Shown: in pieces, positions 1-64,000 of the stretch | Position numbering within the stretch: position 1 is the stretch's first letter | Layout: every line of letters starts with the position of its first letter | Virus record (IMG/VR): IMGVR_UViG_3300029922_000024 | Coordinates: 1 to 64,000 of that record | Length of the DNA: 64,000 nt | Direction: 5' to 3' (one strand) | Origin: a virus | Made by a program: the position numbers and the translations under genes | The notes under the pieces: model-generated | What the model saw: only the letters and a program-made list of their open reading frames with translations | The model's database searches: none | What the model was told of the DNA's origin: nothing

Positions 1-164
1 CCATCGATTTTGTCGGCACTCTCTTCAGAATAGCCTTCACGTTTCAATTTGGAATGAATTTTAGCCCAATCCCCTTTAGCTAGGCTAGAGGATTTATAGA
101 GTTCTTCGGCTTTTTTAAGAACTAAAACAGCCGCCTCTTGTGGAGTAAATTTTTTATCTGACAT
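1..164 (-). CDS. Partial small phage protein, N-terminus only
   Basis: The reading frame starts at 164 and runs off the left edge after 54 codons. The visible protein begins MSDKKFTPQEAAVLVLKKAE and later reads KREGYSEESADKI. Its first 25 residues closely match the start of the protein at 923-1246 (pattern TPxExAVxVLxKAEELxKS), so the two are paralogous at the N-terminus. The tail resembles short helical segments seen in phage virion proteins, but I assign no function. A CAATCTTA motif lies 22 nt upstream. Confidence 0.7.
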   Translation of the reverse strand, partial: MSDKKFTPQEAAVLVLKKAEELYKSSSLAKGDWAKIHSKLKREGYSEESADKID

Positions 165-185
165 AGTGGGTCTCCATATAATATG

Positions 186-193
186 TAAGATTG
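186..193 (-). promoter_or_regulatory. Late-gene motif CAATCTTA
   Basis: On the minus strand the bases read CAATCTTA, 22 nt upstream of the gene that starts at 164. This is one of ten copies of [C/T]AATCTTA placed just before late or HNH genes in this window. I infer a promoter element; no clear -35 box is visible. Confidence 0.45.
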
Positions 194-199
194 GTTAAA

Positions 200-472
200 T
201 CAATCTACAATAGTATTCATCTCTATTAACTTATTGTTTTTATTAATCTTTATTTTTTGCATATCCATAATTGTCTTTTTTCTATGATCTTCTTTCCAAA
301 GAGGCTGCAAATTAGTGTAATGACATAAAGATTCCAGTTCTTCGATAGTTTTGGCCATAGCCAACGGTATTATATGGTCTATATCCCACAAATCTCTATT
401 TTCCCATGACATGTTACCCCTAAATAGCGACTGTATATAGCTAAATGCCTCTTCTATGGAACATCCAAGCAT
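200..472 (-). pseudogene. HNH endonuclease, C-terminal fragment after a frameshift
   Basis: This frame holds the catalytic half of an HNH homing-type endonuclease: LGCSIEEAFSYIQSLF, then WDIDHIIPLA (the DH of the HNH motif), then the asparagine in YTNLQPLW. It has no ribosome binding site of its own. It continues the protein encoded at 474-917 after a one-base shift. The run of seven A (minus strand, 481-487) at the junction has one base too many for a continuous frame. With six A the protein would read SQKTLKMLGCS, the usual sequence at this place in the family. The gene is either truly broken or the run was misread. Confidence 0.8.
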
Positions 473-473
473 T

Positions 474-917
474 TTAAGGGTTTTTTTGAGATTTATCTTT
501 CCCCCTAAAAGCTGCTGAAGTTCGAGACCTTAAATTGGATTCAAAATTGAATAATTTATCATTCTTTCTACGATTTTTTATGTACTGACCCTGATAGCTA
601 ACCCTTTCTTTTTTATGGTATAAGTAATAATCGTTCTGATAATCAATCCTTTGCTCCTTATGGGCTCCATAGTATTTATTGGCGTCTTCTTTTATCTTTT
701 GGGCATTTTCTAAACGCCAAGCTTTATGGTATTCTTTTTGTTTTTCTTTATGTAACTCTCTGTATTTCAATATCTTTTTTATATTTTTCTTGTAACTTTT
801 CTTGCCGCTAATCTTTCTGCAAGGTTTACATCTATCCTGTAATCCGTTAGGACGAGTAGAATTATGGCCAAATTCTTGGTTTTCTTTAATTGATTTACAC
901 TTATAGCATTTGGTCAT
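474..917 (-). CDS. HNH endonuclease, N-terminal fragment
   Basis: The start at 917 gives a 147-residue product. Near the N-terminus is a zinc-finger pair (CYKCKS and CKPCRK) like those of free-standing phage HNH endonucleases. A long basic helical region rich in Lys, Tyr and Gln follows. The sequence ends SQKNP, where the family normally continues into the HNH catalytic domain; that domain lies at 200-472 in another frame. The start has no ribosome binding site. The gene sits between two small virion-block genes, as expected for a mobile endonuclease. Confidence 0.75.
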   Translation of the reverse strand: MTKCYKCKSIKENQEFGHNSTRPNGLQDRCKPCRKISGKKSYKKNIKKILKYRELHKEKQKEYHKAWRLENAQKIKEDANKYYGAHKEQRIDYQNDYYLYHKKERVSYQGQYIKNRRKNDKLFNFESNLRSRTSAAFRGKDKSQKNP

Positions 918-922
918 ATATA

Positions 923-1246
923 TTATTTTTTGTTTTTTGCGTTTTTCAAAAAAAGTTCCAGTTTATCAATTCCATTATTATGATTGGATTCTGATTTCCC
1001 CATTTTTCCATAAAACACGCTAGGCTTGTCCATCGCACCACCCAATTTCTTGGGTTTGGCCGTCTTTACAACCGCTTGGGATCCAACCTTCATTGGACTG
1101 GCAGTGTTGCTGTTCGTAGGGCTTACAACCCCAGGAACCGGCGTTAATTGGGTTTGCTTTAAGCCGCCGATAGCAGATTTCACCAATTCTTCTGCTTTTT
1201 GTAGAACGATTACAGCCACTTCTTCTGGAGTGTATTGCTTAGGCAT
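923..1246 (-). CDS. Small protein, paralogous N-terminus to the gene at the left edge
   Basis: This 107-residue protein is not a family I recognise. The first 25 residues (MPKQYTPEEVAVIVLQKAEE) form a predicted helix shared with the truncated gene at 1-164. The middle is rich in Pro, Thr and Val and looks unstructured. The C-terminal half is basic (KKLGGAMDKPSVFYGKMGK). It lies in the structural block after the 344-residue virion protein, so a small virion or assembly protein is plausible. No Shine-Dalgarno sequence precedes the start; a TAATCTTA motif lies 8-14 nt upstream. Confidence 0.65.
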   Translation of the reverse strand: MPKQYTPEEVAVIVLQKAEELVKSAIGGLKQTQLTPVPGVVSPTNSNTASPMKVGSQAVVKTAKPKKLGGAMDKPSVFYGKMGKSESNHNNGIDKLELFLKNAKNKK

Positions 1247-1253
1247 ATATCGA

Positions 1254-1260
1254 TAAGATT
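1254..1260 (-). promoter_or_regulatory. Late-gene motif TAATCTTA
   Basis: On the minus strand the bases read TAATCTTA, followed by CGATAT and then the start codon at 1246. It has the same spacing class as the copies in front of the HNH genes at 12452 and 15672. Confidence 0.4.
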
Positions 1261-1262
1261 AG

Positions 1263-2297
1263 TTATTCTTCATCCTTGTAAGCTATATCGGCTAATGTGC
1301 TCCAATTAACTGTATTCAAATCTTCAAATGTATCTGTTATATTGCTTATAATTTTAAGTCCACCAATATAACCTTCGCCTTCAGATACAGGAGTTCCATC
1401 TGGTTTGGTAGTAGAGGTGCCACCTTGACCCAAGACAGCAGTTTCAAGTAATCTATGTGGTTGATTGTACCATCTATTTTCCACTTGACCGGTAATCTCT
1501 ATATCCCTAGACCATATTACTTGACCTGCGTCAGAATAATCTGGATTGGGATACATTTGACCACTTGAAATAAGACTTTCTGCGTAACCATCTTTTTCTA
1601 ACAGTGCTTGGCGGTATCTAAGTAAAGAATAGGTTGTAATTGCATGAAGCCAAAGCAAAGTCTGTTGATCCATAGCATTGCAGGTAATTTTGTAGTTTTC
1701 CTTCATGAAGGTATGACTAATTCTAGTTTCATAGAATTGAAATTCTGAAAGGACGCCATATTTTGCTGCTGTTAGACTCAATCCTTTAAATAAATTAATT
1801 GAATTATTCAAACCAATACTTTGAATCGAATAGCCAGTTCCTGTAGCAGGATCTACAAGAAGCATGCCAGGACTGATATTAGTAAAATCAATGGTAGAAG
1901 AGAAAGTAAATGCACCAGAAGTCGGATTATACGAGCCAGGAATCGGTTTGATTATATATGGGATTTGTTTATTGATATTATTTGGCATCAGTCTAACTTT
2001 TTCAACACTTAAGTCTCCCATGTGTTTCATGTCAGCTTTTTCATTGCTATTACCAATTTGAATTACTACACAAGGAAATTCCATTTTATCGTCCCTATTG
2101 GACATAAAAGTGTACACCCTATTATTGGCAAACCATTGCTTACATGATTCGATTTGGCTGCCGTAACGTTCACGCAGATATTGATTGGAAAGAGTGTCTC
2201 CTAATATATCGTCTAGAAGCCAAGGATTTTTTTGAATATCCTCAAGGCCTAGTTCGATTGCAGTGCGAATTCTTATATCGCCAAAAAATAAAGACAT
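1263..2297 (-). CDS. Virion structural protein, neck or tail-proximal, unknown family
   Basis: The 344-residue protein starts MSLFFGDIRIRTAIELGLED. An N-terminal helical part (1-60) is followed by mixed beta sequence, a Gly/Ser/Thr-rich insert around 115-165, and a C-terminal part with WNRDIEITGQ-like and EGYIGGLKIISN strands. It lies 2 nt downstream of the gp10-like completion protein and is probably translated with it. Position after portal-side head-completion genes suggests a connector or tail-terminator role. This rests on context, not on a recognised motif. Confidence 0.6.
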   Translation of the reverse strand: MSLFFGDIRIRTAIELGLEDIQKNPWLLDDILGDTLSNQYLRERYGSQIESCKQWFANNRVYTFMSNRDDKMEFPCVVIQIGNSNEKADMKHMGDLSVEKVRLMPNNINKQIPYIIKPIPGSYNPTSGAFTFSSTIDFTNISPGMLLVDPATGTGYSIQSIGLNNSINLFKGLSLTAAKYGVLSEFQFYETRISHTFMKENYKITCNAMDQQTLLWLHAITTYSLLRYRQALLEKDGYAESLISSGQMYPNPDYSDAGQVIWSRDIEITGQVENRWYNQPHRLLETAVLGQGGTSTTKPDGTPVSEGEGYIGGLKIISNITDTFEDLNTVNWSTLADIAYKDEE

Positions 2298-2299
2298 AA

Positions 2300-3100
2300 T
2301 TATCTACTTCCGTATTTAGACATCAAAGATGGTAAAATATCTTTTTCCCATCTATCTTCAGCCCATTTCTTCGCTTCTTCGAAGAACTTTTTACCTTCTA
2401 GCCCTGGATGAATCCATTTACCGTCTTGACCTTCTTTAACGGTTCTAAAGGTTGTTATGCTTCTTTTTACGCTACCATCATCTTTTTTGGTTTGATAAAT
2501 GGATAGCCCATGCAACACTGGAGTATTTCCTCTTCCTGGGATCCCACTCTCTATATCAAATGAATGTAATTTACCTATCCTTGGACTTCCTGTCTTCGGA
2601 TCTATTTCTAATTTTTTGTAAGGAATATCTCTTTTTCTTAATTCAGATTTTACTTTCTTTATAAGTTCTTGTTGATATTTTAGTTTATCATCATTACTAC
2701 TTAATTCAGATGCTACCTTTCCCTGATCAAAAGCTACGATTCTGTATTTTTTACCATCCTTGCCAGTTTTAATTTCCCCTTTACTCCCAGGTTTTTTGGT
2801 ATTCAAAAGACCCTTCTTCATATCGAAATTGTCAGGCAATCCTTTTTCAATCCACTCAGCATCTGCTTTTAAAGTAATCTCCCATAAATAGTCATCAATT
2901 TTTTCGGCTTGAGATAGATTTTCTAAATAAATTTTACGGCTGGACTTTAATTTATTTTGTGCTTCCTCTACAATATGGGTTTGGGTATCTACTGCAAGTC
3001 CCTTTACTGATTTCTTTAAATCAGACACTACTTCTTTCTTGAAGTTTTCAAGAAATTGGGTAAGTGCCGATATATCTAAGGTGACTTTAAAATCAGGCAT
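2300..3100 (-). CDS. HK97 gp10-like head-tail completion protein
   Basis: The 266-residue protein starts with a beta strand and helix (MPDFKVTLDISALTQFLENF). It ends with WIHPGLEGKKFFEEAKKWAE, the W-x-HPG and helix signature of gp10/neck-type proteins that sit between connector and tail. A Lys-rich insert at about 100-200 makes it longer than the usual 120-150 residues. The start follows AAAAGG with good spacing. Its ATG lies one base after a stop codon in the frame of the upstream extension at 3102-3306, which supports that extension being translated. Confidence 0.65.
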   Translation of the reverse strand: MPDFKVTLDISALTQFLENFKKEVVSDLKKSVKGLAVDTQTHIVEEAQNKLKSSRKIYLENLSQAEKIDDYLWEITLKADAEWIEKGLPDNFDMKKGLLNTKKPGSKGEIKTGKDGKKYRIVAFDQGKVASELSSNDDKLKYQQELIKKVKSELRKRDIPYKKLEIDPKTGSPRIGKLHSFDIESGIPGRGNTPVLHGLSIYQTKKDDGSVKRSITTFRTVKEGQDGKWIHPGLEGKKFFEEAKKWAEDRWEKDILPSLMSKYGSR

Positions 3101-3101
3101 A

Positions 3102-3306
3102 TTAACCTTTTATAGGTACTCCATTTGGACCTAAGACTCTACCCTCTTTCATATCGATGAAACGGACTCGACCGTTTTCGTCCGTAATCTTCTTCTGGCC
3201 CTTTCCATTGACGCCACCCTCAGGAATAGGATTTGCGGCAAGATGAGTAGTGGTATGTTTTGCAGATAGTTTGCTAGCAGGAATGGGTCCGGCTAGCCCT
3301 GATTTT
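3102..3306 (-). other. Probable -1 frame C-terminal extension of the mCpol-like protein
   Basis: Between the stop of the large gene (3293) and the next start (3100) there would be 192 nt without a gene, unusual here. In the -1 frame this stretch is open for about 66 codons and reads like protein (GLAGPIPASKL, ITDENGRVRFID, GRVLGPNGVPIKG), ending one base before the next ATG. It has no start codon near its beginning. It joins the large gene at CCC AAA AAA T (minus strand; the T run 3303-3308 on the plus strand), a slippery-type site. A seventh A, or -1 slippage, would make one protein of about 745 residues. Confidence 0.65.
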
Positions 3307-5332
3307 TTGGGTCTGGGGCGGCACCCTCCATAGGAGCCGCTTTTTGTTGCATAGGTGCTGGTTTTGGAGGAGACTGTTGTTGAGCAGGCGCAGTAGGTGC
3401 AGGCGCTGAATTAGGAGATGTAGGCGATGGTTCAAGGCCTAGTAATTTACAAAGTTCAATCATTGATTTTAACATTTGAATACAAGAAGTGTACAGGCCT
3501 TCATTTTGCTCTCTTGTGGCCTCCAACGATTGCTTATTGGCTTTAAATTGTTGAAGAGTTTGCGATACCATATTAACAACTTTTTCTCGTTGTATCTGAT
3601 CTTGATTGTCTTGTAATCCACCTTGCAGAACACCCATCATATCTGGTTGTTCATCACCACCTTGTGAATCGCCCATGACCTGTTCTTCTCCAGGCATAGG
3701 GCTATTAGGATCACTAACTGCTTGTGTATCTTGCTGAAAATCCTGATCTTGGTCTGAAATATTTTGTTTTTGTGCGTCTCCAAAATTCGACTTCACAGAA
3801 ACATTGTCTTTCATTGCATCGCCTTGCGGCATCTCAGTATTATCTATTTGTCCGGCTTCCTGAGTAGGATCTGCATTTCCTTGACCAGGTTCTTGATCTA
3901 GTAAATTAAGTACTTCTTCAGCCGTTTCGTGTCCTTGCAAATTAGGGTCTTGTTGGCCATTTTGTGCTGGATCGCTTTCAACTGCATCTCCATACATTTC
4001 TTGACACTGAGGGCAATTTTCTGGGTGTTCTGCTCCCATGTCTTGAGCTTCTACATTTGATTGGTCCTGATCATACTCAGCACACCAAGGACAGTCACAT
4101 GTGTCCTCGTGTTGTGGATTTGCTTGAGATCCAGTAATATTTTCTGTTTGACAATAAGGACAATCATCAATGTGACCGGTTTCTTGATTAGACTGGTTGT
4201 ATTCTTGACAAGCGGGGCAGTCATCGTGCATACCGGCAGTGCCGTCAGCATTTTCTTGTGCGTCAAGATCTTGACAAAAAGCGCAATCATCTGTACGGTC
4301 ATCTTCATTATCGTGATTGTGTTCTTCAGCATCTTCATCGTTTTTATGGATATCGCAAAGCTTGCTTTTGTGTAAGTTACAATATTTTTCGGATTTCTTA
4401 TGATCCAGCATGTGGTTGTCCAAATGACGAGCAGTGGCGCTTATGGCCGATGCCTTTTCATGTAGCCCTTTTGCGTGGTCTTCATGTCTTTTTTGATTTC
4501 CTTGTCTCCACGCCTGTCTTTTTTCTGGATTTGCATTTATTTCTTTGTCCCTAGCCCAATCATCAGAACTTTCATGTCCAGTTTCAATAGGGGTTGTAGC
4601 AGTAGAGTAGGCTCTATGCATATCATGCATTGCCTGGTGCCCTTCTTGATGGGGGGTACCCCTACCTTCATTCCATGCAATTTTTTCATGTTGTCGTGCT
4701 AATCTAGAATGAGTAGGAGAATCCAGCCCCATCATTCCTTCATGGGTAAGTTTGGGCTTGCTATCCCCTAATTTAGGCCCTCTAGGTTTTTTGGTAGCAG
4801 TTTTCTTGTCCACCAATTGAGCATCCGCTTTATGTAAATTACATAGTCCCATAAGTTCACTCTTTTCCAGATAGGCCTCAGCAAGTTTATATTCCTCTTG
4901 TGTTGCCCTTTTTTCTCTGACTCTTCTTTTGGCTTTTTTAATATCTTCTTTGATATATTTATTGAAATAAACAATTCTATTTTTGCCACGAAGTTTCGCA
5001 ACCAATAGGGCGGTGCCAGCCTCTGAAAGATTTTTCCCTACTCCAGCAGAAATAGTGTACCCAAATGATTTTTCGACACCGCTTCTTAATTCTTTTATTT
5101 TCTTTCTAGACTCTGGAGGAATAGCCATTGTAGCTTCATCTCCACCACCAGAAATTTTTGCTCCGTCATTTTGCTTGCACCAATGATCAATATATGCTTG
5201 GGCCGCATCAATACGGCCAGAAACTTTATGTAGTTCTTCAACATCGTTAGCAATTACGGCCCGACCTACTAGTTTTCCAATGCCATCACCATCGACAGCT
5301 ATGTATAGCATCCCTGGCTTAATCTTTTCCAT
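3293..5332 (-). CDS. Large virion-block protein with mCpol-like palm domain and Cys-x2-Cys repeats
   Basis: This is a 679-residue, multi-part protein. Residues about 8-122 look like a palm-type nucleotide polymerase/cyclase domain of the minimal CRISPR polymerase (mCpol) family: MLYIAVDGDGIG gives the first metal-binding aspartates (D14, D16), ISGGGDEA (60-67) gives the GGDD/GGDEF-like turn, and YTISAGVGKNLSEAG with GKNRIVYF completes the fold. A basic linker and a His-rich helical region follow. At about 345-460 there are five C-x2-C motifs (CAFC, CPAC, CPYC, CPWC, CPQC), most preceded by His. The rest is Gln/Asp-rich, then a helix and a Pro/Ala tail. The domain name is from family memory; nucleotide product and role are unknown. 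It overlaps the next upstream gene by 14 nt. The C-terminus may extend by frameshift. Confidence 0.75.
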   Translation of the reverse strand: MEKIKPGMLYIAVDGDGIGKLVGRAVIANDVEELHKVSGRIDAAQAYIDHWCKQNDGAKISGGGDEATMAIPPESRKKIKELRSGVEKSFGYTISAGVGKNLSEAGTALLVAKLRGKNRIVYFNKYIKEDIKKAKRRVREKRATQEEYKLAEAYLEKSELMGLCNLHKADAQLVDKKTATKKPRGPKLGDSKPKLTHEGMMGLDSPTHSRLARQHEKIAWNEGRGTPHQEGHQAMHDMHRAYSTATTPIETGHESSDDWARDKEINANPEKRQAWRQGNQKRHEDHAKGLHEKASAISATARHLDNHMLDHKKSEKYCNLHKSKLCDIHKNDEDAEEHNHDNEDDRTDDCAFCQDLDAQENADGTAGMHDDCPACQEYNQSNQETGHIDDCPYCQTENITGSQANPQHEDTCDCPWCAEYDQDQSNVEAQDMGAEHPENCPQCQEMYGDAVESDPAQNGQQDPNLQGHETAEEVLNLLDQEPGQGNADPTQEAGQIDNTEMPQGDAMKDNVSVKSNFGDAQKQNISDQDQDFQQDTQAVSDPNSPMPGEEQVMGDSQGGDEQPDMMGVLQGGLQDNQDQIQREKVVNMVSQTLQQFKANKQSLEATREQNEGLYTSCIQMLKSMIELCKLLGLEPSPTSPNSAPAPTAPAQQQSPPKPAPMQQKAAPMEGAAPDPKNQG

Positions 5333-6365
5333 TTGTTTTCCTCAAAGTGTCCAGGAGCATTTGAATATTTTCTTTATCCCAACCACGAGAAAATCTTATC
5401 TGAATACTTTCTTCTGATTTCTTAATCCAAATTTTGCTATACTGATCTTGGCCATAGCACAAACAACAAGAAAAAGACCCTTGGCCAAAAATGGTTTGTC
5501 CGCAATCAGGGCAGTTGATAGTTTCGGATTTAGCAATTTCAATTCTATGTTCTTTTGGTTTTTTCTTTCGTTCCAAAAATGCTTTTAATGGAGAACCTTT
5601 TTCGGGAGACTCTTCTTTTTTGGCCATATCTTCTGCCTTAAAATCCAATTTTTTTTTAGGTGCTTCTGCAAAATTGGGCTCTTTATTATTTGCAATTGAA
5701 TCGGCAACTTCCATGCCATTAGCCATTCCCTGGAAATACTCACCCGACTGCGCAGATTGATGGGCAATTTTTGTTACATCCGAAATCTGTTCATTTTTCT
5801 TATGTTCTTTGGCTAAAGCTTCATTGAGCCTATCCATCATAAGTTTATTAAGAGCGTCTCTTTCAGAAATTTTATTCTCAACTACGCGACTAACCAAAGA
5901 ATGAAGTTCCATTCTTGCATCGATCAATTTTTGTATTTTGGCTTCAGCATGTTCCGTTGGCTCAATAGTCTCTTTTTCTAATTTTTCTAATTCGTAAAGT
6001 TCGAATGTAGATAGTAGGATGATACCAAGTCCAGGAATTGATCTATTTTGAAAACTGTAAACTAATTTATTGTTGTCATAGACAGATCCCGTATAGTCAT
6101 CGGCAGCATTCTTGTTTGCACTAACACGAGCGTTTTTGCCAAATGGAAGTTGAAGTTCTATACTGGTATTGAGTGGCATCGGTGTCAAAGCGCTAATGAG
6201 CAATGACATGACAAATCTTGGAACCACCTTCAACCCAATACGAATCTCTTCAGGGTCCAATACAGAATTGGATCCGATCTTGTATAGATCTGCAGATTTA
6301 GCTAAAGATTGTAGAAAATCTTCATCTAAAATCTTATTAAGAGATAGGTTGTGTATTGTTTGCAT
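5319..6365 (-). CDS. Virion-block protein with C-terminal zinc ribbon
   Basis: The 348-residue protein has a mixed N-terminal domain (1-125), a charged helical centre (about 130-260) likely to form a coiled coil, and a C-terminal zinc-ribbon-like segment (CPDCGQTIFGQG, then CCLCYGQ) near 285-310. I do not recognise a named family. It overlaps the start of the mCpol-like gene by 14 nt and the end of the upstream 155-residue gene by 29 nt, so the three are translated together. A virion or assembly role is inferred from position only. Confidence 0.6.
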   Translation of the reverse strand: MQTIHNLSLNKILDEDFLQSLAKSADLYKIGSNSVLDPEEIRIGLKVVPRFVMSLLISALTPMPLNTSIELQLPFGKNARVSANKNAADDYTGSVYDNNKLVYSFQNRSIPGLGIILLSTFELYELEKLEKETIEPTEHAEAKIQKLIDARMELHSLVSRVVENKISERDALNKLMMDRLNEALAKEHKKNEQISDVTKIAHQSAQSGEYFQGMANGMEVADSIANNKEPNFAEAPKKKLDFKAEDMAKKEESPEKGSPLKAFLERKKKPKEHRIEIAKSETINCPDCGQTIFGQGSFSCCLCYGQDQYSKIWIKKSEESIQIRFSRGWDKENIQMLLDTLRKTNGKD

Positions 6366-6804
6366 TTTGTTGTGCGTATGGTCCTGTTTCTTGTGCGATC
6401 CTAGTAGGGTCTTCCATTATGTAAACTAAAAGGGTATTGGCGCTAGTATACACATACTGATTGTTCCCCGCAGATAAATAGGTCCATGCATTTGGAGGGC
6501 ATGCTACTCCAACATTACCATTTGCATCTGTTGCACCGGCTGCTAAGGCGGTGATTGTAGAACTCCCAATAGTAACTGACCCCAAAGTACCGTTATTGTA
6601 AATTGCAAGATTTGCGCCAAGAAATGGAAGTGCCACTTTTGCAGAAGCATCAGTTGTATACCCACCAGCGATTTGGATTGGCAGAAGTCTAGGTCCAACC
6701 GTAAGCGATTTTTGTCCACCAGACGATGGATTGTATTCAACAACCTTAATTTGGTCTGGATCCTGTAAAGAATTGTTGTCTATTACCCGGTTATTTTTTG
6801 CCAT
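6337..6804 (-). CDS. Small beta-rich virion-block protein
   Basis: The 155-residue protein is rich in Gly, Ala, Thr and Asn and alternates polar and hydrophobic residues (LAIYNNGTLGSVTIGSST), as in compact beta structures of capsid or tail accessory proteins. No catalytic motif is visible. It is the first gene after a CAATCTTA motif (6833-6840) and overlaps the next gene by 29 nt. It could be a decoration or tail-tube-proximal protein; I cannot decide. Confidence 0.55.
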   Translation of the reverse strand: MAKNNRVIDNNSLQDPDQIKVVEYNPSSGGQKSLTVGPRLLPIQIAGGYTTDASAKVALPFLGANLAIYNNGTLGSVTIGSSTITALAAGATDANGNVGVACPPNAWTYLSAGNNQYVYTSANTLLVYIMEDPTRIAQETGPYAQQNANNTQPIS

Positions 6805-6832
6805 AAAAGTCCTCTATTGCTATATATCACTA

Positions 6833-6840
6833 TAAGATTG
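6833..6840 (-). promoter_or_regulatory. Late-gene motif CAATCTTA
   Basis: The minus strand reads GCAATCTTATAG, 29 nt upstream of the start at 6804, in one of the few gaps of the structural block. It is part of the ten-copy motif set. Confidence 0.5.
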
Positions 6841-6846
6841 CTAAGT

Positions 6847-7803
6847 TTAGTCCGTTCCAAGGTCATCTTCCGAAATGTTTACCATATCGACACTAATGGA
6901 CCCAGGGCCTGGTTTAATTGAATCCAGGGGCTCTTGGACTGCCCTATTTGGGGTTTTCGATTGGGATTGATTCTTGGGATCAGGTCTATTTTGAGAGTGG
7001 TAGACATACTCGCGTTGAATTATAGCGTAATAGGCCATTCTTTCGGGAACCCTAACGCCACCTTCAGTTACGTTACTCATTCTAACTTCTTTAGGGATTT
7101 CAACTACATAGTGGTATGCTTTATACAAATATCTTATTGAATAGACATTCCCTTTACCTGTTTTTGGATCAAAACCTGGATTCTTACCGCCATCCATCCA
7201 ATTAATACTACCATCACTACTTACGCAGTAATCAAGTCCTTGAGAATATTGATTATTTTTACTATCTATAATCGGAACTTCAAGTTGAATAATTGGGAAC
7301 ATGGGGACATTTGGTCCAACTTCATATGTCATTTTTTGATAGTACGATACGCTTACATTGGCAACAGGATCAGAAACATAAAGCCTATCTCCAGGAGCTA
7401 AATATATCCTATTTCCATCATCGACTGGGGCTCCATTAACCTGCACTCCTACAGATTTCGCTTTATTGTAAAATCTTGGTAAAATTAATCTACTAACGGA
7501 TGGATCTACTATGCCGCCATCGGTTCTTGTTTTTTTAGTATCGTTTTCTACTTCACAAGCAGTAAATACCCCAGCACAAAAGTAAAGCATTCCATTTGAT
7601 GTCAATACATCAAGTCCATCACGTCTATAATCGCCACGATCCTTTAGGCCAATAGGAGAAGGCATAGCTTTCCAATGACTGTAGTCAATTCCTTGTCCTG
7701 TGACAAAGGCATCGTCGCTTATTAAACTGAATGAGGTTTCAACTAGAGGGCACCACGCATTGATGGCCTGAAGTTCTTCCCCTTTTGGGGTTCTATTGCT
7801 CAT
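6847..7803 (-). CDS. Virion structural protein, unknown family
   Basis: The 318-residue protein has several beta-rich segments (GNRIYLAPGDRLYVSD, NVSVSYYQKMTYEVG, YHYVVEIPKEV) and a polar, Pro/Ser-rich tail from about 275. It has no export signal and no enzyme motif. It overlaps the upstream 120-residue gene by 11 nt and precedes the CAATCTTA motif at 6833. A connector, neck or tail-adaptor role fits the context, but I have no sequence motif to prove it. Confidence 0.55.
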   Translation of the reverse strand: MSNRTPKGEELQAINAWCPLVETSFSLISDDAFVTGQGIDYSHWKAMPSPIGLKDRGDYRRDGLDVLTSNGMLYFCAGVFTACEVENDTKKTRTDGGIVDPSVSRLILPRFYNKAKSVGVQVNGAPVDDGNRIYLAPGDRLYVSDPVANVSVSYYQKMTYEVGPNVPMFPIIQLEVPIIDSKNNQYSQGLDYCVSSDGSINWMDGGKNPGFDPKTGKGNVYSIRYLYKAYHYVVEIPKEVRMSNVTEGGVRVPERMAYYAIIQREYVYHSQNRPDPKNQSQSKTPNRAVQEPLDSIKPGPGSISVDMVNISEDDLGTD

Positions 7804-8155
7804 TTACTTTCCTTAACAAGCCGTTACTTATTTCTTCTAATTTCTTATCTGTTTTGTCGTACATATTAACTAAATTTTTAACTATCTCATTTACTTCGAA
7901 ATTTTGTTTTATTTTTTCTAGATGTCTTTCCATCTTAAAACCTTCTAGATTATTATTTGCTTTAAACTTAAAGTCCAATTTGCAACTAGTTCCACTACTG
8001 CAAAGCCTGTCCAATTCTTTTAAGAAAAATGGAATTTTAGAATCCATAGGGCTATAACTTACAAAAACCTCTTTAGCGCCAACGATCTGGCGTTCCAAAG
8101 GCTCATTTGGATCAAATTCATGTTCGTGATCACTACAAATAATTTTAACGCACAT
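7793..8155 (-). CDS. Small protein of unknown function, helical C-terminus
   Basis: The 120-residue protein starts MCVKIICSDHEHEFDPNEPL and has a short beta N-terminus with two Cys and two His. The C-terminal half is charged and helical and may be a coiled coil (KMERHLEKIKQNFEVNEIVK). It sits between two overlapping or abutting virion-block genes. No family is recognised. Confidence 0.55.
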   Translation of the reverse strand: MCVKIICSDHEHEFDPNEPLERQIVGAKEVFVSYSPMDSKIPFFLKELDRLCSSGTSCKLDFKFKANNNLEGFKMERHLEKIKQNFEVNEIVKNLVNMYDKTDKKLEEISNGLLRKVNEQ

Positions 8156-8156
8156 A

Positions 8157-8651
8157 TTATAAGACCTTTACACCTTTCAACCCAGAACCTAGGGCTTTTT
8201 CGCTAACTGCGCCACTGATACCAGAAACGAACTCTTTTGGCAGCTTGTAAGCATCAATTACAAGTTGGTTATTTTTAATAGAAGAATTTATAGTAGCGAC
8301 CTTAATGTTTAGTTTGGTAACATAAAAATCTACGCTATTACCTTCTTGTACAGAATAAATATCGTGTCCAGATTTACGGAGATCTTCTGTTAAAAAATGA
8401 GAATGACTTTCAGCGCTGAATTTCAAGCCTTCACTTTTCATAATTGGTGGATGATAGTTTGGAAATTTTTGTTCGATTGAATAGCAGAGAATCGCACGGT
8501 GAGAAGCCGCCCCAAGCACAGTATCTTGACCTTTATGGTCGGTCACTGTAGCTAAATTTAAGCCACCTTTAGTACACACCAATTTTACTTGATTGCCGTC
8601 GATTGTTCCAAATGGTTCTGTAGAGGAGATATCATTTTCTGAGATTTTCAT
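8157..8651 (-). CDS. Virion-block protein of unknown function
   Basis: I place the start at 8651 (MKISENDISSTEPFGTIDG) because AAGGAAAAG lies just before it; a longer frame to 8720 would run into the upstream gene. The 164-residue product ends with a Gly-rich helix (SGISGAVSEKALGSGLKGVK). The composition suggests a small globular alpha/beta protein. It abuts its neighbours by 1-2 nt. No family is recognised. Confidence 0.55.
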   Translation of the reverse strand: MKISENDISSTEPFGTIDGNQVKLVCTKGGLNLATVTDHKGQDTVLGAASHRAILCYSIEQKFPNYHPPIMKSEGLKFSAESHSHFLTEDLRKSGHDIYSVQEGNSVDFYVTKLNIKVATINSSIKNNQLVIDAYKLPKEFVSGISGAVSEKALGSGLKGVKVL

Positions 8652-8652
8652 A

Positions 8653-9777
8653 TTACTTTTCCTTACTGTACGCATCTCTAATCTTTTTGACATAGGGATG
8701 ATTTGAAATAGAATTTGCATTGTTCTTCTTGGTACCAGTTATACCTTGATTCCAAGCAAAAGCCGTTTGATCGGGGTTATTTTTAAAATTGTGCTCTATG
8801 TGGGCTAGATGACGATCTGCTATTATTTCTTCAAGACCTTTGTTATCCTGCATAAATCTGTGCAATTGAGGACCCTTTAATGTCAGGGCCTTCCCATATT
8901 TTGCTTGAAGGTCCTTGTGTCCCTTAATAGTATCTGTAATGGTGTTAGGCATTAAAGCCCATTTACCATAAGCCTGACCTTGAGAAGTAGGAGCGTGGTT
9001 TGTATTTTTCCCACCACTTGATTCTACTTGCATGATAGCATTTAGCATTTTTTTGTGATCGTAATTATTTTGATGGGCTTGCATGTCGGGAGAATTTTTG
9101 ATATTCGAAGTATGATTAGTGCCTCCAGCTAGCGCTGCTGCCATGCCCAATCCTATACCGACATTTTTTAGTGCGCCTTTTTCTAGGACTTGTTCGGACT
9201 TATTGACGGATAATTTTGCGGTATAGTCGCTCTGATCAGGAAATTGGGGTTCAGCACTATCTGATTGATGATGGTAGGTTTTTAGCCTCTTAGGACCCTT
9301 TTTCAATTCTGCATTACCAAATTCAATTCCTGCTTCCTTTGCGGTTTTAGCGCCAGAGGATTTAATTTTGTCATGCATATCTTTAGGAACACTGATATGG
9401 GGTGCCCATTCACGTTGTTCAGGAAGTCCCATATGTGCAAATTTACCATGATGCTCTTTCATTTTCTCTGCAGAATTACCTTTTAATGTAATGACAAAAA
9501 CATCCGATCCATTACGATCTTTAAATTGGTTTGGTTCTATCTGAGTATTTTTTGCATCAGGAGGATTCAATGGAAGGTGTTTGGCCATGTTATGAATTTC
9601 GTGAGCGTGATCTTTATTTGCGTCGAATTCTTTGATGGTAGAATGGTATGGGATACCATTATCTGACCTACAATCTTGACCATTAATCTTTACTGGATAT
9701 AGTAAAATCAACCCTTTATTGGCTTGTTCAGCATATTGGGCAGGATTTTCAGATTTATTTATTAAATTACATTCCAT
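8653..9777 (-). CDS. 2H-phosphoesterase-like domain fused to a lytic transglycosylase-like domain
   Basis: Counting from the ATG at 9777, the 374-residue protein has two parts. Residues about 20-160 carry the paired H-x-[ST] motifs of the 2H phosphoesterase superfamily: YHSTIKEF (H45, T47) and WAPHISVP (H127, S129), 82 residues apart as expected for LigT/2'-5' ligase relatives. A basic linker and a short Gly/Ala-rich hydrophobic stretch (VGIGLGMAAALAGG) follow. Residues about 240-374 look like a soluble lytic transglycosylase: MLNAIMQVESSGG has the catalytic-type Glu and AYGKWALMPNT the substrate loop. The second part probably opens peptidoglycan at entry. The first could cleave cyclic or RNA phosphodiesters. 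An upstream ATG at 9813 is possible but overlaps the previous gene. Confidence 0.65.
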   Translation of the reverse strand: MECNLINKSENPAQYAEQANKGLILLYPVKINGQDCRSDNGIPYHSTIKEFDANKDHAHEIHNMAKHLPLNPPDAKNTQIEPNQFKDRNGSDVFVITLKGNSAEKMKEHHGKFAHMGLPEQREWAPHISVPKDMHDKIKSSGAKTAKEAGIEFGNAELKKGPKRLKTYHHQSDSAEPQFPDQSDYTAKLSVNKSEQVLEKGALKNVGIGLGMAAALAGGTNHTSNIKNSPDMQAHQNNYDHKKMLNAIMQVESSGGKNTNHAPTSQGQAYGKWALMPNTITDTIKGHKDLQAKYGKALTLKGPQLHRFMQDNKGLEEIIADRHLAHIEHNFKNNPDQTAFAWNQGITGTKKNNANSISNHPYVKKIRDAYSKEK

Positions 9778-9781
9778 AAAA

Positions 9782-10717
9782 TTAAATATTCGATACCAAG
9801 AATTTAGTTGCAAAAGTAGCTTTTACTTTACCAACCAATTCCATTTTTTTCTTTTCTAATTGTTCGATGTAAGGAAGGTACATTCTAGGGCCAGGTCCAG
9901 AAGATGATTGGCTGATACCATCCCTACTCAATGACTGACTTGTAGTCAGAAACAGATTAGTGATCACAGAGAGCATATTAATGGCAGCAATGGTTCCCAC
10001 TAAATCATTGATCACTGTAGGAAACTGACCTTCAATTTTTGAAACACCGGTCTGATAAACAATTTGCCAAAATCCAGGAACAAAAGTAAGTGAACTAAAA
10101 ACATTCAAATACGGAATACCACCGTAAGCACCAACTCCGCCGCCACTAGCAACAGAGTAGGCACCTAGAATTGGTACTACGTTAACAATACCTTTAGCAA
10201 AGTTACTAGGCTCAAGCCATTCAGGTGGAATTTTAAAAACCGCATACCCATCACTACTAACAATTTGAACGCTTTGTACAGCCAAGATAGGATTTTGTTC
10301 TGTTTTTAAATAAATGAAACTTTTGTAGAGAGCGATATCGAATGGGACCTTATCAGTAAACTGTTCTCTGCTTAAAGTAATCTTACAAAGCATTTCGACT
10401 TCATTAATAGCCAGACCAATTTGGTCTTTAACGTCTTCAGCACTGTAAGAATCACCATTTGGAAATGCCAAGGGAATCCCTTTGAGATAACGAGAAATCA
10501 ATAATTGTGGAGTAAGAATAGGCTCACATCTACTCAATAGACCAGACGATTTACTCATGTGGACTGGATATGCAGCAGAATAGAATTGCTTATCCTTATC
10601 GAAATTCGGAGGTTGAGGAGTGCCGTCTAATGGACCAGATGTAGGTTTAGGAACCGGCTCATAAGGAGCTTGTTGTTCTACATATGGTGGTCCTGGCTTA
10701 AATGGAGGATTACTCAT
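9782..10717 (-). CDS. Connector-like head completion protein
   Basis: I use the ATG at 10717 (MSNPPFKPGPPYVEQ) because CAGGGA lies 9 nt upstream; its ATG overlaps the upstream stop as TAATG. The 311-residue protein has a Pro-rich N-terminus. A helical segment resembling the gp6-type connector fold follows (EDVKDQIGLAINEVEMLCKI), then strands and a hydrophobic Gly-rich region (GAYSVASGGGVGAYGG), and it ends with basic helices. Location between other virion genes supports a head-tail joining role, but the match is weak. Confidence 0.5.
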   Translation of the reverse strand: MSNPPFKPGPPYVEQQAPYEPVPKPTSGPLDGTPQPPNFDKDKQFYSAAYPVHMSKSSGLLSRCEPILTPQLLISRYLKGIPLAFPNGDSYSAEDVKDQIGLAINEVEMLCKITLSREQFTDKVPFDIALYKSFIYLKTEQNPILAVQSVQIVSSDGYAVFKIPPEWLEPSNFAKGIVNVVPILGAYSVASGGGVGAYGGIPYLNVFSSLTFVPGFWQIVYQTGVSKIEGQFPTVINDLVGTIAAINMLSVITNLFLTTSQSLSRDGISQSSSGPGPRMYLPYIEQLEKKKMELVGKVKATFATKFLVSNI

Positions 10718-11190
10718 TAGCAACATCCCTGATTGGTTTGTTCAACCGCTAACATATTTGTAACGGTCCAAGTCCAAGTATTTATGCCTTGAGTTAAAGT
10801 AAAGATAACGTTTCCGCTAGAAGGTCCATACCCAACATTTGCATATCCTGGAATATTAAAAGACCAAACAGAAGCATCATTGGGATCGGGGGTGCCTGTA
10901 TAAGTAAGTGTTTTTCCAATGCTTAAACTAGGAAAAGTAATAGTCATGCTGATTGGCTGATTGCTCGTACCCACTCCTGCAATATATCGTTGGGGATAGT
11001 TTTGAATAGCAGCATTGAAGAAACCGCCATTTAGAGCAGAAAATGGAGCTTGGGTACTAGTAATATTATCTAAGTCAAATAGTTGATAATAAAGGGTATT
11101 CGGATCCGATGCCCTTATTGTCCACTGACTTGTTTCTTGGAAGTCATTGATATTGCTAAAGTTTATAATTGGTACGGAGGTCAATCTCAT
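10717..11190 (-). CDS. Small beta-sandwich-like virion protein
   Basis: The 157-residue protein is almost all beta-type sequence rich in Thr, Ser, Asn and Gly (ISMTITFPSLSIGKTLTY, GNVIFTLTQGINTWTWTV). It begins MRLTSVPIINFSNINDF and ends NQGCC. It is the first gene of this minus-strand group, preceded by GAGG and by a CAATCTTA motif at 11226-11233. A decoration, connector or tail accessory role is possible. Confidence 0.55.
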   Translation of the reverse strand: MRLTSVPIINFSNINDFQETSQWTIRASDPNTLYYQLFDLDNITSTQAPFSALNGGFFNAAIQNYPQRYIAGVGTSNQPISMTITFPSLSIGKTLTYTGTPDPNDASVWSFNIPGYANVGYGPSSGNVIFTLTQGINTWTWTVTNMLAVEQTNQGCC

Positions 11191-11225
11191 TTTAAATACC
11201 TCAAAAAAAGTAGTTCTCTAACTTA

Positions 11226-11233
11226 TAAGATTG
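11226..11233 (-). promoter_or_regulatory. Late-gene motif CAATCTTA in a divergent gap
   Basis: The minus strand reads GCAATCTTATAAG, 36 nt upstream of the start at 11190. It lies in the divergent gap shared with the thymidylate kinase gene. Confidence 0.5.
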
Positions 11234-11243
11234 CATAAAAAGC

Positions 11244-11271
11244 TTGAAAAAGACATTTTTCGTGTTATTAT
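11244..11271 (+). promoter_or_regulatory. Sigma70-type promoter for thymidylate kinase
   Basis: TTGAAA (11244-11249), a 16-nt spacer and TATTAT (11266-11271) form a near-consensus promoter. It is followed by a leader with a strong ribosome binding site (AAGGAG) 8 nt before the ATG at 11301. Confidence 0.55.
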
Positions 11272-11300
11272 CTATTCTACAATCATAGAAGGAGATTTAA

Positions 11301-11924
11301 ATGCTTAAAGTAGAATTCGAAGGTACAGATGGCGCAGGAAAGACAACCGGCCTTAAATATTTCATTGAACAGGCCAAGAAACGTGGTTTTTCAGTAACCG
11401 AAACCCGCGAAGTGGGCAATCCGCATATTCCAGCATGTGTGAAAATGCGGGAATTAGTTCTTGACCCAAATAGTAACCTAAGCGGCGAAGCAATGGAGCT
11501 TGTTTTTTCCGCAATGCGATTCGAAAATGATCGATGGTTAAAAACGGTAAATTCACAGTTAGTCGTATCTGATCGTGGATGGTTGAGTCATCTTGCCTAT
11601 ACCGATCATAATGTGGACGAAGATTTTACTAAGAATCTTTATGAGCGTTTTGTAGGACTTGAAACCCAGTTACCCGGCGCAGTTATTTATTTTGATGTTA
11701 GTACAGATACAGCCCTTAAGCGTCGCAATAATCGTGGCACTTCCGATGTTATTGAGATGAAAGGTGTACCTTTTCAAGAGAAAGTTCGATCTTCTTTCGA
11801 AAAACATCTTAATCAATATGGACAGTTCATGAAAGTATTTCGAGTTAATGCGAATGGTACTATTGACGAAGTACGACAAGAACTAGACGGTATTCTAGAT
11901 AAGATCGCAACACTACCCCTATAA
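11301..11924 (+). CDS. tmk: Thymidylate kinase
   Basis: The enzyme phosphorylates dTMP to dTDP with ATP. The 207-residue length is normal for the family. The P-loop FEGTDGAGKTT lies at 6-16, the substrate-site motif DRGWLSHLAY near 91-100, and a LID-like basic segment KRRNNRGTSD near 139. The start has an AGAAGGAG ribosome binding site. With ThyX at 21678 it would supply dTTP. The gene is a single plus-strand island inside the minus-strand virion block, and its 3' end overlaps the convergent HNH gene by 6 nt. Confidence 0.9.
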   Translation: MLKVEFEGTDGAGKTTGLKYFIEQAKKRGFSVTETREVGNPHIPACVKMRELVLDPNSNLSGEAMELVFSAMRFENDRWLKTVNSQLVVSDRGWLSHLAYTDHNVDEDFTKNLYERFVGLETQLPGAVIYFDVSTDTALKRRNNRGTSDVIEMKGVPFQEKVRSSFEKHLNQYGQFMKVFRVNANGTIDEVRQELDGILDKIATLPL

Positions 11925-12452
11925 GACTTTTCTACTTTTATGACGATTTTCGGATCTAGTAATAACTCTTAGATTCCAAGGTACATGAAGACCTTTTCTG
12001 TCTTTGCCCATAACAGGTTCTATATGATCGACTTCATGTGGTATTCCGGTACTTTGTGTTAACTTTGCAGCTTCTATATAAAAAATCTCTATTTGGGTCC
12101 AATGATCTTCTGTCAACCATTTAGGTGTAGCGGCTCTTTTTTGGGCACGTCTCCTAGCAGTCTTTGCGTTAGATTTTCCTGGATTATTTTTCCTGTATTC
12201 CTGATCGTATATTTTTAATTTTTCTTTCCTTCTTAATGTCTGAACTGCACGTTTTTGTGATGCTAACACAGGATCTTTTTCTTTTTTTGCTCTTCTTCTT
12301 AAACGGATCTTTTCTAGGTTTTCTTTTTGCCATTCCCTTGAATCGGAGTTATGACATTTTTTACAGATAGCTCTAAGTCCATCTTTACCAAATTTGGCTT
12401 TTCCAAAATCTTTGAATTCTTTATTTTCTTTACAAGCAGTACAGGCCTTCAT
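11919..12452 (-). CDS. Free-standing HNH endonuclease
   Basis: The 177-residue protein has an N-terminal zinc finger (CTACKENKEF and CKKCHN), a basic middle rich in Arg and Lys, and a C-terminal HNH core: HEVDHIEPVMG, then HVPWNLRVITRSENRHKSR. It is a clear paralog of the nuclease at 15672-16172, sharing the PHEVDHI and GLHVPWNL blocks. The product probably nicks DNA to spread its own gene. It is inserted between thymidylate kinase and the capsid terminator. The start lacks a Shine-Dalgarno sequence and follows a TAATCTTA motif closely. Confidence 0.85.
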   Translation of the reverse strand: MKACTACKENKEFKDFGKAKFGKDGLRAICKKCHNSDSREWQKENLEKIRLRRRAKKEKDPVLASQKRAVQTLRRKEKLKIYDQEYRKNNPGKSNAKTARRRAQKRAATPKWLTEDHWTQIEIFYIEAAKLTQSTGIPHEVDHIEPVMGKDRKGLHVPWNLRVITRSENRHKSRKVL

Positions 12453-12457
12453 ATATA

Positions 12458-12464
12458 TAAGATT
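12458..12464 (-). promoter_or_regulatory. Late-gene motif TAATCTTA in front of an HNH gene
   Basis: The minus strand reads GATAATCTTATATAT directly before the ATG at 12452. GATAAT could serve as a -10 box, which would give an mRNA with almost no leader. The same arrangement precedes the HNH gene at 15672. Confidence 0.45.
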
Positions 12465-12502
12465 ATCTCACCCATATACAAAAGTCAATAGAAAACGAAC
12501 AC

Positions 12503-12537
12503 AAAAAAGCCCCCATAGAATTAACTATGGAGGCCCT
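12503..12537 (-). terminator. Rho-independent terminator of the capsid operon
   Basis: On the minus strand GCCTCCATAG, a TTAATT loop and CTATGGGGGC form a 10-bp stem (one G-U pair) followed by six U. It lies 23-57 nt after the major capsid stop. The wobble pair would be a C-A mismatch in plus-strand RNA, so it should act mainly on the minus strand. Confidence 0.85.
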
Positions 12538-12559
12538 TTAAATCAATGATGTTTAAGTC

Positions 12560-13963
12560 TTAGGTGAAAAGTTGTCCTTGAAGATTTTCAACGATAGCGT
12601 TCTTACGTGGAGCTTCTACTGCGAGAGTAGTCCAACGATAGAAAGCGTTATTGATTGACAATTGACTAATACCTAATTGGATTTTTTTGAATCCGCTTAG
12701 CTCACCTAAATGCATCGTGTCTTTTTGAATCAAGAAACCGGTTAAAGCACCTGGAGCCAAGTTACCAAGGTCGGTGAAAGTAGCACCGCTTGGAAGAGCA
12801 AGAATATTACCGATAAAGAGTGGTCCTGGAGCAACGTTTGCAGCCACACCAGCAGCAGTACGATAAACGCGGTAGTAAAGAGCACCGGCAACTGCACCGA
12901 TAGCAACTGATACTTTATTTCCAGCGAGAGCAGGAGTAACAGTTGTTACAGCAGAAGTTGGGCCTTCGCCGAAAGCGTTAACTGCAGCAGCTTGGTAGCT
13001 ATAAGCAGCAGCTTGGAGGAGTGATCCAGCAGCGCCACCGTCAGTAGCAGTTGCTGTTGGAGCAGCAGGAGCGCCTACGATAGATTGGTTGATAGGGCTA
13101 ATTTGCTTACGCAAGTACTGAGACATTTCCATGGTGATTGCACCGCTAGAAGTCCATTGAGTACGTAAGTGAGAACCAGTAGCTTCTTGTGGGCTACCAG
13201 CAAGAACGATACGTTCTTTAGCTTGGCTAATTTTGTTGTAAGCAGAGAGAGAAGAAGGATCAAGCATAAGTTTGTCAGCGCGACCCATGTTAAGGGCAGA
13301 ACGAACTGAAATATCTTCAATCAATGATTGGGTGAGGGCTGCGCCACCTGCAGAGAACACTACAGTTGCACTTGAACCGTATGATGCGAACATGAGATCT
13401 TGTCCATTGCGCTCATAGTCAGAAGCACGAACTTGAAGATCAACACCGCGCATATTTGGCAATGCAGGTACTAACGCTGGGTTACCATCGAAAACACCTT
13501 GGTTAGAGAAATCTGAGTTACCTGCGAAAAGGTCGAACTCGATATCTTGAGCCAAGTTAAGAGCTGCGTCTTGTGCTTGGCGCTCTTCAGCAGAAACTTT
13601 ATCGAAAGTTTCAACTGCGTTAGCTACCAGTGAATGCTCACGAGTATCAACGTAGTAAGCCATTGGAATTACGAGACGAGCTGCTTGACCAGTCTTTTTG
13701 GCTCCGAGCATACCTTCGTATGCAGCAGATCCACCGAAACGACCTACAGACAACTTGCGGTTGTACTGATAAAGGTTGCTTTTTGCAGGACGACTGTCCA
13801 ACATTTTTTGCAATTTGATGGTTTCTTCAGCAGCAGTCACGTTTACCATAACTGGCGCTAAATCTTCGATTTGGTAAGCTGCACCTTGTACTAAAGTACT
13901 AGGGGCTGCATTATAACTGCCTGCTTCCAATGCTTTCATGAGGCCCTGAAGTTGTTCTAACAT
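12560..13963 (-). CDS. Major capsid protein, HK97 fold with an Ig-like insertion
   Basis: The 467-residue protein forms the capsid shell. The N-terminus carries EAGSYNAAPSTLVQGAAYQ, a segment also found in the prohead protease at 16193. Then follow capsid-type strands and helices (AYYVDTREHSLVANAVETFD, AQDIEFDLFAGN, NMGRADKLMLDPSSLSAYN). Residues about 294-391 form a fibronectin/Ig-like insertion (PAAPTATATDGG, YSYQAAAVNAFGEGPTS, YYRVYRT), common in surface-exposed phage domains. The C-terminus (IQLGISQLSINNAFYRW) returns to the core. Codons are more uniform than in neighbouring genes, as expected for high expression. A strong ribosome binding site (AAGGAG) precedes it. Scaffold and decoration-like genes lie upstream and a strong terminator downstream. 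Confidence 0.85.
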   Translation of the reverse strand: MLEQLQGLMKALEAGSYNAAPSTLVQGAAYQIEDLAPVMVNVTAAEETIKLQKMLDSRPAKSNLYQYNRKLSVGRFGGSAAYEGMLGAKKTGQAARLVIPMAYYVDTREHSLVANAVETFDKVSAEERQAQDAALNLAQDIEFDLFAGNSDFSNQGVFDGNPALVPALPNMRGVDLQVRASDYERNGQDLMFASYGSSATVVFSAGGAALTQSLIEDISVRSALNMGRADKLMLDPSSLSAYNKISQAKERIVLAGSPQEATGSHLRTQWTSSGAITMEMSQYLRKQISPINQSIVGAPAAPTATATDGGAAGSLLQAAAYSYQAAAVNAFGEGPTSAVTTVTPALAGNKVSVAIGAVAGALYYRVYRTAAGVAANVAPGPLFIGNILALPSGATFTDLGNLAPGALTGFLIQKDTMHLGELSGFKKIQLGISQLSINNAFYRWTTLAVEAPRKNAIVENLQGQLFT

Positions 13964-13998
13964 TTTGTTTCTCCTTGTTTCCTAAATTTTACCCCTGC

Positions 13999-14997
13999 TT
14001 ACTTAAGCAGATGGCTAACCTTTTCAATGTTTTTTGTAAAGTAGTAGCTGTTAATGGCATCTCTATCTGACTTAGAAAGAGACTGATCTTTCGCTTTAGC
14101 TAGAAGCTTGGAATCAATTTCACTCTTAGAAAGTGGCTTTTCCTTCGTCATGCTTTCGGTTTTAGCGATAACATCCAACGAAGTGATTGCTTTTCCTGCA
14201 GGAGCCGCTTTCTTTACAAATTCTTTTAAGAAAGTTTCTACTGCGTCTAAGTTCTTTTTAGTGGCTTCCGCTTCAGCTTTAGCAGCCTGAAGTTCTGATT
14301 TTAAAATCTGAACTTCTTTAACTGAAGTGGTGTCAACTTCTAGAAATTTTTCAGATTTCTCTAAAGCTTGAGTTCCGCTTGCAGGAGCCGTTTTTTTGCT
14401 AGTTGCTTCACCATCATGAGGACCACCATTAGGGCGATATTCGCCTTCTTTGCTGTCTTCCATTTCGGCTTTTGCCATTTCATTTTCGCTCATCGACATA
14501 GCCATTCCGTCCATACATTTACGGATACAATCGTGGTGAGCCTTTAATTCAGATCTAGGCATTGAGCTATACATAGAATGCATATGCGCCATGTCTTCAT
14601 CGTCGTAACCATGATCTTCACCTTGAGCAGGATTCGCACCAGCTTGTTGTTGATGTTGATCTTTAATGCCTTTATCTGCGTGGCTTTCGCCTTCCATCGG
14701 TTTTCCAGATTTATCCGCAGAAGCTTCTTTTTTGGCATCATTGCCTTCTTGCTTTTGATCTGCAGAAGCATTGCGGTTATCGTCTGATTTTCCGCCTTCT
14801 TTATTTTCACTAGCGCTAGTTTTTTCGTCTTTAGCGCTATTTTTCTTGTCATCGGCCATGCCGTTGATTTTCTTGTCTTTAGGCTGCTCGTCTTCGTTTT
14901 TGGATAAACCCAAAGACTGTTCAGCTTTAGCTAAATGAGATGTAAATTCTTTCGTTACATCCTCAATTAGGCTGCTAAGTTCTTTTTCAGTATACAT
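13999..14997 (-). CDS. Scaffold-like capsid assembly protein
   Basis: The 332-residue protein is very charged and of low complexity between about 35 and 130 (Lys, Asp, Ala, Ser, Gln). A helical His/Met-rich region follows (YDDEDMAHMHSMYSSM), then a coiled coil (VQILKSELQAAKAEAEATKK) and a basic helical C-terminus. This composition, and the position directly before the major capsid gene, fit an internal scaffold that is removed by the prohead protease. An AGGAG ribosome binding site precedes the start. Confidence 0.65.
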   Translation of the reverse strand: MYTEKELSSLIEDVTKEFTSHLAKAEQSLGLSKNEDEQPKDKKINGMADDKKNSAKDEKTSASENKEGGKSDDNRNASADQKQEGNDAKKEASADKSGKPMEGESHADKGIKDQHQQQAGANPAQGEDHGYDDEDMAHMHSMYSSMPRSELKAHHDCIRKCMDGMAMSMSENEMAKAEMEDSKEGEYRPNGGPHDGEATSKKTAPASGTQALEKSEKFLEVDTTSVKEVQILKSELQAAKAEAEATKKNLDAVETFLKEFVKKAAPAGKAITSLDVIAKTESMTKEKPLSKSEIDSKLLAKAKDQSLSKSDRDAINSYYFTKNIEKVSHLLK

Positions 14998-15027
14998 AGT
15001 TGTAGTCTCCTCTTTCTATGTCTACTA

Positions 15028-15495
15028 TTAGGTGTTACCTTTGAAGCCCCAGTCAAGGTCCTTAATAGTTTGAACAGGAGAAGCTGCATTCACAGCCGCT
15101 TCCGTAACAGCAGTTCCGTTAGCAATAGCATATTCAGAAACAACGCAACCAGTGCGAGCGATCTCGAATAAACAAGTTGAAAAATCTGCAGTAGAAGGAA
15201 TTGGAGCACCAGCACCGTTTAATTCGTAAGCTACTTGAGCGAGGGTTGGAGTGAATGGGAGGGTTGAATTTCCGAAAATGTCTTTAGCACCAACATCGAT
15301 GTTCATCAAACGAATCCAAACTACTGGATTACTTTCAGTAGCAACTCCGTTATGGGAAGCGATGATGATAGGGTATCCGTTTTCATCTTGTGATTGGGCG
15401 ATAGTATTGATCGTTGAGCTATTGCTGAAACGAAGGGAAAGGCGGTCTGCTAAGTCTCTTGCGATGCCAACACTGTGATCGACTGAATAGAGCAT
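15028..15495 (-). CDS. Capsid-operon protein, decoration protein candidate
   Basis: The 155-residue protein starts MLYSVDHSVGIARDLADRL. Strands follow (GYPIIIASHNGVATESNPVV, TLAQVAYELNG) and then an Ala-rich tail. It leads the capsid operon, with AAGGAGA before the ATG and even codon use, which suggests strong expression. A decoration or minor capsid protein is the likeliest reading, from position and size only. Confidence 0.55.
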   Translation of the reverse strand: MLYSVDHSVGIARDLADRLSLRFSNSSTINTIAQSQDENGYPIIIASHNGVATESNPVVWIRLMNIDVGAKDIFGNSTLPFTPTLAQVAYELNGAGAPIPSTADFSTCLFEIARTGCVVSEYAIANGTAVTEAAVNAASPVQTIKDLDWGFKGNT

Positions 15496-15534
15496 GGTAT
15501 GTTCTCCTTAAAAATTTTGTCCTTAGACATATAA

Positions 15535-15558
15535 GCCATTTAAATGGCCAACTAGTTG
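15535..15558. promoter_or_regulatory. Two adjacent perfect palindromes before the capsid operon
   Basis: GCCATTTAAATGGC (15535-15548) and CAACTAGTTG (15549-15558) are both exact palindromes and touch each other. They lie 40-63 nt upstream of the capsid operon start at 15495, in a 176-nt divergent gap. They could be binding sites of a dimeric regulator. I see no convincing minus-strand -35/-10 pair here. Confidence 0.45.
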
Positions 15559-15631
15559 TTTACATAGATAAGTATTAGGTCATTTTAAAATAATTCAATA
15601 AAATCAACGATATAACATGTAACACTACTAC

Positions 15632-15661
15632 TTGCATTTTGGGTATTGATCATGCTATAAT
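15632..15661 (+). promoter_or_regulatory. Promoter for the HNH gene, near-leaderless
   Basis: TTGCAT (15632-15637), an 18-nt spacer and a perfect TATAAT (15656-15661). Transcription would start about 4 nt before the ATG at 15672, which has no ribosome binding site. The box overlaps a TAATCTTA motif (15658-15665). Confidence 0.6.
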
Positions 15662-15671
15662 CTTATAGTAT

Positions 15672-16172
15672 ATGAAAAATTGCACCAATTCCCTATGTGA
15701 ACAAGAAAATCCTCAATCTTTTGATAGTTTCTATAAAAAGAAAAACGGGAAATTTGGTCTTTTGGGAAGATGTAAAAAATGTGCCAATAAACAGACAGAT
15801 GCTTGGGTTGCTAAAAACAAACAAAAGAAACGCGAATCCGCAAAAAGATGGATAGATGGAAATAAAGAAAAGCACTTAAAAAATAGCAGAAATTGGTCCA
15901 AAAACAACCCAGGCAAAAGAAATGCGCAAACCATGAGACGAATTGCCGCCAAGAAACAAGCCACACCACCATGGCTAACACATGAACAACATAAGGAAAT
16001 AGAAATTATTTACATTAAGTCCTCTACCCTAACACAAGAAACGGGAATACCCCATGAAGTCGATCATATACTTCCTTTACAGGGTAAAGAAGTACGAGGT
16101 CTACACGTACCTTGGAATCTTCAAATAGTGACCAGATCTACAAACAGAAAGAAAAATAATGCCATAATATAA
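15672..16172 (+). CDS. Free-standing HNH endonuclease
   Basis: The 166-residue protein is a paralog of the nuclease at 11919-12452. It has an N-terminal Cys pair (NCTNSLCEQ, CKKCANK), a basic helical middle (SAKRWIDGNKEKHLKNS), and the HNH core PHEVDHILPLQGK followed by HVPWNLQIVTRSTNRKK. It sits between the capsid operon and the prohead protease on the opposite strand to the capsid genes. It probably moves as an intronless homing gene. A perfect -10 box ends 10 nt before its start. Confidence 0.85.
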   Translation: MKNCTNSLCEQENPQSFDSFYKKKNGKFGLLGRCKKCANKQTDAWVAKNKQKKRESAKRWIDGNKEKHLKNSRNWSKNNPGKRNAQTMRRIAAKKQATPPWLTHEQHKEIEIIYIKSSTLTQETGIPHEVDHILPLQGKEVRGLHVPWNLQIVTRSTNRKKNNAII

Positions 16173-16178
16173 ATGGCT

Positions 16179-16186
16179 CAATCTTA
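16179..16186 (+). promoter_or_regulatory. Late-gene motif CAATCTTA
   Basis: CAATCTTAAGGTAT directly precedes the protease ATG at 16193. The AAGG inside it may double as a weak ribosome binding site. Confidence 0.45.
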
Positions 16187-16192
16187 AGGTAT

Positions 16193-17830
16193 ATGTCAAC
16201 TTTTCTCCATGGTGTCGGAACTGTTCAATTTATAGATAAATCGGGAGAACTCCTTGATCTTAAAGGATTAAGTATAGATTCTCTCGAAAAGACTGGCGTT
16301 ATCAACTATGAACACAAGAGCGATGTGCCAGCCCAATTAGTTGGCAAGATATTGAAAGCAAAGAAGATTTTCTCAAAAAAAGACTGCGCAAACGAACACG
16401 AACTCTATTTTTGGAAGAAAACCAAAACCCCATATTTATACATCATGGCCGAGTTGTTAGATGACTATTGCGATAGCGCAAAACACGTTGCAGGTATGTT
16501 GAGATACGACAGAGACAGAAAAGACCAAAACGAATACAATATTGTGTGGTTTAGTATTGAAGGCAGTGAAATCCCAAATACTAGAGTGGGCAAGTCCATT
16601 ATTACAAGAGGTATTGCACGTAAGGTTACTTTGACTTCTGCACCATGTAATGCGGCAGCTGCAGTTGAAATTCTTGAAAACCAAGCACCAAAAATTAAAG
16701 ACGACTTTGATGAAATATTTAAAAGCGAACAAGAAGCTATCACTTTATTCAAAACGGGTGAAGGTGAAAAGTTGTACGAAACCTATTTAGCAAAAAAAGA
16801 AGCCGAAGGCCCAAGCACTGGCGGTAAGCCCCCAAAGAATCCCTACAATGAATATCAAAATAGCGGCACTAGAATTGGTAAAACAAAATCCGGTAAGACT
16901 GTTTGGTCTCACGGACACATTGGCGATTACAGTTTTAATCCTGCCGAACACCAAGAAGCTGCCGAACATCATGAACGGGCTTCTGTAATTTCTGAGAATC
17001 CAAAACTTGCTGATAACCACGCGCAACGTGCAGTTGCTCACGCTAATGCTGCTAAATCCGGTGGTCGTCAAGAAAATCGTGCAGCACTTTCTCTTAACCA
17101 AAAAGATAAGGTGGCTCAGGAGCAAGGAAAACAAGTGTCTAAAGCCGAATATTGTGAAAAACACAAAAAATTACAAAAAGCTGATGGACCAAAATGGTCG
17201 GGACCAAAAGTAACTGGTGACGCCATACATTTTTCTCATCCAGAACACAATATCGTTAGTGTCCATAAACAGCCTTCTGGAGAATTTCACGTAAAACACA
17301 ATGGTAGAGTTGCTGGCGTGGGTGGACAAAAAGGCGTATTCAATAATGCAAAAGATGCAGGGGCACACGCACAAAAATTCATGAGTGGGTTAAGTAGTGG
17401 TAAGATAACCGCTCCAGCGATGCAAAACCATCCATCACCTTCAATTATTGGCAATACATCTATCAAAAAAGCAATTACTGCTGGTAGTACGAATGCAGCA
17501 CCTTCAACTTTGGTAAATGGAGCTGCCTACCAAACAGAAAGTCTTGCTAAAGAACAATCTCCTTCAGAAGAACATAATTTTAAAGGCTCAAAAAAGAAAG
17601 ACTGGAATTTAAGAGCCAAGCAAGATTACGAAAAATGGCCTCATAGGGAAAAGTTTGAGAAGTTCATGAAGTCAAAAATGCCTCACCTTTCTAAGGGTGA
17701 AATAGCAGCTTTTGGCAGAGTAATTGCACTCAAGAAGAATATCGAATTTGAAAATTCTTTAAGCGATCTAGTTGACTTTAATAAATCTGAAGATGCTAAA
17801 AAAGTAATTGTATCAAATACAAAAAAGTAG
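16193..17830 (+). CDS. Prohead (head maturation) protease with long C-terminal scaffold-like region
   Basis: The 545-residue protein begins with a phage prohead protease domain (about 1-165). GVINYEHKSDVPAQLVGKI holds the likely catalytic His (H41), VWFSIEGSEI near 120 a candidate Ser, and GIARKVTLTSAPCN the conserved core strand. A domain with GKTKSGKTVWSHGHIGDY and many His (about 225-300) follows, as in other phage assembly proteins. Near 429 is AGSTNAAPSTLVNGAAYQ, nearly the same as the N-terminus of the major capsid protein. The C-terminus is helical and basic. I infer that protease and part of the scaffold are joined in one chain that is built into the prohead. It lies on the plus strand, away from the capsid operon. 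Confidence 0.75.
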   Translation: MSTFLHGVGTVQFIDKSGELLDLKGLSIDSLEKTGVINYEHKSDVPAQLVGKILKAKKIFSKKDCANEHELYFWKKTKTPYLYIMAELLDDYCDSAKHVAGMLRYDRDRKDQNEYNIVWFSIEGSEIPNTRVGKSIITRGIARKVTLTSAPCNAAAAVEILENQAPKIKDDFDEIFKSEQEAITLFKTGEGEKLYETYLAKKEAEGPSTGGKPPKNPYNEYQNSGTRIGKTKSGKTVWSHGHIGDYSFNPAEHQEAAEHHERASVISENPKLADNHAQRAVAHANAAKSGGRQENRAALSLNQKDKVAQEQGKQVSKAEYCEKHKKLQKADGPKWSGPKVTGDAIHFSHPEHNIVSVHKQPSGEFHVKHNGRVAGVGGQKGVFNNAKDAGAHAQKFMSGLSSGKITAPAMQNHPSPSIIGNTSIKKAITAGSTNAAPSTLVNGAAYQTESLAKEQSPSEEHNFKGSKKKDWNLRAKQDYEKWPHREKFEKFMKSKMPHLSKGEIAAFGRVIALKKNIEFENSLSDLVDFNKSEDAKKVIVSNTKK

Positions 17831-17836
17831 TATACT
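17808..17836 (+). promoter_or_regulatory. Promoter for the tRNA gene
   Basis: TTGTAT (17808-17813), a 17-nt spacer and TATACT (17831-17836). Transcription would begin at about 17843, almost exactly at the 5' end of the tRNA, so little or no 5' trimming would be needed. Confidence 0.6.
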
Positions 17837-17841
17837 AATAT

Positions 17842-17918
17842 CGCAGGCATAAAGAAATAGTGTCTTGTCTGGCTCATAACCAGGATATCGTCCGTTGCGA
17901 GTACGGAGCCTGCAACCA
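17842..17918 (+). tRNA. tRNA-fMet-like (anticodon CAT), divergent
   Basis: The 77-nt sequence folds as a cloverleaf. The acceptor stem GCAGGC/GCCTGC has a C1-A72 mismatch and ends AACCA, with CCA encoded. The anticodon stem TCTGG/CCAGG carries the loop CTCATAA, and the T stem TCCGT/ACGGA the loop TGCGAGT. The D stem is AAGA/TCTT with a short loop. The C1-A72 mismatch and loop are hallmarks of bacterial initiator tRNA; only two of the three G-C pairs of the initiator anticodon stem are present. The elbow is odd: the D loop lacks GG and the T loop has G in place of the second T. It ends 2 nt before the next ATG. Elongator Met or Ile(CAT) is less likely because of C1-A72. Confidence 0.7.
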
Positions 17919-17920
17919 AT

Positions 17921-18139
17921 ATGACAAATGATGAATTGCTAACTCAATATAATGAAGCACATGAATTAGCCACAGAACTCTTCGATGGTATATGGGAAGA
18001 TTCTGTTATGTGGATGCAAACGCCAACAGAACTGTTTTTTGGCAAGGCCCCAGGTCAATTAATCGCTTCTGGAGACGGACACTTAGTCATCGAATGGCTT
18101 ATGGTAAGAACCGGTAAGAAGCCCGGAGCCGCATTTTGA
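17921..18139 (+). CDS. Small antitoxin-like protein (MbcA/ParS/Xre C-terminal type), paralog A
   Basis: The 72-residue protein contains TPTELFFGKAPGQLIASGDG and then HLVIEWLMVRTG. This resembles the C-terminal domain of MbcA/ParS/Xre-type antitoxins (Asn/Pro-x-L, then a Gly turn, then a helix). It is paralogous to the protein at 62837-63118 (SELVDRGQGHLVVEFLKLK). No toxin partner is next to it. It starts 2 nt after the tRNA and its stop overlaps the next TTG start. Function in the phage is unknown. Confidence 0.55.
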   Translation: MTNDELLTQYNEAHELATELFDGIWEDSVMWMQTPTELFFGKAPGQLIASGDGHLVIEWLMVRTGKKPGAAF

Positions 18140-18360
18140 AACCTTATGGCAAAAAAATTGGTAGGGGTCTTAAAGGATCTAGATTTCTAGATAATGGATG
18201 TCCATGTTGTGGCAGAGAGCATGACCACAAAGGAGCCACAAGACAGGCCCTTAATAAAGAGATTGTTGATATTCTTAAGGAACAAATAAAAGCCGAAGAA
18301 GAAGAAAGACTTAAGAGTAGATTGGAAGCAATGGAGTTTTCTAGGAGACTCCGATTTTAA
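18136..18360 (+). CDS. Small zinc-binding-like protein
   Basis: The 74-residue protein begins with TTG at 18136, overlapping the previous stop. It has a basic N-terminus, a possible metal site (GCPCCGREHDH near 21-31) and a charged C-terminal helix (LKEQIKAEEEERLKSRLEAM). No family is recognised. It converges on the endolysin gene, overlapping its end by 4 nt. Confidence 0.6.
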   Translation: MKPYGKKIGRGLKGSRFLDNGCPCCGREHDHKGATRQALNKEIVDILKEQIKAEEEERLKSRLEAMEFSRRLRF

Positions 18361-18926
18361 GCCGTAAAATATCTACCTGACGGCCCTGGTTCCTTAAGAT
18401 CCAAGTGAATCCAGCTAGTTGTCCCCTTCTCCATCCTAATACCAAAATCTTCCAGTACTGGTTCCATTTTATCTTTAATTTCTTCTATAGTTAAGTTAGG
18501 GGAGCAATCGAAGTCAATTGCACATCCAAAACTATGCACATCATTAGGCAATGAATGTAAAACTTCTTCATTGTATTTTACCGATCTAAATAGACAATGA
18601 GCATTCATTGGAAACCCTAAATGCGTCCTTACTTGCTCCATTTTTTGACATAAAGTAATAAGTTTTTCCTTAACATCATCATCAAGTCCATCGTCCTCTG
18701 TAGCAAGACGATTCCATGAATGTAACGTAATAGCGTCCCCGACAGTAAAATGAGGGGTAATGTGATGGGTTGCATCGGTCCAATCAATACCATTTGAATC
18801 CATATTAGGGCTACTTTCTTTAGGGGTTCCGATTGGGATCTCAACCTGAATTTCCTTTTCTTTTCCATGACTTGTAAGTAAGGTTCCAAGTGAATTTAGA
18901 ATCATATCTATAAATGAATTTGCCAT
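18357..18926 (-). CDS. M15-family peptidase, endolysin candidate
   Basis: The 189-residue protein carries the zinc-peptidase pattern of the M15 (D-Ala-D-Ala carboxypeptidase/L-Ala-D-Glu endopeptidase) family: VHSFGCAIDFD (His and Asp ligands, near 128-138) and WIHLDL (last His, near 174). An N-terminal hydrophobic segment (FIDMILNSLGTLLTS) is followed by a linker. It probably cuts peptide cross-links in the host wall at lysis. A holin candidate lies just across the divergent gap at 19302. A CAATCTTA motif lies 36 nt upstream. Confidence 0.75.
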   Translation of the reverse strand: MANSFIDMILNSLGTLLTSHGKEKEIQVEIPIGTPKESSPNMDSNGIDWTDATHHITPHFTVGDAITLHSWNRLATEDDGLDDDVKEKLITLCQKMEQVRTHLGFPMNAHCLFRSVKYNEEVLHSLPNDVHSFGCAIDFDCSPNLTIEEIKDKMEPVLEDFGIRMEKGTTSWIHLDLKEPGPSGRYFTA

Positions 18927-18938
18927 AGTTGAGTTTTA

Positions 18939-18969
18939 CAATCTTATATTGGTTACTCCAATAAGATTG
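18939..18969. promoter_or_regulatory. Inverted pair of CAATCTTA motifs between divergent genes
   Basis: CAATCTTA (18939-18946, plus strand) and TAAGATTG (18962-18969, minus-strand CAATCTTA) face each other with TTGG/CCAA arms, forming a 31-nt inverted repeat. The plus copy lies 35 nt before the start at 18982 and the minus copy 35 nt before the start at 18926. This symmetric spacing supports a divergent promoter. Confidence 0.55.
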
Positions 18970-18981
18970 TGGGTCTAAATA

Positions 18982-19299
18982 ATGAAACTTAATATCAAAT
19001 TTGGCCTACTAGGAGATAAAGAGGTTGACTGGTGGAAGTCTCTCGATAGTTTCCCTAAAACTATAAAGTACCTAAACGTAATTTATGAATGGGTTTTTTA
19101 TGATGACGATCAATCCAAGAAATACCATAAAATTTTATGGTTTTCTGAACTTAAACAATATGATCCTAGATACAACGAAAAGCATGAAAATTGGAACGAT
19201 ATTTTCGAAAGCAACAAACTTAGTTGTTGTTGTGGAGCCAGATATAGCAGTTTTCCTTGGGATCATTTAAGATATTGCCCAGAATGGAAGAAGTGGTAG
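18982..19299 (+). CDS. Small protein with C-terminal Cys cluster, unknown
   Basis: The 105-residue protein is rich in Trp and Tyr (VDWWKSLDSFPKTIKYLN). Near its end is a possible zinc site: SCCCGARYSSFPWDHLRYCP. I do not recognise a family. It is the first plus-strand gene after the inverted-repeat promoter and stops 2 nt before the membrane-protein start. Confidence 0.6.
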   Translation: MKLNIKFGLLGDKEVDWWKSLDSFPKTIKYLNVIYEWVFYDDDQSKKYHKILWFSELKQYDPRYNEKHENWNDIFESNKLSCCCGARYSSFPWDHLRYCPEWKKW

Positions 19300-19301
19300 T
19301 T

Positions 19302-19478
19302 ATGAATGATAATTTTCCAAAATACGTGCTTGTATTTTTAGCGGTATTATATCTAATAGCCTGTGTTAGTGAAATTATAATGGTTAAGGATGGTGCAGCG
19401 GCTGTATTTGAGTCTGCTAAGACCTTAGTTCCTCATATTGGGATGTTTATCCTCGGTTTCTATTTTTCCAAAAAATAA
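19302..19478 (+). CDS. Small two-helix membrane protein, holin candidate
   Basis: From the ATG at 19302 (MNDNFPKYVLVFLAVLYLIA) the 58-residue protein has two membrane segments, about 8-24 and 39-54 (AKTLVPHIGMFILGFYF), with a short loop and a basic end. Size and topology fit a class II holin, and the M15 endolysin is the neighbour across the promoter. No specific family motif is seen. A longer start at 19284 is possible. Confidence 0.5.
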   Translation: MNDNFPKYVLVFLAVLYLIACVSEIIMVKDGAAAVFESAKTLVPHIGMFILGFYFSKK

Positions 19479-19481
19479 TAC

Positions 19482-19510
19482 TTGACAGAAAATAAATATT
19501 ATGATATTAT
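19482..19510 (+). promoter_or_regulatory. Strong sigma70-type promoter
   Basis: A perfect TTGACA (19482-19487), a 17-nt spacer and TATTAT (19505-19510). A leader of about 35 nt with AAGGAGAG precedes the ATG at 19553. It is the best consensus promoter in the window, suggesting early host-polymerase transcription. Confidence 0.8.
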
Positions 19511-19552
19511 CTCTTAATAGGGCATAAAATATGCTCATAACAAGGAGAGAAA

Positions 19553-20536
19553 ATGTTAATTTTAGATAATTTGGTATTAGCACGAGACGAACAGGGAATC
19601 AAAAAATTCTTAGAAAAAGCAAAGAACACAAAAGAAGGTTTTTATACTTTCATGACTTTTTTGGATTTGCTTAAAATGTATAAAACGGGAGCCCTATCTG
19701 ACGATGAATTCAATCGATCCGGTAGATTCGATAAGAAAAGAGCGCGGGACATTGCGGAAAACTTCACTCATTTTGGCTTTGGTCAAGTTACTTGCGGTTT
19801 TAACGATGGAAAATTGGAATTGATTGATGCCCATCATAGGCTTGGAGCTTTGGTGGTCATGAATGATGAACTTTTTAATTTCAACGAAATCGCCCAAGAA
19901 GTTGTTGCTGTAAGAGTGATTCCATCTGCGTATAAACTTTCTACCTACAAAACACTTAATTCGGGAAAATCACATACCGGATACGAAAAGATTAATCATC
20001 CTAAAATGGCTGTTGGGTCTTATTCTAATGAGATTATTAATAAGGCACAGGATAAAGCTGGCCCAGATAGTAAGTTCAATAAACAACTTACTCAGAATCT
20101 TATGGACCTAACTCTTGCGTATGAAACACATGGTGACAGTTTTGATTTGGACCAATTATTCGCTAAACGAGGAGTCGTTACCAAACATCTAAATCTTTCT
20201 GCTGATCGACGTAGTTTCAGTATCGATGATAGTGCCGTGAAAAAATCAGCAGATCTTACTACTAAGTACCTTTCCTTAATTTGTTACGCGGAAAGCCTTG
20301 ATGTAAAAACAGAAATCGTTAGATTAATCAAGAGCCCTGGATTCTTCCTGTCCTTTGGACTAGACTATATGACTAATGGAAAAATTCTTACTGGTTTTTC
20401 AAGTCAATCCAATATTAAGATCGTAAATAAGGTAAATAGCAATAAATTCGCTAAGATCAAAGAAAATACGGAACGAGTTGCCCGTAGGAGCCGTAAAAAG
20501 ATCAATCTTCCTGCCTTAATCGATTCCCTATCGTAA
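19553..20536 (+). CDS. ParB/Srx-like nuclease-fold protein
   Basis: The 327-residue protein has the ParB/sulfiredoxin-type signature near 80-100: GQVTCGFNDGKLELIDAHHR, then LGAL, where ID-x-HHR is the core. Behind it lies NSGKSHTGYEKINHP, seen in DGQHR/ParB-like phage proteins. The C-terminus is basic (RVARRSRKKINLPAL). Such proteins bind or modify DNA or act as nucleotide-dependent regulators; the exact role is open. It has its own strong promoter and a strong terminator, so it is expressed alone. Confidence 0.6.
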   Translation: MLILDNLVLARDEQGIKKFLEKAKNTKEGFYTFMTFLDLLKMYKTGALSDDEFNRSGRFDKKRARDIAENFTHFGFGQVTCGFNDGKLELIDAHHRLGALVVMNDELFNFNEIAQEVVAVRVIPSAYKLSTYKTLNSGKSHTGYEKINHPKMAVGSYSNEIINKAQDKAGPDSKFNKQLTQNLMDLTLAYETHGDSFDLDQLFAKRGVVTKHLNLSADRRSFSIDDSAVKKSADLTTKYLSLICYAESLDVKTEIVRLIKSPGFFLSFGLDYMTNGKILTGFSSQSNIKIVNKVNSNKFAKIKENTERVARRSRKKINLPALIDSLS

Positions 20537-20550
20537 ATTAAACAATAAGA

Positions 20551-20580
20551 AACGGTCACCTTTTTGGTGGCCGTTTTTGT
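20551..20580 (+). terminator. Rho-independent terminator
   Basis: ACGGTCACC, a TTTTT loop and GGTGGCCGT form a 9-bp stem with one T-G pair, followed by TTTTTG. It closes the single-gene unit of the ParB-like protein, 15 nt after its stop. Confidence 0.85.
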
Positions 20581-20587
20581 TTTATGG

Positions 20588-20596
20588 TGGTACAAT
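20588..20596 (+). promoter_or_regulatory. Extended -10 promoter for the methylase, leaderless
   Basis: TGGTACAAT is an extended -10 element that ends 6 nt before the ATG at 20603. No -35 box is seen because the upstream bases belong to the terminator. There is no ribosome binding site before the ATG. Confidence 0.45.
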
Positions 20597-20602
20597 CAAA
20601 GT

Positions 20603-21685
20603 ATGGTTAGATACGTAGACACATTTTCAGGCATCGGCGGCTTTAGTTTAGGTATCCACTCCGTTTTGGGAGACGAAGCTAAATGCGTACTGGCCATAGA
20701 TTACGATAAGAATGTTTCTGAAACCTTCTTCAATAATTTTGGTATCAATTCTTACGGCAATATACGTGAACTAGAAGTACAGAATATCCCAGATCACGAC
20801 ATCATCTTTGGTGGTTTTCCTTGTCAGCCATTCTCTAGGAATGGAAAATGGTTCAATAAAAACGACAAAACAATTGGAGAGCAAGAAGAACGGGATAACC
20901 TATTCCTAGAACTTGTCAGGATTTTAGTAGCAAAAAAACCTAAATATTTTGTATTCGAGAATGTTAAGGGGCTTCTATCCATGAAGAATATGGATGGAAG
21001 TTCTTGTTTTGACACTATTGTACAAAACTTAAACGAAGCAGGATACGATGTTCATACTAAACTTTTGGATGCCGTAGATTTCGGAGTACCACAGCAACGA
21101 GAACGTATTTTCTTTGTTGGTATTAGATCTGATTTAAAGCAAGAGTTTAAATTCCCAACCCCTTCTCCTATTGGCCCTCAATCCATTGAGGATATATTGG
21201 AGAAAAAAGTTTCTGATAAATACCTTATTTCTAATCTTTGGAAAAAAAGAACTATTCTCGGCGGCGGACCCAATTCTGGTCCAGGTAAGAAAAATCACGA
21301 CTTTCCTAATGGACATTCTAGGTACGAAGTGATTAAATGGCTCTACGAAGATAATTCGAAGAAACCCACTCAACCAACGGGTAAGATCGAATCAGTAGCT
21401 ATTTTGTATGGAGATACCCCTAGTGGTTTACCTAGACAGCAGGATAAAATCTATTCAGTTAATGGTATCTCGCCTACCATAGCTACATTTTCTACTCCTG
21501 CAGTGGATTCCAAGCAAGGATTAAGACAATTAACGCCAAGAGAATGTGCTAGACTTCAAGGTTTTCCAGAAACCTATATCTTTCCACAAAAAGATGCTGT
21601 AGCATATAAGCAGATTGGAAATGCAGTTGCGGTTCCTGTAATCGCGGCCATAGTAAAACAATTATTAGGAGATAAAAATGATTGA
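20603..21685 (+). CDS. DNA (cytosine-5) methyltransferase
   Basis: The 360-residue enzyme transfers a methyl group from S-adenosylmethionine to C5 of cytosine in a DNA target. Motif I DTFSGIGGFSLG (6-17) binds SAM, motif IV PCQPFS (about 73-78) has the catalytic Cys, motif VI is ENVKG, motif VIII PQQRER, and motif X GNAVAVPV is at the C-terminus. The target-recognition region lies around 215-310. No restriction enzyme is adjacent, so it likely protects phage DNA from host restriction. I start at 20603 (MVRYVDTF) because the longer frame crosses the terminator. It overlaps thyX by 8 nt. Confidence 0.9.
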   Translation: MVRYVDTFSGIGGFSLGIHSVLGDEAKCVLAIDYDKNVSETFFNNFGINSYGNIRELEVQNIPDHDIIFGGFPCQPFSRNGKWFNKNDKTIGEQEERDNLFLELVRILVAKKPKYFVFENVKGLLSMKNMDGSSCFDTIVQNLNEAGYDVHTKLLDAVDFGVPQQRERIFFVGIRSDLKQEFKFPTPSPIGPQSIEDILEKKVSDKYLISNLWKKRTILGGGPNSGPGKKNHDFPNGHSRYEVIKWLYEDNSKKPTQPTGKIESVAILYGDTPSGLPRQQDKIYSVNGISPTIATFSTPAVDSKQGLRQLTPRECARLQGFPETYIFPQKDAVAYKQIGNAVAVPVIAAIVKQLLGDKND

Positions 21686-22574
21686 AGCAAAAATTGTCGC
21701 CGATTCAGTTGGTCCAAATGACGTTCGTATTACTACATTTGTCTTAACTTATCCCCGATTCATTCACTCAGAATTTATGACGCACAGGGTCTTCTCTAGG
21801 AACGCTTCGTCTTCTCGTGCCATTCCAGTGAAGAAGCAAATTCAAATGGTAATTGACAATCCAGCCATTCCTTTGGCTTTTACAAAGAATCAAAAAGGAA
21901 TGCAAGGCGGCGATGCATTGGATGGGGAGGCACATGATCTTGCCAAACTTGCATGGCTAAATGCTAGAGATATGGCCGTCATCCAAGCCCGTAATCTAGA
22001 GAATCTAGAAGTCCATAAGCAATATGCAAATCGAATTCTTGAACCATTTGCTCATATTACGGTAGTTTGTACTGCTACAGATTACGATAACTTCTTTGCT
22101 TTACGTTGCCATGAGATGGCACAACCTGAGATTCACGCTCTTGCTGACCTGATGTACGATCAATATATTACAAATAGACCAAAAAAACTATCAGAGGGCA
22201 GTTGGCATCTCCCCTTTATGGACAATGATGAAGATTTGACAGAGACGGCATATTATGTGTGTGAATCTGGCACTACAGGGCGTAGATTTTTCGATATAGC
22301 CATAAAGAGATCTGTTGCTCGTTGTGCTAGGGTATCCTATTTAAATCATGAAGGGAAAAAATCTACTATAGAAGAAGATTTACAACTTTACAATCGACTA
22401 TTGGGAGGAGTACCAATTCACGCTTCTCCAGCAGAACATCAAGCTCAGGCTTTAGCAAGATGGGATGAAGGTATTAACAGACCTACAGCCTTTCAGCGAT
22501 CTGGAAATCTTCAGGGATGGTATCAATACAGAAAAACTCTTGAAAATGAAAATGTCACGAGTTTCAAAAAATGA
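21678..22574 (+). CDS. thyX: Flavin-dependent thymidylate synthase ThyX
   Basis: The enzyme makes dTMP from dUMP with methylene-tetrahydrofolate, FAD and NADPH. The ThyX signature appears as THRVFSRNASSSRA (about 35-48), where HR, S and the following S/R residues fit R-H-R-x7-S. Conserved segments with AHITVVCTATDYDNFFALR and HASPAEHQAQALA follow. At 298 residues it is longer than many ThyX. An AGGAG ribosome binding site inside the methylase gene drives it. Thymidylate kinase at 11301 is the next step. Confidence 0.9.
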   Translation: MIEAKIVADSVGPNDVRITTFVLTYPRFIHSEFMTHRVFSRNASSSRAIPVKKQIQMVIDNPAIPLAFTKNQKGMQGGDALDGEAHDLAKLAWLNARDMAVIQARNLENLEVHKQYANRILEPFAHITVVCTATDYDNFFALRCHEMAQPEIHALADLMYDQYITNRPKKLSEGSWHLPFMDNDEDLTETAYYVCESGTTGRRFFDIAIKRSVARCARVSYLNHEGKKSTIEEDLQLYNRLLGGVPIHASPAEHQAQALARWDEGINRPTAFQRSGNLQGWYQYRKTLENENVTSFKK

Positions 22575-23239
22575 AAATCGATCTAATCTCAGATACTCAT
22601 AATAAGCACAAGGAATTCACTTTAAAAGGTGGAGACCTTCTAATTCACTCTGGAGATGCTACAGGTCGGGGTCAAAGCGGTGAGATCCATGCCTTTTTGC
22701 AGTGGTTTCAAAAGCAGCCTTATAAGCACAAAATCTTTGTTCCCGGTAATCATGATTTTGGCCTTGAAAAAGAAACTGCAAGATATCGAGAAGAATGCAA
22801 TAAAAGAAATATAACCCTTCTGATTGATGAGAGAATTGAGATCGAAGGAATTAAAATCTATGGATCTCCTATTACACCAACCTTTTTTGATTGGGCATTC
22901 ATGCAAGATCGTGGGGAGAAGATTAAGCGCCATTGGGATGCAATTCCAGATGATACCCAAATACTCATAACCCACGGTCCAGCATACCAAATTAGGGACA
23001 GGGTCATGAATCGCTATAACCCAAAAGGTGAAAATGTTGGGTGTCTAGATCTCCGAGCAAGAATTGAGCAATTAAAAGAATTAAAATTACATGTTTTTGG
23101 ACATATCCATGATGAAGCTGGTGCCAGCAAAATTGGTCAATATATTGCCGCAAATGCATCGTTACTAAATGATGACTACATGAAAGCATTTAAGCCGATT
23201 AGAATTTTAGTTGAAAATGGGGAATACAACGTCAAGTGA
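22571..23239 (+). CDS. Calcineurin-like metallophosphoesterase
   Basis: The 222-residue protein has the full two-metal motif set: LISDTHNKH (D-x-H, 5-13), GGDLLIHSGD, VPGNHDFG (GNHD, about 58-65), ITHGPAYQ and VFGHIHDEAG. It resembles the brain-protein-239 type of small phosphoesterases. The substrate is unknown; phosphodiesters or nucleotides are likely. Its start overlaps the thyX stop (ATGA), so the two are co-translated. It ends 1 nt before the convergent MuF-like gene. Confidence 0.8.
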   Translation: MKIDLISDTHNKHKEFTLKGGDLLIHSGDATGRGQSGEIHAFLQWFQKQPYKHKIFVPGNHDFGLEKETARYREECNKRNITLLIDERIEIEGIKIYGSPITPTFFDWAFMQDRGEKIKRHWDAIPDDTQILITHGPAYQIRDRVMNRYNPKGENVGCLDLRARIEQLKELKLHVFGHIHDEAGASKIGQYIAANASLLNDDYMKAFKPIRILVENGEYNVK

Positions 23240-23240
23240 T

Positions 23241-24005
23241 TTAGGCGACATTTCTTTGTTCGTTGTACTCATCGTATCCCAACGAAATAAAATGTACGAA
23301 TCCATCTTTAAAGCCCCATCCTGGAGGTAATTGCTGCAATGAACAGCGACAAAAGGGATGCTCACCACAAGAAGACGGTCTAGATTCGCCTCTTTTGTGA
23401 TATCCCATAGATAACTCTGACATCTTCCAGACTCGTGGTGTAATCTCGTCATCCATCATATGAAGTCTAAGACATTCCTTACAGGTTTCGCCATCTCTTA
23501 CAATAACGAAAAATACATTAGGGTCTTCAATACCTTCTTGTTTGGATTTATCCACTATTTCCATAGTGTGACCAAGATTTCTGGTCTTAGTGGATTCAGC
23601 TTCTGCGATTAATTTAATGTCACTTCTAGCTTTTTTCATCGCAGAAGAAATAATATCCGAAACTTGTTTGGCATCAACATGAGAATTGTTGGATTTTGCT
23701 TCCCTAATCAAGGAATCCACGGCATGAATAACATTTGAACTGGTTTTACTTTTTAGCCCCTCTATGTATCCGTAAGAAGTGTTTAGTGTAGATCTTAGAA
23801 CATCTTTATCGTAATGATTTAGTTCTTTATTATTCATGGCTTGCAAAAATAAATTGGCAAGACTAAATTTAGGTGTAGAACTAAAAAAAGGAGATTTATT
23901 TCTTACTTTAGGTATATTACCAAGAAATTTGTACGCCAAAGCATCAAACATTTTCTCTATTGCAATGGAAATAGATTCCTTGCCAGAACTGCTTATGCCC
24001 CACAT
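23241..24005 (-). CDS. MuF-like minor head protein
   Basis: The 254-residue protein has the C-terminal pattern of SPP1 gp7/Mu gpF-like head morphogenesis proteins: DGETCKECLRLHMMDDEITP, then a basic stretch and HPFCRCSLQQLP with the CRC end. The N-terminal part is helical. It lies two genes after the portal, the usual place for these proteins, which bind portal and enter the head. Its gene overlaps nothing but abuts the convergent phosphoesterase. Confidence 0.7.
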   Translation of the reverse strand: MWGISSSGKESISIAIEKMFDALAYKFLGNIPKVRNKSPFFSSTPKFSLANLFLQAMNNKELNHYDKDVLRSTLNTSYGYIEGLKSKTSSNVIHAVDSLIREAKSNNSHVDAKQVSDIISSAMKKARSDIKLIAEAESTKTRNLGHTMEIVDKSKQEGIEDPNVFFVIVRDGETCKECLRLHMMDDEITPRVWKMSELSMGYHKRGESRPSSCGEHPFCRCSLQQLPPGWGFKDGFVHFISLGYDEYNEQRNVA

Positions 24006-24009
24006 AAAA

Positions 24010-24579
24010 TTAACCTTTTAACAAATTTTCAAAATTTAAAGTTTTTACGATTGCTTCCGAAGCTTTTTGCTCTTCAAGTGCGAAACTCTTCATGAGCTCA
24101 TCAACGATTTTTTCTTGATCATTTAATGCTTTTTTGCCATGCTCACTCAAATTTTTATTTGCGCCCTTACCGATAGTGAATTTGGGCTTCATTGCATTTG
24201 ATATTGAATTAATCATTTTTTCTGATTTTTTCATTTCAACAAGAGTTTTCATCTCATTCAAGGCCTTCATCATATTGGCTGTTTCAGGAGAACTAGGGTC
24301 CTGTTTATTTACCATAGATTCCAAGGTATTAATATGTTGGTCCATTTCAGATCCTGAACTATCTGGAGATCCCGGATTGTTGGGATCTTGACCTTGCATT
24401 TGCTGTCCCTGCATTTGCATTTGTTCTGCTTGTTGAGCATCAGCCTTATCTTGTTGAGCCTGCTGCATTTGAGCAGATTGGGCACCTTGTTCAAATCCAA
24501 GGCGAAAAGAGACATCGACAGCATCAATAAATTTCAGTTTTAGGTCTTCATATTTAAGTTTATAATCTTGATTTTTCAT
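24010..24579 (-). CDS. Gln-rich virion-block protein
   Basis: The 189-residue protein has an N-terminal helix (YEDLKLKFIDAVDVSFRLGF), a Gln/Met/Ala-rich repeat (about 35-70), and a helical C-terminus. GAQSAQMQQAQQ and similar tracts look like internal head or scaffold proteins. It sits between portal and the MuF-like gene. No named family is recognised. An AAGAGG ribosome binding site precedes the start. Confidence 0.55.
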   Translation of the reverse strand: MKNQDYKLKYEDLKLKFIDAVDVSFRLGFEQGAQSAQMQQAQQDKADAQQAEQMQMQGQQMQGQDPNNPGSPDSSGSEMDQHINTLESMVNKQDPSSPETANMMKALNEMKTLVEMKKSEKMINSISNAMKPKFTIGKGANKNLSEHGKKALNDQEKIVDELMKSFALEEQKASEAIVKTLNFENLLKG

Positions 24580-24590
24580 GTATAATCCTC

Positions 24591-24704
24591 TTAATTCTTA
24601 AAACTAGCAGCTATGTTATATAAAAGCCACCAAATTAGGCCAAGAAAAGTTACGAGACCTAAAGTACATCCAATAAAATACTCACAAAATTTAAAGAATC
24701 CCAT
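24591..24704 (-). CDS. 37-residue single-span membrane peptide
   Basis: A short frame between portal and the Gln-rich gene reads MGFFKFCEYFIGCTLGLVTF, followed by LGLIWWLLYN and IAASFKN. Almost all of it is one membrane helix. Its ATG follows the portal stop by one base (TAATATG), so it could be translated by coupling. The 126-nt gap would otherwise be unexplained. I cannot assign a function. Confidence 0.5.
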   Translation of the reverse strand: MGFFKFCEYFIGCTLGLVTFLGLIWWLLYNIAASFKN

Positions 24705-24705
24705 A

Positions 24706-26520
24706 TTAGTCTTCGTCCTCTTCTAACATATCAGAAATTAACCATTTTAACAAATCTAAAGAGTGTGGTTTTGGAGCATACATAGCAGCCACCGAATTTG
24801 GTGCTATTTGAGCCATTAATTGCAATGACTGCAACGAAAATGGATCTCGTTTGAATCTCATAAGTGGATCCACATACGCTGCAGGACTGCCCATAAAGCG
24901 TCCTTTTATTTGACCAACATCTAAGTATTTATCCCAAACGAGTTGAATTCTTTCGTTAAATGGTACTTCTCCAGCCATTCCTACACCGATAGTTGGTTTA
25001 TCGACATAGTTCAGCACCTCATCATAGGTCATGTGAGTGGGCTGATCTTGTTGTAAGCGAGTAGATTCTTGTTCCTTAGATTCAGCATCTAATCCAGCAA
25101 TTTTGAATACTACGATTTTTGCTAGAATAGGGTCAATGATCGGAATCAACCTTTGATTAAAAAATGTCTCAAGATGCTGGATAATTGGAACAAATCCAGA
25201 GTCGCGAGCAGCTTCTAATTTGAATTCGTTATTTGATTCGCTTAAAGTCTGACTATTAGAACCCTTACTTAAATGGCCATATCCTGGAAGTTCATCAGGA
25301 GACATTTGGAAGGTCGCGAGAATGTTCCTTGCAATTTGGTCGTAAATGAATTCAAATGAATCATCTGCTTTATCGTTTGCAAATGAAAGCCAATCAATGC
25401 TCTCGGTTGGAGATATACCCATTAAAGGAGTACGGAATGAGTTTTGTACACCATTAATACTTGCTTGAAACTCTTGTCTGAATTTCTCTAATGTAGGAGA
25501 ATCAACGTCATCCGATTTAATGACCAATGCTCCACGAGTAGCTCTACCATTTTGGAAATAAAGTCTTTTCCAGGTATCAATACTAATATGGGTAGTAATT
25601 GAAGAAATTGCAGTTTCAATTGGTGGTACAGGATATCCGTTCTTTTCAACATCTGTACATGGATAGAAGTCGTGCATCAACAATTCTTCATGAGTGAAAT
25701 ACTGTTTTGCAATACCTTCTACTTGTTGACACCACGCATACTTATCTTCTCTAAGTTTATCGTAATCAATTCCGATTTTATCGCCAGTAATTCTTTCAAG
25801 TTCTTTAATGGCAAGAATTCTGGTATTAACTCCAGCCTGCTCACCATTTCTTACTGTCTTAAAGATGGTGCCGGAATCGATTGGTCTAAAACGATTAAAT
25901 GGGAATCTACCTTCTGCATCTGGTTCTGATTCTCTATCATAGATGACCTCTGTACCCATCCAACCAAAAGTAAGAGCGTTCTCCACAGAAAGGGCCAAAT
26001 ACTGACTTAAAGTCATTTTTTGTTGGTTTTCAAGACCTTCTGTATGACCGCAATTTAAGAGAATTGTTTCAAGTCTTTTAATTCGTTCTGTAACTTTTTC
26101 AAACTGTTCCGTATTTAAAAGTTTATAGAATTCAGGTTTGATTTTAATCTCAATACCTTTATCGAAACGATCGGCACGCTTCTTACCAAATTGGCTAATT
26201 TGACCTGCGCGAGTCCTTAAGATAGCAGCAACTAAGTGATCTTGAACCCTTACGAGTTTCAAAAGAGCATCTGGAATTTCATTTCTCTTAGCTTTAACTA
26301 CACCGGCATAAGCATCGTTGTAATTTGGGCTTTCCATGAAGGTAAGCGCAGGAGCTCGTTCTGTGGCTTTTCCTATCGAATCATTTAATGCTTTTTGTAA
26401 TGGACGTAAGGTGGTACTGTCAGCTTTTAACTGAGCAAGGGGATCCATGTTGATTTCAGCCGAAAGCGTCAGCGACATGTCTTTTTTTATTGCAGACTTT
26501 TCGTTATTTTCATCGCTCAT
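24706..26520 (-). CDS. Portal protein
   Basis: The 604-residue protein forms the dodecameric DNA gate at the capsid vertex. The family pattern is visible: an N-terminal charged arm, the wing region (ALTFGWMGTEVIYDRESE, about 185-205), the stem with YFQNGRATRGALVI, then IARNILATFQMSPDELPG and LEAARDSGFVPIIQHLETFF in the crown. Length is normal. It follows the Ig-like protein by 3 nt and comes shortly after the terminase, the standard order. Confidence 0.8.
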   Translation of the reverse strand: MSDENNEKSAIKKDMSLTLSAEINMDPLAQLKADSTTLRPLQKALNDSIGKATERAPALTFMESPNYNDAYAGVVKAKRNEIPDALLKLVRVQDHLVAAILRTRAGQISQFGKKRADRFDKGIEIKIKPEFYKLLNTEQFEKVTERIKRLETILLNCGHTEGLENQQKMTLSQYLALSVENALTFGWMGTEVIYDRESEPDAEGRFPFNRFRPIDSGTIFKTVRNGEQAGVNTRILAIKELERITGDKIGIDYDKLREDKYAWCQQVEGIAKQYFTHEELLMHDFYPCTDVEKNGYPVPPIETAISSITTHISIDTWKRLYFQNGRATRGALVIKSDDVDSPTLEKFRQEFQASINGVQNSFRTPLMGISPTESIDWLSFANDKADDSFEFIYDQIARNILATFQMSPDELPGYGHLSKGSNSQTLSESNNEFKLEAARDSGFVPIIQHLETFFNQRLIPIIDPILAKIVVFKIAGLDAESKEQESTRLQQDQPTHMTYDEVLNYVDKPTIGVGMAGEVPFNERIQLVWDKYLDVGQIKGRFMGSPAAYVDPLMRFKRDPFSLQSLQLMAQIAPNSVAAMYAPKPHSLDLLKWLISDMLEEDED

Positions 26521-26523
26521 ATA

Positions 26524-27327
26524 TTAACCCATCGACGCGAAAAACAGATTTGCAGTAGTAGCGCTCATGTTTGTAACCGAAAGAGAGTAACATGGGCCAG
26601 CCATAAAAAATACTGCTGGTTGGGTTACCCCATTGACCTGAAATGGATTTAAAGCCATAGCCGTTCCATTATTATATATCACGGAGACCTGTTGATCGCT
26701 CTCAAAATAGATAAAGGCAGCTGGTTGATAGAAAAGTATTTCTTCATTGGTAGTATTAGTTGCAGCCTGCGACATAGTCACGTTAGTAACGTTCGTAAAA
26801 CCAGAAAATGCAATAGTTGCATCCCCAGTACCGCTCACCAAAGTTAGAGTTCCAGGAGCAGATGGAGGTGTCGCTCCCCCTGTAGAGACTAATAAGGACC
26901 CGCTCACTATGGTTCCAGAAACAGTGAAGTTCAGTCCATTACTACTATAAACGGCCCCAGCAGTCGCATTTGAGCCCGATACGGTGAAGTTGTATTGAAT
27001 GGGGGCAATACTTAGAACGGTAGTTCCAACCGGGATTGAAGGTCCTACGATCAATTGATCTATAGCTATTCCTACAGGACTCCCGAATACAACCAAAAGA
27101 GGCGTACCGTTGATAGAATAGCTTCCAGAGTTCGTTATAGCGGAAAATGGATAAGGAACGATATTTGGGGTTGTTACCGAAGGAAGTACTTGAATTTGTT
27201 GATCATTTTCTATATTAAATGGAATTCCATTTATTTCTCTTAACCATTTAAAGTTATTTTGAGAAGGTACAGTAGTTGGGACTAAATCCGCGTAACTATT
27301 CAGAAAAAATTGTAGATTGGTTTTCAT
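26524..27327 (-). CDS. Ig-like beta-rich virion protein
   Basis: The 267-residue protein is beta-rich and has a repeated fibronectin/Ig-type flavour: YNFTVSGSNATAGAVYSS, LNFTVSGTIVSGSLLVST and PSAPGTLTLVSGTGDATIAF. N- and C-terminal parts (IPFNIENDQQIQVLPSV; FMAGPCYSLSVTN) may be the virion-binding core with an Ig-like insertion between. It lies between terminase and portal. A surface decoration or fibre-like role is possible. A CAATCTTA motif lies 21 nt upstream. Confidence 0.5.
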   Translation of the reverse strand: MKTNLQFFLNSYADLVPTTVPSQNNFKWLREINGIPFNIENDQQIQVLPSVTTPNIVPYPFSAITNSGSYSINGTPLLVVFGSPVGIAIDQLIVGPSIPVGTTVLSIAPIQYNFTVSGSNATAGAVYSSNGLNFTVSGTIVSGSLLVSTGGATPPSAPGTLTLVSGTGDATIAFSGFTNVTNVTMSQAATNTTNEEILFYQPAAFIYFESDQQVSVIYNNGTAMALNPFQVNGVTQPAVFFMAGPCYSLSVTNMSATTANLFFASMG

Positions 27328-27347
27328 TAGGTATACCTCTTAGTAGT

Positions 27348-27355
27348 TAAGATTG
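27348..27355 (-). promoter_or_regulatory. Late-gene motif CAATCTTA
   Basis: The minus strand reads CCAATCTTAACTA, followed by AAGAGG and the start at 27327. It sits in the 34-nt gap after the terminase gene. Confidence 0.45.
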
Positions 27356-27361
27356 GAAAAT

Positions 27362-29230
27362 TTACTCAAAGCTCCAATGGAAGCCCCCACGCTTGCCCGT
27401 ACCACCCTTCACTGTGGCCTTACCGAGAGCCCTATCTAGTTCTCTTTGCATCATTTCATGTTGTTCAGGGGTATGTTTTTGTGCTTCTGGGATATTGGGT
27501 GCAGAAGGATCCATAGCCGTAATATTGGGTCTTTGAGGCCCACTTAAAGGAAACATGTTCTGTGCCAAATATCTTAGGGAATCGCATATATCTGCAATAC
27601 CAGCATCATCATCTGGAGTAGAAGTAACTTGTCCTTGACCATCCAGTAAGAATCTATGTTTCATGATGGCGGTTCTGACTTTTTTAGTACCTTCTGTTTC
27701 TAATACTTTTAAAAGTCTTATACCGGTAGCAGTCATTATTTTACTTCTAACACTTCCGATACCACCCATTACATCCTTGGTAAATTTTGGACACGGCATT
27801 CCATTCCTAACAAATGCTTTAATATAGGCCGGAGCAGACGTATCACAATACCATTTTCTTACATTGTATCTATCTTTAAAGTTTAATGCCACTGGAACCA
27901 AATCTTGTATTTCAAGTTTTGGACTAGCGAAACAATCTATGACCCATACTTCACCATTTGGGGCAGTGACCATAGCCAAAATAACCGCATCATGGGTATG
28001 TCCCCAATCCACACCACAAGAAACGGGCAGATCTAACTGTCTTATAATAGCGTAAATATTTTCTACGGTAATATTGGAAGGGGCCTTAGTACCAATTAAA
28101 GTTTCATACGCTTTCTTTATAGAAATCACGTTTCCTACATCAATTTTATCAGAGTATCTTGGGTAAACCAATCCTTCAGAACCCGGCTTCCAACACATTA
28201 ATTCTGCAGAGGCTACATCAGAATCATTCTCCGCAAATTTCTGTATAACGCTCGTGATTGGTTTATAAAATCCACCAGTAGCAGTTTGTGGTTTCTCAGA
28301 AAGCCTAGTTCTACATACGGGAAGTAATTTACAGCCTACGCAGCCAGCATGAACATTTGGTAGCAAATCATACTTAACTTTCTCGATATCTGGAAGGCCA
28401 TTAAATTCTTCTCCAGAAATTTGTATCAAGGGCAGTCCCTTCGCAACAAACATGTCTTTTTTTGGCAATTCTGGTTTATGTCTTGAAGTTGGGCATGCCT
28501 CTGTAACATCAAGGATATTCCAATTTAAAACTTTATAATTGGTTTCTGGCGCTGCATCTAAAGCATCTTGCATGTTACCAAAACTATATTTTCTAGTACT
28601 AAGATAGACCTTTATGCCATGAAATCCACGACTATATCCTGTTATATTTACCGCTTGCTTAATTGCCTTTTTATCGGCCAAGTCTAACTCATCTAGAAAT
28701 AAAAAATTGGCATGCAAACTGTTCATACCCTTAGCGGTACAAATAACGATTTTAATGAAAGGGGTTTCTCCATTGGGAGTCCTGTATTGAATAGTACGCT
28801 TGTTTTGCGTCATATTCTCCCAGCCGCTGATTTCTAATAGGGCCGAGATCTTCATTACGAAATCGTTAATGTAACCAATTGCTACTGCCGATTGCGTTTC
28901 TGTAGCTGCACCATGAGCAACAGTTCTGGAAAAGTGCAACATCAATAAAAGTTCTAGAATAGCAACCGAAACGGTTTTCATTCCTTCTCGGCAAGACATT
29001 AGAATGAACCCAGGATTTATATCTCCAGAATTATTTTTTGCTGTATGGTATACCTGCCATATAGCATCTAGGGGTGAAGTGTTAGAATCGGGATCGGTTA
29101 TTTCGAGAGGTAGTTCGAGATCGAGGAACATCCTAGCCCAATCCTTAACATCATCTGCACAGGTAAGAGGCGAGAACATGAGTTCCGCCATTTCCTTTTT
29201 TTGATCTTCATTTAGAGATTTAAAATTCAT
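27362..29230 (-). CDS. terL: Terminase large subunit
   Basis: The 622-residue protein packages DNA with an N-terminal ATPase and C-terminal nuclease. A divergent Walker A is MSCREGMKT (about 78-86) and Walker B is FLFLDELDL (about 172). The RNase H-like nuclease has SCGVDWGHTHDAV (first Asp), WYCDTSAP (second) and DICDSLRYLA (third). Between the domains near 295-310 is a Cys cluster (GCVGCKLLPVCRTR) that may bind zinc or an iron-sulfur cluster. It ends with a basic, Gly-rich tail. It follows GroEL by 8 nt. Confidence 0.85.
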   Translation of the reverse strand: MNFKSLNEDQKKEMAELMFSPLTCADDVKDWARMFLDLELPLEITDPDSNTSPLDAIWQVYHTAKNNSGDINPGFILMSCREGMKTVSVAILELLLMLHFSRTVAHGAATETQSAVAIGYINDFVMKISALLEISGWENMTQNKRTIQYRTPNGETPFIKIVICTAKGMNSLHANFLFLDELDLADKKAIKQAVNITGYSRGFHGIKVYLSTRKYSFGNMQDALDAAPETNYKVLNWNILDVTEACPTSRHKPELPKKDMFVAKGLPLIQISGEEFNGLPDIEKVKYDLLPNVHAGCVGCKLLPVCRTRLSEKPQTATGGFYKPITSVIQKFAENDSDVASAELMCWKPGSEGLVYPRYSDKIDVGNVISIKKAYETLIGTKAPSNITVENIYAIIRQLDLPVSCGVDWGHTHDAVILAMVTAPNGEVWVIDCFASPKLEIQDLVPVALNFKDRYNVRKWYCDTSAPAYIKAFVRNGMPCPKFTKDVMGGIGSVRSKIMTATGIRLLKVLETEGTKKVRTAIMKHRFLLDGQGQVTSTPDDDAGIADICDSLRYLAQNMFPLSGPQRPNITAMDPSAPNIPEAQKHTPEQHEMMQRELDRALGKATVKGGTGKRGGFHWSFE

Positions 29231-29238
29231 TTTTATTA

Positions 29239-31026
29239 TTACAGCCCACGAGCCCTATTTAGGGCGGGATTCTGATAAGCATCTGGATTCTGACTTACCT
29301 TACGCCACTCCTCGTCTAGACTCGCTTCTTTGCGCTCGAAATCACCATCCCTTGGGTGAACAACAATTCCTCCTAGAGTTCCAAGCACGCCTGCAATTTC
29401 AACTGAATTTCTTAAAGCTTCGCTTACAGCCTTACAAGCATCAAAAAGTCCCAACTCTTCGGGTTTTCCGAATACTTGGTTTTCGATATCATAAACGTCT
29501 TCTGGGTTATTAACTAGGTGTGCAAGTACTTCAGAGGCTTGCTCTTCGTTATATCCAGCATTTTCCAATAATCGATTTACAACACTGACCAAAGAAGGCA
29601 TAAGAATTTCTCGTGCAGGATCCCCTTCTGCCAATTCTTCTGAAATTTTTAGTGCCATATTAAGAATTACCCGTCCTCCTCCTGGAAGGATTCCATTGGT
29701 AAGACTGCTTCTAATAGAACACACCGCATCTTCAGCCCGATCACATCGTTCCTTAATATCGCCTGGAGAAGAGCCTACAACTGTAAGTTTTGCAATCCCA
29801 GACGTAATTTTTCCAATACGCTCTTCTAACCAAGAAGATTCTGCTTTTGATTCTGCTCTCTTAAGTTGTTTTTCGAGTTCTTCGGCACGATATTCAATAT
29901 TGAATTCATCTGGTGTGCCATCTAAGGTACTTCTAAAGCGAGTAGACTCAAAACTTTCCATTCCACTTCCTAAATCTTCAAGCGTAGCCTCATGAATCTG
30001 ATTTTTAAGACCAAACACTTTTGCTCCAGTAAAAGCTGCCAAATCGACCAACCAATGACTTTGGGCGTTCATGAATTGTGCCATAGGAGCCTTAATTGGG
30101 AGTACCCGTAGAGTTCCTTTTTGTTCGAAGTTAAAAGAAAGAGTTGAGATTACAGATTCTGAAAATCCATTAGCAACCAATACGATGCTTTTCAAGTCTT
30201 TTCCTGCCGCAGGATCTTCTTGGATTCTAGCCTCAATCGCATTAAAAAGAGGGCTCAACGATAATAGGTCTTGTATAGCGCCATCAAAAATTATAAATTT
30301 TGGGTTTTCCAAATAACAGCGTTGATTTCCCTGATCGTTGATAAAACTAGTAAAGTATTTACCATTACTTTCCTCAAGACCAATTGGAATTGGGTATCCC
30401 TTAATTCGTTCAACCTTATAACCACTTGGACCAGGAAGTTCTCGGATTGTAACGTGACTATTTTCGCCAAATCCAACTTCTTCAAAACATTTAAGTACAG
30501 CCTCCGCAAGAACCTTTTCTCCATTAACACTGACCGTAGCCACCTTTAATAATAATTCTTTGGATTCCTGAGTTACTGGAATGCTCTGTTCTTTAATGTA
30601 GGGTAGCAGTATTTCTTCCATAACTTTTTTAATACGTCTTACGGTTTTCTGTGGACTTTCTTTGGGATTTCTTTCACAAAAACCAAAGATGTTTTTGATT
30701 AGTTCATTCGCTAAAACTGCGGTTGTAGTCGTACCATCCCCAGCTTCATTTGCGGTTCTAAGTGAACAAGATCTAGCGACCTCAATAATACTATGCTTAA
30801 ATGAATTTTGATGAGCCATCGATTGGAATACAGAAATTCCGTCTTTGCTAATACGATCCGAAATGTCCTGGTGGTCCGACTCCAAAAGGCAAAGTTTGCC
30901 TCCGGGTCCTAAAGTGGCACCAACTAACAGACTGATATCGTTCATAGTTTCCAATACGATTGATTTAATTTTTTCTTTGTCTGCCAGATAAAGTTTAGGT
31001 GCCGTTTTTGCCTTACGATAAGCCAT
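29239..31026 (-). CDS. groEL: GroEL-like chaperonin
   Basis: The 595-residue protein belongs to the Hsp60 family that folds proteins in an ATP-driven ring. LLVGATLGPGGK and DGISVFQSM match the equatorial nucleotide site, NEAGDGTTTTAVLA (about 95) is the ATP-binding loop with catalytic Asp, and NGILPGGG is the C-terminal equatorial motif. The C-terminal Gly-Met repeat of bacterial GroEL is missing. It is about 45 residues longer, mainly around the apical and intermediate region. A GroES-like partner lies at 34193 on the other strand. Phage GroEL often folds capsid proteins. Confidence 0.85.
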   Translation of the reverse strand: MAYRKAKTAPKLYLADKEKIKSIVLETMNDISLLVGATLGPGGKLCLLESDHQDISDRISKDGISVFQSMAHQNSFKHSIIEVARSCSLRTANEAGDGTTTTAVLANELIKNIFGFCERNPKESPQKTVRRIKKVMEEILLPYIKEQSIPVTQESKELLLKVATVSVNGEKVLAEAVLKCFEEVGFGENSHVTIRELPGPSGYKVERIKGYPIPIGLEESNGKYFTSFINDQGNQRCYLENPKFIIFDGAIQDLLSLSPLFNAIEARIQEDPAAGKDLKSIVLVANGFSESVISTLSFNFEQKGTLRVLPIKAPMAQFMNAQSHWLVDLAAFTGAKVFGLKNQIHEATLEDLGSGMESFESTRFRSTLDGTPDEFNIEYRAEELEKQLKRAESKAESSWLEERIGKITSGIAKLTVVGSSPGDIKERCDRAEDAVCSIRSSLTNGILPGGGRVILNMALKISEELAEGDPAREILMPSLVSVVNRLLENAGYNEEQASEVLAHLVNNPEDVYDIENQVFGKPEELGLFDACKAVSEALRNSVEIAGVLGTLGGIVVHPRDGDFERKEASLDEEWRKVSQNPDAYQNPALNRARGL

Positions 31027-31270
31027 TTGTTTTCTCCAAAACTTCTTTTAGTGTAATAAAATCAATATCATGATCCGTAGGAAGACCAATAATTGGGACT
31101 CGCCTATTGACATTCCCAAGAACTTCTTTGAAAGCTTGCGATAATTCATTAAGAATTCCGCTGTCGAGATCGTCGCCTCTCACAATAATGGCCAATGGTT
31201 CTCCATTTTCCGGTTTGATAATTTTTGTTTCACAAGTTTTTAGGTATTCAAGAATAGAATCGTTAGCCAT
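31013..31270 (-). CDS. Small protein upstream of GroEL, unknown
   Basis: The 85-residue protein (GEPLAIIVRGDDLDSGILNE, then VPIIGLPTDHDIDFITL) looks like a small alpha/beta fold. It lacks the GroES mobile loop, so it is not a co-chaperonin. It has a strong AAGGAG ribosome binding site and overlaps the groEL start by 14 nt. It is the first gene of the whole minus-strand structural block. Confidence 0.65.
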   Translation of the reverse strand: MANDSILEYLKTCETKIIKPENGEPLAIIVRGDDLDSGILNELSQAFKEVLGNVNRRVPIIGLPTDHDIDFITLKEVLEKTNGLS

Positions 31271-31314
31271 TATAATCTCCTTGGTCTTTAAATATGTATA
31301 TCACGAGAATTTAT

Positions 31315-31343
31315 TTGTATTTTAACATTTTTAGAGTTATATT
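31315..31343 (+). promoter_or_regulatory. Promoter of the plus-strand replication block
   Basis: TTGTAT (31315-31320), a 17-nt spacer and TATATT (31338-31343). Transcription would start at about 31350, one base before the GTG at 31351, which has no ribosome binding site. The opposite strand of this gap must hold the promoter for the structural block; I see only weak candidates there. Confidence 0.55.
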
Positions 31344-31350
31344 CCTATAA

Positions 31351-32859
31351 GTGGACGTAACTATAGTATCTCCCATTAAAGCCTATATATCGAATTATAC
31401 AGAAGATGAACTTTATTCCCTAAGGAAAGAGCTCACTTATACCAATACCGCTATTCAGCATCTAATTAAGAGACATTCCGACAACTGGCGATGGAAAAAT
31501 CAGAATATAAATTCTTGGGAAGCCCATCTAGAAGGTCTTAAAAAGGATCTAAAGAAATGTTTGGTATTCGAGGACGAACAAGGCTTCTATATTAGGCCAG
31601 GATCCATACCTCATTTATCAACTTTCAATTTACAAGTCGTAAACAACGTCCAGTACAAAAACTTCACCAAAATTCCTTGGAAGAACCCATTCAAATTTGA
31701 ATTACATCCCTACCAAAAAGATTCTGTAAAGAATTTGATCGCGGAAAGACATGGAAATGTCAGTATTACTACAGGAGGAGGGAAAAGTGCTATAATATTA
31801 AACCTTTGTAAGGAAATGGGCTTAAGAGCCTGCATCGTAGTTCCTGGTAAAGGAATATTCCATGAATCTATTGAAAATTTTGAACATCATTTAGGTAAGA
31901 AAAATGTAGGCTATTTAGGAGACGGAAAAAAGAAGTACGATAAAAGATTTACGATTGCTATTGGAGACTCTCTTGCGAATATTAAGGAGGGAACTCCAGA
32001 ATACGAATTCTTCTCGAATTTGGATGTATTGATTGTAGACGAATCCCATACTTTTGCGGCAGAATCCTTAGAGACAATCTGCCATGGAATTCTTGGTAAA
32101 ATTCCCTACCGTATGTTTTTATCGGCAACCCAAAGCCGTGGAGATGGAAGTCTCCCACTATTACAGTCAATTATTGGCAAAACAGTATACGAATTAACGA
32201 CTCAGGAAGGAGTTGAAAAAGGGTACATCTGTGCACACGAGTTTAGGGTAGTGTCTTTAGAATCTTCTAATCCAAGTTTCAGCGCTAATGACGGTCTTGC
32301 CCAAAAAAGGGCTCATTTTTTAAATAATAAAAATATAGCTTCTTTTATTGCAAAATTAGCCAATGCAACTGCTATTTCTCAAGGAAAACAAACTCTTGTT
32401 TTATGTGAAGAACTTAGCCAGATAGCCATGCTAATTCCTCTTCTGGAAATTCCTTATGCTATTGCACATAGCGAAAAGAATACCAAAAGACTCGCAGAAT
32501 TGGGCCTACAAAAAGTAAAGGTCTCAGACAGTATTGAAAAATTCAATAAAAATGAAGTTAAGGTTCTAATTGGTACAAGTTGCCTACATGTGGGAGTAAA
32601 TATATTTCCATGTCATTCTGTAGTAAATTGGTTTGGTGGAGCAAGCGATATCAAGGTAAAGCAGGCCGCCGTAGGCCGCAGCGTTAGGTTCGGAAAATCG
32701 AATCCTTGGGCGTCTAAGTGCATACCCAAAGATAAAGCAATTATCTACGATTTCCAGATTTTAAATAATCGTACTATGGAAAGACACTTGCAATCACGAA
32801 TAGAATGCTACTTGGATAGCGGACAAAACCTCATTAAATACATTAAATTAAAGACTTAA
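31351..32859 (+). CDS. SF2 DNA helicase, UvsW-like
   Basis: The 502-residue protein is a superfamily 2 helicase. LHPYQKDSVKNLI is the Q-type motif, SITTGGGKSAI (about 137-147) Walker A, VLIVDESHTF (about 226-235) the DExH box, FLSATQSR motif III, TSCLHVGVNIF motif V and QAAVGRSVRFG motif VI. The N-terminal 110 residues are phage-specific. Layout recalls T4 UvsW, which unwinds recombination intermediates. The start is a GTG with no leader. No symbol is assigned. Confidence 0.85.
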   Translation: MDVTIVSPIKAYISNYTEDELYSLRKELTYTNTAIQHLIKRHSDNWRWKNQNINSWEAHLEGLKKDLKKCLVFEDEQGFYIRPGSIPHLSTFNLQVVNNVQYKNFTKIPWKNPFKFELHPYQKDSVKNLIAERHGNVSITTGGGKSAIILNLCKEMGLRACIVVPGKGIFHESIENFEHHLGKKNVGYLGDGKKKYDKRFTIAIGDSLANIKEGTPEYEFFSNLDVLIVDESHTFAAESLETICHGILGKIPYRMFLSATQSRGDGSLPLLQSIIGKTVYELTTQEGVEKGYICAHEFRVVSLESSNPSFSANDGLAQKRAHFLNNKNIASFIAKLANATAISQGKQTLVLCEELSQIAMLIPLLEIPYAIAHSEKNTKRLAELGLQKVKVSDSIEKFNKNEVKVLIGTSCLHVGVNIFPCHSVVNWFGGASDIKVKQAAVGRSVRFGKSNPWASKCIPKDKAIIYDFQILNNRTMERHLQSRIECYLDSGQNLIKYIKLKT

Positions 32860-32910
32860 TTAAAATCCATGATATATATCTTTTAAGACAGCAACTTAAA
32901 GGAACATATT

Positions 32911-33948
32911 ATGGCAAGACAACCTAGCAAAAAGTGGAAAGACTCTCATGATCCGTCTTTTGCCCAGTTAGCACTCGAAATTCAAAAAGCAATTGAACGC
33001 AATAAAGACGGTACTACCCAAAAAGAACAAGTAGAGGAATTGGTATCGGCAGAGCAGGATTTTCACGCATTGGTACTGAGTTACCGAATAAGTACTGAAA
33101 TCTACAAAAGGTTTATTCAACTAATTCGAATTACAAACAACAATATCTTATCTGCTAGACCTTATTTTAGGGAATCCTCCATAACTTTTTCTGAAAAAAT
33201 TACTCCTGCCTTAAAAACAAAGGATCCAGAGGCACTAAAGAAATTTAATGTAAACTACCATTTTGTTAAATTCTGCAAAGATCATTGGATTGGACTCTGG
33301 CCAAAGAAGATTGAAATGCTATATCAAAGGGTTAAGAAGGCAAGAACCATCCTTATTGAAAACAACATGCCATTAGCTGTGAACCGGGCTAAAATTTTCT
33401 ATAGAAGCACGCCTAAAGGCCATCTAAGTTTTATGGATTTAGTTGAGGTAAGTTCCATGGGACTTGCTGCTGGTATTGATAAGTACACCGGCTCATACAA
33501 AAAGAATTACATGGGGGTAGCCATTGGTCGCATCGTTGGTAACCTAATCGACGCATACAGTGAGACCGTAATGCACTTTTATCCCTCAGATCGAAGAATC
33601 CTATACAGGGCCAACAGTATCCGTGGCAGGCAAGGAATTACGGATATAGAGGAGTTGACTAAAGCAGTCAATGAAAGTTTCGTAAAAGATCTTGAAGAAG
33701 GAAGAACCGCACCAAAACCAGTTACGGCCTCAGATCTATGGTATTTGATGTCTGCAGCTAGTCTTATTTCATCTGATTCAAATGATGGGGAAGAAGGGTT
33801 TGGGGTCTACAGTTATACTCCCGATAAAGCCGAAAATGCGGAAGAGACACTTAGCAAGAAACAACAAACTGAGCAAATTTCTGAAATTTCAAGAAGTATG
33901 CCGCTTATAAACCAAAAGGTGTTGAGACTTAAGGGTATTGAAATTTAA
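32911..33948 (+). CDS. Phage-encoded sigma factor
   Basis: The 345-residue protein carries a sigma70 region 2 near 145-225: ILIENNMPLAVNRAKIFYR (2.1), LSFMDLVEVSSMGLAAGIDK (2.2), then a helix with YMGVAIGRIVGNLIDAYSE where the -10 recognition helix lies. Region 4 is not clear, though the end (LINQKVLRLKG) is the start of a helix-turn-helix-like segment. It probably directs host RNA polymerase to a late promoter class. The CAATCTTA motif set is the natural candidate target. AAAGGAAC precedes the ATG. Confidence 0.75.
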   Translation: MARQPSKKWKDSHDPSFAQLALEIQKAIERNKDGTTQKEQVEELVSAEQDFHALVLSYRISTEIYKRFIQLIRITNNNILSARPYFRESSITFSEKITPALKTKDPEALKKFNVNYHFVKFCKDHWIGLWPKKIEMLYQRVKKARTILIENNMPLAVNRAKIFYRSTPKGHLSFMDLVEVSSMGLAAGIDKYTGSYKKNYMGVAIGRIVGNLIDAYSETVMHFYPSDRRILYRANSIRGRQGITDIEELTKAVNESFVKDLEEGRTAPKPVTASDLWYLMSAASLISSDSNDGEEGFGVYSYTPDKAENAEETLSKKQQTEQISEISRSMPLINQKVLRLKGIEI

Positions 33949-33950
33949 TG

Positions 33951-33979
33951 TTGTTTTTTCTTTTAATTTAATATATGCT
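33951..33979 (+). promoter_or_regulatory. Promoter after the sigma gene
   Basis: TTGTTT (33951-33956), a 17-nt spacer and TATGCT (33974-33979). An AAGGAG ribosome binding site lies before the ATG at 33996. Confidence 0.5.
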
Positions 33980-33995
33980 AATTTAAGGAGAATAT

Positions 33996-34196
33996 ATGGA
34001 ATCAGAATTACAAATTGATTTAGATTGTCTGAAAGAAGATATTAATTTGGGTAATGTTAGGTCCGTACCTGCCAAAACAGTTATGGCCCTAGTAGACCGA
34101 ATTGAAAGGTTAGAATATTATCTTGAACAAGAAAAAGTGATCAATAAATCTTTTTCTGAAATGGTAAAACTTTTGAAGCATGGAGCAGAATTGTGA
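33996..34196 (+). CDS. Small acidic protein, unknown
   Basis: The 66-residue protein is helical, with a coiled-coil segment (ALVDRIERLEYYLEQEKVIN). It has a strong ribosome binding site and its stop overlaps the GTG of the next gene. It is a common type of small phage protein with no recognised family. Confidence 0.65.
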   Translation: MESELQIDLDCLKEDINLGNVRSVPAKTVMALVDRIERLEYYLEQEKVINKSFSEMVKLLKHGAEL

Positions 34197-34525
34197 TTTT
34201 TTCGTTGAATAACCGATTATTGCTAGAAGAGTATGTCAAAAAAGGTCTCGAATCAAAAGTCGTAGGCGGCATTGCGACTCCAGGCCAAAGAGATGGTATC
34301 AAAAAATTAAAAATTCTAGCTGGAACTAGGCTTGCCGATGGAAGAGATATTCCTGCAGGATCGTATGCGTATTTAAGAGAAGAGGCCCTTCATACTCAAG
34401 CATGGTCATCTAAACTATTTACTTGCGAGGGCATTACTGGTAAATTCATCCTCGTTGATTTGCAATGGGTAGAATTTATTGAAACCAATTCCACAATATC
34501 AAAAACTCCGAATCCAGGAGAATAG
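34193..34525 (+). CDS. GroES-like co-chaperonin
   Basis: The 110-residue protein has the build of GroES/T4 gp31. A first strand NRLLLEEYVKKG is followed by a loop ESKVVGGIATPGQRDGIKK, whose GGIATP resembles the GroES mobile loop. Barrel strands follow (KILAGTRLADGRDIPAGSYA, KLFTCEGITGKFILVDLQWV). It would cap the phage GroEL encoded at 29239. The start is GTG and overlaps the previous stop. The tail after 100 is unstructured. The assignment rests on fold pattern and the presence of GroEL. Confidence 0.6.
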   Translation: MIFSLNNRLLLEEYVKKGLESKVVGGIATPGQRDGIKKLKILAGTRLADGRDIPAGSYAYLREEALHTQAWSSKLFTCEGITGKFILVDLQWVEFIETNSTISKTPNPGE

Positions 34526-34538
34526 TTTTACCCATAAT

Positions 34539-34763
34539 ATGAGAATCGGACGACTCTACATCAATTTAATAGACGGATCTCTAGAATTTGGATTGGAGAC
34601 CTTTCCCTGTAAATGTAAGTGCATGAACTTAGGTTTCATTTACTTTATTTGGTCTGATGTAGACTGTAAATGTGCTGCCTGTAAACAGTTTGAGTGTATT
34701 TGTTCTTGCGAATGGTGTGATCAAAAATTTTATAAATGTGAATGTGGCGATGAATCTGCATGA
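34539..34763 (+). CDS. Small Cys-rich protein
   Basis: I start at the ATG at 34539 (MRIGRLYINLIDGSLEFGLE), 13 nt after the previous stop. The 74-residue product has 14 cysteines in its second half, in runs such as CKCKC, CKCAAC and CICSCEWC. This suggests one or more zinc sites. No family is recognised. It overlaps the SbcD-like gene by 4 nt. Confidence 0.6.
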   Translation: MRIGRLYINLIDGSLEFGLETFPCKCKCMNLGFIYFIWSDVDCKCAACKQFECICSCEWCDQKFYKCECGDESA

Positions 34764-35743
34764 AAAAAATATTGAGATGCGGAGATCCGCACGTAAAACC
34801 CAATAATTTAGAAGAATCCACTAGACTTCTTCAATTCGTATTAGACCAAGCTTTAGAACATAAAGTTGATGTGGTAGAAATTCTTGGAGATCTTTTCGAC
34901 ACTCATGATATCGTAAGACTTCGAGTTTTAAAATTTTGGCAATATTGGTTTACAGAATTATCAAATCAATCTTTCGAAACACGCATACTGGTCGGAAACC
35001 ATGATGTCACCGGAGAATATTCTGATCCATACAGCGCCCTTCACCCATTCCTATCATTGGAAAACGATAATTTTAAAATTATTCATGTACCTTATTTAGA
35101 TGGAATTTATGGCTATCTTCCCTATATCCACTCGAATGATAGGTTTATTGAAGAGGCAAATCTTCTTGCTGCTAATGGAGCAAGAGTTCTAGTAAGTCAC
35201 CCTAATTATGAGGGTGCGGTTTACGACAACGGCACCCCTATTACTAGCGGTGTTGCCGATAGCGCATTAGATAGTCGGTATCTTCATCTAATTGGCGGCC
35301 ATATTCATACAGAATTGGAAATTGGGCGTGTCTGGTATACAGGTAATCCGAGGTGGCTAACAAAGTCGTGCTCGAATAAGAAAAAAGGGATCTGGATATG
35401 CACTCATGATGACAGCGGCAAAATGACCGAAAAGCAGTTCATCTCAACAGAATCTGTCTGTACCCCGATCGTATCTGTGGTATGGAAAGAAGGCGAAGAC
35501 AAACCTCAAATTCCAGAAAATGCCAAAGTTGATATCGAACTCATCGGCTCATCTGATTGGGTTACCAAAGAAAAACTTGCTCTAAAAGGTGTTAGTGTTT
35601 CTAGTAAAATTACCGATAGCAAAAGAAACAAAGAACGAAAAAGCGGTAGTAATTTACGAGATTTCATATTGAACCACTACAAGGCAGATGTTGAAAAAAG
35701 AACTAGAATCCTTAAATATTTAGGAGACTTAAACCTTGTCTGA
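34760..35743 (+). CDS. SbcD/Mre11-like nuclease (T4 gp47 type)
   Basis: The 327-residue protein is the nuclease half of an SbcCD/Mre11-Rad50 complex that processes DNA ends for recombination. The phosphoesterase motifs are CGDPHVKP (D-x-H, 7-14), EILGDLFDTHD (about 45), ILVGNHDVTG (about 81), VLVSHPNYEG, IGGHIHTELEIG and YTGNPRWL. Its partner SbcC lies at 38071, with a few small genes between. Confidence 0.85.
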   Translation: MKKILRCGDPHVKPNNLEESTRLLQFVLDQALEHKVDVVEILGDLFDTHDIVRLRVLKFWQYWFTELSNQSFETRILVGNHDVTGEYSDPYSALHPFLSLENDNFKIIHVPYLDGIYGYLPYIHSNDRFIEEANLLAANGARVLVSHPNYEGAVYDNGTPITSGVADSALDSRYLHLIGGHIHTELEIGRVWYTGNPRWLTKSCSNKKKGIWICTHDDSGKMTEKQFISTESVCTPIVSVVWKEGEDKPQIPENAKVDIELIGSSDWVTKEKLALKGVSVSSKITDSKRNKERKSGSNLRDFILNHYKADVEKRTRILKYLGDLNLV

Positions 35744-36056
35744 ATCCGAACCTACTAGCCTAAAAGACTTACGGAACCTCATGATGTTTTTTGGTCGTGT
35801 ACCAGAAACGCACGTCAAGAATTTGCAATCACAACCTTTCATTTATTTCGATGGAGTCAAAGAAGCAAATGTTGATTACGATTTAGACACAAAAGCCAAA
35901 AGTTGGTTTGTTAAGTACGATCTTACTTTAGATAAAGAACCTGATTTCTTAACAGAAAGAAGTAAAGGGCTAGAAAAGGCCATTAGACTACTTTTTTGGA
36001 AAGAAGTCGTATTGCATATTGCAATAAACAATAAAGAGGTATATAAAAGTGAGTGA
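35736..36056 (+). CDS. Small protein of unknown function
   Basis: The 106-residue protein starts with TTG at 35736 (MSESEPTSLKDLRNLMMFFG), overlapping the SbcD-like stop by 8 nt. It has a mixed alpha/beta composition and no recognised motif. Its 3' end overlaps the next GTG start, so it is part of one translation chain. Confidence 0.55.
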   Translation: MSESEPTSLKDLRNLMMFFGRVPETHVKNLQSQPFIYFDGVKEANVDYDLDTKAKSWFVKYDLTLDKEPDFLTERSKGLEKAIRLLFWKEVVLHIAINNKEVYKSE

Positions 36057-36753
36057 TCCGAAAGATTTATCCGTAATTCCACATAGCGATTTTACCATGA
36101 GGGATCTTGAGTTGGTTGAGCAATTCAAAGAAGGGGGTATGCTCGGACTCCATACCTTAACAGACGTAGACGTAGAGAGAATGATGTCTCTTTATATGGA
36201 CGGTAAAAGTTACAGGCAAATTGCTGCTTTACTTAAGAAAAACAAGACGATAGTTCTTTTTTTAGCTCATAAATTCAAATGGTTTGAACTTCGCGCAGAA
36301 TATTTAGACGAATTGCATGCGACCCTAAAGGGTAAAATTGTAGAGGCCAAATTACAGGATCAAGAATTTTTATTGCATTTAAGTCTTGCATATAAGAAAA
36401 AAATAGGTAAAAATATAGATCAGTACTTAAGAACTGACAATTCTGAGTTTTACGACCAGATCAATAGTAGAGATCTAGGGACACTGATGAAAGTTATGGA
36501 AATGCTTCACAAATTAAATAGCGAGAATTTAGGCGAAAGACAGCCCCTTGTTGGTCTCAGTGGTATGAGTGAAGGTGTTAATATTACCAAAACAGGCCCT
36601 AATTCTGTCGAAATTACTCCAAAACAGACACCATTTGCATCAAAACTTAAACAATTTGCAGAATTAAAGCGCGAACAAGAAAAACAAGAAGCTGCAGAAA
36701 AAAGTGATGATATAAACAAAGAGTCCGATAAAATAAAAAAAAGCAGAAAGTGA
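36049..36753 (+). CDS. Helix-turn-helix protein, small terminase candidate
   Basis: The 234-residue protein starts with GTG. At about 45-75 it has a homeodomain-like helix-turn-helix (MMSLYMDGKSYRQIAALLKK, then NKTIVLFLAHKFKW). A long helical region and a charged, disordered tail follow. This three-part layout matches small terminase subunits, but it is far from terL and on the other strand. A transcription regulator is the alternative. Its stop overlaps the GTG of the ClpP-like gene. Confidence 0.45.
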   Translation: MSDPKDLSVIPHSDFTMRDLELVEQFKEGGMLGLHTLTDVDVERMMSLYMDGKSYRQIAALLKKNKTIVLFLAHKFKWFELRAEYLDELHATLKGKIVEAKLQDQEFLLHLSLAYKKKIGKNIDQYLRTDNSEFYDQINSRDLGTLMKVMEMLHKLNSENLGERQPLVGLSGMSEGVNITKTGPNSVEITPKQTPFASKLKQFAELKREQEKQEAAEKSDDINKESDKIKKSRK

Positions 36754-37637
36754 ATAGTAAAATGAATAAAATTGTGATTACCATCCTATTAGGACTAGGA
36801 GTTGTCCTTATCCCCCACAACTCTATTTCCCAGGGAAAGAGTTCTCCAGATTTAACCCCCACTGTTACCCTAACAAGTAAAAATTTGCTTGTATTGAGTG
36901 GTGAAGTAGATGGAGAAACAACTTCTGCTGTAATTTCAAGGGCTAAAGAACTTTGTGAAGTTAGTCAGGTTCAAAAATTGTTCGGAAAAAGACCAAAACT
37001 TAAACTTTTTATCAATTCCCCAGGCGGAGGCATTCAACCTGGATTAGAAATGATTGAAGCTCTTAGGGGTACCGGTTGTCAAATCGATACAATCACTACC
37101 TTTGCCGCAAGTATGGCTTTTCAAATTGTACAAAATCTGGATGACCGTTTAGTTCTTAAAAATGGCGTTATGATGAGTCACCACGCAGCCGGAGGCTTTG
37201 AAGGCTCTTTTGGTGGAGCTAAACCTTCACAACTAGATAGCCGGTATCAATTTTGGTTGGATCGTATTCGTGAACTTGATGAACAAACAGTATCTCGTAC
37301 CAAAGGAAAACAAACCTATGAAAGTTACCTTAAAGAATATGACCACGAGATGTGGTTAACTGGTACTAAATCGGTACAAGAAGGCTATAGTGATGAAGTA
37401 GTACTGGTTAAATGCGATTCCAGTATTCAAGGTACTTCTAAGCATAGTTTGGATTTTATGGGAATTGCAATTTCTTATGAATTAGATAATTGCCCTCTAA
37501 ATACTGCACCTATGAATATTAGTATGCTTCTTCCTCAAGGCAAGGAATTACCAACAGAAATTAAGAATGAGATTAAATCTAAGTTCTTAAATCAATTCTA
37601 TAATTCTCAAAAACAAGAAATCCCAATGTACTGGTAA
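36750..37637 (+). CDS. Secreted ClpP-like serine protease
   Basis: The 295-residue protein has a ClpP/SppA crotonase-type fold: FINSPGGGIQPGLEMIEAL (oxyanion region), FAASMAFQIVQ near 118-128 with the nucleophile Ser, and MMSHHAAGGFEG with the catalytic His near 144. The N-terminus NKIVITILLGLGVVLIPHNS is a clear Sec signal, with likely cleavage near SISQG. Phage ClpP-like proteins normally act as cytoplasmic head proteases, so an exported one is unusual. Four Cys in the mature part could form disulfides. The start is GTG at 36750; an ATG at 36762 is possible. Confidence 0.7.
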   Translation: MNSKMNKIVITILLGLGVVLIPHNSISQGKSSPDLTPTVTLTSKNLLVLSGEVDGETTSAVISRAKELCEVSQVQKLFGKRPKLKLFINSPGGGIQPGLEMIEALRGTGCQIDTITTFAASMAFQIVQNLDDRLVLKNGVMMSHHAAGGFEGSFGGAKPSQLDSRYQFWLDRIRELDEQTVSRTKGKQTYESYLKEYDHEMWLTGTKSVQEGYSDEVVLVKCDSSIQGTSKHSLDFMGIAISYELDNCPLNTAPMNISMLLPQGKELPTEIKNEIKSKFLNQFYNSQKQEIPMYW

Positions 37638-37640
37638 TCA

Positions 37641-37889
37641 ATGCCACTCATTAGCTATTCATGTACTTGCGGAATTAATTTCAAGAAGTACAAAAAAAAT
37701 GCAACGGATGCACCACTTTCTCTCCCCTGCGAGTGTGGCCTAGAAGCTAAGAAGGCTTTTGGGCTCACTTCTTCTTCCCATAAAATTGTTATTGATAATG
37801 GCCTTATGTCTCGTAGACTTGAAATTGATCCAGAAATTATGGAGGTCAATGATGAACGATCAAAAAGAGATTACTCTGAAGAGGATTAA
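37641..37889 (+). CDS. FmdB-like zinc-ribbon protein
   Basis: The 82-residue protein has two Cys pairs (YSCTCGINF and PCECGLEAKKAF) and the phrase ISYSCTCG at the start, as in FmdB-type regulatory zinc ribbons. The C-terminus is acidic. Such small proteins are frequent in phages, with unknown targets. It begins 3 nt after the ClpP-like gene. Confidence 0.65.
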   Translation: MPLISYSCTCGINFKKYKKNATDAPLSLPCECGLEAKKAFGLTSSSHKIVIDNGLMSRRLEIDPEIMEVNDERSKRDYSEED

Positions 37890-37890
37890 T

Positions 37891-38049
37891 ATGAGCAACC
37901 TAACCGAAGAAGAAATCGAAGAATTGGCCATTAAATCTTTTCAGAATATGGGTACCCCAGAAAAATTCCTGTGCGGTGAATGTGGTTGTTGGTATAACAA
38001 TCCAGAATTTTTTGAGCATCCTTGCGTAAAAGAACTTGAAAATAAATAA
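37891..38049 (+). CDS. Small zinc-binding protein
   Basis: From the ATG at 37891 (MSNLTEEEIEELAIKSFQNM) the 52-residue protein has FLCGECGCWYNN and HPCVKE, a possible C-x2-C-x-C with His/Cys site. GAGG lies 9 nt upstream. An alternative start at 37852 after GGAGG would add 13 residues and overlap the previous gene. Confidence 0.55.
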   Translation: MSNLTEEEIEELAIKSFQNMGTPEKFLCGECGCWYNNPEFFEHPCVKELENK

Positions 38050-38070
38050 ATAGTATTATATTATTACAAA

Positions 38071-40410
38071 GTGCTTATACCAAAAAAACTAAAATTTAAA
38101 GCTGTAGGTAGATTCGTAGAAGAACAAGTTCTGGACTTTACCGCTCTCGGTTCCTTCATTCAAGTTGACGCCAAGAACAATAACACTGGTGGATCTTCTG
38201 GAAGTGGCAAGACTACTCTATTTAGAGTATTAGAGTATAACCTGGGCCTGAATGACCTGTCCACATCTCTCCTACAATCTAGGCTAACAAAAGACTCCAT
38301 TTCTACTACTGGCGAATACGATTGGGATGGCACTCCAGTCATAATTGAACGGAACAAATCGAAGTTATCGATTACAGTAGGCGATCAGGTAACTACCGGT
38401 AGCTCTAAAATTACTGAAGAAAAGTTAGATGAAATTCTAGGTATGCCTAGAGATCTATTTAGAAAGATTCTCCATAAAAGACAGGGCGAGGGAGGATTTT
38501 TCTTGGACATGGGACCATCCGATGTCCACAAGTTTCTAACGAGTTGCTTGAAATTAGAAGATGAGCAAAAGAAAATCCTGAAACTGGACGATATCCTCAA
38601 AAACCTATCTAGTAAAGAGATTTCTCTTAAATCAGAAGTCGAATCTAATAGAATGGGGCTTGAGGCATCAAGAAATGCCCTAAATAGCCTTGGAGAGACC
38701 CCTAAACCGTCTTTTAATGCAGATTACATCGAGTTGCTAAAGATTGAACACCTCAACGCTACTGACCGATATGATATCGCGGCGAGTGCTTATCACAACG
38801 AAAAAATGGAACTGGAACGGTCTAGACCCATAACATCAGTGTCTCCTTTTGACAGAAGTTCAATAGAAAAGGCCGAAGTCGAGATCAAGGAAATTCAAAA
38901 AAAGACGAGTGCCTTAGAATCTGCCGAACTTTCAAGACAATCTGAAGTCAAAAGTCAGATCGAACAGATTTCAAAGAAAATAGGTGATCTAGAGTTTTCG
39001 GAATCTTCAAGACAGTCTGAAGTTAGGAACAAAATAACTTCTTCACAATTGGAAATCTCCAATTTACAGAAAATTGAGCAAAATAGACAAGCGGAAATCA
39101 ATGCTAAGATTTCTACCAATAGACTCGAATACAATAAAGCCTCAAATTTGGTTCAAAAAGGCGACCAGGCTAAAGAAGAGGCCAAGAAGTTGGCTGTGGA
39201 ATTAAATAAGATTAGGGCCTCAATTTGCCCCACCTGTGAACAGGGATGGATTACAGAGTCCGTTAAGACCAAAGAAGCAGAGATCCTTAATAAATTAGGA
39301 GAGCACAGGGCAACAGTCCTTGCTGGCGCTGAAGCCCAAAAGACCAAAGCAAGTCTGAATGAACAACACGCAGTTCTTCTTTTGGAAGTTGGTCCGCGTA
39401 CAGTACCAGAAATCAATGATCTGACAAATAAGATCGCTCAATTAAGATTAGACTCAACTCCTAAAGAAATCCCAGAAGTTTCTGGTCTCAAAGCACAAAT
39501 CGTTCAATTGAGATTGGACGGTACCCCTAAAGTTATTCCAGAAGTATTGGAACTTAAAGGACAATCTGAACTTAAAGAAAAAGAACTTCAAGCGTTTCGC
39601 CAACAAGAGCGAGATCATCAATCTAAAGAAAACACTAAAAATCAAGAAATACTTGCTGAATTTGCAAGAAAACAAACTCAACTGGTGGAAAAACATGAAC
39701 CAAACATCAAGGCGTTTTTAGAACAAAAGAATAAGGCTCTTTCAGACCGTGAGATGGCCGAACTTAAAATTAGATCGTTTGAAGCAGAACTTAAAAGATA
39801 TTTAGATTCTTCAGTCAAACTCAATACCCAATTCGTCGATTACGCGCATATCGTGACTCAAAAATCAACTGATTTAGTTTCTATCCAAGAAGAAATCGAG
39901 ATCGTAGAAGAATCCAAGAAAGCTATAAAAAGCCACTTATCCTGTTCATTCGATGATGCCCTAGAGTCTATTGGCGATAAGGCCACAAGGCTTATTAGGC
40001 TAATCCCTAATATGTCCAATGCCACTATACAGTTTGAGGGCACCAAGGAGACCAAGGAAGGCAAGGTTAAGGAAGAAGTCGTCTGTATGGTTAGTATGGA
40101 CGGTGAAATTGGAGTGCCTCTTAAATCGCTTTCTGGGGGCGAAAGATCTAGTTGTGACATGTGCGTAGATTTAAGTATCATTAAATTCATTGAAGAGACT
40201 ACCGGTAAGGGTATTGGGATGTATATTATCGATGAGGGTTTCAATGGGCTAGATACCACCTGCATCCAGGATGCATTAGAGATGCTTAGAGAATATAGTG
40301 TTGACAAAAAACTATTTTTAGTAGAACATAATCCTATAGTGTCTGAATCCATTGAAAATAGAATTTTAGTGGTGAGAGATGGTTTGACTAGTAAGATTAT
40401 TCAGCAATAA
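38071..40410 (+). CDS. SbcC/Rad50-like ATPase (T4 gp46 type)
   Basis: The 779-residue SMC-like protein starts with GTG. Walker A is GGSSGSGKTT (40-49), followed by two coiled-coil arms with many Glu/Lys heptads. The zinc hook SICPTCEQG is near 384-392. The ABC signature is LSGGERSS (about 687) and Walker B MYIIDEGFNGLD (about 715). Two near-copies of QLRLDSTPKEIPEVSGLK and QLRLDGTPKVIPEVLELK lie in the second arm. With SbcD (34760) it would trim double-strand ends. Confidence 0.85.
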   Translation: MLIPKKLKFKAVGRFVEEQVLDFTALGSFIQVDAKNNNTGGSSGSGKTTLFRVLEYNLGLNDLSTSLLQSRLTKDSISTTGEYDWDGTPVIIERNKSKLSITVGDQVTTGSSKITEEKLDEILGMPRDLFRKILHKRQGEGGFFLDMGPSDVHKFLTSCLKLEDEQKKILKLDDILKNLSSKEISLKSEVESNRMGLEASRNALNSLGETPKPSFNADYIELLKIEHLNATDRYDIAASAYHNEKMELERSRPITSVSPFDRSSIEKAEVEIKEIQKKTSALESAELSRQSEVKSQIEQISKKIGDLEFSESSRQSEVRNKITSSQLEISNLQKIEQNRQAEINAKISTNRLEYNKASNLVQKGDQAKEEAKKLAVELNKIRASICPTCEQGWITESVKTKEAEILNKLGEHRATVLAGAEAQKTKASLNEQHAVLLLEVGPRTVPEINDLTNKIAQLRLDSTPKEIPEVSGLKAQIVQLRLDGTPKVIPEVLELKGQSELKEKELQAFRQQERDHQSKENTKNQEILAEFARKQTQLVEKHEPNIKAFLEQKNKALSDREMAELKIRSFEAELKRYLDSSVKLNTQFVDYAHIVTQKSTDLVSIQEEIEIVEESKKAIKSHLSCSFDDALESIGDKATRLIRLIPNMSNATIQFEGTKETKEGKVKEEVVCMVSMDGEIGVPLKSLSGGERSSCDMCVDLSIIKFIEETTGKGIGMYIIDEGFNGLDTTCIQDALEMLREYSVDKKLFLVEHNPIVSESIENRILVVRDGLTSKIIQQ

Positions 40411-40422
40411 TATGGGGTTACG

Positions 40423-40803
40423 GTGATACTACTTGAATTGACAGAAGAAGAACTAAATATTATTAAGAAAGCGATTATTACAGAGCATAAATTAGATGAA
40501 CAGTTACTGTTTAACGAAAAACAGAAAAAAGAGCGTCTCTGCCTATCTACATTAACTAAAATCGAACTTACAACGCTCGCGCAAAAAGACACACTGATTA
40601 AATACGATGACTTTGAAAATATGGTTAGCATAGCAAAACAAAACTACGTAAGGTTAGGGACAGAGGTCTTTCTTTCGAATAAGAAAGTGGAAGAGAATTA
40701 TTTTGTCTATCTGTGTTTTTTAGAAGCTTTTACTTCTTGGTTAAACGAAAAGAATTTGCTTAAACGATTAGCCCGTTTTGATTTTACTGATAAAAGATGG
40801 TGA
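40423..40803 (+). CDS. Protein of unknown function
   Basis: The 126-residue protein starts with GTG (MILLELTEEELNIIKKAIIT) and is mostly helical. No motif is recognised. It lies 12 nt after sbcC and 3 nt before a zinc-ribbon gene, in the same transcription unit. Confidence 0.6.
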   Translation: MILLELTEEELNIIKKAIITEHKLDEQLLFNEKQKKERLCLSTLTKIELTTLAQKDTLIKYDDFENMVSIAKQNYVRLGTEVFLSNKKVEENYFVYLCFLEAFTSWLNEKNLLKRLARFDFTDKRW

Positions 40804-40806
40804 TTT

Positions 40807-41151
40807 ATGAAATGTAAATGTGGAGAACAGGGAGAACTTAAAGTCTTTAATACTTTTCAGTATTATTTTTGCAATAAATGCAAAAAGGAGATAGAAGAGT
40901 GTAAAATTGAAGAAAATCCCAACAATGCTAGCGTTGATGATTTCTATCTTGATTTGGCAGAACAAAATATTAAAAGCGCCTTAAAGAACATAAATGATTA
41001 TTTTCAGCGTGATCAGGGCCAAAAAATAACCATTACTATTCCAACAAGTACCAAACTTCATTATAAAATTTATAGAAATACACAGGGTATTTATAGAGAG
41101 TTACATGTCAAAAGTGACAGTAAAAACTGGGAAATAATCGAAAGGAAATAA
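40807..41151 (+). CDS. Zinc-ribbon protein of unknown function
   Basis: The 114-residue protein has an N-terminal ribbon, MKCKCGEQGELKVF and YYFCNKCKKE, followed by a helical middle and a beta C-terminus (ITITIPTSTKLHYKIYR). No family name can be given. Confidence 0.6.
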   Translation: MKCKCGEQGELKVFNTFQYYFCNKCKKEIEECKIEENPNNASVDDFYLDLAEQNIKSALKNINDYFQRDQGQKITITIPTSTKLHYKIYRNTQGIYRELHVKSDSKNWEIIERK

Positions 41152-41152
41152 T

Positions 41153-41455
41153 ATGGGTCGTCCAAAAAAACAACCGTTATCAGAAATGCAGAAAATGGCT
41201 AAGAAAATTGGTACAGATGGAGAGGATGTTCTCCGAGAACTAGAAGGTATGTCTGTACCTGAAATCAATAAACGTATTGCGCAAGCAAATCAGGCTATCT
41301 CAGAAACCAAAGAGGAGTTGGAAGCTAACGATAAATATACGGCAGCAAAGAATGATGTTAAACTCCTCAGTTCTGGATTCCGTGAAGTAAAGGCTCGCCA
41401 GAACGCAATTATCGGTGTTGCAGTGAAACTTCGCCAAGAAAAAGGCGAGTCTTAA
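41153..41455 (+). CDS. Small coiled-coil protein
   Basis: The 100-residue protein starts MGRPKKQPLSEMQKMAKKIG. It has a GRPKK basic N-terminus like an AT-hook and helical heptads from 55 on. An AAAGG ribosome binding site precedes the start. No family is recognised. Confidence 0.6.
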   Translation: MGRPKKQPLSEMQKMAKKIGTDGEDVLRELEGMSVPEINKRIAQANQAISETKEELEANDKYTAAKNDVKLLSSGFREVKARQNAIIGVAVKLRQEKGES

Positions 41456-41596
41456 TTGGCTAAGATGAAAGAATGGACTAAGATCAGGCTCATGTATGTT
41501 CTTAGTCCAGTAATTTTTGTTGGAATTATAGCCTATGGAGCTATTCTCGACATTAGCGACCAAATTTCGACTAAATTGCGTAGGTTTAAGAAATAG
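41456..41596 (+). CDS. 46-residue membrane protein
   Basis: A short frame starting with TTG at 41456 (or ATG at 41465) directly follows the previous stop. Its core YVLSPVIFVGIIAYGAILDI is one membrane span, with basic ends (KEWTKIR; KLRRFKK). It fills the 140-nt gap and ends 3 nt before the RuvC-like gene. Function is unknown. Confidence 0.5.
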   Translation: MAKMKEWTKIRLMYVLSPVIFVGIIAYGAILDISDQISTKLRRFKK

Positions 41597-41599
41597 GAT

Positions 41600-42265
41600 A
41601 TGGATACCAAACGAATACTTAGTATTGATCTCAGCACAAAAACAGGTTGGGCTTCAGTAATAAGTTCGGATGTGGGTATTGAATTGGAAGGTTACGGTAT
41701 GATTCCCCAAATTCCACAACCGAATGGTCCTTATCCATCATGTTTTATTGATTGGGCCTATTTGGTATTTAATGGTATAGAAGGACTTATAGAGAAATTT
41801 AGACCTGATATGCTTGCCATAGAAGAAACTGTGGCGGGATCAAAAGCAGTATATAGCCAAAAGATTTTAGAATATTCTCATTTTTTACTTGCTAAATACA
41901 TAAAAGAGAATAATATAGAATCTATATACTTACTAACGGGCGCTTGGAGAAGTGAAGTTGGCTGCAAAATGACCAAAGAAGAATCTAAACATAATAAGGA
42001 AGTTAGGGCCTATAAGACTAAACATGGCACCAAGTTAGCTCGTGATATAAACGGTAAGATTGTTGGTAAGTTAACCAAGAAGCATATCAATATTAGGAGA
42101 GCAAATGAAGTGTTCGGTTCTTTTTTGAGAGAGCCTCTTAGAAAAAAGAATGAAGATGAAGCCGACGCACTTTTACTAGCGTTCGCACTACATCTTAGAA
42201 GACTTAATAAAAATAAGTCTGAAGAAGTGACCATAGAAGAACTTTTAGAGAAAGATAAGTTATGA
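41600..42265 (+). CDS. RuvC-like Holliday junction resolvase
   Basis: The 221-residue protein has an RNase H fold with four acidic residues: ILSIDLSTKTGWA (D10), MLAIEETVAGS (Glu near 75), and the C-terminal pair NEDEADALLLAF. The basic middle (KTKHGTKLARDINGK) is a phage insert. It probably cuts branched DNA before packaging. It overlaps the next gene by 4 nt. Confidence 0.75.
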   Translation: MDTKRILSIDLSTKTGWASVISSDVGIELEGYGMIPQIPQPNGPYPSCFIDWAYLVFNGIEGLIEKFRPDMLAIEETVAGSKAVYSQKILEYSHFLLAKYIKENNIESIYLLTGAWRSEVGCKMTKEESKHNKEVRAYKTKHGTKLARDINGKIVGKLTKKHINIRRANEVFGSFLREPLRKKNEDEADALLLAFALHLRRLNKNKSEEVTIEELLEKDKL

Positions 42266-43134
42266 GTGGATTTTGGGAAAAAACGATTAATACGGAATCA
42301 AATATAAGAGCCTACGAATCTATCGCGCCAGAACCTTTGGTGTTAGACGAAGAAGCTGTATCTGAAATTCAAGAAGAACACTTTGACGTATATGAGGAAG
42401 AGGAAGATGACATTTCTGTAGTCATGGCAGATGCAAATCTTCGCCTTGAGATGGGTCGTCTATATCAAATGATTCTTGAAAATGATATTTTTGCCCAAAC
42501 GAACGCTGATCCTCGTGCGATTAAAAACGTACAAAGAGAGATTCGTCGTCTGGTTAGAGAGAAACTGGAAATCATGCTAGGTATTCGCCAAGATCAACCT
42601 ACGCAACAACAAACCATTGTTTCGTCGCCATTTAACGATATGGAAGTTAGCGCCTTAAAAATGCTTGCTTCTAAGATCACAAAGGGAGCCACTGAAGAAG
42701 TTGAATATAGTCGAAATACCCCAGTACCAGTTCCACAACCTAAAAAGAACGGTATTACCGCAATTAGCGGTGAACTTAGACCACAGACTACTCCTGTACT
42801 AAAAGCACCTGAGCGACGCCCAGTAACCAAAAGTTCTTCGCAAACTCCTGCTAAAAGACCAGAGCCTAAAAAAGGTGAACCAATTATTAAGTCCGCAATA
42901 TCAAATCCAGAAGGAGATTCGCTATTAAAAAAACCAATTAACGAAATGACCCCGGAAGAATTAGTGGAATATGATAAACAAGCGCTTGAGAGACGGTCAA
43001 AAAACAAAGCCGCCTTACCTTCAAATCTTGTTCCTCATCCTTCACCCCAAGAATTAGAACTTAGATATATGGCCCATGCTGACCAATTTAGTGCGGTAGC
43101 AAACACCATAAATTTAATTTCTGGTAATAAATAA
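42262..43134 (+). CDS. Acidic protein with disordered centre, unknown
   Basis: The 290-residue protein has an acidic N-terminal third (YEEEEDDISVV), a helical segment (IKNVQREIRRLVREKLEIML), a Pro/Lys-rich disordered middle (about 150-225) and a helical end. It might be an adaptor of the replication or recombination machinery, but no motif shows this. Confidence 0.6.
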   Translation: MSGFWEKTINTESNIRAYESIAPEPLVLDEEAVSEIQEEHFDVYEEEEDDISVVMADANLRLEMGRLYQMILENDIFAQTNADPRAIKNVQREIRRLVREKLEIMLGIRQDQPTQQQTIVSSPFNDMEVSALKMLASKITKGATEEVEYSRNTPVPVPQPKKNGITAISGELRPQTTPVLKAPERRPVTKSSSQTPAKRPEPKKGEPIIKSAISNPEGDSLLKKPINEMTPEELVEYDKQALERRSKNKAALPSNLVPHPSPQELELRYMAHADQFSAVANTINLISGNK

Positions 43135-43165
43135 GTAGATAAATAAAAACAAGGAGAAAAATAAA

Positions 43166-43945
43166 ATGTCAGATAACAAAGATACACGAACTGCTGGTCA
43201 AAAAATTGAAGATCTTGAACGAGTGGTGTCAATGCTATATCAATCCGTAGGATCTCTAGATGGGGCCGTTAAATCCCTATTAGGAACCCAAAGGGATATG
43301 GTTTTGGTACGGGATGCTTTACGCCTACTAAACAAAAAAACCGAAGCAATTATTCAGACAGCAAAAGAAGAGTCTGGAATTTCTGCCTCTAATGTATCGG
43401 CCCTAGTAATTCAAATGAATGTTGAGGATTTAAAAACTCAAGTCCAAGAATATATCAGCCGAGGAAATTTAACTCCAGCAGATGAAGTGTCTGCCACAAG
43501 TTACTTGGTTTGCGAAGAGCAAAATCTAGATGGAACAATTGCGAATCCACGAATTCAATTCCGTTTAGATTCTCAAGATGCGGATACCCAAGCTACCTTG
43601 ACTGGTAAGAAAGTTGGAGATACAGTTTCTTTTGGTGAAGGAAAGTATAGCGCTAAGATTCTTGAAATCTACACTTTGGTAGACAATCCAGGTGCTGCTC
43701 AAAATGCTCCCGCTCCCGCTGCAGAGACTCAGGCCCCTACAGATCAAGCAAGTAGCGATACTTCTGCCCAATCAGCAGCGCCAGCCGATGAGACTCCTGC
43801 TCCAACCCAAACTCCTCAAGCAGCAACACCTGCAGCCCCAGCACAAAACAGTCTTCCACAAGAAACTCCGGTAGCTTTTGGATTAAGTTTTCATGGACAA
43901 CCCGAAGCCGAACTATCTGCTCCGAGCACTCCAGGTCAGAATTAA
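43166..43945 (+). CDS. Protein with helical N-domain and Pro/Ala-rich tail
   Basis: The 259-residue protein has a helical N-terminus (EDLERVVSMLYQSVGSLDGA) and a beta domain at about 110-175 (TLTGKKVGDTVSFGEGKYSA) that faintly recalls the GreA C-terminal domain. A disordered Pro/Ala/Gln tail similar in style to the SSB tail at 53400 completes it. AAGGAG precedes the start and a strong hairpin follows, so it ends a transcription unit. Confidence 0.55.
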   Translation: MSDNKDTRTAGQKIEDLERVVSMLYQSVGSLDGAVKSLLGTQRDMVLVRDALRLLNKKTEAIIQTAKEESGISASNVSALVIQMNVEDLKTQVQEYISRGNLTPADEVSATSYLVCEEQNLDGTIANPRIQFRLDSQDADTQATLTGKKVGDTVSFGEGKYSAKILEIYTLVDNPGAAQNAPAPAAETQAPTDQASSDTSAQSAAPADETPAPTQTPQAATPAAPAQNSLPQETPVAFGLSFHGQPEAELSAPSTPGQN

Positions 43946-43966
43946 TCTGACTCCTACAACACAAAT

Positions 43967-44001
43967 AATAAGGGTAAAACATGGACGGTTTTACCCTTAT
44001 T
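43967..44001 (+). terminator. Perfect 14-bp hairpin terminator
   Basis: AATAAGGGTAAAAC, a 7-nt loop and GTTTTACCCTTATT form a perfect stem that ends in an A/T-rich foot. It lies 22 nt after the stop at 43945 and could work in both directions. The U tract is short (ATTT), so efficiency is uncertain. Confidence 0.75.
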
Positions 44002-44016
44002 TAAGAAGGCTAAATC

Positions 44017-44841
44017 ATGAAAAAAGACGGACCAAAAATTTTAATATTTGATATTGAGACCGCGCCAATGTTGGCCTATGTTTGGAGTATTTGGGATCAA
44101 AATGTTGGTCTGAATCAAATTAAACAGGATTGGCATCTTCTTAGTTGGTCAGCAAAATGGCTGCAGTCCGAAGACCGAAAACGACTTTATGGTCCCCATT
44201 CCAAAATAATGTACATGGACCAATCTAAAGAAAAAGTTCTAACTAACGATAAGAAAATATTAGAGGGCATTTGGAAACTTCTTGATGAAGCAGATATTGT
44301 CATTACCCAAAATGGGGTTAAATTTGACAGTAAAAAATTAAATGCACGGTTCGTTCTTAATGGAATGCAACCTCCAAGTTCTTATAAACATATAGACACT
44401 TTTCAAATAGCTAAGAGATATTTTGGTTTTACTAGTAACAAACTAGAATATATGTCGGATAAACTTTGCGTTAAATACAAAAAACAAACAAAACGTAAAT
44501 ATTCAGGCTTTGAACTATGGAAAGAATGCTTATCTGGGAACAAAGATGCCTGGAGAGAAATGCAAAAATACAATAAATACGATGTCTTATCCTTGGAAGA
44601 ACTGTATCATAAGTTAATTCCATGGGATAATTCAATTAATTTCGATATTTACAGAGAAGACCATGAAATTACCTGTAAGTGTGGTAGCAAAGAATTCCAA
44701 AGAAATGGGTACTTTTATACTGCAACTGCCAAATACCAACGATTTAAGTGCTCTAAGTGCGGGTCTGAAACCAGAAGTCGTAAGAATTTGCTTTCAAAAG
44801 AAAAAAACGAAACTATTAGAGCTAAAACTATTAGAACTTAA
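44017..44841 (+). CDS. DEDD-type 3'-5' exonuclease with C-terminal zinc ribbon
   Basis: The 274-residue protein has an RNase H-like exonuclease domain of YprB type: ILIFDIETAP (D12, E14), ITQNGVKFDSKKLNARF (Asp near 104) and QKYNKYDVLSLEELY (last Asp). The C-terminal 60 residues form a zinc ribbon (CKCGSKEF and CSKCGSET) likely to bind nucleic acid. The start lies 15 nt after the terminator. The exact substrate is unknown. Confidence 0.75.
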   Translation: MKKDGPKILIFDIETAPMLAYVWSIWDQNVGLNQIKQDWHLLSWSAKWLQSEDRKRLYGPHSKIMYMDQSKEKVLTNDKKILEGIWKLLDEADIVITQNGVKFDSKKLNARFVLNGMQPPSSYKHIDTFQIAKRYFGFTSNKLEYMSDKLCVKYKKQTKRKYSGFELWKECLSGNKDAWREMQKYNKYDVLSLEELYHKLIPWDNSINFDIYREDHEITCKCGSKEFQRNGYFYTATAKYQRFKCSKCGSETRSRKNLLSKEKNETIRAKTIRT

Positions 44842-44848
44842 CTTTTCA

Positions 44849-44857
44849 TGATATAAT
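44849..44857 (+). promoter_or_regulatory. Extended -10 promoter
   Basis: TGATATAAT is a perfect extended -10 element, 23 nt before the GTG at 44881. A weak AAGGA ribosome binding site follows. The -35 region is poor. Confidence 0.55.
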
Positions 44858-44880
44858 CTGTCTAAGGATAGGACGATTTC

Positions 44881-45270
44881 GTGAATAAAGCCGAAGAACT
44901 TGACAAATTAGATAAAGAAATAAAAACTGCTGAAACAAGCCAGAAGTCTATTCAGACCAATATTGATCAGTTATCCAAAGAAATCAATATATTAAATAAA
45001 CAAAAAATAGAATTAGAACAAAATCTAGAATTCCATAAAAGAGTTGGTGTAATTCCGCTTGCTCATGAGTACGGGAAATCTAAGAGAGAATTAACCAAAG
45101 TCACAAATCGTCTTAACCTTATTACGAGTGACCATAGTAAATCCGTCCAAGGTCTTGATCGTGTTAAGGAAATCATAGTAAAATTTAGAAGGGACTACAT
45201 GAGACTATTAAACTCAAATGAGGATAATGTCGTGCGAGCCATTTTTGGAGTTAAACGTGGAAAGAAGTGA
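44881..45270 (+). CDS. Coiled-coil protein, unknown
   Basis: The 129-residue protein starts with GTG and is helical throughout (IKTAETSQKSIQTNIDQLSK and onwards), with heptads to about residue 75. No family is recognised. It ends 1 nt before the next start. Confidence 0.6.
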   Translation: MNKAEELDKLDKEIKTAETSQKSIQTNIDQLSKEINILNKQKIELEQNLEFHKRVGVIPLAHEYGKSKRELTKVTNRLNLITSDHSKSVQGLDRVKEIIVKFRRDYMRLLNSNEDNVVRAIFGVKRGKK

Positions 45271-45271
45271 A

Positions 45272-45472
45272 ATGGAAAAAAAAGTAAGAGAAGAAGATGA
45301 TTTCATCCATTCTCCAAAGTTCGGGAATAGCATCAAAAGATTTTTAGCAAAAATGGAAAATCCACCAGAAAATACAACCATTGGGCGACTCCTTTTACTT
45401 TCAGAAGAAGAAGTCGAAAAACTATACCAGGAATCAGTTGTAATCCTTCGAGAAAAAATGCTTAATAAATAG
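45272..45472 (+). CDS. Small acidic protein, unknown
   Basis: I choose the ATG at 45272 (MEKKVREEDDFIHSPKFGNS), one base after the previous stop. The 66-residue product has a helical, acidic C-terminus. Longer starts overlap the previous gene. No family is recognised. Confidence 0.5.
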   Translation: MEKKVREEDDFIHSPKFGNSIKRFLAKMENPPENTTIGRLLLLSEEEVEKLYQESVVILREKMLNK

Positions 45473-45475
45473 ATA

Positions 45476-45503
45476 TTGACTTTAAGCCAAAATACCATAT
45501 ACT
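45476..45503 (+). promoter_or_regulatory. Promoter for the DnaQ-like gene, near-leaderless
   Basis: TTGACT (45476-45481), a 16-nt spacer and TATACT (45498-45503). Transcription would begin at about 45510, 1-2 nt before the ATG at 45512. No ribosome binding site is present. Confidence 0.6.
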
Positions 45504-45511
45504 ATTATGGT

Positions 45512-46147
45512 ATGTCAAATTACCTCTGTTGCATGGATAGTGAAACTGGCGGCCTAAATCCCAAAGAAGCAGATATCCTAACTCTGTTCATGGCCTTAAC
45601 TGATGAAAATCTTAAGGTCATAGCTGAATTAGATCTAAAACTTAAACCCAATGATAGAAATCCCACAGCAGATGAGGGCGCTTTAAAGGTCAATAAAATT
45701 GATATTAAGGCCCATCTAAACGATCCCAATACGATAACATATAAAGAAGCAAAAACTAAAATTATTGATTTTGTCACGCCATTCCTTAAAAAAACTGGTC
45801 GTCATAGTAATTTGATTGTGCTCGGCCAGAATGTGGCTTTTGATTTGGATTTTATTTGGGAACATATCATTCCAAAAAATGAATGGAACGGCCTTTTTAG
45901 TTACAATGTAGAAGACACAAAGACAGCATCGTTATTCTTGAAAAGATGTGGATGGTTGCCCTCGGATATCGGTACTCTTAAGAGTTTGGTAGAATTCTTT
46001 GGAATCGCAAAGCGTGAAGCCCATGAAGCTAAGGGCGACGTACATATGACAATCGATGTTTACAAGGCAATGATTTCTCTTATGGAAAGCAAAAAAGATA
46101 GCGGTGGCCAAACGCAAGATCTAATCAGTCTTCTGGAGGCAGAATGA
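45512..46147 (+). CDS. DnaQ-like DEDDh exonuclease, proofreading candidate
   Basis: Counted from the ATG at 45512 (MSNYLCCMDSETGG), the 211-residue protein has all DEDDh motifs: CMDSETGGLNP (D9, E11), VLGQNVAFDLDFIW (Asp near 110), and AHEAKGDVHMTIDVY (His and Asp). It is the 3'-5' exonuclease type that proofreads for DnaE polymerases. The phage DnaE gene lies 770 nt downstream, with two small genes between. A frame extends upstream to 45476 but crosses the promoter. Confidence 0.8.
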   Translation: MSNYLCCMDSETGGLNPKEADILTLFMALTDENLKVIAELDLKLKPNDRNPTADEGALKVNKIDIKAHLNDPNTITYKEAKTKIIDFVTPFLKKTGRHSNLIVLGQNVAFDLDFIWEHIIPKNEWNGLFSYNVEDTKTASLFLKRCGWLPSDIGTLKSLVEFFGIAKREAHEAKGDVHMTIDVYKAMISLMESKKDSGGQTQDLISLLEAE

Positions 46148-46707
46148 ACATCAAAGTAACGCGCTCACAAACTGAAACCTACAAGGTCTATATTGACAAT
46201 CGTTGGCAGGCAACCATCATGATCGAAGATTCTTCTGGACTTCTTTCGATTCAATCGGAATATGGGCATTTTAGTCACTACTGGGGAACCGGTGGAAGAT
46301 CAGCCGGAAACACTTTTAAACAGGAACTATTACGCTTTGGACTAGATTACGTACAAAATAAACTCAGTTACAATGACGATTTAGGTCATTGGTTTAATTT
46401 CGACGAAACAGTAAAAAGAATTAGACAAGACATTCTTGAGAAACGTAGAGAACGTAGAATTGAATCTCCAGATGCTAGAGTCTTGTGGTATGAAGCAGAC
46501 AATCTTGAGGAATGCAAGACTTCATCGGAATTTGCCCATCAATTGTTTGCTAAATATAGCCTTATGACAGAGCTGTATGATGGAGACTATCTTGCTATCC
46601 CTATTATTACAGAAACACACCCAAGACTTAGGAAATTCATGGAAGTGGTTTACCCAATTTTTAAAGCAGAACTTGCTAAAGAAGAAGCGTGTTTGGAGAC
46701 AGTATGA
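46144..46707 (+). CDS. Conserved-looking phage protein, unknown
   Basis: The 187-residue protein begins MNIKVTRSQTETYKVYIDNR and has a strand-rich region with SIQSEYGHFSHYWGTGG, then a helical C-terminal half. I have seen this style in phages without a known function. Its start overlaps the previous stop, and its stop overlaps the next ATG. Confidence 0.6.
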   Translation: MNIKVTRSQTETYKVYIDNRWQATIMIEDSSGLLSIQSEYGHFSHYWGTGGRSAGNTFKQELLRFGLDYVQNKLSYNDDLGHWFNFDETVKRIRQDILEKRRERRIESPDARVLWYEADNLEECKTSSEFAHQLFAKYSLMTELYDGDYLAIPIITETHPRLRKFMEVVYPIFKAELAKEEACLETV

Positions 46708-46919
46708 AAATATGGTTTGATTATTGTAGCATGGAACATTTCCATGATGATTTTTACAACATAAAACTTGGTATTGGTTGGTATCGTCACGCCAAAACAC
46801 ACAAATGGTGGGGTTTTACGGTAGAATTTTATTTCTTTAAGTGGGTTGTATTCGTAAACTACGTAAGTAATTGGAATGAATATGACAAGAAAGTCAATTA
46901 TAGAAAATACAAAAAATGA
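46704..46919 (+). CDS. Small aromatic-rich protein
   Basis: The ATG at 46704 overlaps the previous stop (ATGA). The 71-residue product is rich in Trp, Phe and Tyr (WYRHAKTHKWWGFTVEFYFF) with one hydrophobic stretch that may be a buried strand pair. It overlaps the polymerase start by 4 nt. Function is unknown. Confidence 0.5.
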   Translation: MKIWFDYCSMEHFHDDFYNIKLGIGWYRHAKTHKWWGFTVEFYFFKWVVFVNYVSNWNEYDKKVNYRKYKK

Positions 46920-49900
46920 CATTACTGATATCGCCTCACACGCATTGCGAGTCTAAACTTACTGGATCACCGCTACCCTCAATGATTAAAAGGGCAGTAG
47001 ATCTTGGTCGAACCCATTTTTCCTATACAGATTTGGGTCATCTATCAAGTTGTCTCAAAGCTTATGGGCAGGCCAAGGCCGCAAATTTAAAATTTGCTGC
47101 AGGTATAGAATTCTTTTTTAAGGATTCTTCTTGTCCGATTGTTGTGGGTACTAAAGCCGATCGATGTAAGTATTTTAATGCATCTATTTTTGCAAAGAAT
47201 CAAGATGCCTATCAAGAAATCGTAAGAGTTGTTTCCTCAAATGATATGCCCAAAATCAAGATCAGAGATGAATTGGAATCTCTTTGGTCTTGGAAGGATC
47301 TTGAGCGCCTAAGTAAATCTGATACCCTCCTTGTCCTAGGCGGCCCTCATTGTATGGTTGGTAAAGCGATGCTTGCCGATACTCCTGAATTGGCAGAAAA
47401 GATCCTATTAAAGATCCATAGTCTTTTCCAAGATCGACTATCTATGTCCCTAACCTGCGAACCATGGGAAAAGAAGTATGCGACAGTCATAAAAATCAAA
47501 TACAAAGATGGAACTTCTGACTCACTTCTTTCCTCGGATCTGGTTACCACCAATAAGGCCAGAAAAATTAAGGCTAGCGATTTAACTAATAGAAGTGGGC
47601 ACTTTTTGGTTAAGTCGAAAGTGGTTGGAAATACATTTCATCAAGTAGATAAAGAAATTGCGGAAGTGACGGAACATAGAGGATTCCTTCCCCTTCCAGT
47701 AGATGTTACTTCAACTATCAATAAGTTTTTCGTGGAAATGCACAAGAAGCACGGCATTAAATTGCTTGCTTCGGACTACGCTTTTTATTCAGAAAAAGAA
47801 GACCACATTGTTCAGACCATGGTTCTTGAGGGCGAAAATAAACTAAAAGCTAATCTGCACATGAAATCTGCGCAGGAAATCCAAGAATATTTAACCCATA
47901 AACTTGGCCTAACAGAAGAAGAGTCTACTAAAATTATCGGAAATAATAACGAATGGGCAAAAAATTTTGATAATTTCGAACTAAAATACAAATGGCGGCT
48001 TGCTGATGCAGGGGAAAACCCACTACAACAATGCTTAGAAATTATTAAGAAAAAAGGATTAATGAGATGGAAAGACACTATTTGGGTTGGCAGGCTAAAA
48101 GAAGAGATTGAAGTTCTGGCCAAGAACGGTATCTTCGATTTATCCCCCTATTTCCTTCCTATTCACGATGTAATCAACCATTATGAAGAGAATGGTAGGT
48201 TGCCAGGTCCAGGACGAGGAAGCGCTGCTGGGAGCCTTGTAGCCTATCTAATGGGCGTCACCAAAGTAAATCCTTTTACCTACGACCTTAGCTTTAACAG
48301 GTTTTATTCAATGGATCGGATTAAAGCTCTTAAACTCGCCGATATTGACTCAGATTTGGAATCCAGAGATCTTTTGGTGGGAGAAGATGGAAAAAGCGGA
48401 TACCTTTACAAGAGATGGGGAAATAAGGCTGCCCAGATCAGTACCAGAACTAAGATTAGACTTAAATCTGCTATTAAAGACACTAACAGATACATTAATG
48501 GGTCTGTCGAGAAATCCATTGAAGTATTTGCAAAATCTCTTCCAGATGCAGACCAAGGTATCACAGATGAGCAGTTCATTTTTGGTATGGAAGATGACGA
48601 TGGAAATCATATTGATGGGTTAATCGAAACTTCAGAGCCACTTCAGAAATATGCAAATGATAGACCTAAAGAGTGGGCGATCGTTAGGCAAGCACTTGGT
48701 ATTACAAGAGCATTCTCACGTCATGCCTGCGCCTTTGTTATTGCTGATAAGCCTATCTCAGAGATCGTACCCATTAAAGATGGTAATGTGGTTCAATACG
48801 AGGCAACTGCAGCAGAAACGGCTGGACTAATTAAGTACGACTTCTTGGTCATTAGTCAGTTGAAGGATATTAGGGTTTGCTTAGATCTGATCAATAAAAA
48901 GAATAAAGAAAAGCATAAGACCGGTTACTTCACGAATAATGGGGTTTTGACCTATATCTGGGATTTACCTACTGACCAAAAGACATATGAAAGCGTGTGG
49001 GGAGGCAGTACAGAATCATGCTGGCAAATTAACACGAACTCAATGATCCCTTTTGTTAAGGGCATAAAACCTACAAGTATTGAAGATTTATCGATTATTC
49101 TATCCCTAGTTCGTCCAGGCCCTCTCGATTATATTGACAAAGAAACAGGGCGTAGTATGGCCGAAGAATATGTTCATAGACGCGATGGTGGTGAATATAA
49201 AGACGTTGAGATTCTAAAAGAATTGATTCCTGAAACCCATTCGGTTCTAGTCTACCAAGAACAGGTTACTAAAATCGCAAAGCAACTTGCCGGATTTTCT
49301 GGATCGGCTGCCGAAAACTTACGAGAAGCCATTGGTAAGAAAAAACGCGCAACTATCTTAAAAATTAAGCCCGATTTTATTGCTGGATGCTTAAAGTCCA
49401 ATAAAATTACGGAAGAAGAAGCTCAAATATTATGGGATCGTATCGTAACCTTTGGTCGGTATGCATTCAATAAATCTCATGGTGTTTCATACGCATTCGT
49501 TACATACGCCTGTATCTTTCTGAAACACAATTACTCATTAGAATGGTGGGCCGCAGTTCTTACTAATGCAAAAGAAAAAGAGATTTCCGGTAAGTTGTGG
49601 CCATATGTTAAGCACTTGGTTGCGGCTCCAGACATCAATCTTTCAACAGATGAAATGGAAATCGATTATGCTAATGGGAAAATTAGAGCTAAACTTGGCG
49701 TCATTAAAGGTATGGCCGCCGCTACGATTGATCCAATTGTTGCTGGGAGACCGTATAAAGACATAGAAGATTTTGTAAACAAAGAAGTCGCCGGAGATGC
49801 GGTAACAAGAAAACTCATCCATGTAGGAGTATTAGACTCATTGTTCCCTCCAAAACTTGAACTATTGCAAAAAATGCAACTGTTCGAGGATCTACTTGAA

Positions 49901-50530
49901 ACCAATAAATTTAACAATAAAATTGCTAGATCTAAAGAAGAAGGCAAAAAGACTAGATTAGAGGCTCCCAATAAGGGCGTAATCAAAGAAGAATATTTGG
50001 AAATTGAAAAGTATCCTTTGAAAAATGCCGCAGTTCAAAAATCAATTTTGCCAAGTCTTTTGGTTGGTCTAACAAATTTGGGCATAAATCACTCAAGTCT
50101 AATGGACCGAAAGACAATGTTTAAACAGGCAGTAATGACAAAAAAGGCCAGAAAAAAACGCCAAGACAACCCCAACGCTAAATTAAACCGAGATGATGGC
50201 GACCATTTGCCCCTATTAAACGGAGAAGAATTTGAATTCGTTGATCAAAAATCAGCAGAAGCATCAGTTAAAGACATTGAATTTGCGGTATTTGGATATG
50301 TTGTGGGTACGAGCTTCTTTGACTATAGTGCAAACACAAAACAGGCCTTGAAAGTAATTATTGATGTAGATGGGTATGTAAAAGAACATGTTATGTGGCC
50401 TAATTACTATTCCGAAAAACTTGAGCATCCTAAAGAATTAAAAAAGGGCAATATATGTATGTTTTTAATGAAGAAACGCCAGGGTAGCGGTGATCCTGCC
50501 GCAATTGAAGAAATCGTAATTGAGGCTTGA
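46916..50530 (+). CDS. dnaE: DNA polymerase III alpha subunit (DnaE-type replicase)
   Basis: The 1204-residue protein is the phage replicative polymerase of family C. The PHP domain begins ISPHTHCESKL (H8, H10) but has YTDLGH where active PHP domains have TDHG, so its metal site is probably damaged. The polymerase core shows PGPGRGSAAGSLVAYLMG (about 430), the acidic pair in LADIDSDLE (about 475) and IKYDFLVISQL (about 640). RPGPLDYID and GRYAFNKSHGVSYAFVTY follow in the fingers, and a helix-hairpin-helix region comes near 940-970. The C-terminal OB and tau-binding parts look shortened. A separate DnaQ-like exonuclease at 45512 could proofread. It is unusual beside a T4-like recombination set. 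Confidence 0.9.
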   Translation: MTLLISPHTHCESKLTGSPLPSMIKRAVDLGRTHFSYTDLGHLSSCLKAYGQAKAANLKFAAGIEFFFKDSSCPIVVGTKADRCKYFNASIFAKNQDAYQEIVRVVSSNDMPKIKIRDELESLWSWKDLERLSKSDTLLVLGGPHCMVGKAMLADTPELAEKILLKIHSLFQDRLSMSLTCEPWEKKYATVIKIKYKDGTSDSLLSSDLVTTNKARKIKASDLTNRSGHFLVKSKVVGNTFHQVDKEIAEVTEHRGFLPLPVDVTSTINKFFVEMHKKHGIKLLASDYAFYSEKEDHIVQTMVLEGENKLKANLHMKSAQEIQEYLTHKLGLTEEESTKIIGNNNEWAKNFDNFELKYKWRLADAGENPLQQCLEIIKKKGLMRWKDTIWVGRLKEEIEVLAKNGIFDLSPYFLPIHDVINHYEENGRLPGPGRGSAAGSLVAYLMGVTKVNPFTYDLSFNRFYSMDRIKALKLADIDSDLESRDLLVGEDGKSGYLYKRWGNKAAQISTRTKIRLKSAIKDTNRYINGSVEKSIEVFAKSLPDADQGITDEQFIFGMEDDDGNHIDGLIETSEPLQKYANDRPKEWAIVRQALGITRAFSRHACAFVIADKPISEIVPIKDGNVVQYEATAAETAGLIKYDFLVISQLKDIRVCLDLINKKNKEKHKTGYFTNNGVLTYIWDLPTDQKTYESVWGGSTESCWQINTNSMIPFVKGIKPTSIEDLSIILSLVRPGPLDYIDKETGRSMAEEYVHRRDGGEYKDVEILKELIPETHSVLVYQEQVTKIAKQLAGFSGSAAENLREAIGKKKRATILKIKPDFIAGCLKSNKITEEEAQILWDRIVTFGRYAFNKSHGVSYAFVTYACIFLKHNYSLEWWAAVLTNAKEKEISGKLWPYVKHLVAAPDINLSTDEMEIDYANGKIRAKLGVIKGMAAATIDPIVAGRPYKDIEDFVNKEVAGDAVTRKLIHVGVLDSLFPPKLELLQKMQLFEDLLETNKFNNKIARSKEEGKKTRLEAPNKGVIKEEYLEIEKYPLKNAAVQKSILPSLLVGLTNLGINHSSLMDRKTMFKQAVMTKKARKKRQDNPNAKLNRDDGDHLPLLNGEEFEFVDQKSAEASVKDIEFAVFGYVVGTSFFDYSANTKQALKVIIDVDGYVKEHVMWPNYYSEKLEHPKELKKGNICMFLMKKRQGSGDPAAIEEIVIEA

Positions 50531-50555
50531 TTTTAAACAAAATAGATGGTACTAT
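50527..50555 (+). promoter_or_regulatory. Promoter for the subtilase, leaderless
   Basis: TTGATT (50527-50532), a 17-nt spacer and TACTAT (50550-50555). Transcription would start at or next to the ATG at 50562. The promoter overlaps the last codons of dnaE. Confidence 0.55.
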
Positions 50556-50561
50556 CTTAAT

Positions 50562-51335
50562 ATGAGACTTACTCCTCTCCTTTTAACCCTACTGTTTGGT
50601 CTAACGCAAAACGCGCATTCGGTAGGGTTATCTGGAAAATGTGTCAAGCGCCAAATACGGATAGCCGTAATCGATACGGGATTTGGCTATAGTGGAATCA
50701 AAAAAGACACAAAGCTTTGTGGTATAGGCCATACAGATTTCTCAAAGGATCATAATTTTATATATATGAGACCACTTAGTAATTTGATCCCCAAAGACAC
50801 AGTTGGACATGGTACCAATATTGTTGGGATCATAGAGAATTACGCCAAAAAATCCAATGTAGATTATTGTATCGTGATCCTTAAATTCTATTCGAAAGAT
50901 CAAACCGATAAGCAAAATTTGAAAGCTAGCATCGCTGCAATACAATTCGCTACCGAACTTAAAGCGGATTTTATCAATTATTCAGGTGGAGGCCCATCAG
51001 AAAACGCAGAAGAAGGACGGGCAGTAAGGAAGTTTCTAGATCAGGGCGGAAAGTTCATTGCTGCGGCTGGTAATGATGGAGAAGAGATTGGAACGGGAGA
51101 TACAGACTTTTATCCAGCAATGTATGACAAACGAATAGTTGTTGTGGGTAATTTGGACAAGTATGGCGTAAGATCTAAAACATCTAATTACGGCAGATTT
51201 GTAAATAGATGGGAAATGGGCGAAGACGTTACGGGTTACGGGATCAAACTTTCTGGAACTTCGCAAGCAACGGCTGTAGCAACGGGCAAAATACTTGCCG
51301 CTAGTGAAAATAAATGCACCTTAAAGAAGAAATAA
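50562..51335 (+). CDS. Secreted subtilisin-like serine protease
   Basis: Counted from 50562, the 257-residue protein starts with a Sec signal (MRLTPLLLTLLFGLTQNAHS). The S8 catalytic triad follows: IAVIDTGFGYSG (Asp, about 39), DTVGHGTNIVGII (His, about 83) and LSGTSQATAVATG (Ser, about 233), with the oxyanion Asn in AAAGNDGEE. There is no pro-domain. It would act in the periplasm or outside the cell, perhaps on envelope proteins or competing phage receptors; this is inference. No ribosome binding site is present. Confidence 0.8.
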   Translation: MRLTPLLLTLLFGLTQNAHSVGLSGKCVKRQIRIAVIDTGFGYSGIKKDTKLCGIGHTDFSKDHNFIYMRPLSNLIPKDTVGHGTNIVGIIENYAKKSNVDYCIVILKFYSKDQTDKQNLKASIAAIQFATELKADFINYSGGGPSENAEEGRAVRKFLDQGGKFIAAAGNDGEEIGTGDTDFYPAMYDKRIVVVGNLDKYGVRSKTSNYGRFVNRWEMGEDVTGYGIKLSGTSQATAVATGKILAASENKCTLKKK

Positions 51336-51372
51336 GTTGCATAAAAACAAAATAAGAGTAGGATAGATAAAG

Positions 51373-51621
51373 ATGGATTTCAAAGAAGACTTTAAGTTAA
51401 TAAAAAGTAAAGAGATCGATACCGATACCTTTCTTAAAATTAGTAAAAATTTGATGAGTGGAAGAATTTTCGTAGAATTTTCTTGTAAAAATCCAAATCT
51501 CATGATACAAAAGAACTTTGAGGATTCATTATACGGGAAGAAATTGGCCGATACTTTCTCAAGAAGTATCAAGAACGCAGATCAAATCAGAAAACATTTT
51601 GGAATAAAAACGGAGAAATAA
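51373..51621 (+). CDS. Small basic protein, unknown
   Basis: The 82-residue protein (MDFKEDFKLIKSKEIDTDTF) is helical and basic at the end (KNADQIRKHFGIKTEK). No family is recognised. It is followed after 2 nt by the next gene. Confidence 0.6.
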   Translation: MDFKEDFKLIKSKEIDTDTFLKISKNLMSGRIFVEFSCKNPNLMIQKNFEDSLYGKKLADTFSRSIKNADQIRKHFGIKTEK

Positions 51622-51623
51622 AT

Positions 51624-52397
51624 ATGTCACTAAGCACAATCCTTCAAGAAATTGAAAAAACATTACCGGTCGCAACACAAGATCTTACTTTGGGAAATGA
51701 AAGTACTTTCCGTGGTAGACAAGGAATGAAACGAGCTGCCGTTGATCGTATTGAACAACTAAAGACAGATTACAAAAAGGCTCTTATCGAATCTACATTT
51801 TTTATTATTCTAACAGGTGCCAATCGCACTCTATTTAATGAAGTGGCTTCTAATCCCGATTTTGAATGCTTTTCGGTAGATCCAGACAGTTTTTACGATG
51901 ACTTATCGTCTCGTGTGGACGCCAAACTGTTTGGTCGTGAGTCTACCAAATACCTATTCAATATTGCAAATAATGCTCTCTACGATAAGGCCTTAGAAAT
52001 TGGTGTAAGCAGGAATTCTATCATGGAAATCAAATTCGATGAAAGATACAATAGAGCAGTGAAAAACCATCAAGAATTAGCTAACCTATTAAAACTCGCA
52101 GTAAATGACCAAATTGGTTCGGAAATCGTTGGGTTAGATGCTCTCAGTTCAATTGTTGATAGGGCTCTAGCAAAAAAACATGCCGGGTCTATCACCCCAG
52201 TATTACTTAATACAGGAGATGAAAATTTCGCCCTAGATCTACAAAAAAATCTTACGCGATTAAAGACCAAAACCTTTATTGTGGTTGCTGGAAAGGCATC
52301 TAAAACTCTTCAAAATCTTCCTGGAGCGTTTGTTGTTAAAAATGTTACGGAAGAAAGTGTTGGCGAAACGCTTAAGTCTATTCGCAGTAAAATCTAA
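51624..52397 (+). CDS. Protein of unknown function, two-domain
   Basis: The 257-residue protein has a helical N-terminal region (RAAVDRIEQLKTDYKKALIE) followed by FFIILTGANRTLFNEVAS, a hydrophobic strand and loop. A C-terminal alpha/beta part includes ITPVLLNTGDENFALDLQ and KTFIVVAGKASKTL. I do not recognise the family. GAGAAATAAAT precedes the start. Confidence 0.6.
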   Translation: MSLSTILQEIEKTLPVATQDLTLGNESTFRGRQGMKRAAVDRIEQLKTDYKKALIESTFFIILTGANRTLFNEVASNPDFECFSVDPDSFYDDLSSRVDAKLFGRESTKYLFNIANNALYDKALEIGVSRNSIMEIKFDERYNRAVKNHQELANLLKLAVNDQIGSEIVGLDALSSIVDRALAKKHAGSITPVLLNTGDENFALDLQKNLTRLKTKTFIVVAGKASKTLQNLPGAFVVKNVTEESVGETLKSIRSKI

Positions 52398-52404
52398 GGG
52401 AAAT

Positions 52405-52581
52405 ATGGAAAACAATAATAGAGTTGATCTAGAGACACCGGTAATTACCGCACTAGCAGTGGCATCTAAAACACCATTCTTAACGGCCTTTAAAGCTACT
52501 TTAGGTATTGGTTTAGCAAGATTCCTGATGTTTTTTGGTGTAGTAACAACAATCGTTTTGGCAGTTAAAGTTTTAAAATAA
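52405..52581 (+). CDS. Small membrane protein
   Basis: I use the ATG at 52405 (MENNNRVDLETPVITALAVA), 7 nt after the previous stop. The 58-residue product has one strong membrane span (FLMFFGVVTTIVLAVKVL) and a weaker amphipathic helix before it. It lies just upstream of the SSB gene. Function is unknown. Confidence 0.55.
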   Translation: MENNNRVDLETPVITALAVASKTPFLTAFKATLGIGLARFLMFFGVVTTIVLAVKVLK

Positions 52582-52590
52582 GGAGAAAAT

Positions 52591-53643
52591 ATGGAAGCGA
52601 CATTTGGAAAAAGAGATTATGCAAAGAAGAATTATTTTAGTCAAAAAGACGGAAATGTAATTTTTCGAATTATTAAGCCTTTAGAACAATACACGAAAGA
52701 TACGCATGGATGGGCAAAATTTCACGCAGTAATATTTGGCTACAAGAACAGTGAAGGAAAACTACGTCCTTTTCAAAGCGCTCAAGTTAAACGTGATGGG
52801 GTAGTATTGGTCGAATGTCCTGCAATGAAACGAATTGAGGAACTTACTGCAAAATTAAATAAGGCCAAAGAAGAAGGAAATGATGATTTGGTTGCTAAAC
52901 TCAGTAAGATAGTGGGTTACGGTGGAAACTACAGTGTTGACAAAAATTTTCATATGAATGTTATTGATTTGCAAGGAAATATTGGAGTTTTAAAGCTCAG
53001 ATCAAAAGCAAAACAGGCATTGGAGGATGAACTTATTAGGCTTGAACAAGAAGAAGGCGTCAATGCGCTTTCCGATGAAAACGGACGCTTTTTCGTATTC
53101 AATCGTTCTGGATCTGGGAATACTACTTCTTTTAAAGTAAGTGTTTATAAAGAAAAAATTGATGTACCTAATGTAGGTCGCGTTGAACGAGATGTTATTC
53201 ATAAAATTACTCCAGAACTAAGAGCAAAAATCGACCGTGAAGCTCAAGATTTAAACAAAATTGCAGCAAAACTTACCGTTGAAGAAATTGCAAGAATTGT
53301 TGCTTCAGCAGATATTGCTACGGGCAAGACCCCTGTTTGTGATGAACTGTTCGACAATCGCTGGAAAGCAGAACGGGAAGCTCGTGGAGGTTCAAACAAT
53401 CGTCGCCAAGAAAGTGCTCCGGCAGCTAGTGCTCAAACACAAGCTCCTGCTGCAGCAGCCTCTACACCGGCCCCTGCAACTCAAACTGCGGCTCCCACTT
53501 TTACTGCACCTTCATATGCAGCCCCAGCTACACCTGCAGCGCAAGCCCCAGTTACGGCTACGACTCCAGCAGCCCCTACATTTGCTGCAGAACAAAGCCA
53601 CGAAGACTGGTTAAAAGAAATCGGAATTGATCCAAATAGCTAA
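52591..53643 (+). CDS. Single-stranded DNA-binding protein, gp32-like
   Basis: The 350-residue protein has a basic N-terminal arm (FGKRDYAKKNYFSQKDGNV), an OB-type core with aromatic and basic residues (HAVIFGYKNSEGKLRPFQSA, NYSVDKNFHMNVIDLQG) and a Pro/Ala/Thr-rich linker (about 270-335). The short C-terminal tip SHEDWLKEIGIDPNS resembles acidic protein-binding tails of SSBs. It lies directly before the UvsY- and UvsX-like genes. The assignment comes from layout and context more than from sequence signature. Confidence 0.65.
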   Translation: MEATFGKRDYAKKNYFSQKDGNVIFRIIKPLEQYTKDTHGWAKFHAVIFGYKNSEGKLRPFQSAQVKRDGVVLVECPAMKRIEELTAKLNKAKEEGNDDLVAKLSKIVGYGGNYSVDKNFHMNVIDLQGNIGVLKLRSKAKQALEDELIRLEQEEGVNALSDENGRFFVFNRSGSGNTTSFKVSVYKEKIDVPNVGRVERDVIHKITPELRAKIDREAQDLNKIAAKLTVEEIARIVASADIATGKTPVCDELFDNRWKAEREARGGSNNRRQESAPAASAQTQAPAAAASTPAPATQTAAPTFTAPSYAAPATPAAQAPVTATTPAAPTFAAEQSHEDWLKEIGIDPNS

Positions 53644-53651
53644 GGAGACTT

Positions 53652-54038
53652 ATGGAATTAAATCCAGAAGTAGATCTGTCCGTAGATATTCATAATCTAA
53701 CTACAGAGTTTAGAAATTTGCCAGGGCTATTGTTTCGTTACTACCAATATAAAGCAAAAATTGAGGCGGTACGAGACAATGCCAAGGCTAGATTAAAAGA
53801 AACTAGAGCTGTAGTTTATAAGACCATAAAAAGCGATGTTTCCGTAAAACATAGCGAAAATAGTATGGAAGCCCAAATTGATTCTCATCCAGATGTTCTA
53901 AAGGCCCTAATGAACCTGGTTAAAGCCGAACATGATGCGACTACCTGGGCAGGTGCAGTAGATTCAATGAAAGCCAAAAAGGATTGTCTAATCCAGCTGG
54001 GCTCGGATCGTCGAAAAGAAATCATAGGTTCAAACTAG
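53652..54038 (+). CDS. UvsY-like recombination mediator candidate
   Basis: The 128-residue protein has an N-terminal helix (LLFRYYQYKAKIEAVRDNAK), a basic middle (ARLKETRAVVYKTIKSDVS) and a C-terminal helical region (VLKALMNLVKAEHDATTWAG). In size, layout and position between SSB and UvsX it matches T4 UvsY, which loads the recombinase onto SSB-coated DNA. The sequence itself is too short to be sure. Confidence 0.5.
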   Translation: MELNPEVDLSVDIHNLTTEFRNLPGLLFRYYQYKAKIEAVRDNAKARLKETRAVVYKTIKSDVSVKHSENSMEAQIDSHPDVLKALMNLVKAEHDATTWAGAVDSMKAKKDCLIQLGSDRRKEIIGSN

Positions 54039-54046
54039 GAGAATAA

Positions 54047-54949
54047 ATGGCAAAGCAAGAAGTGTCTTTAGTAGACCGCATTCGTAATCGATTAAACGAA
54101 GAGGCCGGTAAAGAATTAGTAAAGACTTATGGAGAAGATGATGAATTGCTCCAAGTCAAATCATGGATTACATTAAAGCCCTTCTTTAAAGAAGGTACCG
54201 GTGGAGAAGGGTTTCCATGCGGGCACATTACTCAGATTATTGGAAAGACCGATAGCGGTAAAACCACTCTGGTAATGGAAGGAATGGTACAGTGCCAAAA
54301 AGATGGCGGTGTATGTTTCTTAATCGATTCAGAGCATAAATTCTCCATGAAACGTCTAGCTTTGATGGGCGGCAAACCCAAAGAAGTTCTGGTTACTCCT
54401 TGCGAAAACCTAGAAGAGGCGTGGACCGCGATCGAGAAGATTTTGACTGAAGCTAAAACCCTTAGAGAAGAAGGTTTTACTGGACCTCTCATGATGGTAT
54501 GGGACTCGGTTGCTGCTTCGGTACCGGAATCAATTATGGATTCGGAAGCTGGTGATCATCACGTTGCGGTTGAGGCCAAACTGAACAATAAGAACGTTCG
54601 TCGTCTACGTCAAGCTATTGGAGAAACTGGACTTGCTTGCGTATTTATTAATCACTACTATATGACCCAACCTAAAAATAAGTATGAACAGTCAGAACTC
54701 ATTATTAAAGGTGGAGAAGAATTAAGTTTCTTTTCTACACTTATCTTAATCACCAAAAAAGGTGCCAAAATTACTCGTACAATTAAGAACGAGGAACAAC
54801 AAATTGGTCGTACCACACGATATACAGTACACAAAGGCCATTTCCATGGTCGTACAATAGTAAAAGATGTATCGGTAGTCGATATCGGTATCTTGGATAC
54901 CCCAGAAGCTCTGGAAGCGTACAAGAAGTCTCTTCGTGGAGAATACTAA
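54047..54949 (+). CDS. uvsX: RecA/UvsX-like recombinase
   Basis: The 300-residue protein has the RecA core: Walker A IIGKTDSGKTTLVMEG (about 64-79), VCFLIDSEHKFS with the motif 2 acidic pair, MMVWDSVAAS (Walker B, about 148-157) and LACVFINHYY (motif with sensor Asn-His). It is shorter than bacterial RecA and lacks its C-terminal domain, as in T4 UvsX relatives. It would drive strand exchange in recombination-dependent replication. It ends one base before the lipoprotein start. Confidence 0.85.
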   Translation: MAKQEVSLVDRIRNRLNEEAGKELVKTYGEDDELLQVKSWITLKPFFKEGTGGEGFPCGHITQIIGKTDSGKTTLVMEGMVQCQKDGGVCFLIDSEHKFSMKRLALMGGKPKEVLVTPCENLEEAWTAIEKILTEAKTLREEGFTGPLMMVWDSVAASVPESIMDSEAGDHHVAVEAKLNNKNVRRLRQAIGETGLACVFINHYYMTQPKNKYEQSELIIKGGEELSFFSTLILITKKGAKITRTIKNEEQQIGRTTRYTVHKGHFHGRTIVKDVSVVDIGILDTPEALEAYKKSLRGEY

Positions 54950-55237
54950 ATGAAATATTTGGCGCTATTTGCTTTAATGTCAGGATGCTCTCTAATTAAA
55001 ATTCAAGAGGCTCCTCAGCCAGAAAAGCATCGTTCTCAGATTATTACGGTAATGGAATATACCTGTGGTGGCGATTCAAAAGAATGTCAGGCAGATTCTA
55101 CAGTACGAATTTCAAGGGATAAAATTATTTTTTATACTGAGTTTTCAAAAACTTGCTATGTGCAACTAGCAGGTTACCAAACACTTCATGTATTAAAAAT
55201 GACTTGTTCCGAATTTGATCAATTATTAAATCAATAA
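54950..55237 (+). CDS. Small lipoprotein
   Basis: The 95-residue protein starts MKYLALFALMSGCSLIKIQE; LMSGC is a lipobox with Cys13 as the lipidated residue. The mature part has four more Cys (YTCGGDSKECQ, TCYVQLAG, MTCSEF) and strands. It should be anchored in the inner or outer membrane facing the periplasm. A superinfection-exclusion role is possible but unproven. It follows uvsX with no gap. Confidence 0.7.
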   Translation: MKYLALFALMSGCSLIKIQEAPQPEKHRSQIITVMEYTCGGDSKECQADSTVRISRDKIIFYTEFSKTCYVQLAGYQTLHVLKMTCSEFDQLLNQ

Positions 55238-55239
55238 AT

Positions 55240-55466
55240 TCTCGAAAGAGAACGTAAGCGGAGTGGAAAGCTGTGGGGACCGGACTTGGTTGAAATGACT
55301 ACCAAGCCTAGCCTACTAGAGACACTCTCAGACAGCCAGACCTTTTACGGCGACGAGCAGAGCCATGATTGAAGAATCAGCGAAGTGACACTCGACGTGC
55401 TGAAGCCATACTTAACTTGAGTATGCTAGAAAATAAGGTTGCCAGAGTCGCGTCTGGCCTTACGCT
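55240..55466 (+). ncRNA. Possible structured non-coding RNA
   Basis: The 246-nt gap between the lipoprotein gene and the gene at 55484 has no reading frame of note and a higher GC content than its surroundings. Visible hairpins are TTCTC-GAAA-GAGAA, CTTGGT/ACCAAG, TGATT-GAAG-AATCA, CATACT/AGTATG and GCCAGA/TCTGGC. CGTAAG (55254-55259) can pair with CTTACG near 55459-55464, closing the whole region. The inner GCCAGAC near 55334 could also pair with GTCTGGC. Typical group I intron core sequences, the hammerhead core, tmRNA and RNase P signatures were not found. It may be a novel RNA. Confidence 0.5.
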
Positions 55467-55483
55467 AAAATTAGGAGTCCGCC

Positions 55484-56389
55484 ATGATACAGGTTGATAG
55501 ACCAGCACCAGAGAAACGCAAAATCAGTAGTAAAGACGATTTCGAATTATGTTACTTAAGACATCAGTATCTTCGTAAAGCTAAGGGCAATCCTAGTATT
55601 GAAGAGATGGCTCCTTACATGAAAATTGTTGAGAATCTCTCAAGAAAAACTTTCTTTACCTATTACAATCTGTTTAAAACCGTTGGGATGTATCTAGATG
55701 ACGTAACAAGCATTGGCCAAGTTCATTTGGTTTCTTTTTTAAATCTATTTACATTAGAAAAAATGGAAGAGAAAAACGATGAATGGATTGAAAAATGGCT
55801 GTTAAGACATGAAGGCAATCCTCCTGAACCTAAAGATTTCTTACAACAAAACAGGGCAAATTTTTCTATTTTTTATAAACAAAGAATGGAAGATCTAGTA
55901 AGGATTTGTAAGAAAAAATTAAGAAATATTAAGGGTCAGTCATCAGAGGAATATTTGGCTTTTACAGGCAATTCTGAACTTCCACGATATCCAACAAAAT
56001 TAATTAAGAATTATGCGGATTATGGATTCAAAAAAATCGATTTTCCAACATTCAAATCAATTAGAAAAAAAGCGAATGTAAAAAACAGTGTAACAGCCTT
56101 TCAATTCGATGAGTCCTGGTACATATGTTTTCCAATACAACAAAGGGATCTACAAATTGAAGATTTAATCGTTTCTGATGTCAATCCTTATTGTAATCTC
56201 TACAATAAACGCCCAGATCAGGTTTATAATGCCGATGAACTTCAAAAGTTCATGAATAGATTTGACAATAAGCCTAATGATAAAAAGGCGCTTATTTTGA
56301 AGAAATTCATTGCAAAAAATAGAAATAAGAGCGAATATAGAAAAGAAGTGTCTACAGCCAAAAAACTTCTAAAATCAATCGGGGCGTAA
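55484..56389 (+). CDS. Protein with weak sigma-region-2-like segment, unknown
   Basis: The 301-residue protein is helical and basic. Residues about 40-85 (IVENLSRKTFFTYYNLFKT, then DDVTSIGQVHLVSFLNLF) faintly resemble sigma70 regions 2.1-2.2, where a polar helix is followed by D-D-x-x-x-x-G. The rest has no known motif. It lies right after the structured RNA candidate, with TTAGGAG before the start. A second sigma-like or anti-sigma-like factor is only a guess. Confidence 0.5.
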   Translation: MIQVDRPAPEKRKISSKDDFELCYLRHQYLRKAKGNPSIEEMAPYMKIVENLSRKTFFTYYNLFKTVGMYLDDVTSIGQVHLVSFLNLFTLEKMEEKNDEWIEKWLLRHEGNPPEPKDFLQQNRANFSIFYKQRMEDLVRICKKKLRNIKGQSSEEYLAFTGNSELPRYPTKLIKNYADYGFKKIDFPTFKSIRKKANVKNSVTAFQFDESWYICFPIQQRDLQIEDLIVSDVNPYCNLYNKRPDQVYNADELQKFMNRFDNKPNDKKALILKKFIAKNRNKSEYRKEVSTAKKLLKSIGA

Positions 56390-56390
56390 C

Positions 56391-56945
56391 GTGGAAGACG
56401 AAAAATTCTCAATAGAAGATATAATGCTAGCATGGAAGGAAAAGTATGGAGTTAACCGTACTTCTGAACGTGGCAAGCAATATACAGAAGTTTCAAGAAC
56501 TGATCGAGAAGAACATTTCCACTATCTCTATTCTACTCTAATAGCATACGGATATACCCCTAAAGAAATTATTAAACCCCATGTATGCTTTTTCCTTGCC
56601 GAACTGTGTTGGTCAGAGGAAATTCAAAAACTTTCAAAAACTATAGTCGAAAGAAAACGAAAAGAAGAAATTAAGACCTGGAAAGGCATTGTTTTAGAAA
56701 AACAGATTAATTTCAGTGAAAATGCTCCTCCCAAGAAAATAGAGAAGCTATCTCCATCACTTACGGGAGGGTACAGGAATCCAGAAGAAGATATCCCAGA
56801 TTTGGAAGTAGCTCTTAAGCCAGTAAAATATATTGATGACGATCCAAAATACGATACATCTGATTTAGAGCCAATGCAAGTTAACGAAGATTTATTGGCA
56901 GAATTAAATGCTATCAAGACAACTTTTAGGAACAGCAATGAGTAA
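56391..56945 (+). CDS. Protein upstream of helicase, loader candidate
   Basis: The 184-residue protein starts with GTG one base after the previous stop. The N-terminal 110 residues are helical (TDREEHFHYLYSTLIAYGYT) and the C-terminus is acidic and disordered. It overlaps the helicase start by 8 nt. Helicase loaders often have this place and size, so that role is possible, but the sequence does not show it. Confidence 0.5.
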   Translation: MEDEKFSIEDIMLAWKEKYGVNRTSERGKQYTEVSRTDREEHFHYLYSTLIAYGYTPKEIIKPHVCFFLAELCWSEEIQKLSKTIVERKRKEEIKTWKGIVLEKQINFSENAPPKKIEKLSPSLTGGYRNPEEDIPDLEVALKPVKYIDDDPKYDTSDLEPMQVNEDLLAELNAIKTTFRNSNE

Positions 56946-58080
56946 AGAGTTAGACGATTTTGATAAAAAACTAGTAATGGATAAGGAAAACGATGAACGC
57001 AAAAAGAACGTTCAGGCGAAAGCCCTTATTTTACAAGAACATAGAGTTGAACGAGATCTCAATATTTTACAGCAAAATAAAGAAGAACTCGAAAAAGGTA
57101 AGAATGTAGATTTTTCGCACCTATCCAAAGAATATGTTGAGGGATTGATAAGTTCTAGTAATGAGTATATTGAGGCTGCAAAAAAATCTATGTCATTTAT
57201 GAATGATAGTTTTAGAAAGATAGTCCCTTTTTTTAGAAAAAATCTTATTTTGATTGGAGCAGATACAGGAGACGGTAAATCAACAGCGGTAGCAAATATT
57301 ATTTACTCTACTGTTACCAATATCAATCCAGCTACAGGAAAGCCAGGAAGAGTCCTTGTTCTATCTAACGAGGAAGCCCCAGAAGACTTCTACAATCGTA
57401 TTACGGCAGTACATTTAGGGTTAAAGTACACCAATCACAATGAAATTACAGGCGAAGAAAAAGATCAGTACGCTAAATTCATTCCACTTTGGTGTAAGAA
57501 TGACACCCTATCCATTATCGGAGATACTTATCAGGGAATCTCTGGATGGACAACAACTCTTGAAGGTATCGAGAGAATCTTTACGAGTTTACTCGAAAGC
57601 GGTAACCCTCCAGATGTAGTTATTCTTGATTATTACCAAAACGTAAAGGTATCTAGGAATAATACCGATTTAGATCAGTACAAAGTTCAGGCAATGTTTG
57701 CCGCATTTCTAGATAAAATGAAGTTAGTTTATCCAGGCCCGATTGTCGTAATGGCTCAAATGAAACGATTAGTTAACGAAGAAGATACTACCCCATTCAA
57801 CGTGCGATTAAAGGGAAGCAAAGAAATATGCGATAAGGCCACTTTCATTGCTGAAATTTCTCCAGAGCGTGCTTATTTGAGAAGTAAATGGAAAGTGTGG
57901 AAGAGCCGATTTAATGATTCTGTAGGCGAAACTATTTATGTAGGATATGAACGTGGTAAGTTCGTTAAATACGACGAAAAATTTCAATTAAGAGTGGCCA
58001 AAATAGTACAAGAAAATTTAGAGAAGAAATACAAAAGTGACATAGGCTTGCCTAAAAAAGACGAAAAGAGTGAAGAATAA
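56938..58080 (+). CDS. DnaB-like replicative helicase
   Basis: Counted from the ATG at 56938 (MSKELDDFDKKLVMDKENDE), the 380-residue protein has an SF4 RecA-fold: ILIGADTGDGKSTAVANI with Walker A (about 105-117), VLVLSNEEAPEDFYNRI (motif 2), VVILDYYQNVKV (Walker B, about 226) and VVMAQMKRL (motif 3). The N-terminal collar is shorter than in DnaB and mostly coiled coil. The protein resembles T4 gp41. The primase candidate follows two small genes later. Confidence 0.8.
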   Translation: MSKELDDFDKKLVMDKENDERKKNVQAKALILQEHRVERDLNILQQNKEELEKGKNVDFSHLSKEYVEGLISSSNEYIEAAKKSMSFMNDSFRKIVPFFRKNLILIGADTGDGKSTAVANIIYSTVTNINPATGKPGRVLVLSNEEAPEDFYNRITAVHLGLKYTNHNEITGEEKDQYAKFIPLWCKNDTLSIIGDTYQGISGWTTTLEGIERIFTSLLESGNPPDVVILDYYQNVKVSRNNTDLDQYKVQAMFAAFLDKMKLVYPGPIVVMAQMKRLVNEEDTTPFNVRLKGSKEICDKATFIAEISPERAYLRSKWKVWKSRFNDSVGETIYVGYERGKFVKYDEKFQLRVAKIVQENLEKKYKSDIGLPKKDEKSEE

Positions 58081-58247
58081 TGTGTGTTGTGTGCGTGTTA
58101 TGGGAAAAAGAGAAATTAACGAATAAAGAGGCATTGTCCGCTTTATTTGAAATGGTTGAAAACAAAGATGTAAGCGATCAACATATTGAAGAAGTTTACA
58201 TTAAAATAAGTGAAAAAGAGGAGAAAGAAAATGGAATACAAGACTAG
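58080..58247 (+). CDS. Small protein between helicase and primase
   Basis: A 55-residue frame starts at 58080, sharing one base with the helicase stop (TAATG). It reads MCVVCVLWEKEKLTNKEALS and then a helical acidic part. It overlaps the next gene by 17 nt. No family is recognised, but coupling supports translation. Confidence 0.5.
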   Translation: MCVVCVLWEKEKLTNKEALSALFEMVENKDVSDQHIEEVYIKISEKEEKENGIQD

Positions 58248-58629
58248 ACAGGAATTAAATGAATTGTCACTAAAAGCTTTTGGGGCATCTTCGCGTTGGC
58301 AGAAGTTTGTCAATAGGGGGGTACCACAACTTTACGAACGCGATCGTGAAGTGGTCTTGGCCGACCAAATGGGTAAATTAGGAAAGAAAGTATTTACAGA
58401 TCAAAAAGTTGTAATTCATCGTTTTACCGTTGAAGAAGTTAAAAAGCATATGATGCAAATATTGGAAGATAGACATACACGAGAAAAACTTCAGAAAGAA
58501 ATTGCAGAACAACAAGCCTTAGAAGCAACACAGAAAGATTTAGAGGCAGCATCAAAAGATAGCGCTGGGCAGAAGTTAATAGTGGATCCAACTACATTTA
58601 CTGCTTTACAAGAATTAGCTAAAAAATAA
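58231..58629 (+). CDS. Small helical protein, unknown
   Basis: I choose the ATG at 58231 because GAGGAG lies 7 nt before it. The 132-residue product (MEYKTRQELNELSLKAFGAS) has VNRGVPQLYERDREVVLADQ and a long charged helix. It lies in the helicase-primase unit. No family is recognised. Confidence 0.6.
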   Translation: MEYKTRQELNELSLKAFGASSRWQKFVNRGVPQLYERDREVVLADQMGKLGKKVFTDQKVVIHRFTVEEVKKHMMQILEDRHTREKLQKEIAEQQALEATQKDLEAASKDSAGQKLIVDPTTFTALQELAKK

Positions 58630-58631
58630 GT

Positions 58632-59492
58632 ATGAATGAAAAGACACAAGATTTTTTTAAATTGCTATTTAATGCAAATGAAAAAGTTTGTGTCCAGAAT
58701 TCTCTTTATGCGACCGAGCCAGTTCCATTAGAAGAAGTGTTGGGGGGTAAGGTTACACTTATCCCCAAGGATCCTAAATACACCAAAATCGTAAATAGCG
58801 ATAAGTTAATAATGGTAGCTCTAAATCCAATGAAAGGATTTAGGTGCGATGAAGGTGTGGATAAATTTAGATCCTTTTTGGTTGAATTAGATGTTGGCAC
58901 CCTAAAAGAGCAGATCAACACGATCAATCACCTAAAAATGCCTTTTACGGCCCAAGTATTTAGTGGAAATAAGTCTATCCATACCGTAATTACCCTAGAC
59001 GAGGATCTAAAGGATAGGACTCAATATGGTTTGATTGCGCAATGGATCTTTGCTATAATAACTACTGCTGATAAGGCTTGTGCCAATCCATCTAGGTGTG
59101 TTAGGATCCCAGAAGTATTCCGAGAACCGGGTAAAAGGCAAAGACTGGTTCGATTAAAGAAAAGGGTAAGTCACAAAGAACTCTTCGCTTGGCTTCATAA
59201 ATGGCCTCACTTATCCCCTAAGTTAAAAACTAAGAGGGCTATTCCTGAAGGCGAGGGTGACTACGACAAACTTTCTACATGGGCTAAATACCAACTCAAG
59301 AACGGTATAGTTTTTAAGAACGGGCGTAATCAGACTTGGTTCGCTTTGGCCTACGATTTTGCTTTAGCTGGGTACTCAGAAGACGACGCTACTGCCGAAT
59401 TAAGCAAATATTATCAAGAAGAAAGAGATTTTAAGGAAAAAGAATGGTTAAGCGCTATAGCAAGCGCATTTAAAAGCATTGATAAAAAATAA
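58632..59492 (+). CDS. Archaeo-eukaryotic-type primase
   Basis: The 286-residue protein has motifs of the AEP superfamily: FLVELDVG (about 82-89, acidic pair Glu/Asp) and VFSGNKSIHTVI (about 109-120, the S-x-H motif). A C-terminal PriCT-like helical domain follows (NGRNQTWFALAYDFALAGYS). It would make primers for the replicase. It stands in the place where T4-like phages have a DnaG-type primase, so the type is a notable difference. Confidence 0.65.
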   Translation: MNEKTQDFFKLLFNANEKVCVQNSLYATEPVPLEEVLGGKVTLIPKDPKYTKIVNSDKLIMVALNPMKGFRCDEGVDKFRSFLVELDVGTLKEQINTINHLKMPFTAQVFSGNKSIHTVITLDEDLKDRTQYGLIAQWIFAIITTADKACANPSRCVRIPEVFREPGKRQRLVRLKKRVSHKELFAWLHKWPHLSPKLKTKRAIPEGEGDYDKLSTWAKYQLKNGIVFKNGRNQTWFALAYDFALAGYSEDDATAELSKYYQEERDFKEKEWLSAIASAFKSIDKK

Positions 59493-59494
59493 AC

Positions 59495-59523
59495 TTGCTT
59501 AAATTTTTCAAAAATGGTATATT
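59495..59523 (+). promoter_or_regulatory. Promoter for GMP reductase
   Basis: TTGCTT (59495-59500), a 17-nt spacer and TATATT (59518-59523). A leader of about 16 nt with GAGGG precedes the ATG at 59546. Confidence 0.65.
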
Positions 59524-59545
59524 GGTACTAACTAGAGGGAAACCG

Positions 59546-60667
59546 ATGCAAGAATTGTTCACTTTCGATGATGTCCTAATTGTTCCAAAATTCTCAACGA
59601 TTTCAAGTAGAAAAGACGTAGATCTACGTGTATCTACTAATCATAAGGTATTCCGTGATATCGGATGTAATTTCCCAGTAATTTCGGCTAATATGGACAC
59701 TATTACCGATGTAAAAATGGCTCATGCTATGTTAAATTACGGTGCCCAAGCATGCCTTCATAGATTTTGTACAATTGAAGAAAACGCCAAAATGTTCGAC
59801 GAAGCTATGATCATCGAGGATATGGAATGTATTTACAGGCCTATGGTTTCTGTTGGTATTGGCGACCATGAATTCGAAAGAGCTGAAGCGTTGTATTGCA
59901 TGGGTGCCATTGTATTTATAGTCGATGTTGCTCACGGTGCTCAAGAAGCAGTTCTGAATCAAGTAAAAAGGTTGAGAGAACGTTTCCGAGATAACGCTGC
60001 CATAATCGTTGGTAATTTCGCAACAGGCGAAAGCCTTAAGCCATTTTTAGGCCAAGTATCAATTGACGGATTTAAGGTAGGTATTGGTCCAGGTAGTGCG
60101 TGTACTACTCGTATTAAGACCGGTGTAGGTTATCCTCAACTATCAGCCGTGACTAGCGTAGTAAATGCTTTAGAAGGCACAGGAATCCCAACCATTGCAG
60201 ATGGGGGAATGAAGACTCCGGGAGACATCGCTAAAGCTTTGGGTGCTGGGGCTAGTCTGGTAATGCTTGGCGGAATGCTTGCTGGAACTGATGAAACGCC
60301 AGGAGATGTAGTGTATATTCATGAAGGGACTTCTGAGATGCTTACCAAAGAACAATTTGAAAATGGTATTGCTGGTGGCTATCTTAGGCCTAACTGGAAA
60401 GCTCTAAAGAAATACCGTGGATCAGCCTCCAAAGAAGCTTACGATTCTCAAGGCAAGACCGGCACACACAGGACTACTGAAGGTGAATCCTTCCTTGTGC
60501 CATACAAAGGATCAGTAAAAGATGTTTTGGACGATATTCAGGGGGGCTTACGAAGCGCATTTTCCTATGTGGGCGCTAAAAACCTAGAAGAATTTCACGC
60601 AAGAGTTGAATTCGTTAGAATTAGTCGTGCCACAAGAACAGAAAATGGATCGCACTGGCGCACTTAA
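59546..60667 (+). CDS. guaC: GMP reductase (IMPDH/GMPR family)
   Basis: Counted from 59546 ([20 protein letters not shown]), the 373-residue enzyme would reduce GMP to IMP with NADPH. The active-site loop [11 protein letters not shown] holds the Cys (near 186), followed by [31 protein letters not shown], the EYRGSA-like [15 protein letters not shown] flap and [20 protein letters not shown] are typical. There is no CBS domain. IMP dehydrogenase is the alternative; the Lys-Thr-Gly-Val-Gly after the Cys loop and the C-terminus favour GMPR. It may shift purine pools toward adenine nucleotides. Confidence 0.8.
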
Positions 60668-60675
60668 GGGATGTT

Positions 60676-61209
60676 ATGATTAGAGATGAAGAATTAAGCC
60701 GTTTAACGAAATACGCACAAGGAATGGGCGTTAAAGTATCGTTTAGTGGTCAAAAATCGGGAGATGCCGGTGGATGGCTCTTAGACGGTTCTGAAATTCT
60801 TATTTATAAAAAACATCAAAGTTCTAAAACTGAAACCGTTATATCTCTAATACATGAGATAGCCCACCACCTATGGTTTATCCATGAAAAGAATAGGCAA
60901 CCAGATTTAAAATTCGAAGATGCCATCCATAGGCAGAATTTATTTGAAGATGAAATCTATGAAACTCCAGCCCCAAAGACTTTAAGGAAAAAGATTTACG
61001 ATGTTGAGGTAGCTGGAACCCAATATTGGGAAACCATATACAAAGAAACGAATTTAAAGTTTCCAAAATGGAAATTGTATGCGTCCATGGAATTTGATAC
61101 CTGGATGTATGAAGTTTATTATGAAACAGGAGAATTTCCGAATAGGAAAGAGAAAATAGAAAAAAATAAGGAAATCAACAATAAGCATAAAAATGTTAAA
61201 TATGAATGA
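60676..61209 (+). CDS. HExxH zinc metalloprotease-like protein
   Basis: The 177-residue protein has ISLIHEIAHHLWFIHEK, the H-E-x-x-H zinc motif as in ImmA/IrrE-type and SprT-like proteins. A basic, Trp-rich region and a Lys-rich tail follow. No third ligand is clear; the Glu in EFDTWMYEVYYE is possible. ImmA-like proteins cut repressors; here the target is unknown. It follows guaC by 8 nt. Confidence 0.6.
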   Translation: MIRDEELSRLTKYAQGMGVKVSFSGQKSGDAGGWLLDGSEILIYKKHQSSKTETVISLIHEIAHHLWFIHEKNRQPDLKFEDAIHRQNLFEDEIYETPAPKTLRKKIYDVEVAGTQYWETIYKETNLKFPKWKLYASMEFDTWMYEVYYETGEFPNRKEKIEKNKEINNKHKNVKYE

Positions 61210-61216
61210 AAAAGAC

Positions 61217-61245
61217 TTGTATTTAACACAATAGCGTGCTAGTAT
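61217..61245 (+). promoter_or_regulatory. Promoter for the CYTH gene, leaderless
   Basis: TTGTAT (61217-61222), a 17-nt spacer and TAGTAT (61240-61245). Transcription would begin at about the ATG at 61252. A second -10-like TATACT lies at 61243-61248. No ribosome binding site precedes the ATG. Confidence 0.5.
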
Positions 61246-61251
61246 ACTATT

Positions 61252-61839
61252 ATGGCCGAAGAACATAAATTTCTTGAAATAGAATGCAAGTATAATGGAG
61301 ATGACATCAACCGCATCGCCTTTAAGGATTTGGCCAAAAGTTTAAACCCTAAAAGTTTTATCTATGTAGAATCCAAAGATGTCTACTATGTCAGACAAGA
61401 AAACGAATTTCTAAGGTATAGAATGGCCGCCGAAAATAAAATGGGTGGTGAAGACGAACATCGTTCAGAACTTACTTTTAAAAAGAAACATATTGATCAA
61501 AACAATTGGGTTCGCACTGAAGTGAATTTGAGAATTGACAAGAATGATCCAGCATTAATCGTAGCGTTTTGCGAAGGACTTGGTTACATTAAAAATTTTA
61601 GTATCGATAAGGCCTGCGATATCTACTTCTTTGATGATGCAGACATTGTTTATTATACCGTAAAGAATGAAGATGGCAAATACGCTACATTCGTTGAGAT
61701 TGAAGCCGGTGAAAATATCGGAATGACCACAGAACAAGCTTGGGAAGTCATTTTAAAGTACGAAAAACTACTTGCCCCACTCGGTATTACGGCACAAAAG
61801 AGAAAACGACTGTCTCTATTTGAGATGTATAAAAAGTAA
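61252..61839 (+). CDS. CYTH domain triphosphate tunnel enzyme
   Basis: The 195-residue protein has the N-terminal E-x-E-x-K of CYTH proteins (FLEIECKY, E9/E11/K13). Tunnel strands follow (RSELTFKKKH, WVRTEVNLRID) and the acidic FVEIEAGENIG motif. CYTH enzymes include class IV adenylate cyclases, thiamine triphosphatase and inorganic triphosphatases; which reaction occurs here cannot be told from sequence. It stands alone under a leaderless promoter. Confidence 0.75.
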   Translation: MAEEHKFLEIECKYNGDDINRIAFKDLAKSLNPKSFIYVESKDVYYVRQENEFLRYRMAAENKMGGEDEHRSELTFKKKHIDQNNWVRTEVNLRIDKNDPALIVAFCEGLGYIKNFSIDKACDIYFFDDADIVYYTVKNEDGKYATFVEIEAGENIGMTTEQAWEVILKYEKLLAPLGITAQKRKRLSLFEMYKK

Positions 61840-61840
61840 T

Positions 61841-61897
61841 ATGGTGTTTTTCTTGATGTTACTATTTATTGATTTGTTAATCACTATTTTTCTATGA
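61841..61897 (+). CDS. 18-residue hydrophobic peptide
   Basis: A tiny frame reads MVFFLMLLFIDLLITIFL and stops in TATGA, overlapping the next ATG. It follows the CYTH stop by one base. Its composition is a pure membrane helix. It may be real or only a coupling device for the next gene. Confidence 0.3.
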   Translation: MVFFLMLLFIDLLITIFL

Positions 61898-62196
61898 AAA
61901 CTTACTACGATTCTAAACTTAGACCAATCCATAAAGGTGACGTACTAAAAGTATTTCATTTTACTGGCTCTAGAAACAAGAAATACTATATGTACAAGGT
62001 CGTAATGGATTTTGGATATGACTTTCTTTTTGGGGTAAGCCTTTCAGATGTTGGGTTAAAGGATTTGAAAGAATGCCATAAATACCCAATTAGTTATGGT
62101 GCTGATGGGCGTAATGTAATTGAAGGAACAGAAATAGTAGAAGGGTTCCATGGTGGAGACTTCGAAGACAGAGAAAGGCTAGAAAATGGAAAATAA
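61894..62196 (+). CDS. Small phage protein, unknown
   Basis: The 100-residue protein (MKTYYDSKLRPIHKGDVLKV) looks like a small beta-barrel with an acidic end. Similar proteins are frequent in phages without known role. It overlaps the next gene by 11 nt. Confidence 0.6.
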   Translation: MKTYYDSKLRPIHKGDVLKVFHFTGSRNKKYYMYKVVMDFGYDFLFGVSLSDVGLKDLKECHKYPISYGADGRNVIEGTEIVEGFHGGDFEDRERLENGK

Positions 62197-62473
62197 TATT
62201 TATCAGATCTCAGCTCGAATTAAGAATGCGGCTGCTAAAAACGATCACGCGTTTTCAGCCCAGGGAATGGCTCTTTGTAATATGTATACCCATGTGATTA
62301 AGGCTCTATATGACTTTTCAGACACTTTGGAAGACAGGGATGCCGCCGCTAGATTGAATGATGTCATTTTAAAGCAAGAAGACTTCCCAGCAAAGCTTTT
62401 AGATTTATTTGTTCCAGTACAGGAAAAGATAGAAGAAATCGACTTACTGGGAATCGATGATGACGAAGCGTAA
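62186..62473 (+). CDS. Small helical protein, unknown
   Basis: The 95-residue protein is helical (MALCNMYTHVIKALYDFSDT) with an acidic C-terminus (LLGIDDDEA). No family is recognised. It overlaps the HNH gene start. Confidence 0.6.
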   Translation: MENNIYQISARIKNAAAKNDHAFSAQGMALCNMYTHVIKALYDFSDTLEDRDAAARLNDVILKQEDFPAKLLDLFVPVQEKIEEIDLLGIDDDEA

Positions 62474-62840
62474 AGCCATTCCTAAGAAGATTAGGGATCA
62501 AGTAAAAGCAAAATACAATGGTCATTGCGGCTATTGCGGTACAAAGCCTGAAAAGCTTCAAGTAGACCACATTATTCCCCATGCTAGATCTCATCAGCAT
62601 GCCCGAAAAGGTGTGGATTTGGACGCCATTGAAAATTTAATGCCAGCATGCGCTCAATGCAACAACTACAAGATCAGCTACTCCCTAGAAGAATTTAGGT
62701 CCTTGGTTACTCGTCAAGTAGAATTGGCCAGGAAATCTAGTGTGAATTTTAGAACCGCAGAACGTTTCGGTTTACTTCAAGTAAAGCCAGTAGAAAGAGT
62801 AGTGTTTTTCTTTGAACTATCAGTAGGGTACGCAACATGA
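62457..62840 (+). CDS. HNH endonuclease, compact type
   Basis: The 127-residue protein (ATG at 62457 or 62460) has the zinc-stabilised HNH core: GHCGYCGTKPEKLQVDHIIP, then LMPACAQCNNYK with the second Cys pair and Asn. It differs from the three nucleases in the structural block, as it lacks the long basic N-terminus. It could be a resolvase, a packaging helper or a mobile nuclease. Confidence 0.8.
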   Translation: MMTKRKAIPKKIRDQVKAKYNGHCGYCGTKPEKLQVDHIIPHARSHQHARKGVDLDAIENLMPACAQCNNYKISYSLEEFRSLVTRQVELARKSSVNFRTAERFGLLQVKPVERVVFFFELSVGYAT

Positions 62841-63118
62841 CATATCGTAAATGTAGAAATCCTCATCCTACCCCAGAAGGTGAAGAGCCAATTACTGAGG
62901 CCGAGATCATTGAGATGGCTATCAAATGTTTTGGTTGGGATCGCAAGAAGGTAAAGAGCTGGTACCTTAAAGAGAACCCAAGACTACGTAAAGCTAGACC
63001 CTCAGAATTGGTTGATCGTGGACAGGGACATCTCGTGGTGGAATTTTTGAAACTTAAGAACGAAGAGCGGTTAGCCAACGAAAGAGCTGACCAGAAGAGG
63101 AAAGATGACAAAATTTGA
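62837..63118 (+). CDS. Antitoxin-like protein (MbcA/ParS/Xre type), paralog B
   Basis: The 93-residue protein ends with NPRLRKARPSELVDRGQGHL and VVEFLKLKNEE. This is the same block as in the protein at 17921 and is typical of MbcA/ParS/Xre toxin-binding domains. The N-terminal half (EAEIIEMAIKCFGWDRKKVK) is an additional helix pair. It overlaps the HNH stop and the aminotransferase start. Confidence 0.55.
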   Translation: MTYRKCRNPHPTPEGEEPITEAEIIEMAIKCFGWDRKKVKSWYLKENPRLRKARPSELVDRGQGHLVVEFLKLKNEERLANERADQKRKDDKI

Positions 63119-64000
63119 CTTGGGTTGGGGAGAATCGGTTGCAGTAAGAAAAGCTTTCGTAGAAGCATCTGGAAATTTCTTTATACCTTTCAATAACAAA
63201 GATATTGTGGAAATGGGATATACTCCTCATGAAGGAGATCCCGCCATGATTGAGGCCACACGTAAGGTTATAGAGCGTCAGACTGGTATTCGGTACGATT
63301 ACATAGTTCTGACACACGGAGCCACAGGCGGCCTTCACGTTGCTCTAAATGCCCTCAAACAGCAGGTGAGATACGAATCAGTTGTCACTGCACCAGCACC
63401 TTTCTTTAGAATGTATCCTAGCATCATTAAAAGTGCAGGATTTGAGCATGAAGAAGAAGTTAATTTCTCTAAGATCGACCGAAGTGCTGTCATATTAGTA
63501 GATTCTCCTAGCAATCCTATCGGTAATTTGTGGACTGGAGACCTTGGAATGGTCAGGACAGACAATAAGATGGTGGTTTGGGATTCCGTGTATCATACAG
63601 GTTCCTATCTCCCTAAAATCCATTTACCGCCTCCAAATCATGTCTTGAATGTAGGCAGTTTTAGTAAGATGACCGGCATAAATGGCATTAGAGTAGGTTG
63701 GGTAGCGACCAACAACGGATCTCTCTATGAGCGCCTCAAAGAATGTGTTGCCACAGAATATTGCGGACTAAGCAGTGCCCAGAATCGCATCATTTTGGAC
63801 TTAGTAAAACATTGCGACTGGGATGCTTTCGAACAGGGTGCAAGGCGCAAGTTAGATGGAAATCGCGAAGAATGGTCTAAATTAGAGAAATACTTTGGGG
63901 ACACAACCGTTTACCCAATTGGCATGTTTTATTATAGTAGAGCAGATCAGTCATGTAAAGATCTTCTAGATAGAGCGGGTATTACATATTTTCCTGGCTC
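63105..64000 (+). CDS. PLP-dependent aminotransferase (fold I), truncated by the window
   Basis: The frame starts with ATG at 63105 after GAGGAAAG and stays open to the right edge (298 codons). It shows VLTHGATGGLHVALNAL (PLP phosphate region), ILVDSPSNPIGNLWTG (N-P pattern that binds PLP O3), VVWDSVYHTGSYLP, and NVGSFSKMTGINGIRVGWV with the Schiff-base Lys and the conserved Arg. It belongs to class I/II aminotransferases (aspartate or histidinol-phosphate type). Such enzymes are rare in phages. The 3' end is outside. Confidence 0.8.
   Translation, partial: MTKFDLGWGESVAVRKAFVEASGNFFIPFNNKDIVEMGYTPHEGDPAMIEATRKVIERQTGIRYDYIVLTHGATGGLHVALNALKQQVRYESVVTAPAPFFRMYPSIIKSAGFEHEEEVNFSKIDRSAVILVDSPSNPIGNLWTGDLGMVRTDNKMVVWDSVYHTGSYLPKIHLPPPNHVLNVGSFSKMTGINGIRVGWVATNNGSLYERLKECVATEYCGLSSAQNRIILDLVKHCDWDAFEQGARRKLDGNREEWSKLEKYFGDTTVYPIGMFYYSRADQSCKDLLDRAGITYFPG

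Follow-up and report, generated by a model that had tools for sequence, protein, structure and literature searches.

Our analysis points to the eight-base motif YAATCTTA as the core of a late promoter that dispenses with a -35 element, from which transcription would start six nucleotides downstream and which is probably read by a phage-encoded sigma factor on the host RNA polymerase; we put the probability of this reading at about four in five. The motif was reported in an earlier note on the first 64,000 nucleotides (hereafter the window) of a phage record of 114,496 bases (IMGVR_UViG_3300029922_000024). That note took it for a phage-specific late promoter without a usual -35 element, where we use "late" for placement before structural genes. 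Its restriction to late genes, the controls, its conservation before orthologs and the lack of a -35 element all support this as the best reading of the motif.

Placement of the motif in the phage genome

Each of the ten coordinates given for YAATCTTA in the window proved exact, all ten sites face the next gene, as had been claimed, and the distances from the end of the motif to the ATG, announced as 5-40 nt, measure 5-35 nt (Table 1; gene starts are throughout those of our own simple gene caller). Six further exact matches in the window (positions 10378, 39207, 39443, 40392, 42055 and 48451) are intragenic. The five matches in the replication half lie inside genes and antisense to them, so that the earlier note was correct in seeing none in the gaps of that half. 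By raw number, the matches in the window do not stand out significantly from shuffles (16 versus 10.2 ± 3.1, with at least 16 in 6 of 100 shuffles); it is the placement of the motif, not its raw count, that is out of the ordinary.

Table 1. Predicted late promoter elements of the window and the gene of their proposed reader.
Feature	Position	Strand	Distance to ATG (nt)	Gene faced and remarks
Predicted late promoter element, CAATCTTA	186..193	-	21	Gene 3-164 (window edge), with Shine-Dalgarno; predicted +1 at 180
Predicted late promoter element, TAATCTTA	1254..1261	-	7	Gene 923-1246; predicted leaderless or nearly so
Predicted late promoter element, CAATCTTA	6833..6840	-	28	Gene 6337-6804, with Shine-Dalgarno; kept in 5/5 orthologs
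Predicted late promoter element, CAATCTTA	11226..11233	-	35	Gene 10717-11190; kept in 10/11 orthologs
Predicted late promoter element, TAATCTTA	12458..12465	-	5	Gene 11919-12452 (endonuclease VII/HNH-type); predicted leaderless
Predicted late promoter element, TAATCTTA	15658..15665	+	6	Gene 15672-16172 (endonuclease VII/HNH-type); predicted leaderless or nearly so
Predicted late promoter element, CAATCTTA	16179..16186	+	6	Gene 16193-17830 (weak match to head maturation protease); kept in 7/7 orthologs
Predicted late promoter element, CAATCTTA	18939..18946	+	35	ORF 18982-19299 (105 aa; dropped by our gene caller); predicted +1 at 18952
Predicted late promoter element, CAATCTTA	18962..18969	-	35	Endolysin-like gene 18357-18926; predicted +1 at 18956
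Predicted late promoter element, CAATCTTA	27348..27355	-	20	Gene 26524-27327, which precedes the portal gene (24706-26520); kept in 12/13 genomes
Phage sigma factor, 345 aa	32911..33948	+		Proposed reader of the motif
TGATATA before the sigma gene	32870..32876	+		Reads as a host-type extended -10 (TGNTATA)

The sites at 18939 and 18962 stand face to face on opposite strands.

The comparison with coding sequence in the full genome, on which the earlier note had let its reading stand or fall, came out in its favor: 17 of the 24 exact sites in the record fall into the 8.25% that is non-coding by our own gene calls (binomial 7.5e-14), and all 17 face the next gene. Positions 64001-114496, outside the stretch first inspected, contribute eight sites, seven of them before genes and one intragenic. 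Among 8-mers present at least four times upstream, CAATCTTA is the most upstream-enriched in the record (13/15), and the two forms are unequal in this respect, with 3/9 for TAATCTTA. The de novo motif search that had been recommended, an EM run on the 67 intergenic gaps of this phage with random 700 words as seeds, likewise ranked CAATCTTA first. EM on fixed 60-nt upstream regions, with the sites per gene uncapped, drifted in 11 of 13 genomes, this phage included, and intergenic-gap EM and exact-word tests were used in its place. The drift led to Shine-Dalgarno, A-rich or other signals, and only G010 and G005 retained the motif.

With respect to gene class, the motif precedes 16 of the 60 genes of two late blocks versus none of the 62 genes elsewhere in this phage (Fisher 3.6e-6), and in the cultured Myxococcus phage Mx1 it is found before 15 of the 84 genes on the plus strand and before none of the 154 on the minus strand (6.8e-8). 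The other 44 of the 60 late genes are devoid of it, many of them being internal to operons. No motif lies within 110 nt of the operon that leads up to the major capsid gene of this phage (first gene 15028-15495), and a by-eye check of the upstream sequences found none; consequently, not all late operons use it. Late-block genes starting at 69695 and 73996 have a TGATATA element in its place. Upstream enrichment was absent from the control phages (1/26 in a T4 stretch, 0/24 in an SPO1 stretch and 0/2 in Mx8), and the same pipeline recovered TATAAATA as the top 8-mer of T4.

Conservation among related phages

Our comparison set consisted of 14 phage records chosen for encoding relatives of the phage sigma factor. 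Throughout this set, 213 of 793 occurrences of YAATCTTN (27%) lie at most 60 nt before a gene start; the 59 permuted cores put to the same test gave 4.1% on average and 9.2% at most. Thirteen of the 14 records show the upstream enrichment (p 1e-3 to 5e-21); the lone exception, the 45.7-kb fragment G008, has 1/29 and no enrichment, and site totals are 213 with this fragment and 212 without it. Judged from its gene directions, G008 covers mostly the replication region.

The preferred word varies between these phages. CAATCTTA also ranks first in two relatives (18/21 and 7/10 upstream), and of the one-mismatch variants only TAATCTTA shows clear enrichment in the close clade. The top enriched words of G018, G022 and others are Shine-Dalgarno or other words, with CAATCTTA in 20th and 33rd place in G018 and G022, respectively. 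G019 is weak (CAATCTTA 1/4, TAATCTTA 2/10; YAATCTTN 9/71, p 1e-3), and G020, with 0/7 for CAATCTTA, uses CAATCTTT instead (6/23). Sites before orthologous late genes are retained across genomes in 12/13, 11/11, 10/11 and 7/7 cases; the element stands before the same baseplate gene in 11/11 genomes, with a predicted leader ranging from about 50 nt down to nothing. The motif-bearing phages span 35 to 63% G+C. When the literature was searched for the letters of the motif, no title among those listed concerned this phage group.

Spacing, with predicted start site and leaderless genes

The spacing between motif and ATG is bimodal, with a spike at 5 nt lacking a Shine-Dalgarno sequence and a broad class that mostly possesses one. 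Exactly 5 nt separate motif and ATG at 38 of 212 sites, a spacing that permuted cores reach at most once; none of the 60 sites with a spacing of up to 8 nt has a Shine-Dalgarno sequence, which is present at 115 of the 136 sites with a spacing of at least 15 nt. From this bimodality we infer that transcription starts six nucleotides after the motif, placing it at -13 to -6. The base composition at the 144 leadered sites points independently to the same start: the sixth nucleotide after the motif is A in 43%, G in 30% and C in 4%, and the one before it is T in 42%. Given such a start, an ATG 5 nt downstream of the element would make the mRNA leaderless, and in about a quarter of the motif-driven cases the message would begin at the first codon or directly beside it, so that leaderless late mRNAs are predicted. 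The earlier note mentioned neither the fixed 5-nt spacing nor the phage sigma gene.

A -35 element was not found: across the 212 sites, the information content stays at or below 0.12 bits in every column from -60 to -5 ahead of the motif, and TTGACA, the -35 word, stands upstream of the motif at only one. In the close clade (48 sites), T reaches 57% in one column 22 nt upstream of the first base of the motif, corresponding to -35; this is a single column that cannot be interpreted.

The phage sigma factor

The phage sigma factor resembles sigma70 in possessing regions 2 and 3, a profile built from 48 relatives matches RpoD (6.8e-9), and five of five family members are assigned to phrog_351. 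Region 2 is the -10-reading domain of sigma factors and region 4.2 the -35-reading part; in the relatives viewed, the sequence breaks off as region 4 begins and has no region 4.2. The Sigma70_r4 profile had no match anywhere in the record of this phage (controls 14/14), and a split region 4 was not found in the genes after the sigma gene. The AlphaFold2 model (pLDDT 81.7; 41 with 4 sequences only) has the fold of sigma domains 2-3. All 50 VIA-align matches listed are sigma chains, the best among them with Z 12.5 over residues 14-288; the alignment to SigA (Z 12.5, rmsd 4.4, 197 aligned) falls narrowly short of the value of about 13 below which the tool advises caution with helical folds, and the TM-scores from Foldseek are low, at 0.26-0.39.

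Co-occurrence and fit make this protein the most likely reader of the motif. Its relatives diverge to about 31% identity around an unchanging motif core, which leaves no covariation by which the two could be linked. The extended -10 pattern is TGNTATAAT, and the TGNTATA class of promoter-like sequences looks like that of host sigma70; its presence upstream of the sigma gene suggests that the sigma factor would be made ahead of the late genes.

Alternative readings

One could suppose that the host RNA polymerase reads the promoter with a host alternative sigma factor and that the phage sigma is devoted to a different class of genes. The invariance of the motif core in the face of the divergent phage sigma speaks for this proposal, which we nevertheless regard as unlikely, since the element is kept at 35-63% G+C, probably in different hosts, and always together with the phage sigma. 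As the records were selected by their sigma gene, this constant company is partly a matter of construction. A sigma factor without region 4.2 also fits an element without a -35 partner, and the other promoter-like class, TGNTATA, is the one that resembles host sigma70. That the motif is instead the promoter of a phage RNA polymerase, either single-subunit or multisubunit of the phiKZ/AR9 kind, draws on the use of short late promoters by such enzymes, for instance by that of AR9 (PMC5312081); it appears most improbable, with the Rpb1_5 domain (PF04998, RNAP beta') in 0/10 records (controls 14/14). The T7-type profile PF00940 likewise matched 0/10 records, and its controls were also without a match.

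The A/T-rich letters found 4-7 nt downstream of the motif in the close clade would suit a phage activator site placed, in the style of T4 MotA, upstream of a sigma70 -10 element, in which case the motif would not itself be the -10. Against this very unlikely arrangement stand the 38 sites at 5-nt spacing, which are too close to the ATG to accommodate a -10 in between, and the purine peak six nucleotides after the motif. Those same 38 sites, together with the missing Shine-Dalgarno sequence at all 60 close sites, might rather suggest a translation signal, that is, an unusual ribosome-binding site. Such a role is scarcely credible for an element that is found at 15-58 nt upstream as well, accompanied in 115/136 cases by a distinct Shine-Dalgarno sequence, and that is specific to late genes.

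A model for late transcription

A late promoter read by the phage sigma lends itself to the following scheme. The sigma gene would be transcribed first, from the host-type extended -10 TGATATA; the host RNA polymerase would then carry the phage sigma with its retained sigma70-type -10-reading domain, and the polymerase so equipped would recognize YAATCTTA at -13 to -6 with no need of a -35. Structural, lysis and free-standing endonuclease genes would thereby be switched on, with transcripts beginning six nucleotides past the element and, where the ATG lies at 5 nt, remaining leaderless. The element is probably common to a wider phage group that includes Mx1. We think it fairly likely that a large group of T4-sized phages, most of them uncultured, though Mx1 is a member in culture, possesses a late system of its own, built on a truncated sigma without detectable sequence relationship to gp55 and a single 8-bp element lacking a -35, with around a quarter of the motif-driven late genes leaderless. 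Among the genes predicted to be leaderless are free-standing endonucleases and those of the baseplate.

This provides a predicted late promoter, a start predicted to the base and a predicted reader for a large group of phages that is represented in culture. The element allows late genes and operons to be called in metagenomic relatives by sequence alone. If the scheme is true, a phage can dispense with ribosome-binding sites for a sizeable part of its late genes.

Comparison with known systems

The late promoters of AR9 and phiKZ resemble the element in being short, phage-specific late motifs; that of AR9 is AACA-6N-TA/G, and PMC5312081 describes this type as read by phage multisubunit RNA polymerases, none of which was found here. 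Mx1 (OR576727) is closer: its sigma, WNM70309.1, annotated as a putative sigma factor, is 38.6% identical over 89%, the sigma gene has the same helicase and phosphoesterase neighbors as here, and the same motif precedes its late genes, although this phage is cultured and has 55% G+C and 169,621 bases. A literature search found no description of Mx1 promoters, and the words "promoter", "sigma" and "transcription" each occur 0 times in the main text of PMC6070905.

T4 differs in its word, TATAAATA as against YAATCTTN here, and in the stretch examined its sites are at least 14 nt from the called start, none of them leaderless. The phage sigma, which has almost twice the length of gp55, can be recognized as sigma70-like across regions 2-3; it belongs to phrog_351, gp55 to phrog_234, and hhalign gave no match between them (probability 0.6%). 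Nevertheless, both are sigma factors without a -35-reading domain, and the T4 late promoters served by gp55 are likewise 8-bp elements that start at -13 (numbering according to PMC2988020), lack a -35 and precede structural genes, the position here being deduced from sequence. If our reading is true, the strategy of T4, in which a sigma lacking a -35 domain reads one short element, has a second, sequence-distinct form.

Placement of the Element in the Phage Genome

The full virus record comprises 114,496 bases, of which the window represents the first 64,000. All ten YAATCTTA sites of the earlier note were recovered as exact matches, and the orientation toward the next gene and the distance claimed for them hold in each case. 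The tally of the motif in the window is unremarkable, being reached by 6/100 shuffles; what is unusual is the location of the matches, not their number. In the full record, 24 exact copies are present, 17 intergenic and seven intragenic. All 17 intergenic copies face the next gene, and for 16 of them our own gene caller places a start 5-48 nt downstream; the start behind the 17th, at 18939, belongs to a 105-aa ORF dropped by the caller. When the position before genes was tested on the half of the record outside the window, 7/8 sites preceded genes, including those for baseplate, tail and a homing endonuclease. Among the 8-mers with at least four upstream occurrences, CAATCTTA shows the top enrichment within 60 nt before genes (13/15). 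The placement fits the proposed association with late genes as well: taking 1-31350 and 64813-104100 as the late blocks, the element lies within 60 nt before 16/60 late-block genes vs. 0/62 elsewhere (replication block, right end).

At 18939-18969, two exact elements stand face to face as an inverted repeat, CAATCTTA..TAAGATTG; their predicted starts, 18952 and 18956, are only 4 bp apart, so that the endolysin-like and the opposing transcripts would collide.

The claim that copies also precede HNH genes is upheld by two endonuclease VII/HNH-type genes and one homing endonuclease gene (see table). Related endonuclease genes in the IMG/VR relatives G005 and G010 have the element at 4-5 nt, and 2/7 members of the same group (in G018 and G010) are without it. 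Since these genes have copies of their own, a predicted SD-independent late promoter appears to be carried along, or acquired, by free-standing homing-type endonucleases.

Features of the virus record (ortholog counts cover groups with at least three motif-bearing members)
Feature	Coordinates	Observation
Endonuclease VII/HNH-type gene	11919-12452	Own element copy
Endonuclease VII/HNH-type gene	15672-16172	Own element copy
Homing endonuclease gene	68065-68604	Own element copy
Phage sigma	32911-33948	345 aa
Ortholog group	6337-6804	Element in 5/5
Ortholog group	10717-11190	Element in 10/11
Ortholog group	16193-17830	Element in 7/7
Baseplate gene	93634-96264	Element kept in 11/11 genomes
Gene preceding portal		Element kept in 12/13 genomes
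Endolysin-like gene		Element in 5/5
Thymidylate kinase gene	11301-11924	Solitary on plus strand among late minus-strand operons
GroEL-like chaperonin	29239-31026	phrog_5725, 8e-84
85-aa gene preceding GroEL-like gene	31013-31270	Could be a GroES
Clp-protease-like protein	36750-37637	Replication block; matches head maturation protease families
IMP dehydrogenase/GMP reductase domain	59495-60667	Replication block; 3.4e-88
CYTH domain protein	61252-61839	Replication block

Conservation and Word Specificity Among Relatives

Relatives of the phage sigma were found at 67 IMG/VR loci (31-100% identity), and Myxococcus phage Mx1 is the one record in the phage collection with such a relative (38.6%). 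We analyzed 14 records (this phage, G000, together with G005, G006, G008, G010, G013, G018-G023, G025 and Mx1), and the flanks alone of 59 further loci. YAATCTTN is enriched ahead of starts in 13/14 records, a co-occurrence to be read with the selection of records by sigma presence in mind. In the close clade (G000, G005, G006 and G010), CAATCTTA (40/48 upstream) and TAATCTTA (8/27) are the only clearly enriched forms. The eighth base is free in distant members, where CAATCTTA (19/35), CAATCTTT (19/39), CAATCTTC (23/78), TAATCTTA (9/19) and CAATCTTG (11/53) all occur upstream, with CAATCTAA (4/10) weaker than the other forms.

The real core lies upstream at 213/793 sites; the 59 permuted cores obtained by shuffling its six letters average 4.1% and reach 9.2% at most. 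Control phages gave 1/26 (T4, 75-125 kb), 0/24 (SPO1, 30-80 kb) and 0/2 (Mx8), and T4's own TATAAATA ranks first in the T4 control (12/18). In Mx1, 15/15 element sites fall on the plus strand, that of the annotated portal, capsid, sheath and baseplate genes, vs. none on the minus strand with its 154 called genes.

Retention is partial in some ortholog groups, the one containing the Mx1 tail sheath having the element in 3/11 only. The operon leading into the major capsid gene (upstream of 15028-15495; 15496-15671) has no YAATCTTN within 110 nt, and no obvious common substitute was seen there among the relatives examined.

Spacing and Predicted Start Site

The 212 sites, from 13 genomes, that have a start called no more than 60 nt downstream (our own calls, not curated) form two spacing classes: a close one of 60 sites at ≤8 nt (38 at exactly 5) and a broad one at 9-58 nt. 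In Mx1, 14/15 called starts behind sites match the annotation of the record; the remaining one, 48198, has no annotated gene. The 5-nt spike also appears in ATG counts independent of gene calls. A Shine-Dalgarno (SD) sequence accompanies 0/60 sites of the close class, 8/16 at 9-14 nt and 115/136 at ≥15 nt. At the 144 sites with ≥13 nt, no column downstream of the motif is as biased as the sixth (A 43%, G 30%, C 4%, T 22%), and T precedes it in 42%, the pattern expected of a bacterial start site. Together with the spacing classes, this bias predicts +1 at the sixth base, so that the element would span -13 to -6 and, in the 5-nt class, +1 would be the first base of the start codon. Before the baseplate gene, spacing varies from 5 to 55 nt among 11 genomes and is ≤8 nt in six.

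A second element, TGNTATA, has a spike 8 nt from the start codon (10/94 near-start sites, eight genomes). For a sigma70 extended -10, this spacing is where +1 would fall; the spike thus supports the +1 geometry and, for these phages, leaderless starts as well. TGATATA is upstream-enriched in the close clade, occurring at 31297, 32870 and 44849 of the window and elsewhere, also in G010, and would be a host-type extended -10, partly leaderless by its predicted start. Distant members have a different enriched upstream word in its place: GATTCGATAGAA in G025 (L182-L191), where ATTCGATA is upstream in 21/28 cases, and words like GATCCGCTA/AGATCAAC in Mx1, possibly early or middle promoters.

The Phage Sigma as Proposed Reader

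The phage sigma alone yields a single weak PHROG match (phrog_351, 3.3e-5) and none to Pfam at 0.001. In a small sigma alignment, 5/5 members match phrog_351, and a 48-sequence profile hits RpoD (6.8e-9) over a stretch that begins at region 2 and ends where region 4 starts. The AlphaFold2 model (pLDDT 81.7, pTM 0.64) has SigA as best structural match (Z 12.5, rmsd 4.4, 197 residues). A phrog_351 search of 10 records found one place each in six and none in four, whose sigma was detected only by the closer search that gave the 67 IMG/VR loci. A beta'-type RNA polymerase was found in none of the 10 records searched.

The C-terminus, '...QKVLRLKGIEI', lies at the point where sigma70 continues into region 4.2, an early end common to the relatives viewed; neither the genes after sigma nor a Sigma70_r4 scan supplied the missing region. 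A promoter without a -35, as at the element sites, and a sigma without a -35 reader fit each other. From this fit and the co-occurrence, we infer that the phage sigma reads the element. Upstream of the sigma gene, TGATATA lies 34 nt from the start and YAATCTTN is lacking; host sigma70-type transcription would produce the phage sigma, which would in turn switch on the late genes.

Comparison With Known Systems

In Mx1, GroEL is likewise preceded by a small gene. By sequence, no homology of the phage sigma to T4 gp55 was found. T4 late promoters carry the numbering -13 to -6 (PMC2988020), identical to that of the YAATCTTN element, for which +1 is predicted from sequence.

What the first reader, a model, noticed from the sequence alone, without database searches (positions are those of the whole stretch)
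4960..5332. mCpol-like palm domain at the head of a phage virion-block protein
Residues about 8-122 combine VDGDGIG, SGGGDEA and SAGVGKNLSEAG in the order and spacing of the minimal CRISPR polymerase family, a cyclic-nucleotide-making or palm-polymerase fold related to Cas10 and GGDEF. Bacteria use mCpol in anti-phage signalling. Here the metal-site residues seem intact, and the gene lies among head-completion genes rather than in a defence locus. It could make a decoy nucleotide, interfere with host signalling, or be a structural re-use of the fold.
Basis: partly seen in the sequence, partly recalled or inferred. Interest (0 to 1): 0.85.

Follow-up and report, generated by a model that had tools for sequence, protein, structure and literature searches.

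The report
Cyclic-nucleotide synthase in phage virion gene
A large family of bacterial viruses carries, among the genes that build its particle, a protein headed by the same small nucleotide-signal-making domain that bacteria use in the Panoptes anti-virus alarm; its catalytic residues are intact, so the virus may bring its own signal maker into the cell it attacks.

Summary
Residues 9-123 of the 679-aa ORF at 3293-5332 (-) are a true mCpol domain: Pfam PF18182 E=5e-18, NCBIfam mCpol above cut-off, AlphaFold model (pLDDT 94) whose best PDB match is Panoptes OptS (TM 0.88, 1.6 A). The OptS metal aspartates (D6, D57) align with D14 and D65. The gene keeps its place between capsid and tail-sheath genes in relatives up to Myxococcus phage Mx1. 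The domain occurs in 34 of 36 long (124-182 kb) records of this phage group; both aspartates are kept in 22 of 30 scored and lost several times elsewhere (Mx1 included). Two further results: (1) a conserved C-terminal beta tail, in frame in many relatives, lies here and in other relatives in the -1 frame behind a slippery heptamer (16 of 17 distinct loci versus 25 of 315 control ORFs, p=2e-15); (2) the same block encodes a 2H phosphoesterase domain fused to a lysozyme, and several relatives a GGDEF domain. Best reading: a probably virion-borne, multi-domain effector with an active cyclic-nucleotide synthase that interferes with host nucleotide signalling. Activity, product and packaging are untested.

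The parts
3293..5332 (-). 679-aa zero-frame ORF: mCpol domain + basic helical linker + insert + CxxC repeats + acidic/Gln-rich low-complexity region + conserved helical segment
4967..5305 (-). mCpol palm/cyclase domain
   Evidence: PF18182 4.8e-18, NF033576, OptS in PDB 3e-9; AF2 pLDDT 94; Foldseek best hit OptS TM 0.88, rmsd 1.6 A
5291..5293 (-). codon D14 = metal ligand D6 of KpOptS
   Evidence: alignment; role from PMC12657218; kept together with D65 in 39 of 50 tree rows
5138..5140 (-). codon D65 (GG-D-E turn) = metal ligand D57 of KpOptS
5207..5221 (-). codons S38..D42 = OptS base-selectivity residues S30..N34; Ser kept, Asn replaced by Asp
4004..4285 (-). five CxxC motifs (CAFC, CPAC, CPYC, CPWC, CPQC), zinc-knuckle-like repeats shared with relatives
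3428..3592 (-). conserved helical segment (res 581-635), recognisable by eye in the orthologues read, Mx1 included
3302..3311 (-). slippery sequence C CCA AAA AAT just before the zero-frame stop; inferred -1 ribosomal frameshift
3102..3310 (-). C-terminal beta tail in the -1 frame (GKGQKKITDENGRVRFIDMKEGRVLGPNGVPIKG); frameshift product 743 aa; no ATG/GTG/TTG ahead of the conserved part
9253..9783 (-). 2H phosphoesterase domain at the N-terminus of the SLT protein 8653-9813; both catalytic His invariant in 31 orthologues
8653..9813 (-). 2H phosphoesterase + SLT transglycosylase protein of the same gene block
   Evidence: PF01464 3.3e-5
12560..13963 (-). major capsid protein
   Evidence: phrog_752 2e-37
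13999..14997 (-). probable scaffold (acidic ORF directly upstream of the capsid gene)
   Evidence: position and composition; conserved next to MCP
1263..3100 (-). two downstream neighbours (2300-3100, 1263-2297), order conserved with Mx1 (about 32% id)
5319..6365 (-). upstream neighbour, conserved in order

Best explanation
The gene encodes a multi-domain protein of the head-to-tail block of a roughly 170-kb tailed phage family. Its N-terminal domain is a catalytically competent mCpol, related to the cyclic-dinucleotide synthase OptS of Panoptes. The rest (CxxC repeats, acidic linker, helical segment, beta tail) probably ties it to the particle; the tail is added to only a fraction of molecules by -1 frameshifting in this phage and is fused in frame in others. 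I infer that some copies enter the cell with the DNA or are made during infection, dimerise as OptS does, and make a cyclic dinucleotide from NTPs. That nucleotide interferes with host nucleotide-based defence, most simply by keeping effectors that are restrained by a cyclic nucleotide (OptE/2TM-beta type) closed while phage phosphodiesterases such as the 2H enzyme in the same block degrade alarm nucleotides. Shown: family, fold, metal site, purifying selection, gene order, tail frame and slippery sites. Inferred: activity, product, packaging, target.
For: Profiles and fold. Metal aspartates match those shown essential in OptS. Both are kept in 39 of 50 diverse domains, down to about 31% identity, and in 22 of 30 long phage records scored; dN/dS of the domain 0.03-0.15 where measurable. 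34 of 36 long records of the group have the domain, yet two lack it and keep the remainder of the protein, which fits an accessory effector better than an assembly part. Gene order from capsid to sheath conserved to Mx1. Orthologues fuse mCpol to GNAT and ParB-like domains and in one case to an SLT-like stretch (L097, read by eye); Mx1 has an ART-PolyVal domain in the same block. A 2H phosphoesterase whose model best matches phage phosphodiesterases, Acb1 among them, is encoded about 3.3 kb upstream. Frameshift.
Against: No enzymatic or proteomic data. Residue N34 of OptS (adenine contact) is Asp here, so the product may differ. At least three lineages, Mx1 included, lost the metal site but kept the domain in place, so it has some use without catalysis. 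No OptE-like partner was found by family scan of the neighbours tested, and the host and its defences are unknown. The 2H matches are weak (E 8e-4 at best) and spread over several 2H families, so an anti-CBASS role of that enzyme is not shown.
Confidence: 0.45

Rival explanations
1. Structural or ligand-binding re-use: the palm fold is a folded, dimerising head domain of a virion protein, and nucleotide chemistry is incidental or lost.
For: Mx1 and ten other tree rows lost D14 and/or D65 but keep the domain and, where the gene end could be seen, the tail; the domain is near universal in the group.
Against: The metal site is intact in most members, including very divergent ones; two genomes do without the domain; degenerate members tend to sit on long branches, as expected after loss of a constraint.
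Confidence: 0.22
2. The nucleotide acts on ordinary host physiology (a c-di-NMP switch of motility, surface or lysis state) rather than on defence.
For: Twelve long relatives plus Mx1 carry a GGDEF match (one of them below the cut-off), GGDEF motif intact in those read; GGDEF enzymes make c-di-GMP, a physiological messenger (established knowledge).
Against: mCpol has so far been shown to act in defence (PMC12657218, PMC12657230); GGDEF presence does not clearly track mCpol loss (7 intact/5 degenerate with GGDEF, 15/3 without; counts).
Confidence: 0.17
3. It serves the phage against competitors or as part of a phage-borne toxin-antitoxin or exclusion system, as Panoptes does for bacteria.
For: mCpol family use in Panoptes.
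Against: No 2TM-beta, CARF or HEPN effector recognised in the neighbours scanned; found in the structural block, not in an accessory locus.
Confidence: 0.06
4. Template-independent or primer-making polymerase used at genome ejection.
For: The palm fold is shared with polymerases (one search lists Dpo4 at E about 2e-4).
Against: Nearest structures by far are OptS and then GGDEF cyclases; no nucleic-acid-binding extension recognised except the unassigned CxxC repeats.
Confidence: 0.04

Closest known systems
Panoptes OptS / mCpol (PF18182; PDB 9mnr, 9pd0, 9nwn; PMC12657218, PMC12657230)
   Same: Same domain family and fold (TM 0.88), both metal aspartates, specificity Ser kept
   Different: OptS is a stand-alone bacterial protein of about 125 aa in an operon with OptE; here the domain heads a 679/743-aa phage protein between capsid and tail-sheath genes, with a full GGDE turn, Asp at the N34 position, and no OptE-like neighbour found
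Polyvalent proteins of phages and conjugative elements (PMC5512222)
   Same: Several unrelated enzyme domains (mCpol, GNAT, ParB-like in relatives; ART-PolyVal in the Mx1 block) in long proteins encoded with virion genes
   Different: mCpol is not mentioned in that paper (0 occurrences); delivery not shown here
GGDEF diguanylate cyclases (PF00990)
   Same: Related palm cyclase fold, GGDE turn; GGDEF domains occur in the head block of relatives
   Different: The window domain is closer to OptS in sequence and structure; it gave no PF00990 match
Ig-like extensions of phage capsid/tail proteins made by -1, +1 or in-frame fusion (PMC5009743)
   Same: Same indifference to frame: tail in -1 frame, +1 frame or fused in frame in different relatives
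   Different: The tail is a short motif with no recognised relation to Ig domains, and the leading protein carries a cyclase-type domain

Membership tests
mCpol (PF18182 / NF033576) | Profile score above curated cut-off over the whole model | tested here: met
   66 bits vs 26.4, positions 1-113/114; 59.9 vs 40
mCpol (PF18182 / NF033576) | OptS-type palm fold | tested here: met
   AF2 pLDDT 94; Foldseek top six hits all OptS/mCpol, TM 0.85-0.88
mCpol (PF18182 / NF033576) | Two metal-binding aspartates (KpOptS D6, D57) | tested here: met
   D14 and D65 aligned
mCpol (PF18182 / NF033576) | Synthesis of a cyclic dinucleotide | not testable with these tools
   needs purified protein
Panoptes system | mCpol as separate small gene in an operon with an OptE/2TM-beta (or 2TM-CARF/SAVED, HEPN) effector | tested here: not met
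   mCpol is the head of a 679-aa protein; neighbours scanned gave no such family
Panoptes system | Base-selectivity residues S30 and N34 | tested here: inconclusive
   Ser kept (S38), Asn is Asp (D42); position variable among phage members
Polyvalent proteins | Two or more distinct effector-type domains in one polypeptide of a mobile element | tested here: inconclusive
   Window protein: one recognised domain plus CxxC repeats; orthologues: mCpol + GNAT (+ ParB)
Polyvalent proteins | Delivered into the host with the DNA | not testable with these tools
   needs virion proteomics and an ejection assay
GGDEF diguanylate cyclase | PF00990 profile match | tested here: not met
   no PF00990 match up to E=1 for the window protein nor in the record
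-1 programmed frameshift gene | X XXY YYZ heptamer in frame inside the overlap, downstream frame open and conserved without own start | tested here: met
   C_CCA_AAG reported as highly shift-prone in E. coli (PMC5009743)
-1 programmed frameshift gene | Both products made in cells | not testable with these tools
   needs expression or mass spectrometry
2H phosphoesterase (window 8653-9813) | Two HxT/S-type motifs in a 2H fold | tested here: met
   both His invariant in 31 orthologues; the best fold matches are 2H-type enzymes
Acb1 anti-CBASS nuclease | Membership in the Acb1 family | tested here: inconclusive
   Acb1 is among fold matches (E 3e-3) but not above other 2H families; no profile match

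The most novel reading that the evidence does not exclude
A tailed-phage lineage carries, inside its particles, a cyclic-nucleotide synthase of the anti-phage mCpol/Cas10 family and uses it as a counter-alarm: it refills the nucleotide that restrains Panoptes-type effectors (or floods receptors with a decoy) while a co-encoded 2H phosphodiesterase removes activating alarm nucleotides, with the dose of particle-bound enzyme set by a -1 ribosomal frameshift.
Probability: 0.2. Interest if true: 0.93.

Novelty: new variant of a known kind. Interest (0 to 1): 0.77.

Why it matters
mCpol has been described as a bacterial defence enzyme. Finding it, catalytically intact and nearly universal, in the structural gene block of a large phage family turns the usual roles round: phages are known to destroy or sponge immune nucleotides, whereas this would be a phage that makes one. 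It predicts a testable counter-defence against guard systems such as Panoptes that punish nucleotide depletion. The conserved recoding site and the nearby 2H phosphoesterase give concrete handles for bench work, and Mx1, a named Myxococcus phage of the same group, gives a natural catalytically dead comparison.

Tried and rejected
Chance motif match: rejected by profile, fold and orthologues. Bacterial defence locus mis-read as phage: rejected, the gene keeps its place in the capsid-to-sheath block. GGDEF replacing mCpol in relatives: GGDEF+ genomes have 7 intact/5 degenerate mCpols, GGDEF- 15/3; too few to claim replacement. Independent small gene for the tail: in the window the first ATG/GTG/TTG of that frame lies inside the conserved tail, and in most other -1 loci after the start of the conserved linker, so a separate start is unlikely. 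Predicting the nucleotide from S38/D42: position 42 varies widely (D, N, K, T, H, G, Q, E), so no product is claimed. A shared capsid-targeting module between the protease ORF 16193-17830 and the mCpol protein insert (similar His-rich helices): seen by eye only, not pursued. RNA structure downstream of the heptamer: strong in some loci (z below -3 in four of 14, simple shuffles), weak in others, so supportive only.

Full report
What the window is. The window is bases 1-64000 of a 114,496-base linear virus record. It encodes a terminase large subunit (27362-29230), portal (24706-26520), head-maturation-protease-like ORF (16193-17830) and major head protein (12560-13963), and a chaperonin-like protein at 29239-31026. 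It is a tailed phage. The only relative among 50,697 phage records, by the mCpol domain, the capsid protein and the downstream neighbour, is Myxococcus phage Mx1, 169.6 kb.

Observation. The ORF 3293-5332 (-) begins with a domain that scores 66 bits to Pfam mCpol (cut-off 26.4; E=4.8e-18) and 59.9 bits to NCBIfam mCpol (cut-off 40). Solved OptS chains are found at E=3e-9 by single sequence. AlphaFold2 on 44 natural sequences gives pLDDT 94.2 and pTM 0.87. The six best PDB matches are all OptS/mCpol (TM 0.85-0.88 by target length, rmsd 1.6-1.7 A, 31-32% identity), followed mostly by GGDEF cyclases. OptS aspartates D6 and D57, which hold the catalytic metals (PMC12657218), align with D14 and D65. 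The OptS selectivity residues S30 and N34 (PMC12657230) align with S38 and D42.

Distribution. Scans of IMG/VR with the domain, the downstream neighbour and the capsid protein gave loci from many contigs. A profile built on them finds the domain in 107 ORFs, 67 distinct domain sequences; some of these, in long proteins upstream of the capsid gene, are GGDEF domains rather than mCpol. In 36 long records (124-182 kb) of the group, 34 carry a match. Of the 30 scored for active-site residues, 22 keep both aspartates and 8 do not. A tree of 50 phage domains and two bacterial OptS proteins separates phage from bacterial sequences with SH-aLRT 99, though with only two bacterial rows this says little about origin. 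Thirty-nine are intact, 11 degenerate, and the fewest changes of state on the tree is three; nine of the degenerate ones, Mx1 among them, form one group, mostly on long branches. dN/dS of the domain is 0.03-0.15 in the pairs where it could be measured; synonymous sites are near saturation in most, so these numbers are rough. Two genomes (the records of L043/L105 and of L117) keep the rest of the protein but have no mCpol. The domain is therefore a conserved but separable part of the protein.

Gene order. Window ORFs from the capsid gene down to 1263-2297 have same-order homologues in L004-L008, L017 and Mx1. In Mx1 the block lies between the annotated major capsid and tail sheath genes. The slot protein also appears with other domains: mCpol with GNAT domains, with GNAT and a ParB-like domain in a 1,392-aa protein, and, in L097, behind a stretch that reads by eye as an SLT lysozyme. 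In the same block Mx1 has a 1,479-aa protein with NUDIX, ART-PolyVal and GNAT domains. This resembles the architecture of the polyvalent proteins of Iyer and colleagues (PMC5512222); that paper does not mention mCpol.

A probable programmed frameshift. Many slot proteins end in a short, probably beta, motif (GQQKVIDPKTGKTRWIDRKQGMVQSPTGVPIK and variants). In the window it is missing from the 679-aa frame but present in the -1 frame directly after it. Seventeen distinct loci show the -1 arrangement (the window is one, as L001), two the +1, and others have it fused in frame. In 16 of the 17, an in-frame X XXY YYZ heptamer, mostly CCCAAAG or CCCAAAA, lies 10-37 nt before the zero-frame stop, against 25 of 315 control ORFs of the same loci (Fisher p=2e-15; loci are related, so this overstates independence). 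The -1 frame has no usual start codon ahead of the conserved part in the window, and in most other loci none ahead of the conserved linker. Hairpins follow the heptamer in several loci but not all. C_CCA_AAG is reported as highly shift-prone in E. coli, and the same mix of -1, +1 and in-frame fusion is described for Ig-like extensions of phage capsid and tail proteins (PMC5009743). The window product would be 743 aa, ending at 3102.

The neighbouring phosphoesterase. The N-terminal domain of the SLT protein 8653-9813 has two HxT/S-type motifs with both histidines invariant in 31 orthologues. Its model (pLDDT 91) matches a Burkholderia phage BCSR5 phosphodiesterase, Usb1, phage Acb1, YjcG and a viral RNase L antagonist, at modest scores (best E 7.7e-4). 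So it is a 2H phosphoesterase; whether it cuts immune cyclic nucleotides or RNA ends is open. In Mx1 and L151 the corresponding long protein holds a NUDIX domain.

GGDEF relatives. Thirteen of 38 records, Mx1 included, have a GGDEF match (12 above the Pfam cut-off), in L151 and L157 at the end of the protease-like protein upstream of the capsid gene and in Mx1 as a gene annotated nucleotide cyclase. The window record has none.

Mechanism. Shown by sequence and model: family, fold, metal site, selection, placement, tail arrangement. Inferred: the enzyme is active, enters or acts early, and its product interferes with nucleotide signalling. Panoptes kills the cell when its constitutive cyclic nucleotide is depleted by phage Acb proteins (PMC12657218, PMC12657230). 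A phage that makes such a nucleotide itself could escape that trap; this is the simplest role that uses known biology, but a physiological c-di-NMP role or structural re-use is not excluded, and the degenerate members show that the domain can be kept without the metal site.

Confidence by step (my estimates): mCpol membership 0.99; virion gene block 0.97; catalytic competence 0.8; -1 frameshift used 0.85; physically in the virion 0.6; counter-defence role about 0.45.

Novelty. In the open-access library six papers name the minimal CRISPR polymerase; the two primary ones describe it in bacterial defence and I found no mention of phage structural genes in the passages read. One uncharacterised phage protein of the viral structure library has the same fold. 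I therefore class this as a known domain in a new setting: a new variant of a known kind.

Noticed in passing
window 3102-3311 (-); L001, L002, L004, L017, L025, L029, L032, L036, L052, L055-L057, L063, L064, L066, L067, L148: Conserved -1 frameshift arrangement, with slippery heptamer in all but L025, appending a beta tail to the mCpol protein; +1 in L023 and L098; in frame in others.
   Followed up: yes
window 8653-9813 (-): 2H phosphoesterase domain fused to an SLT lysozyme in the virion block; fold matches include phage phosphodiesterases and Acb1.
   Followed up: partly
L151:3613-7578, L157:4281-8075, L171:6176-7453, Mx1 record 17173-17904: GGDEF diguanylate cyclase domains in the head block of relatives, some fused to the protease-like protein.
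   Followed up: partly
L009:5436-9875 (Mx1): 1,479-aa protein with ART-PolyVal, NUDIX and GNAT domains between capsid and sheath genes; the next gene has a kinase-like domain.
   Followed up: no
window 29239-31026 (-): Phage-encoded chaperonin (Cpn60/TCP-1 family, E 2e-32).
   Followed up: no
window 16193-17830 (+): Head-maturation-protease-like ORF on the opposite strand to the rest of the head genes, with a His-rich helical stretch resembling the insert of the mCpol protein, and a 30-aa stretch 77% identical to the L017 capsid protein.
   Followed up: no
L017 and L182 (MAG bog_1112): Two different phage contigs with mCpol binned into one Deltaproteobacteria MAG, a weak hint to the host.
   Followed up: no
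L183 (Sulfitobacter plasmid pSpoCB-3): mCpol gene with a small partner next to a CBASS operon on a conjugative plasmid: a likely Panoptes locus.
   Followed up: no
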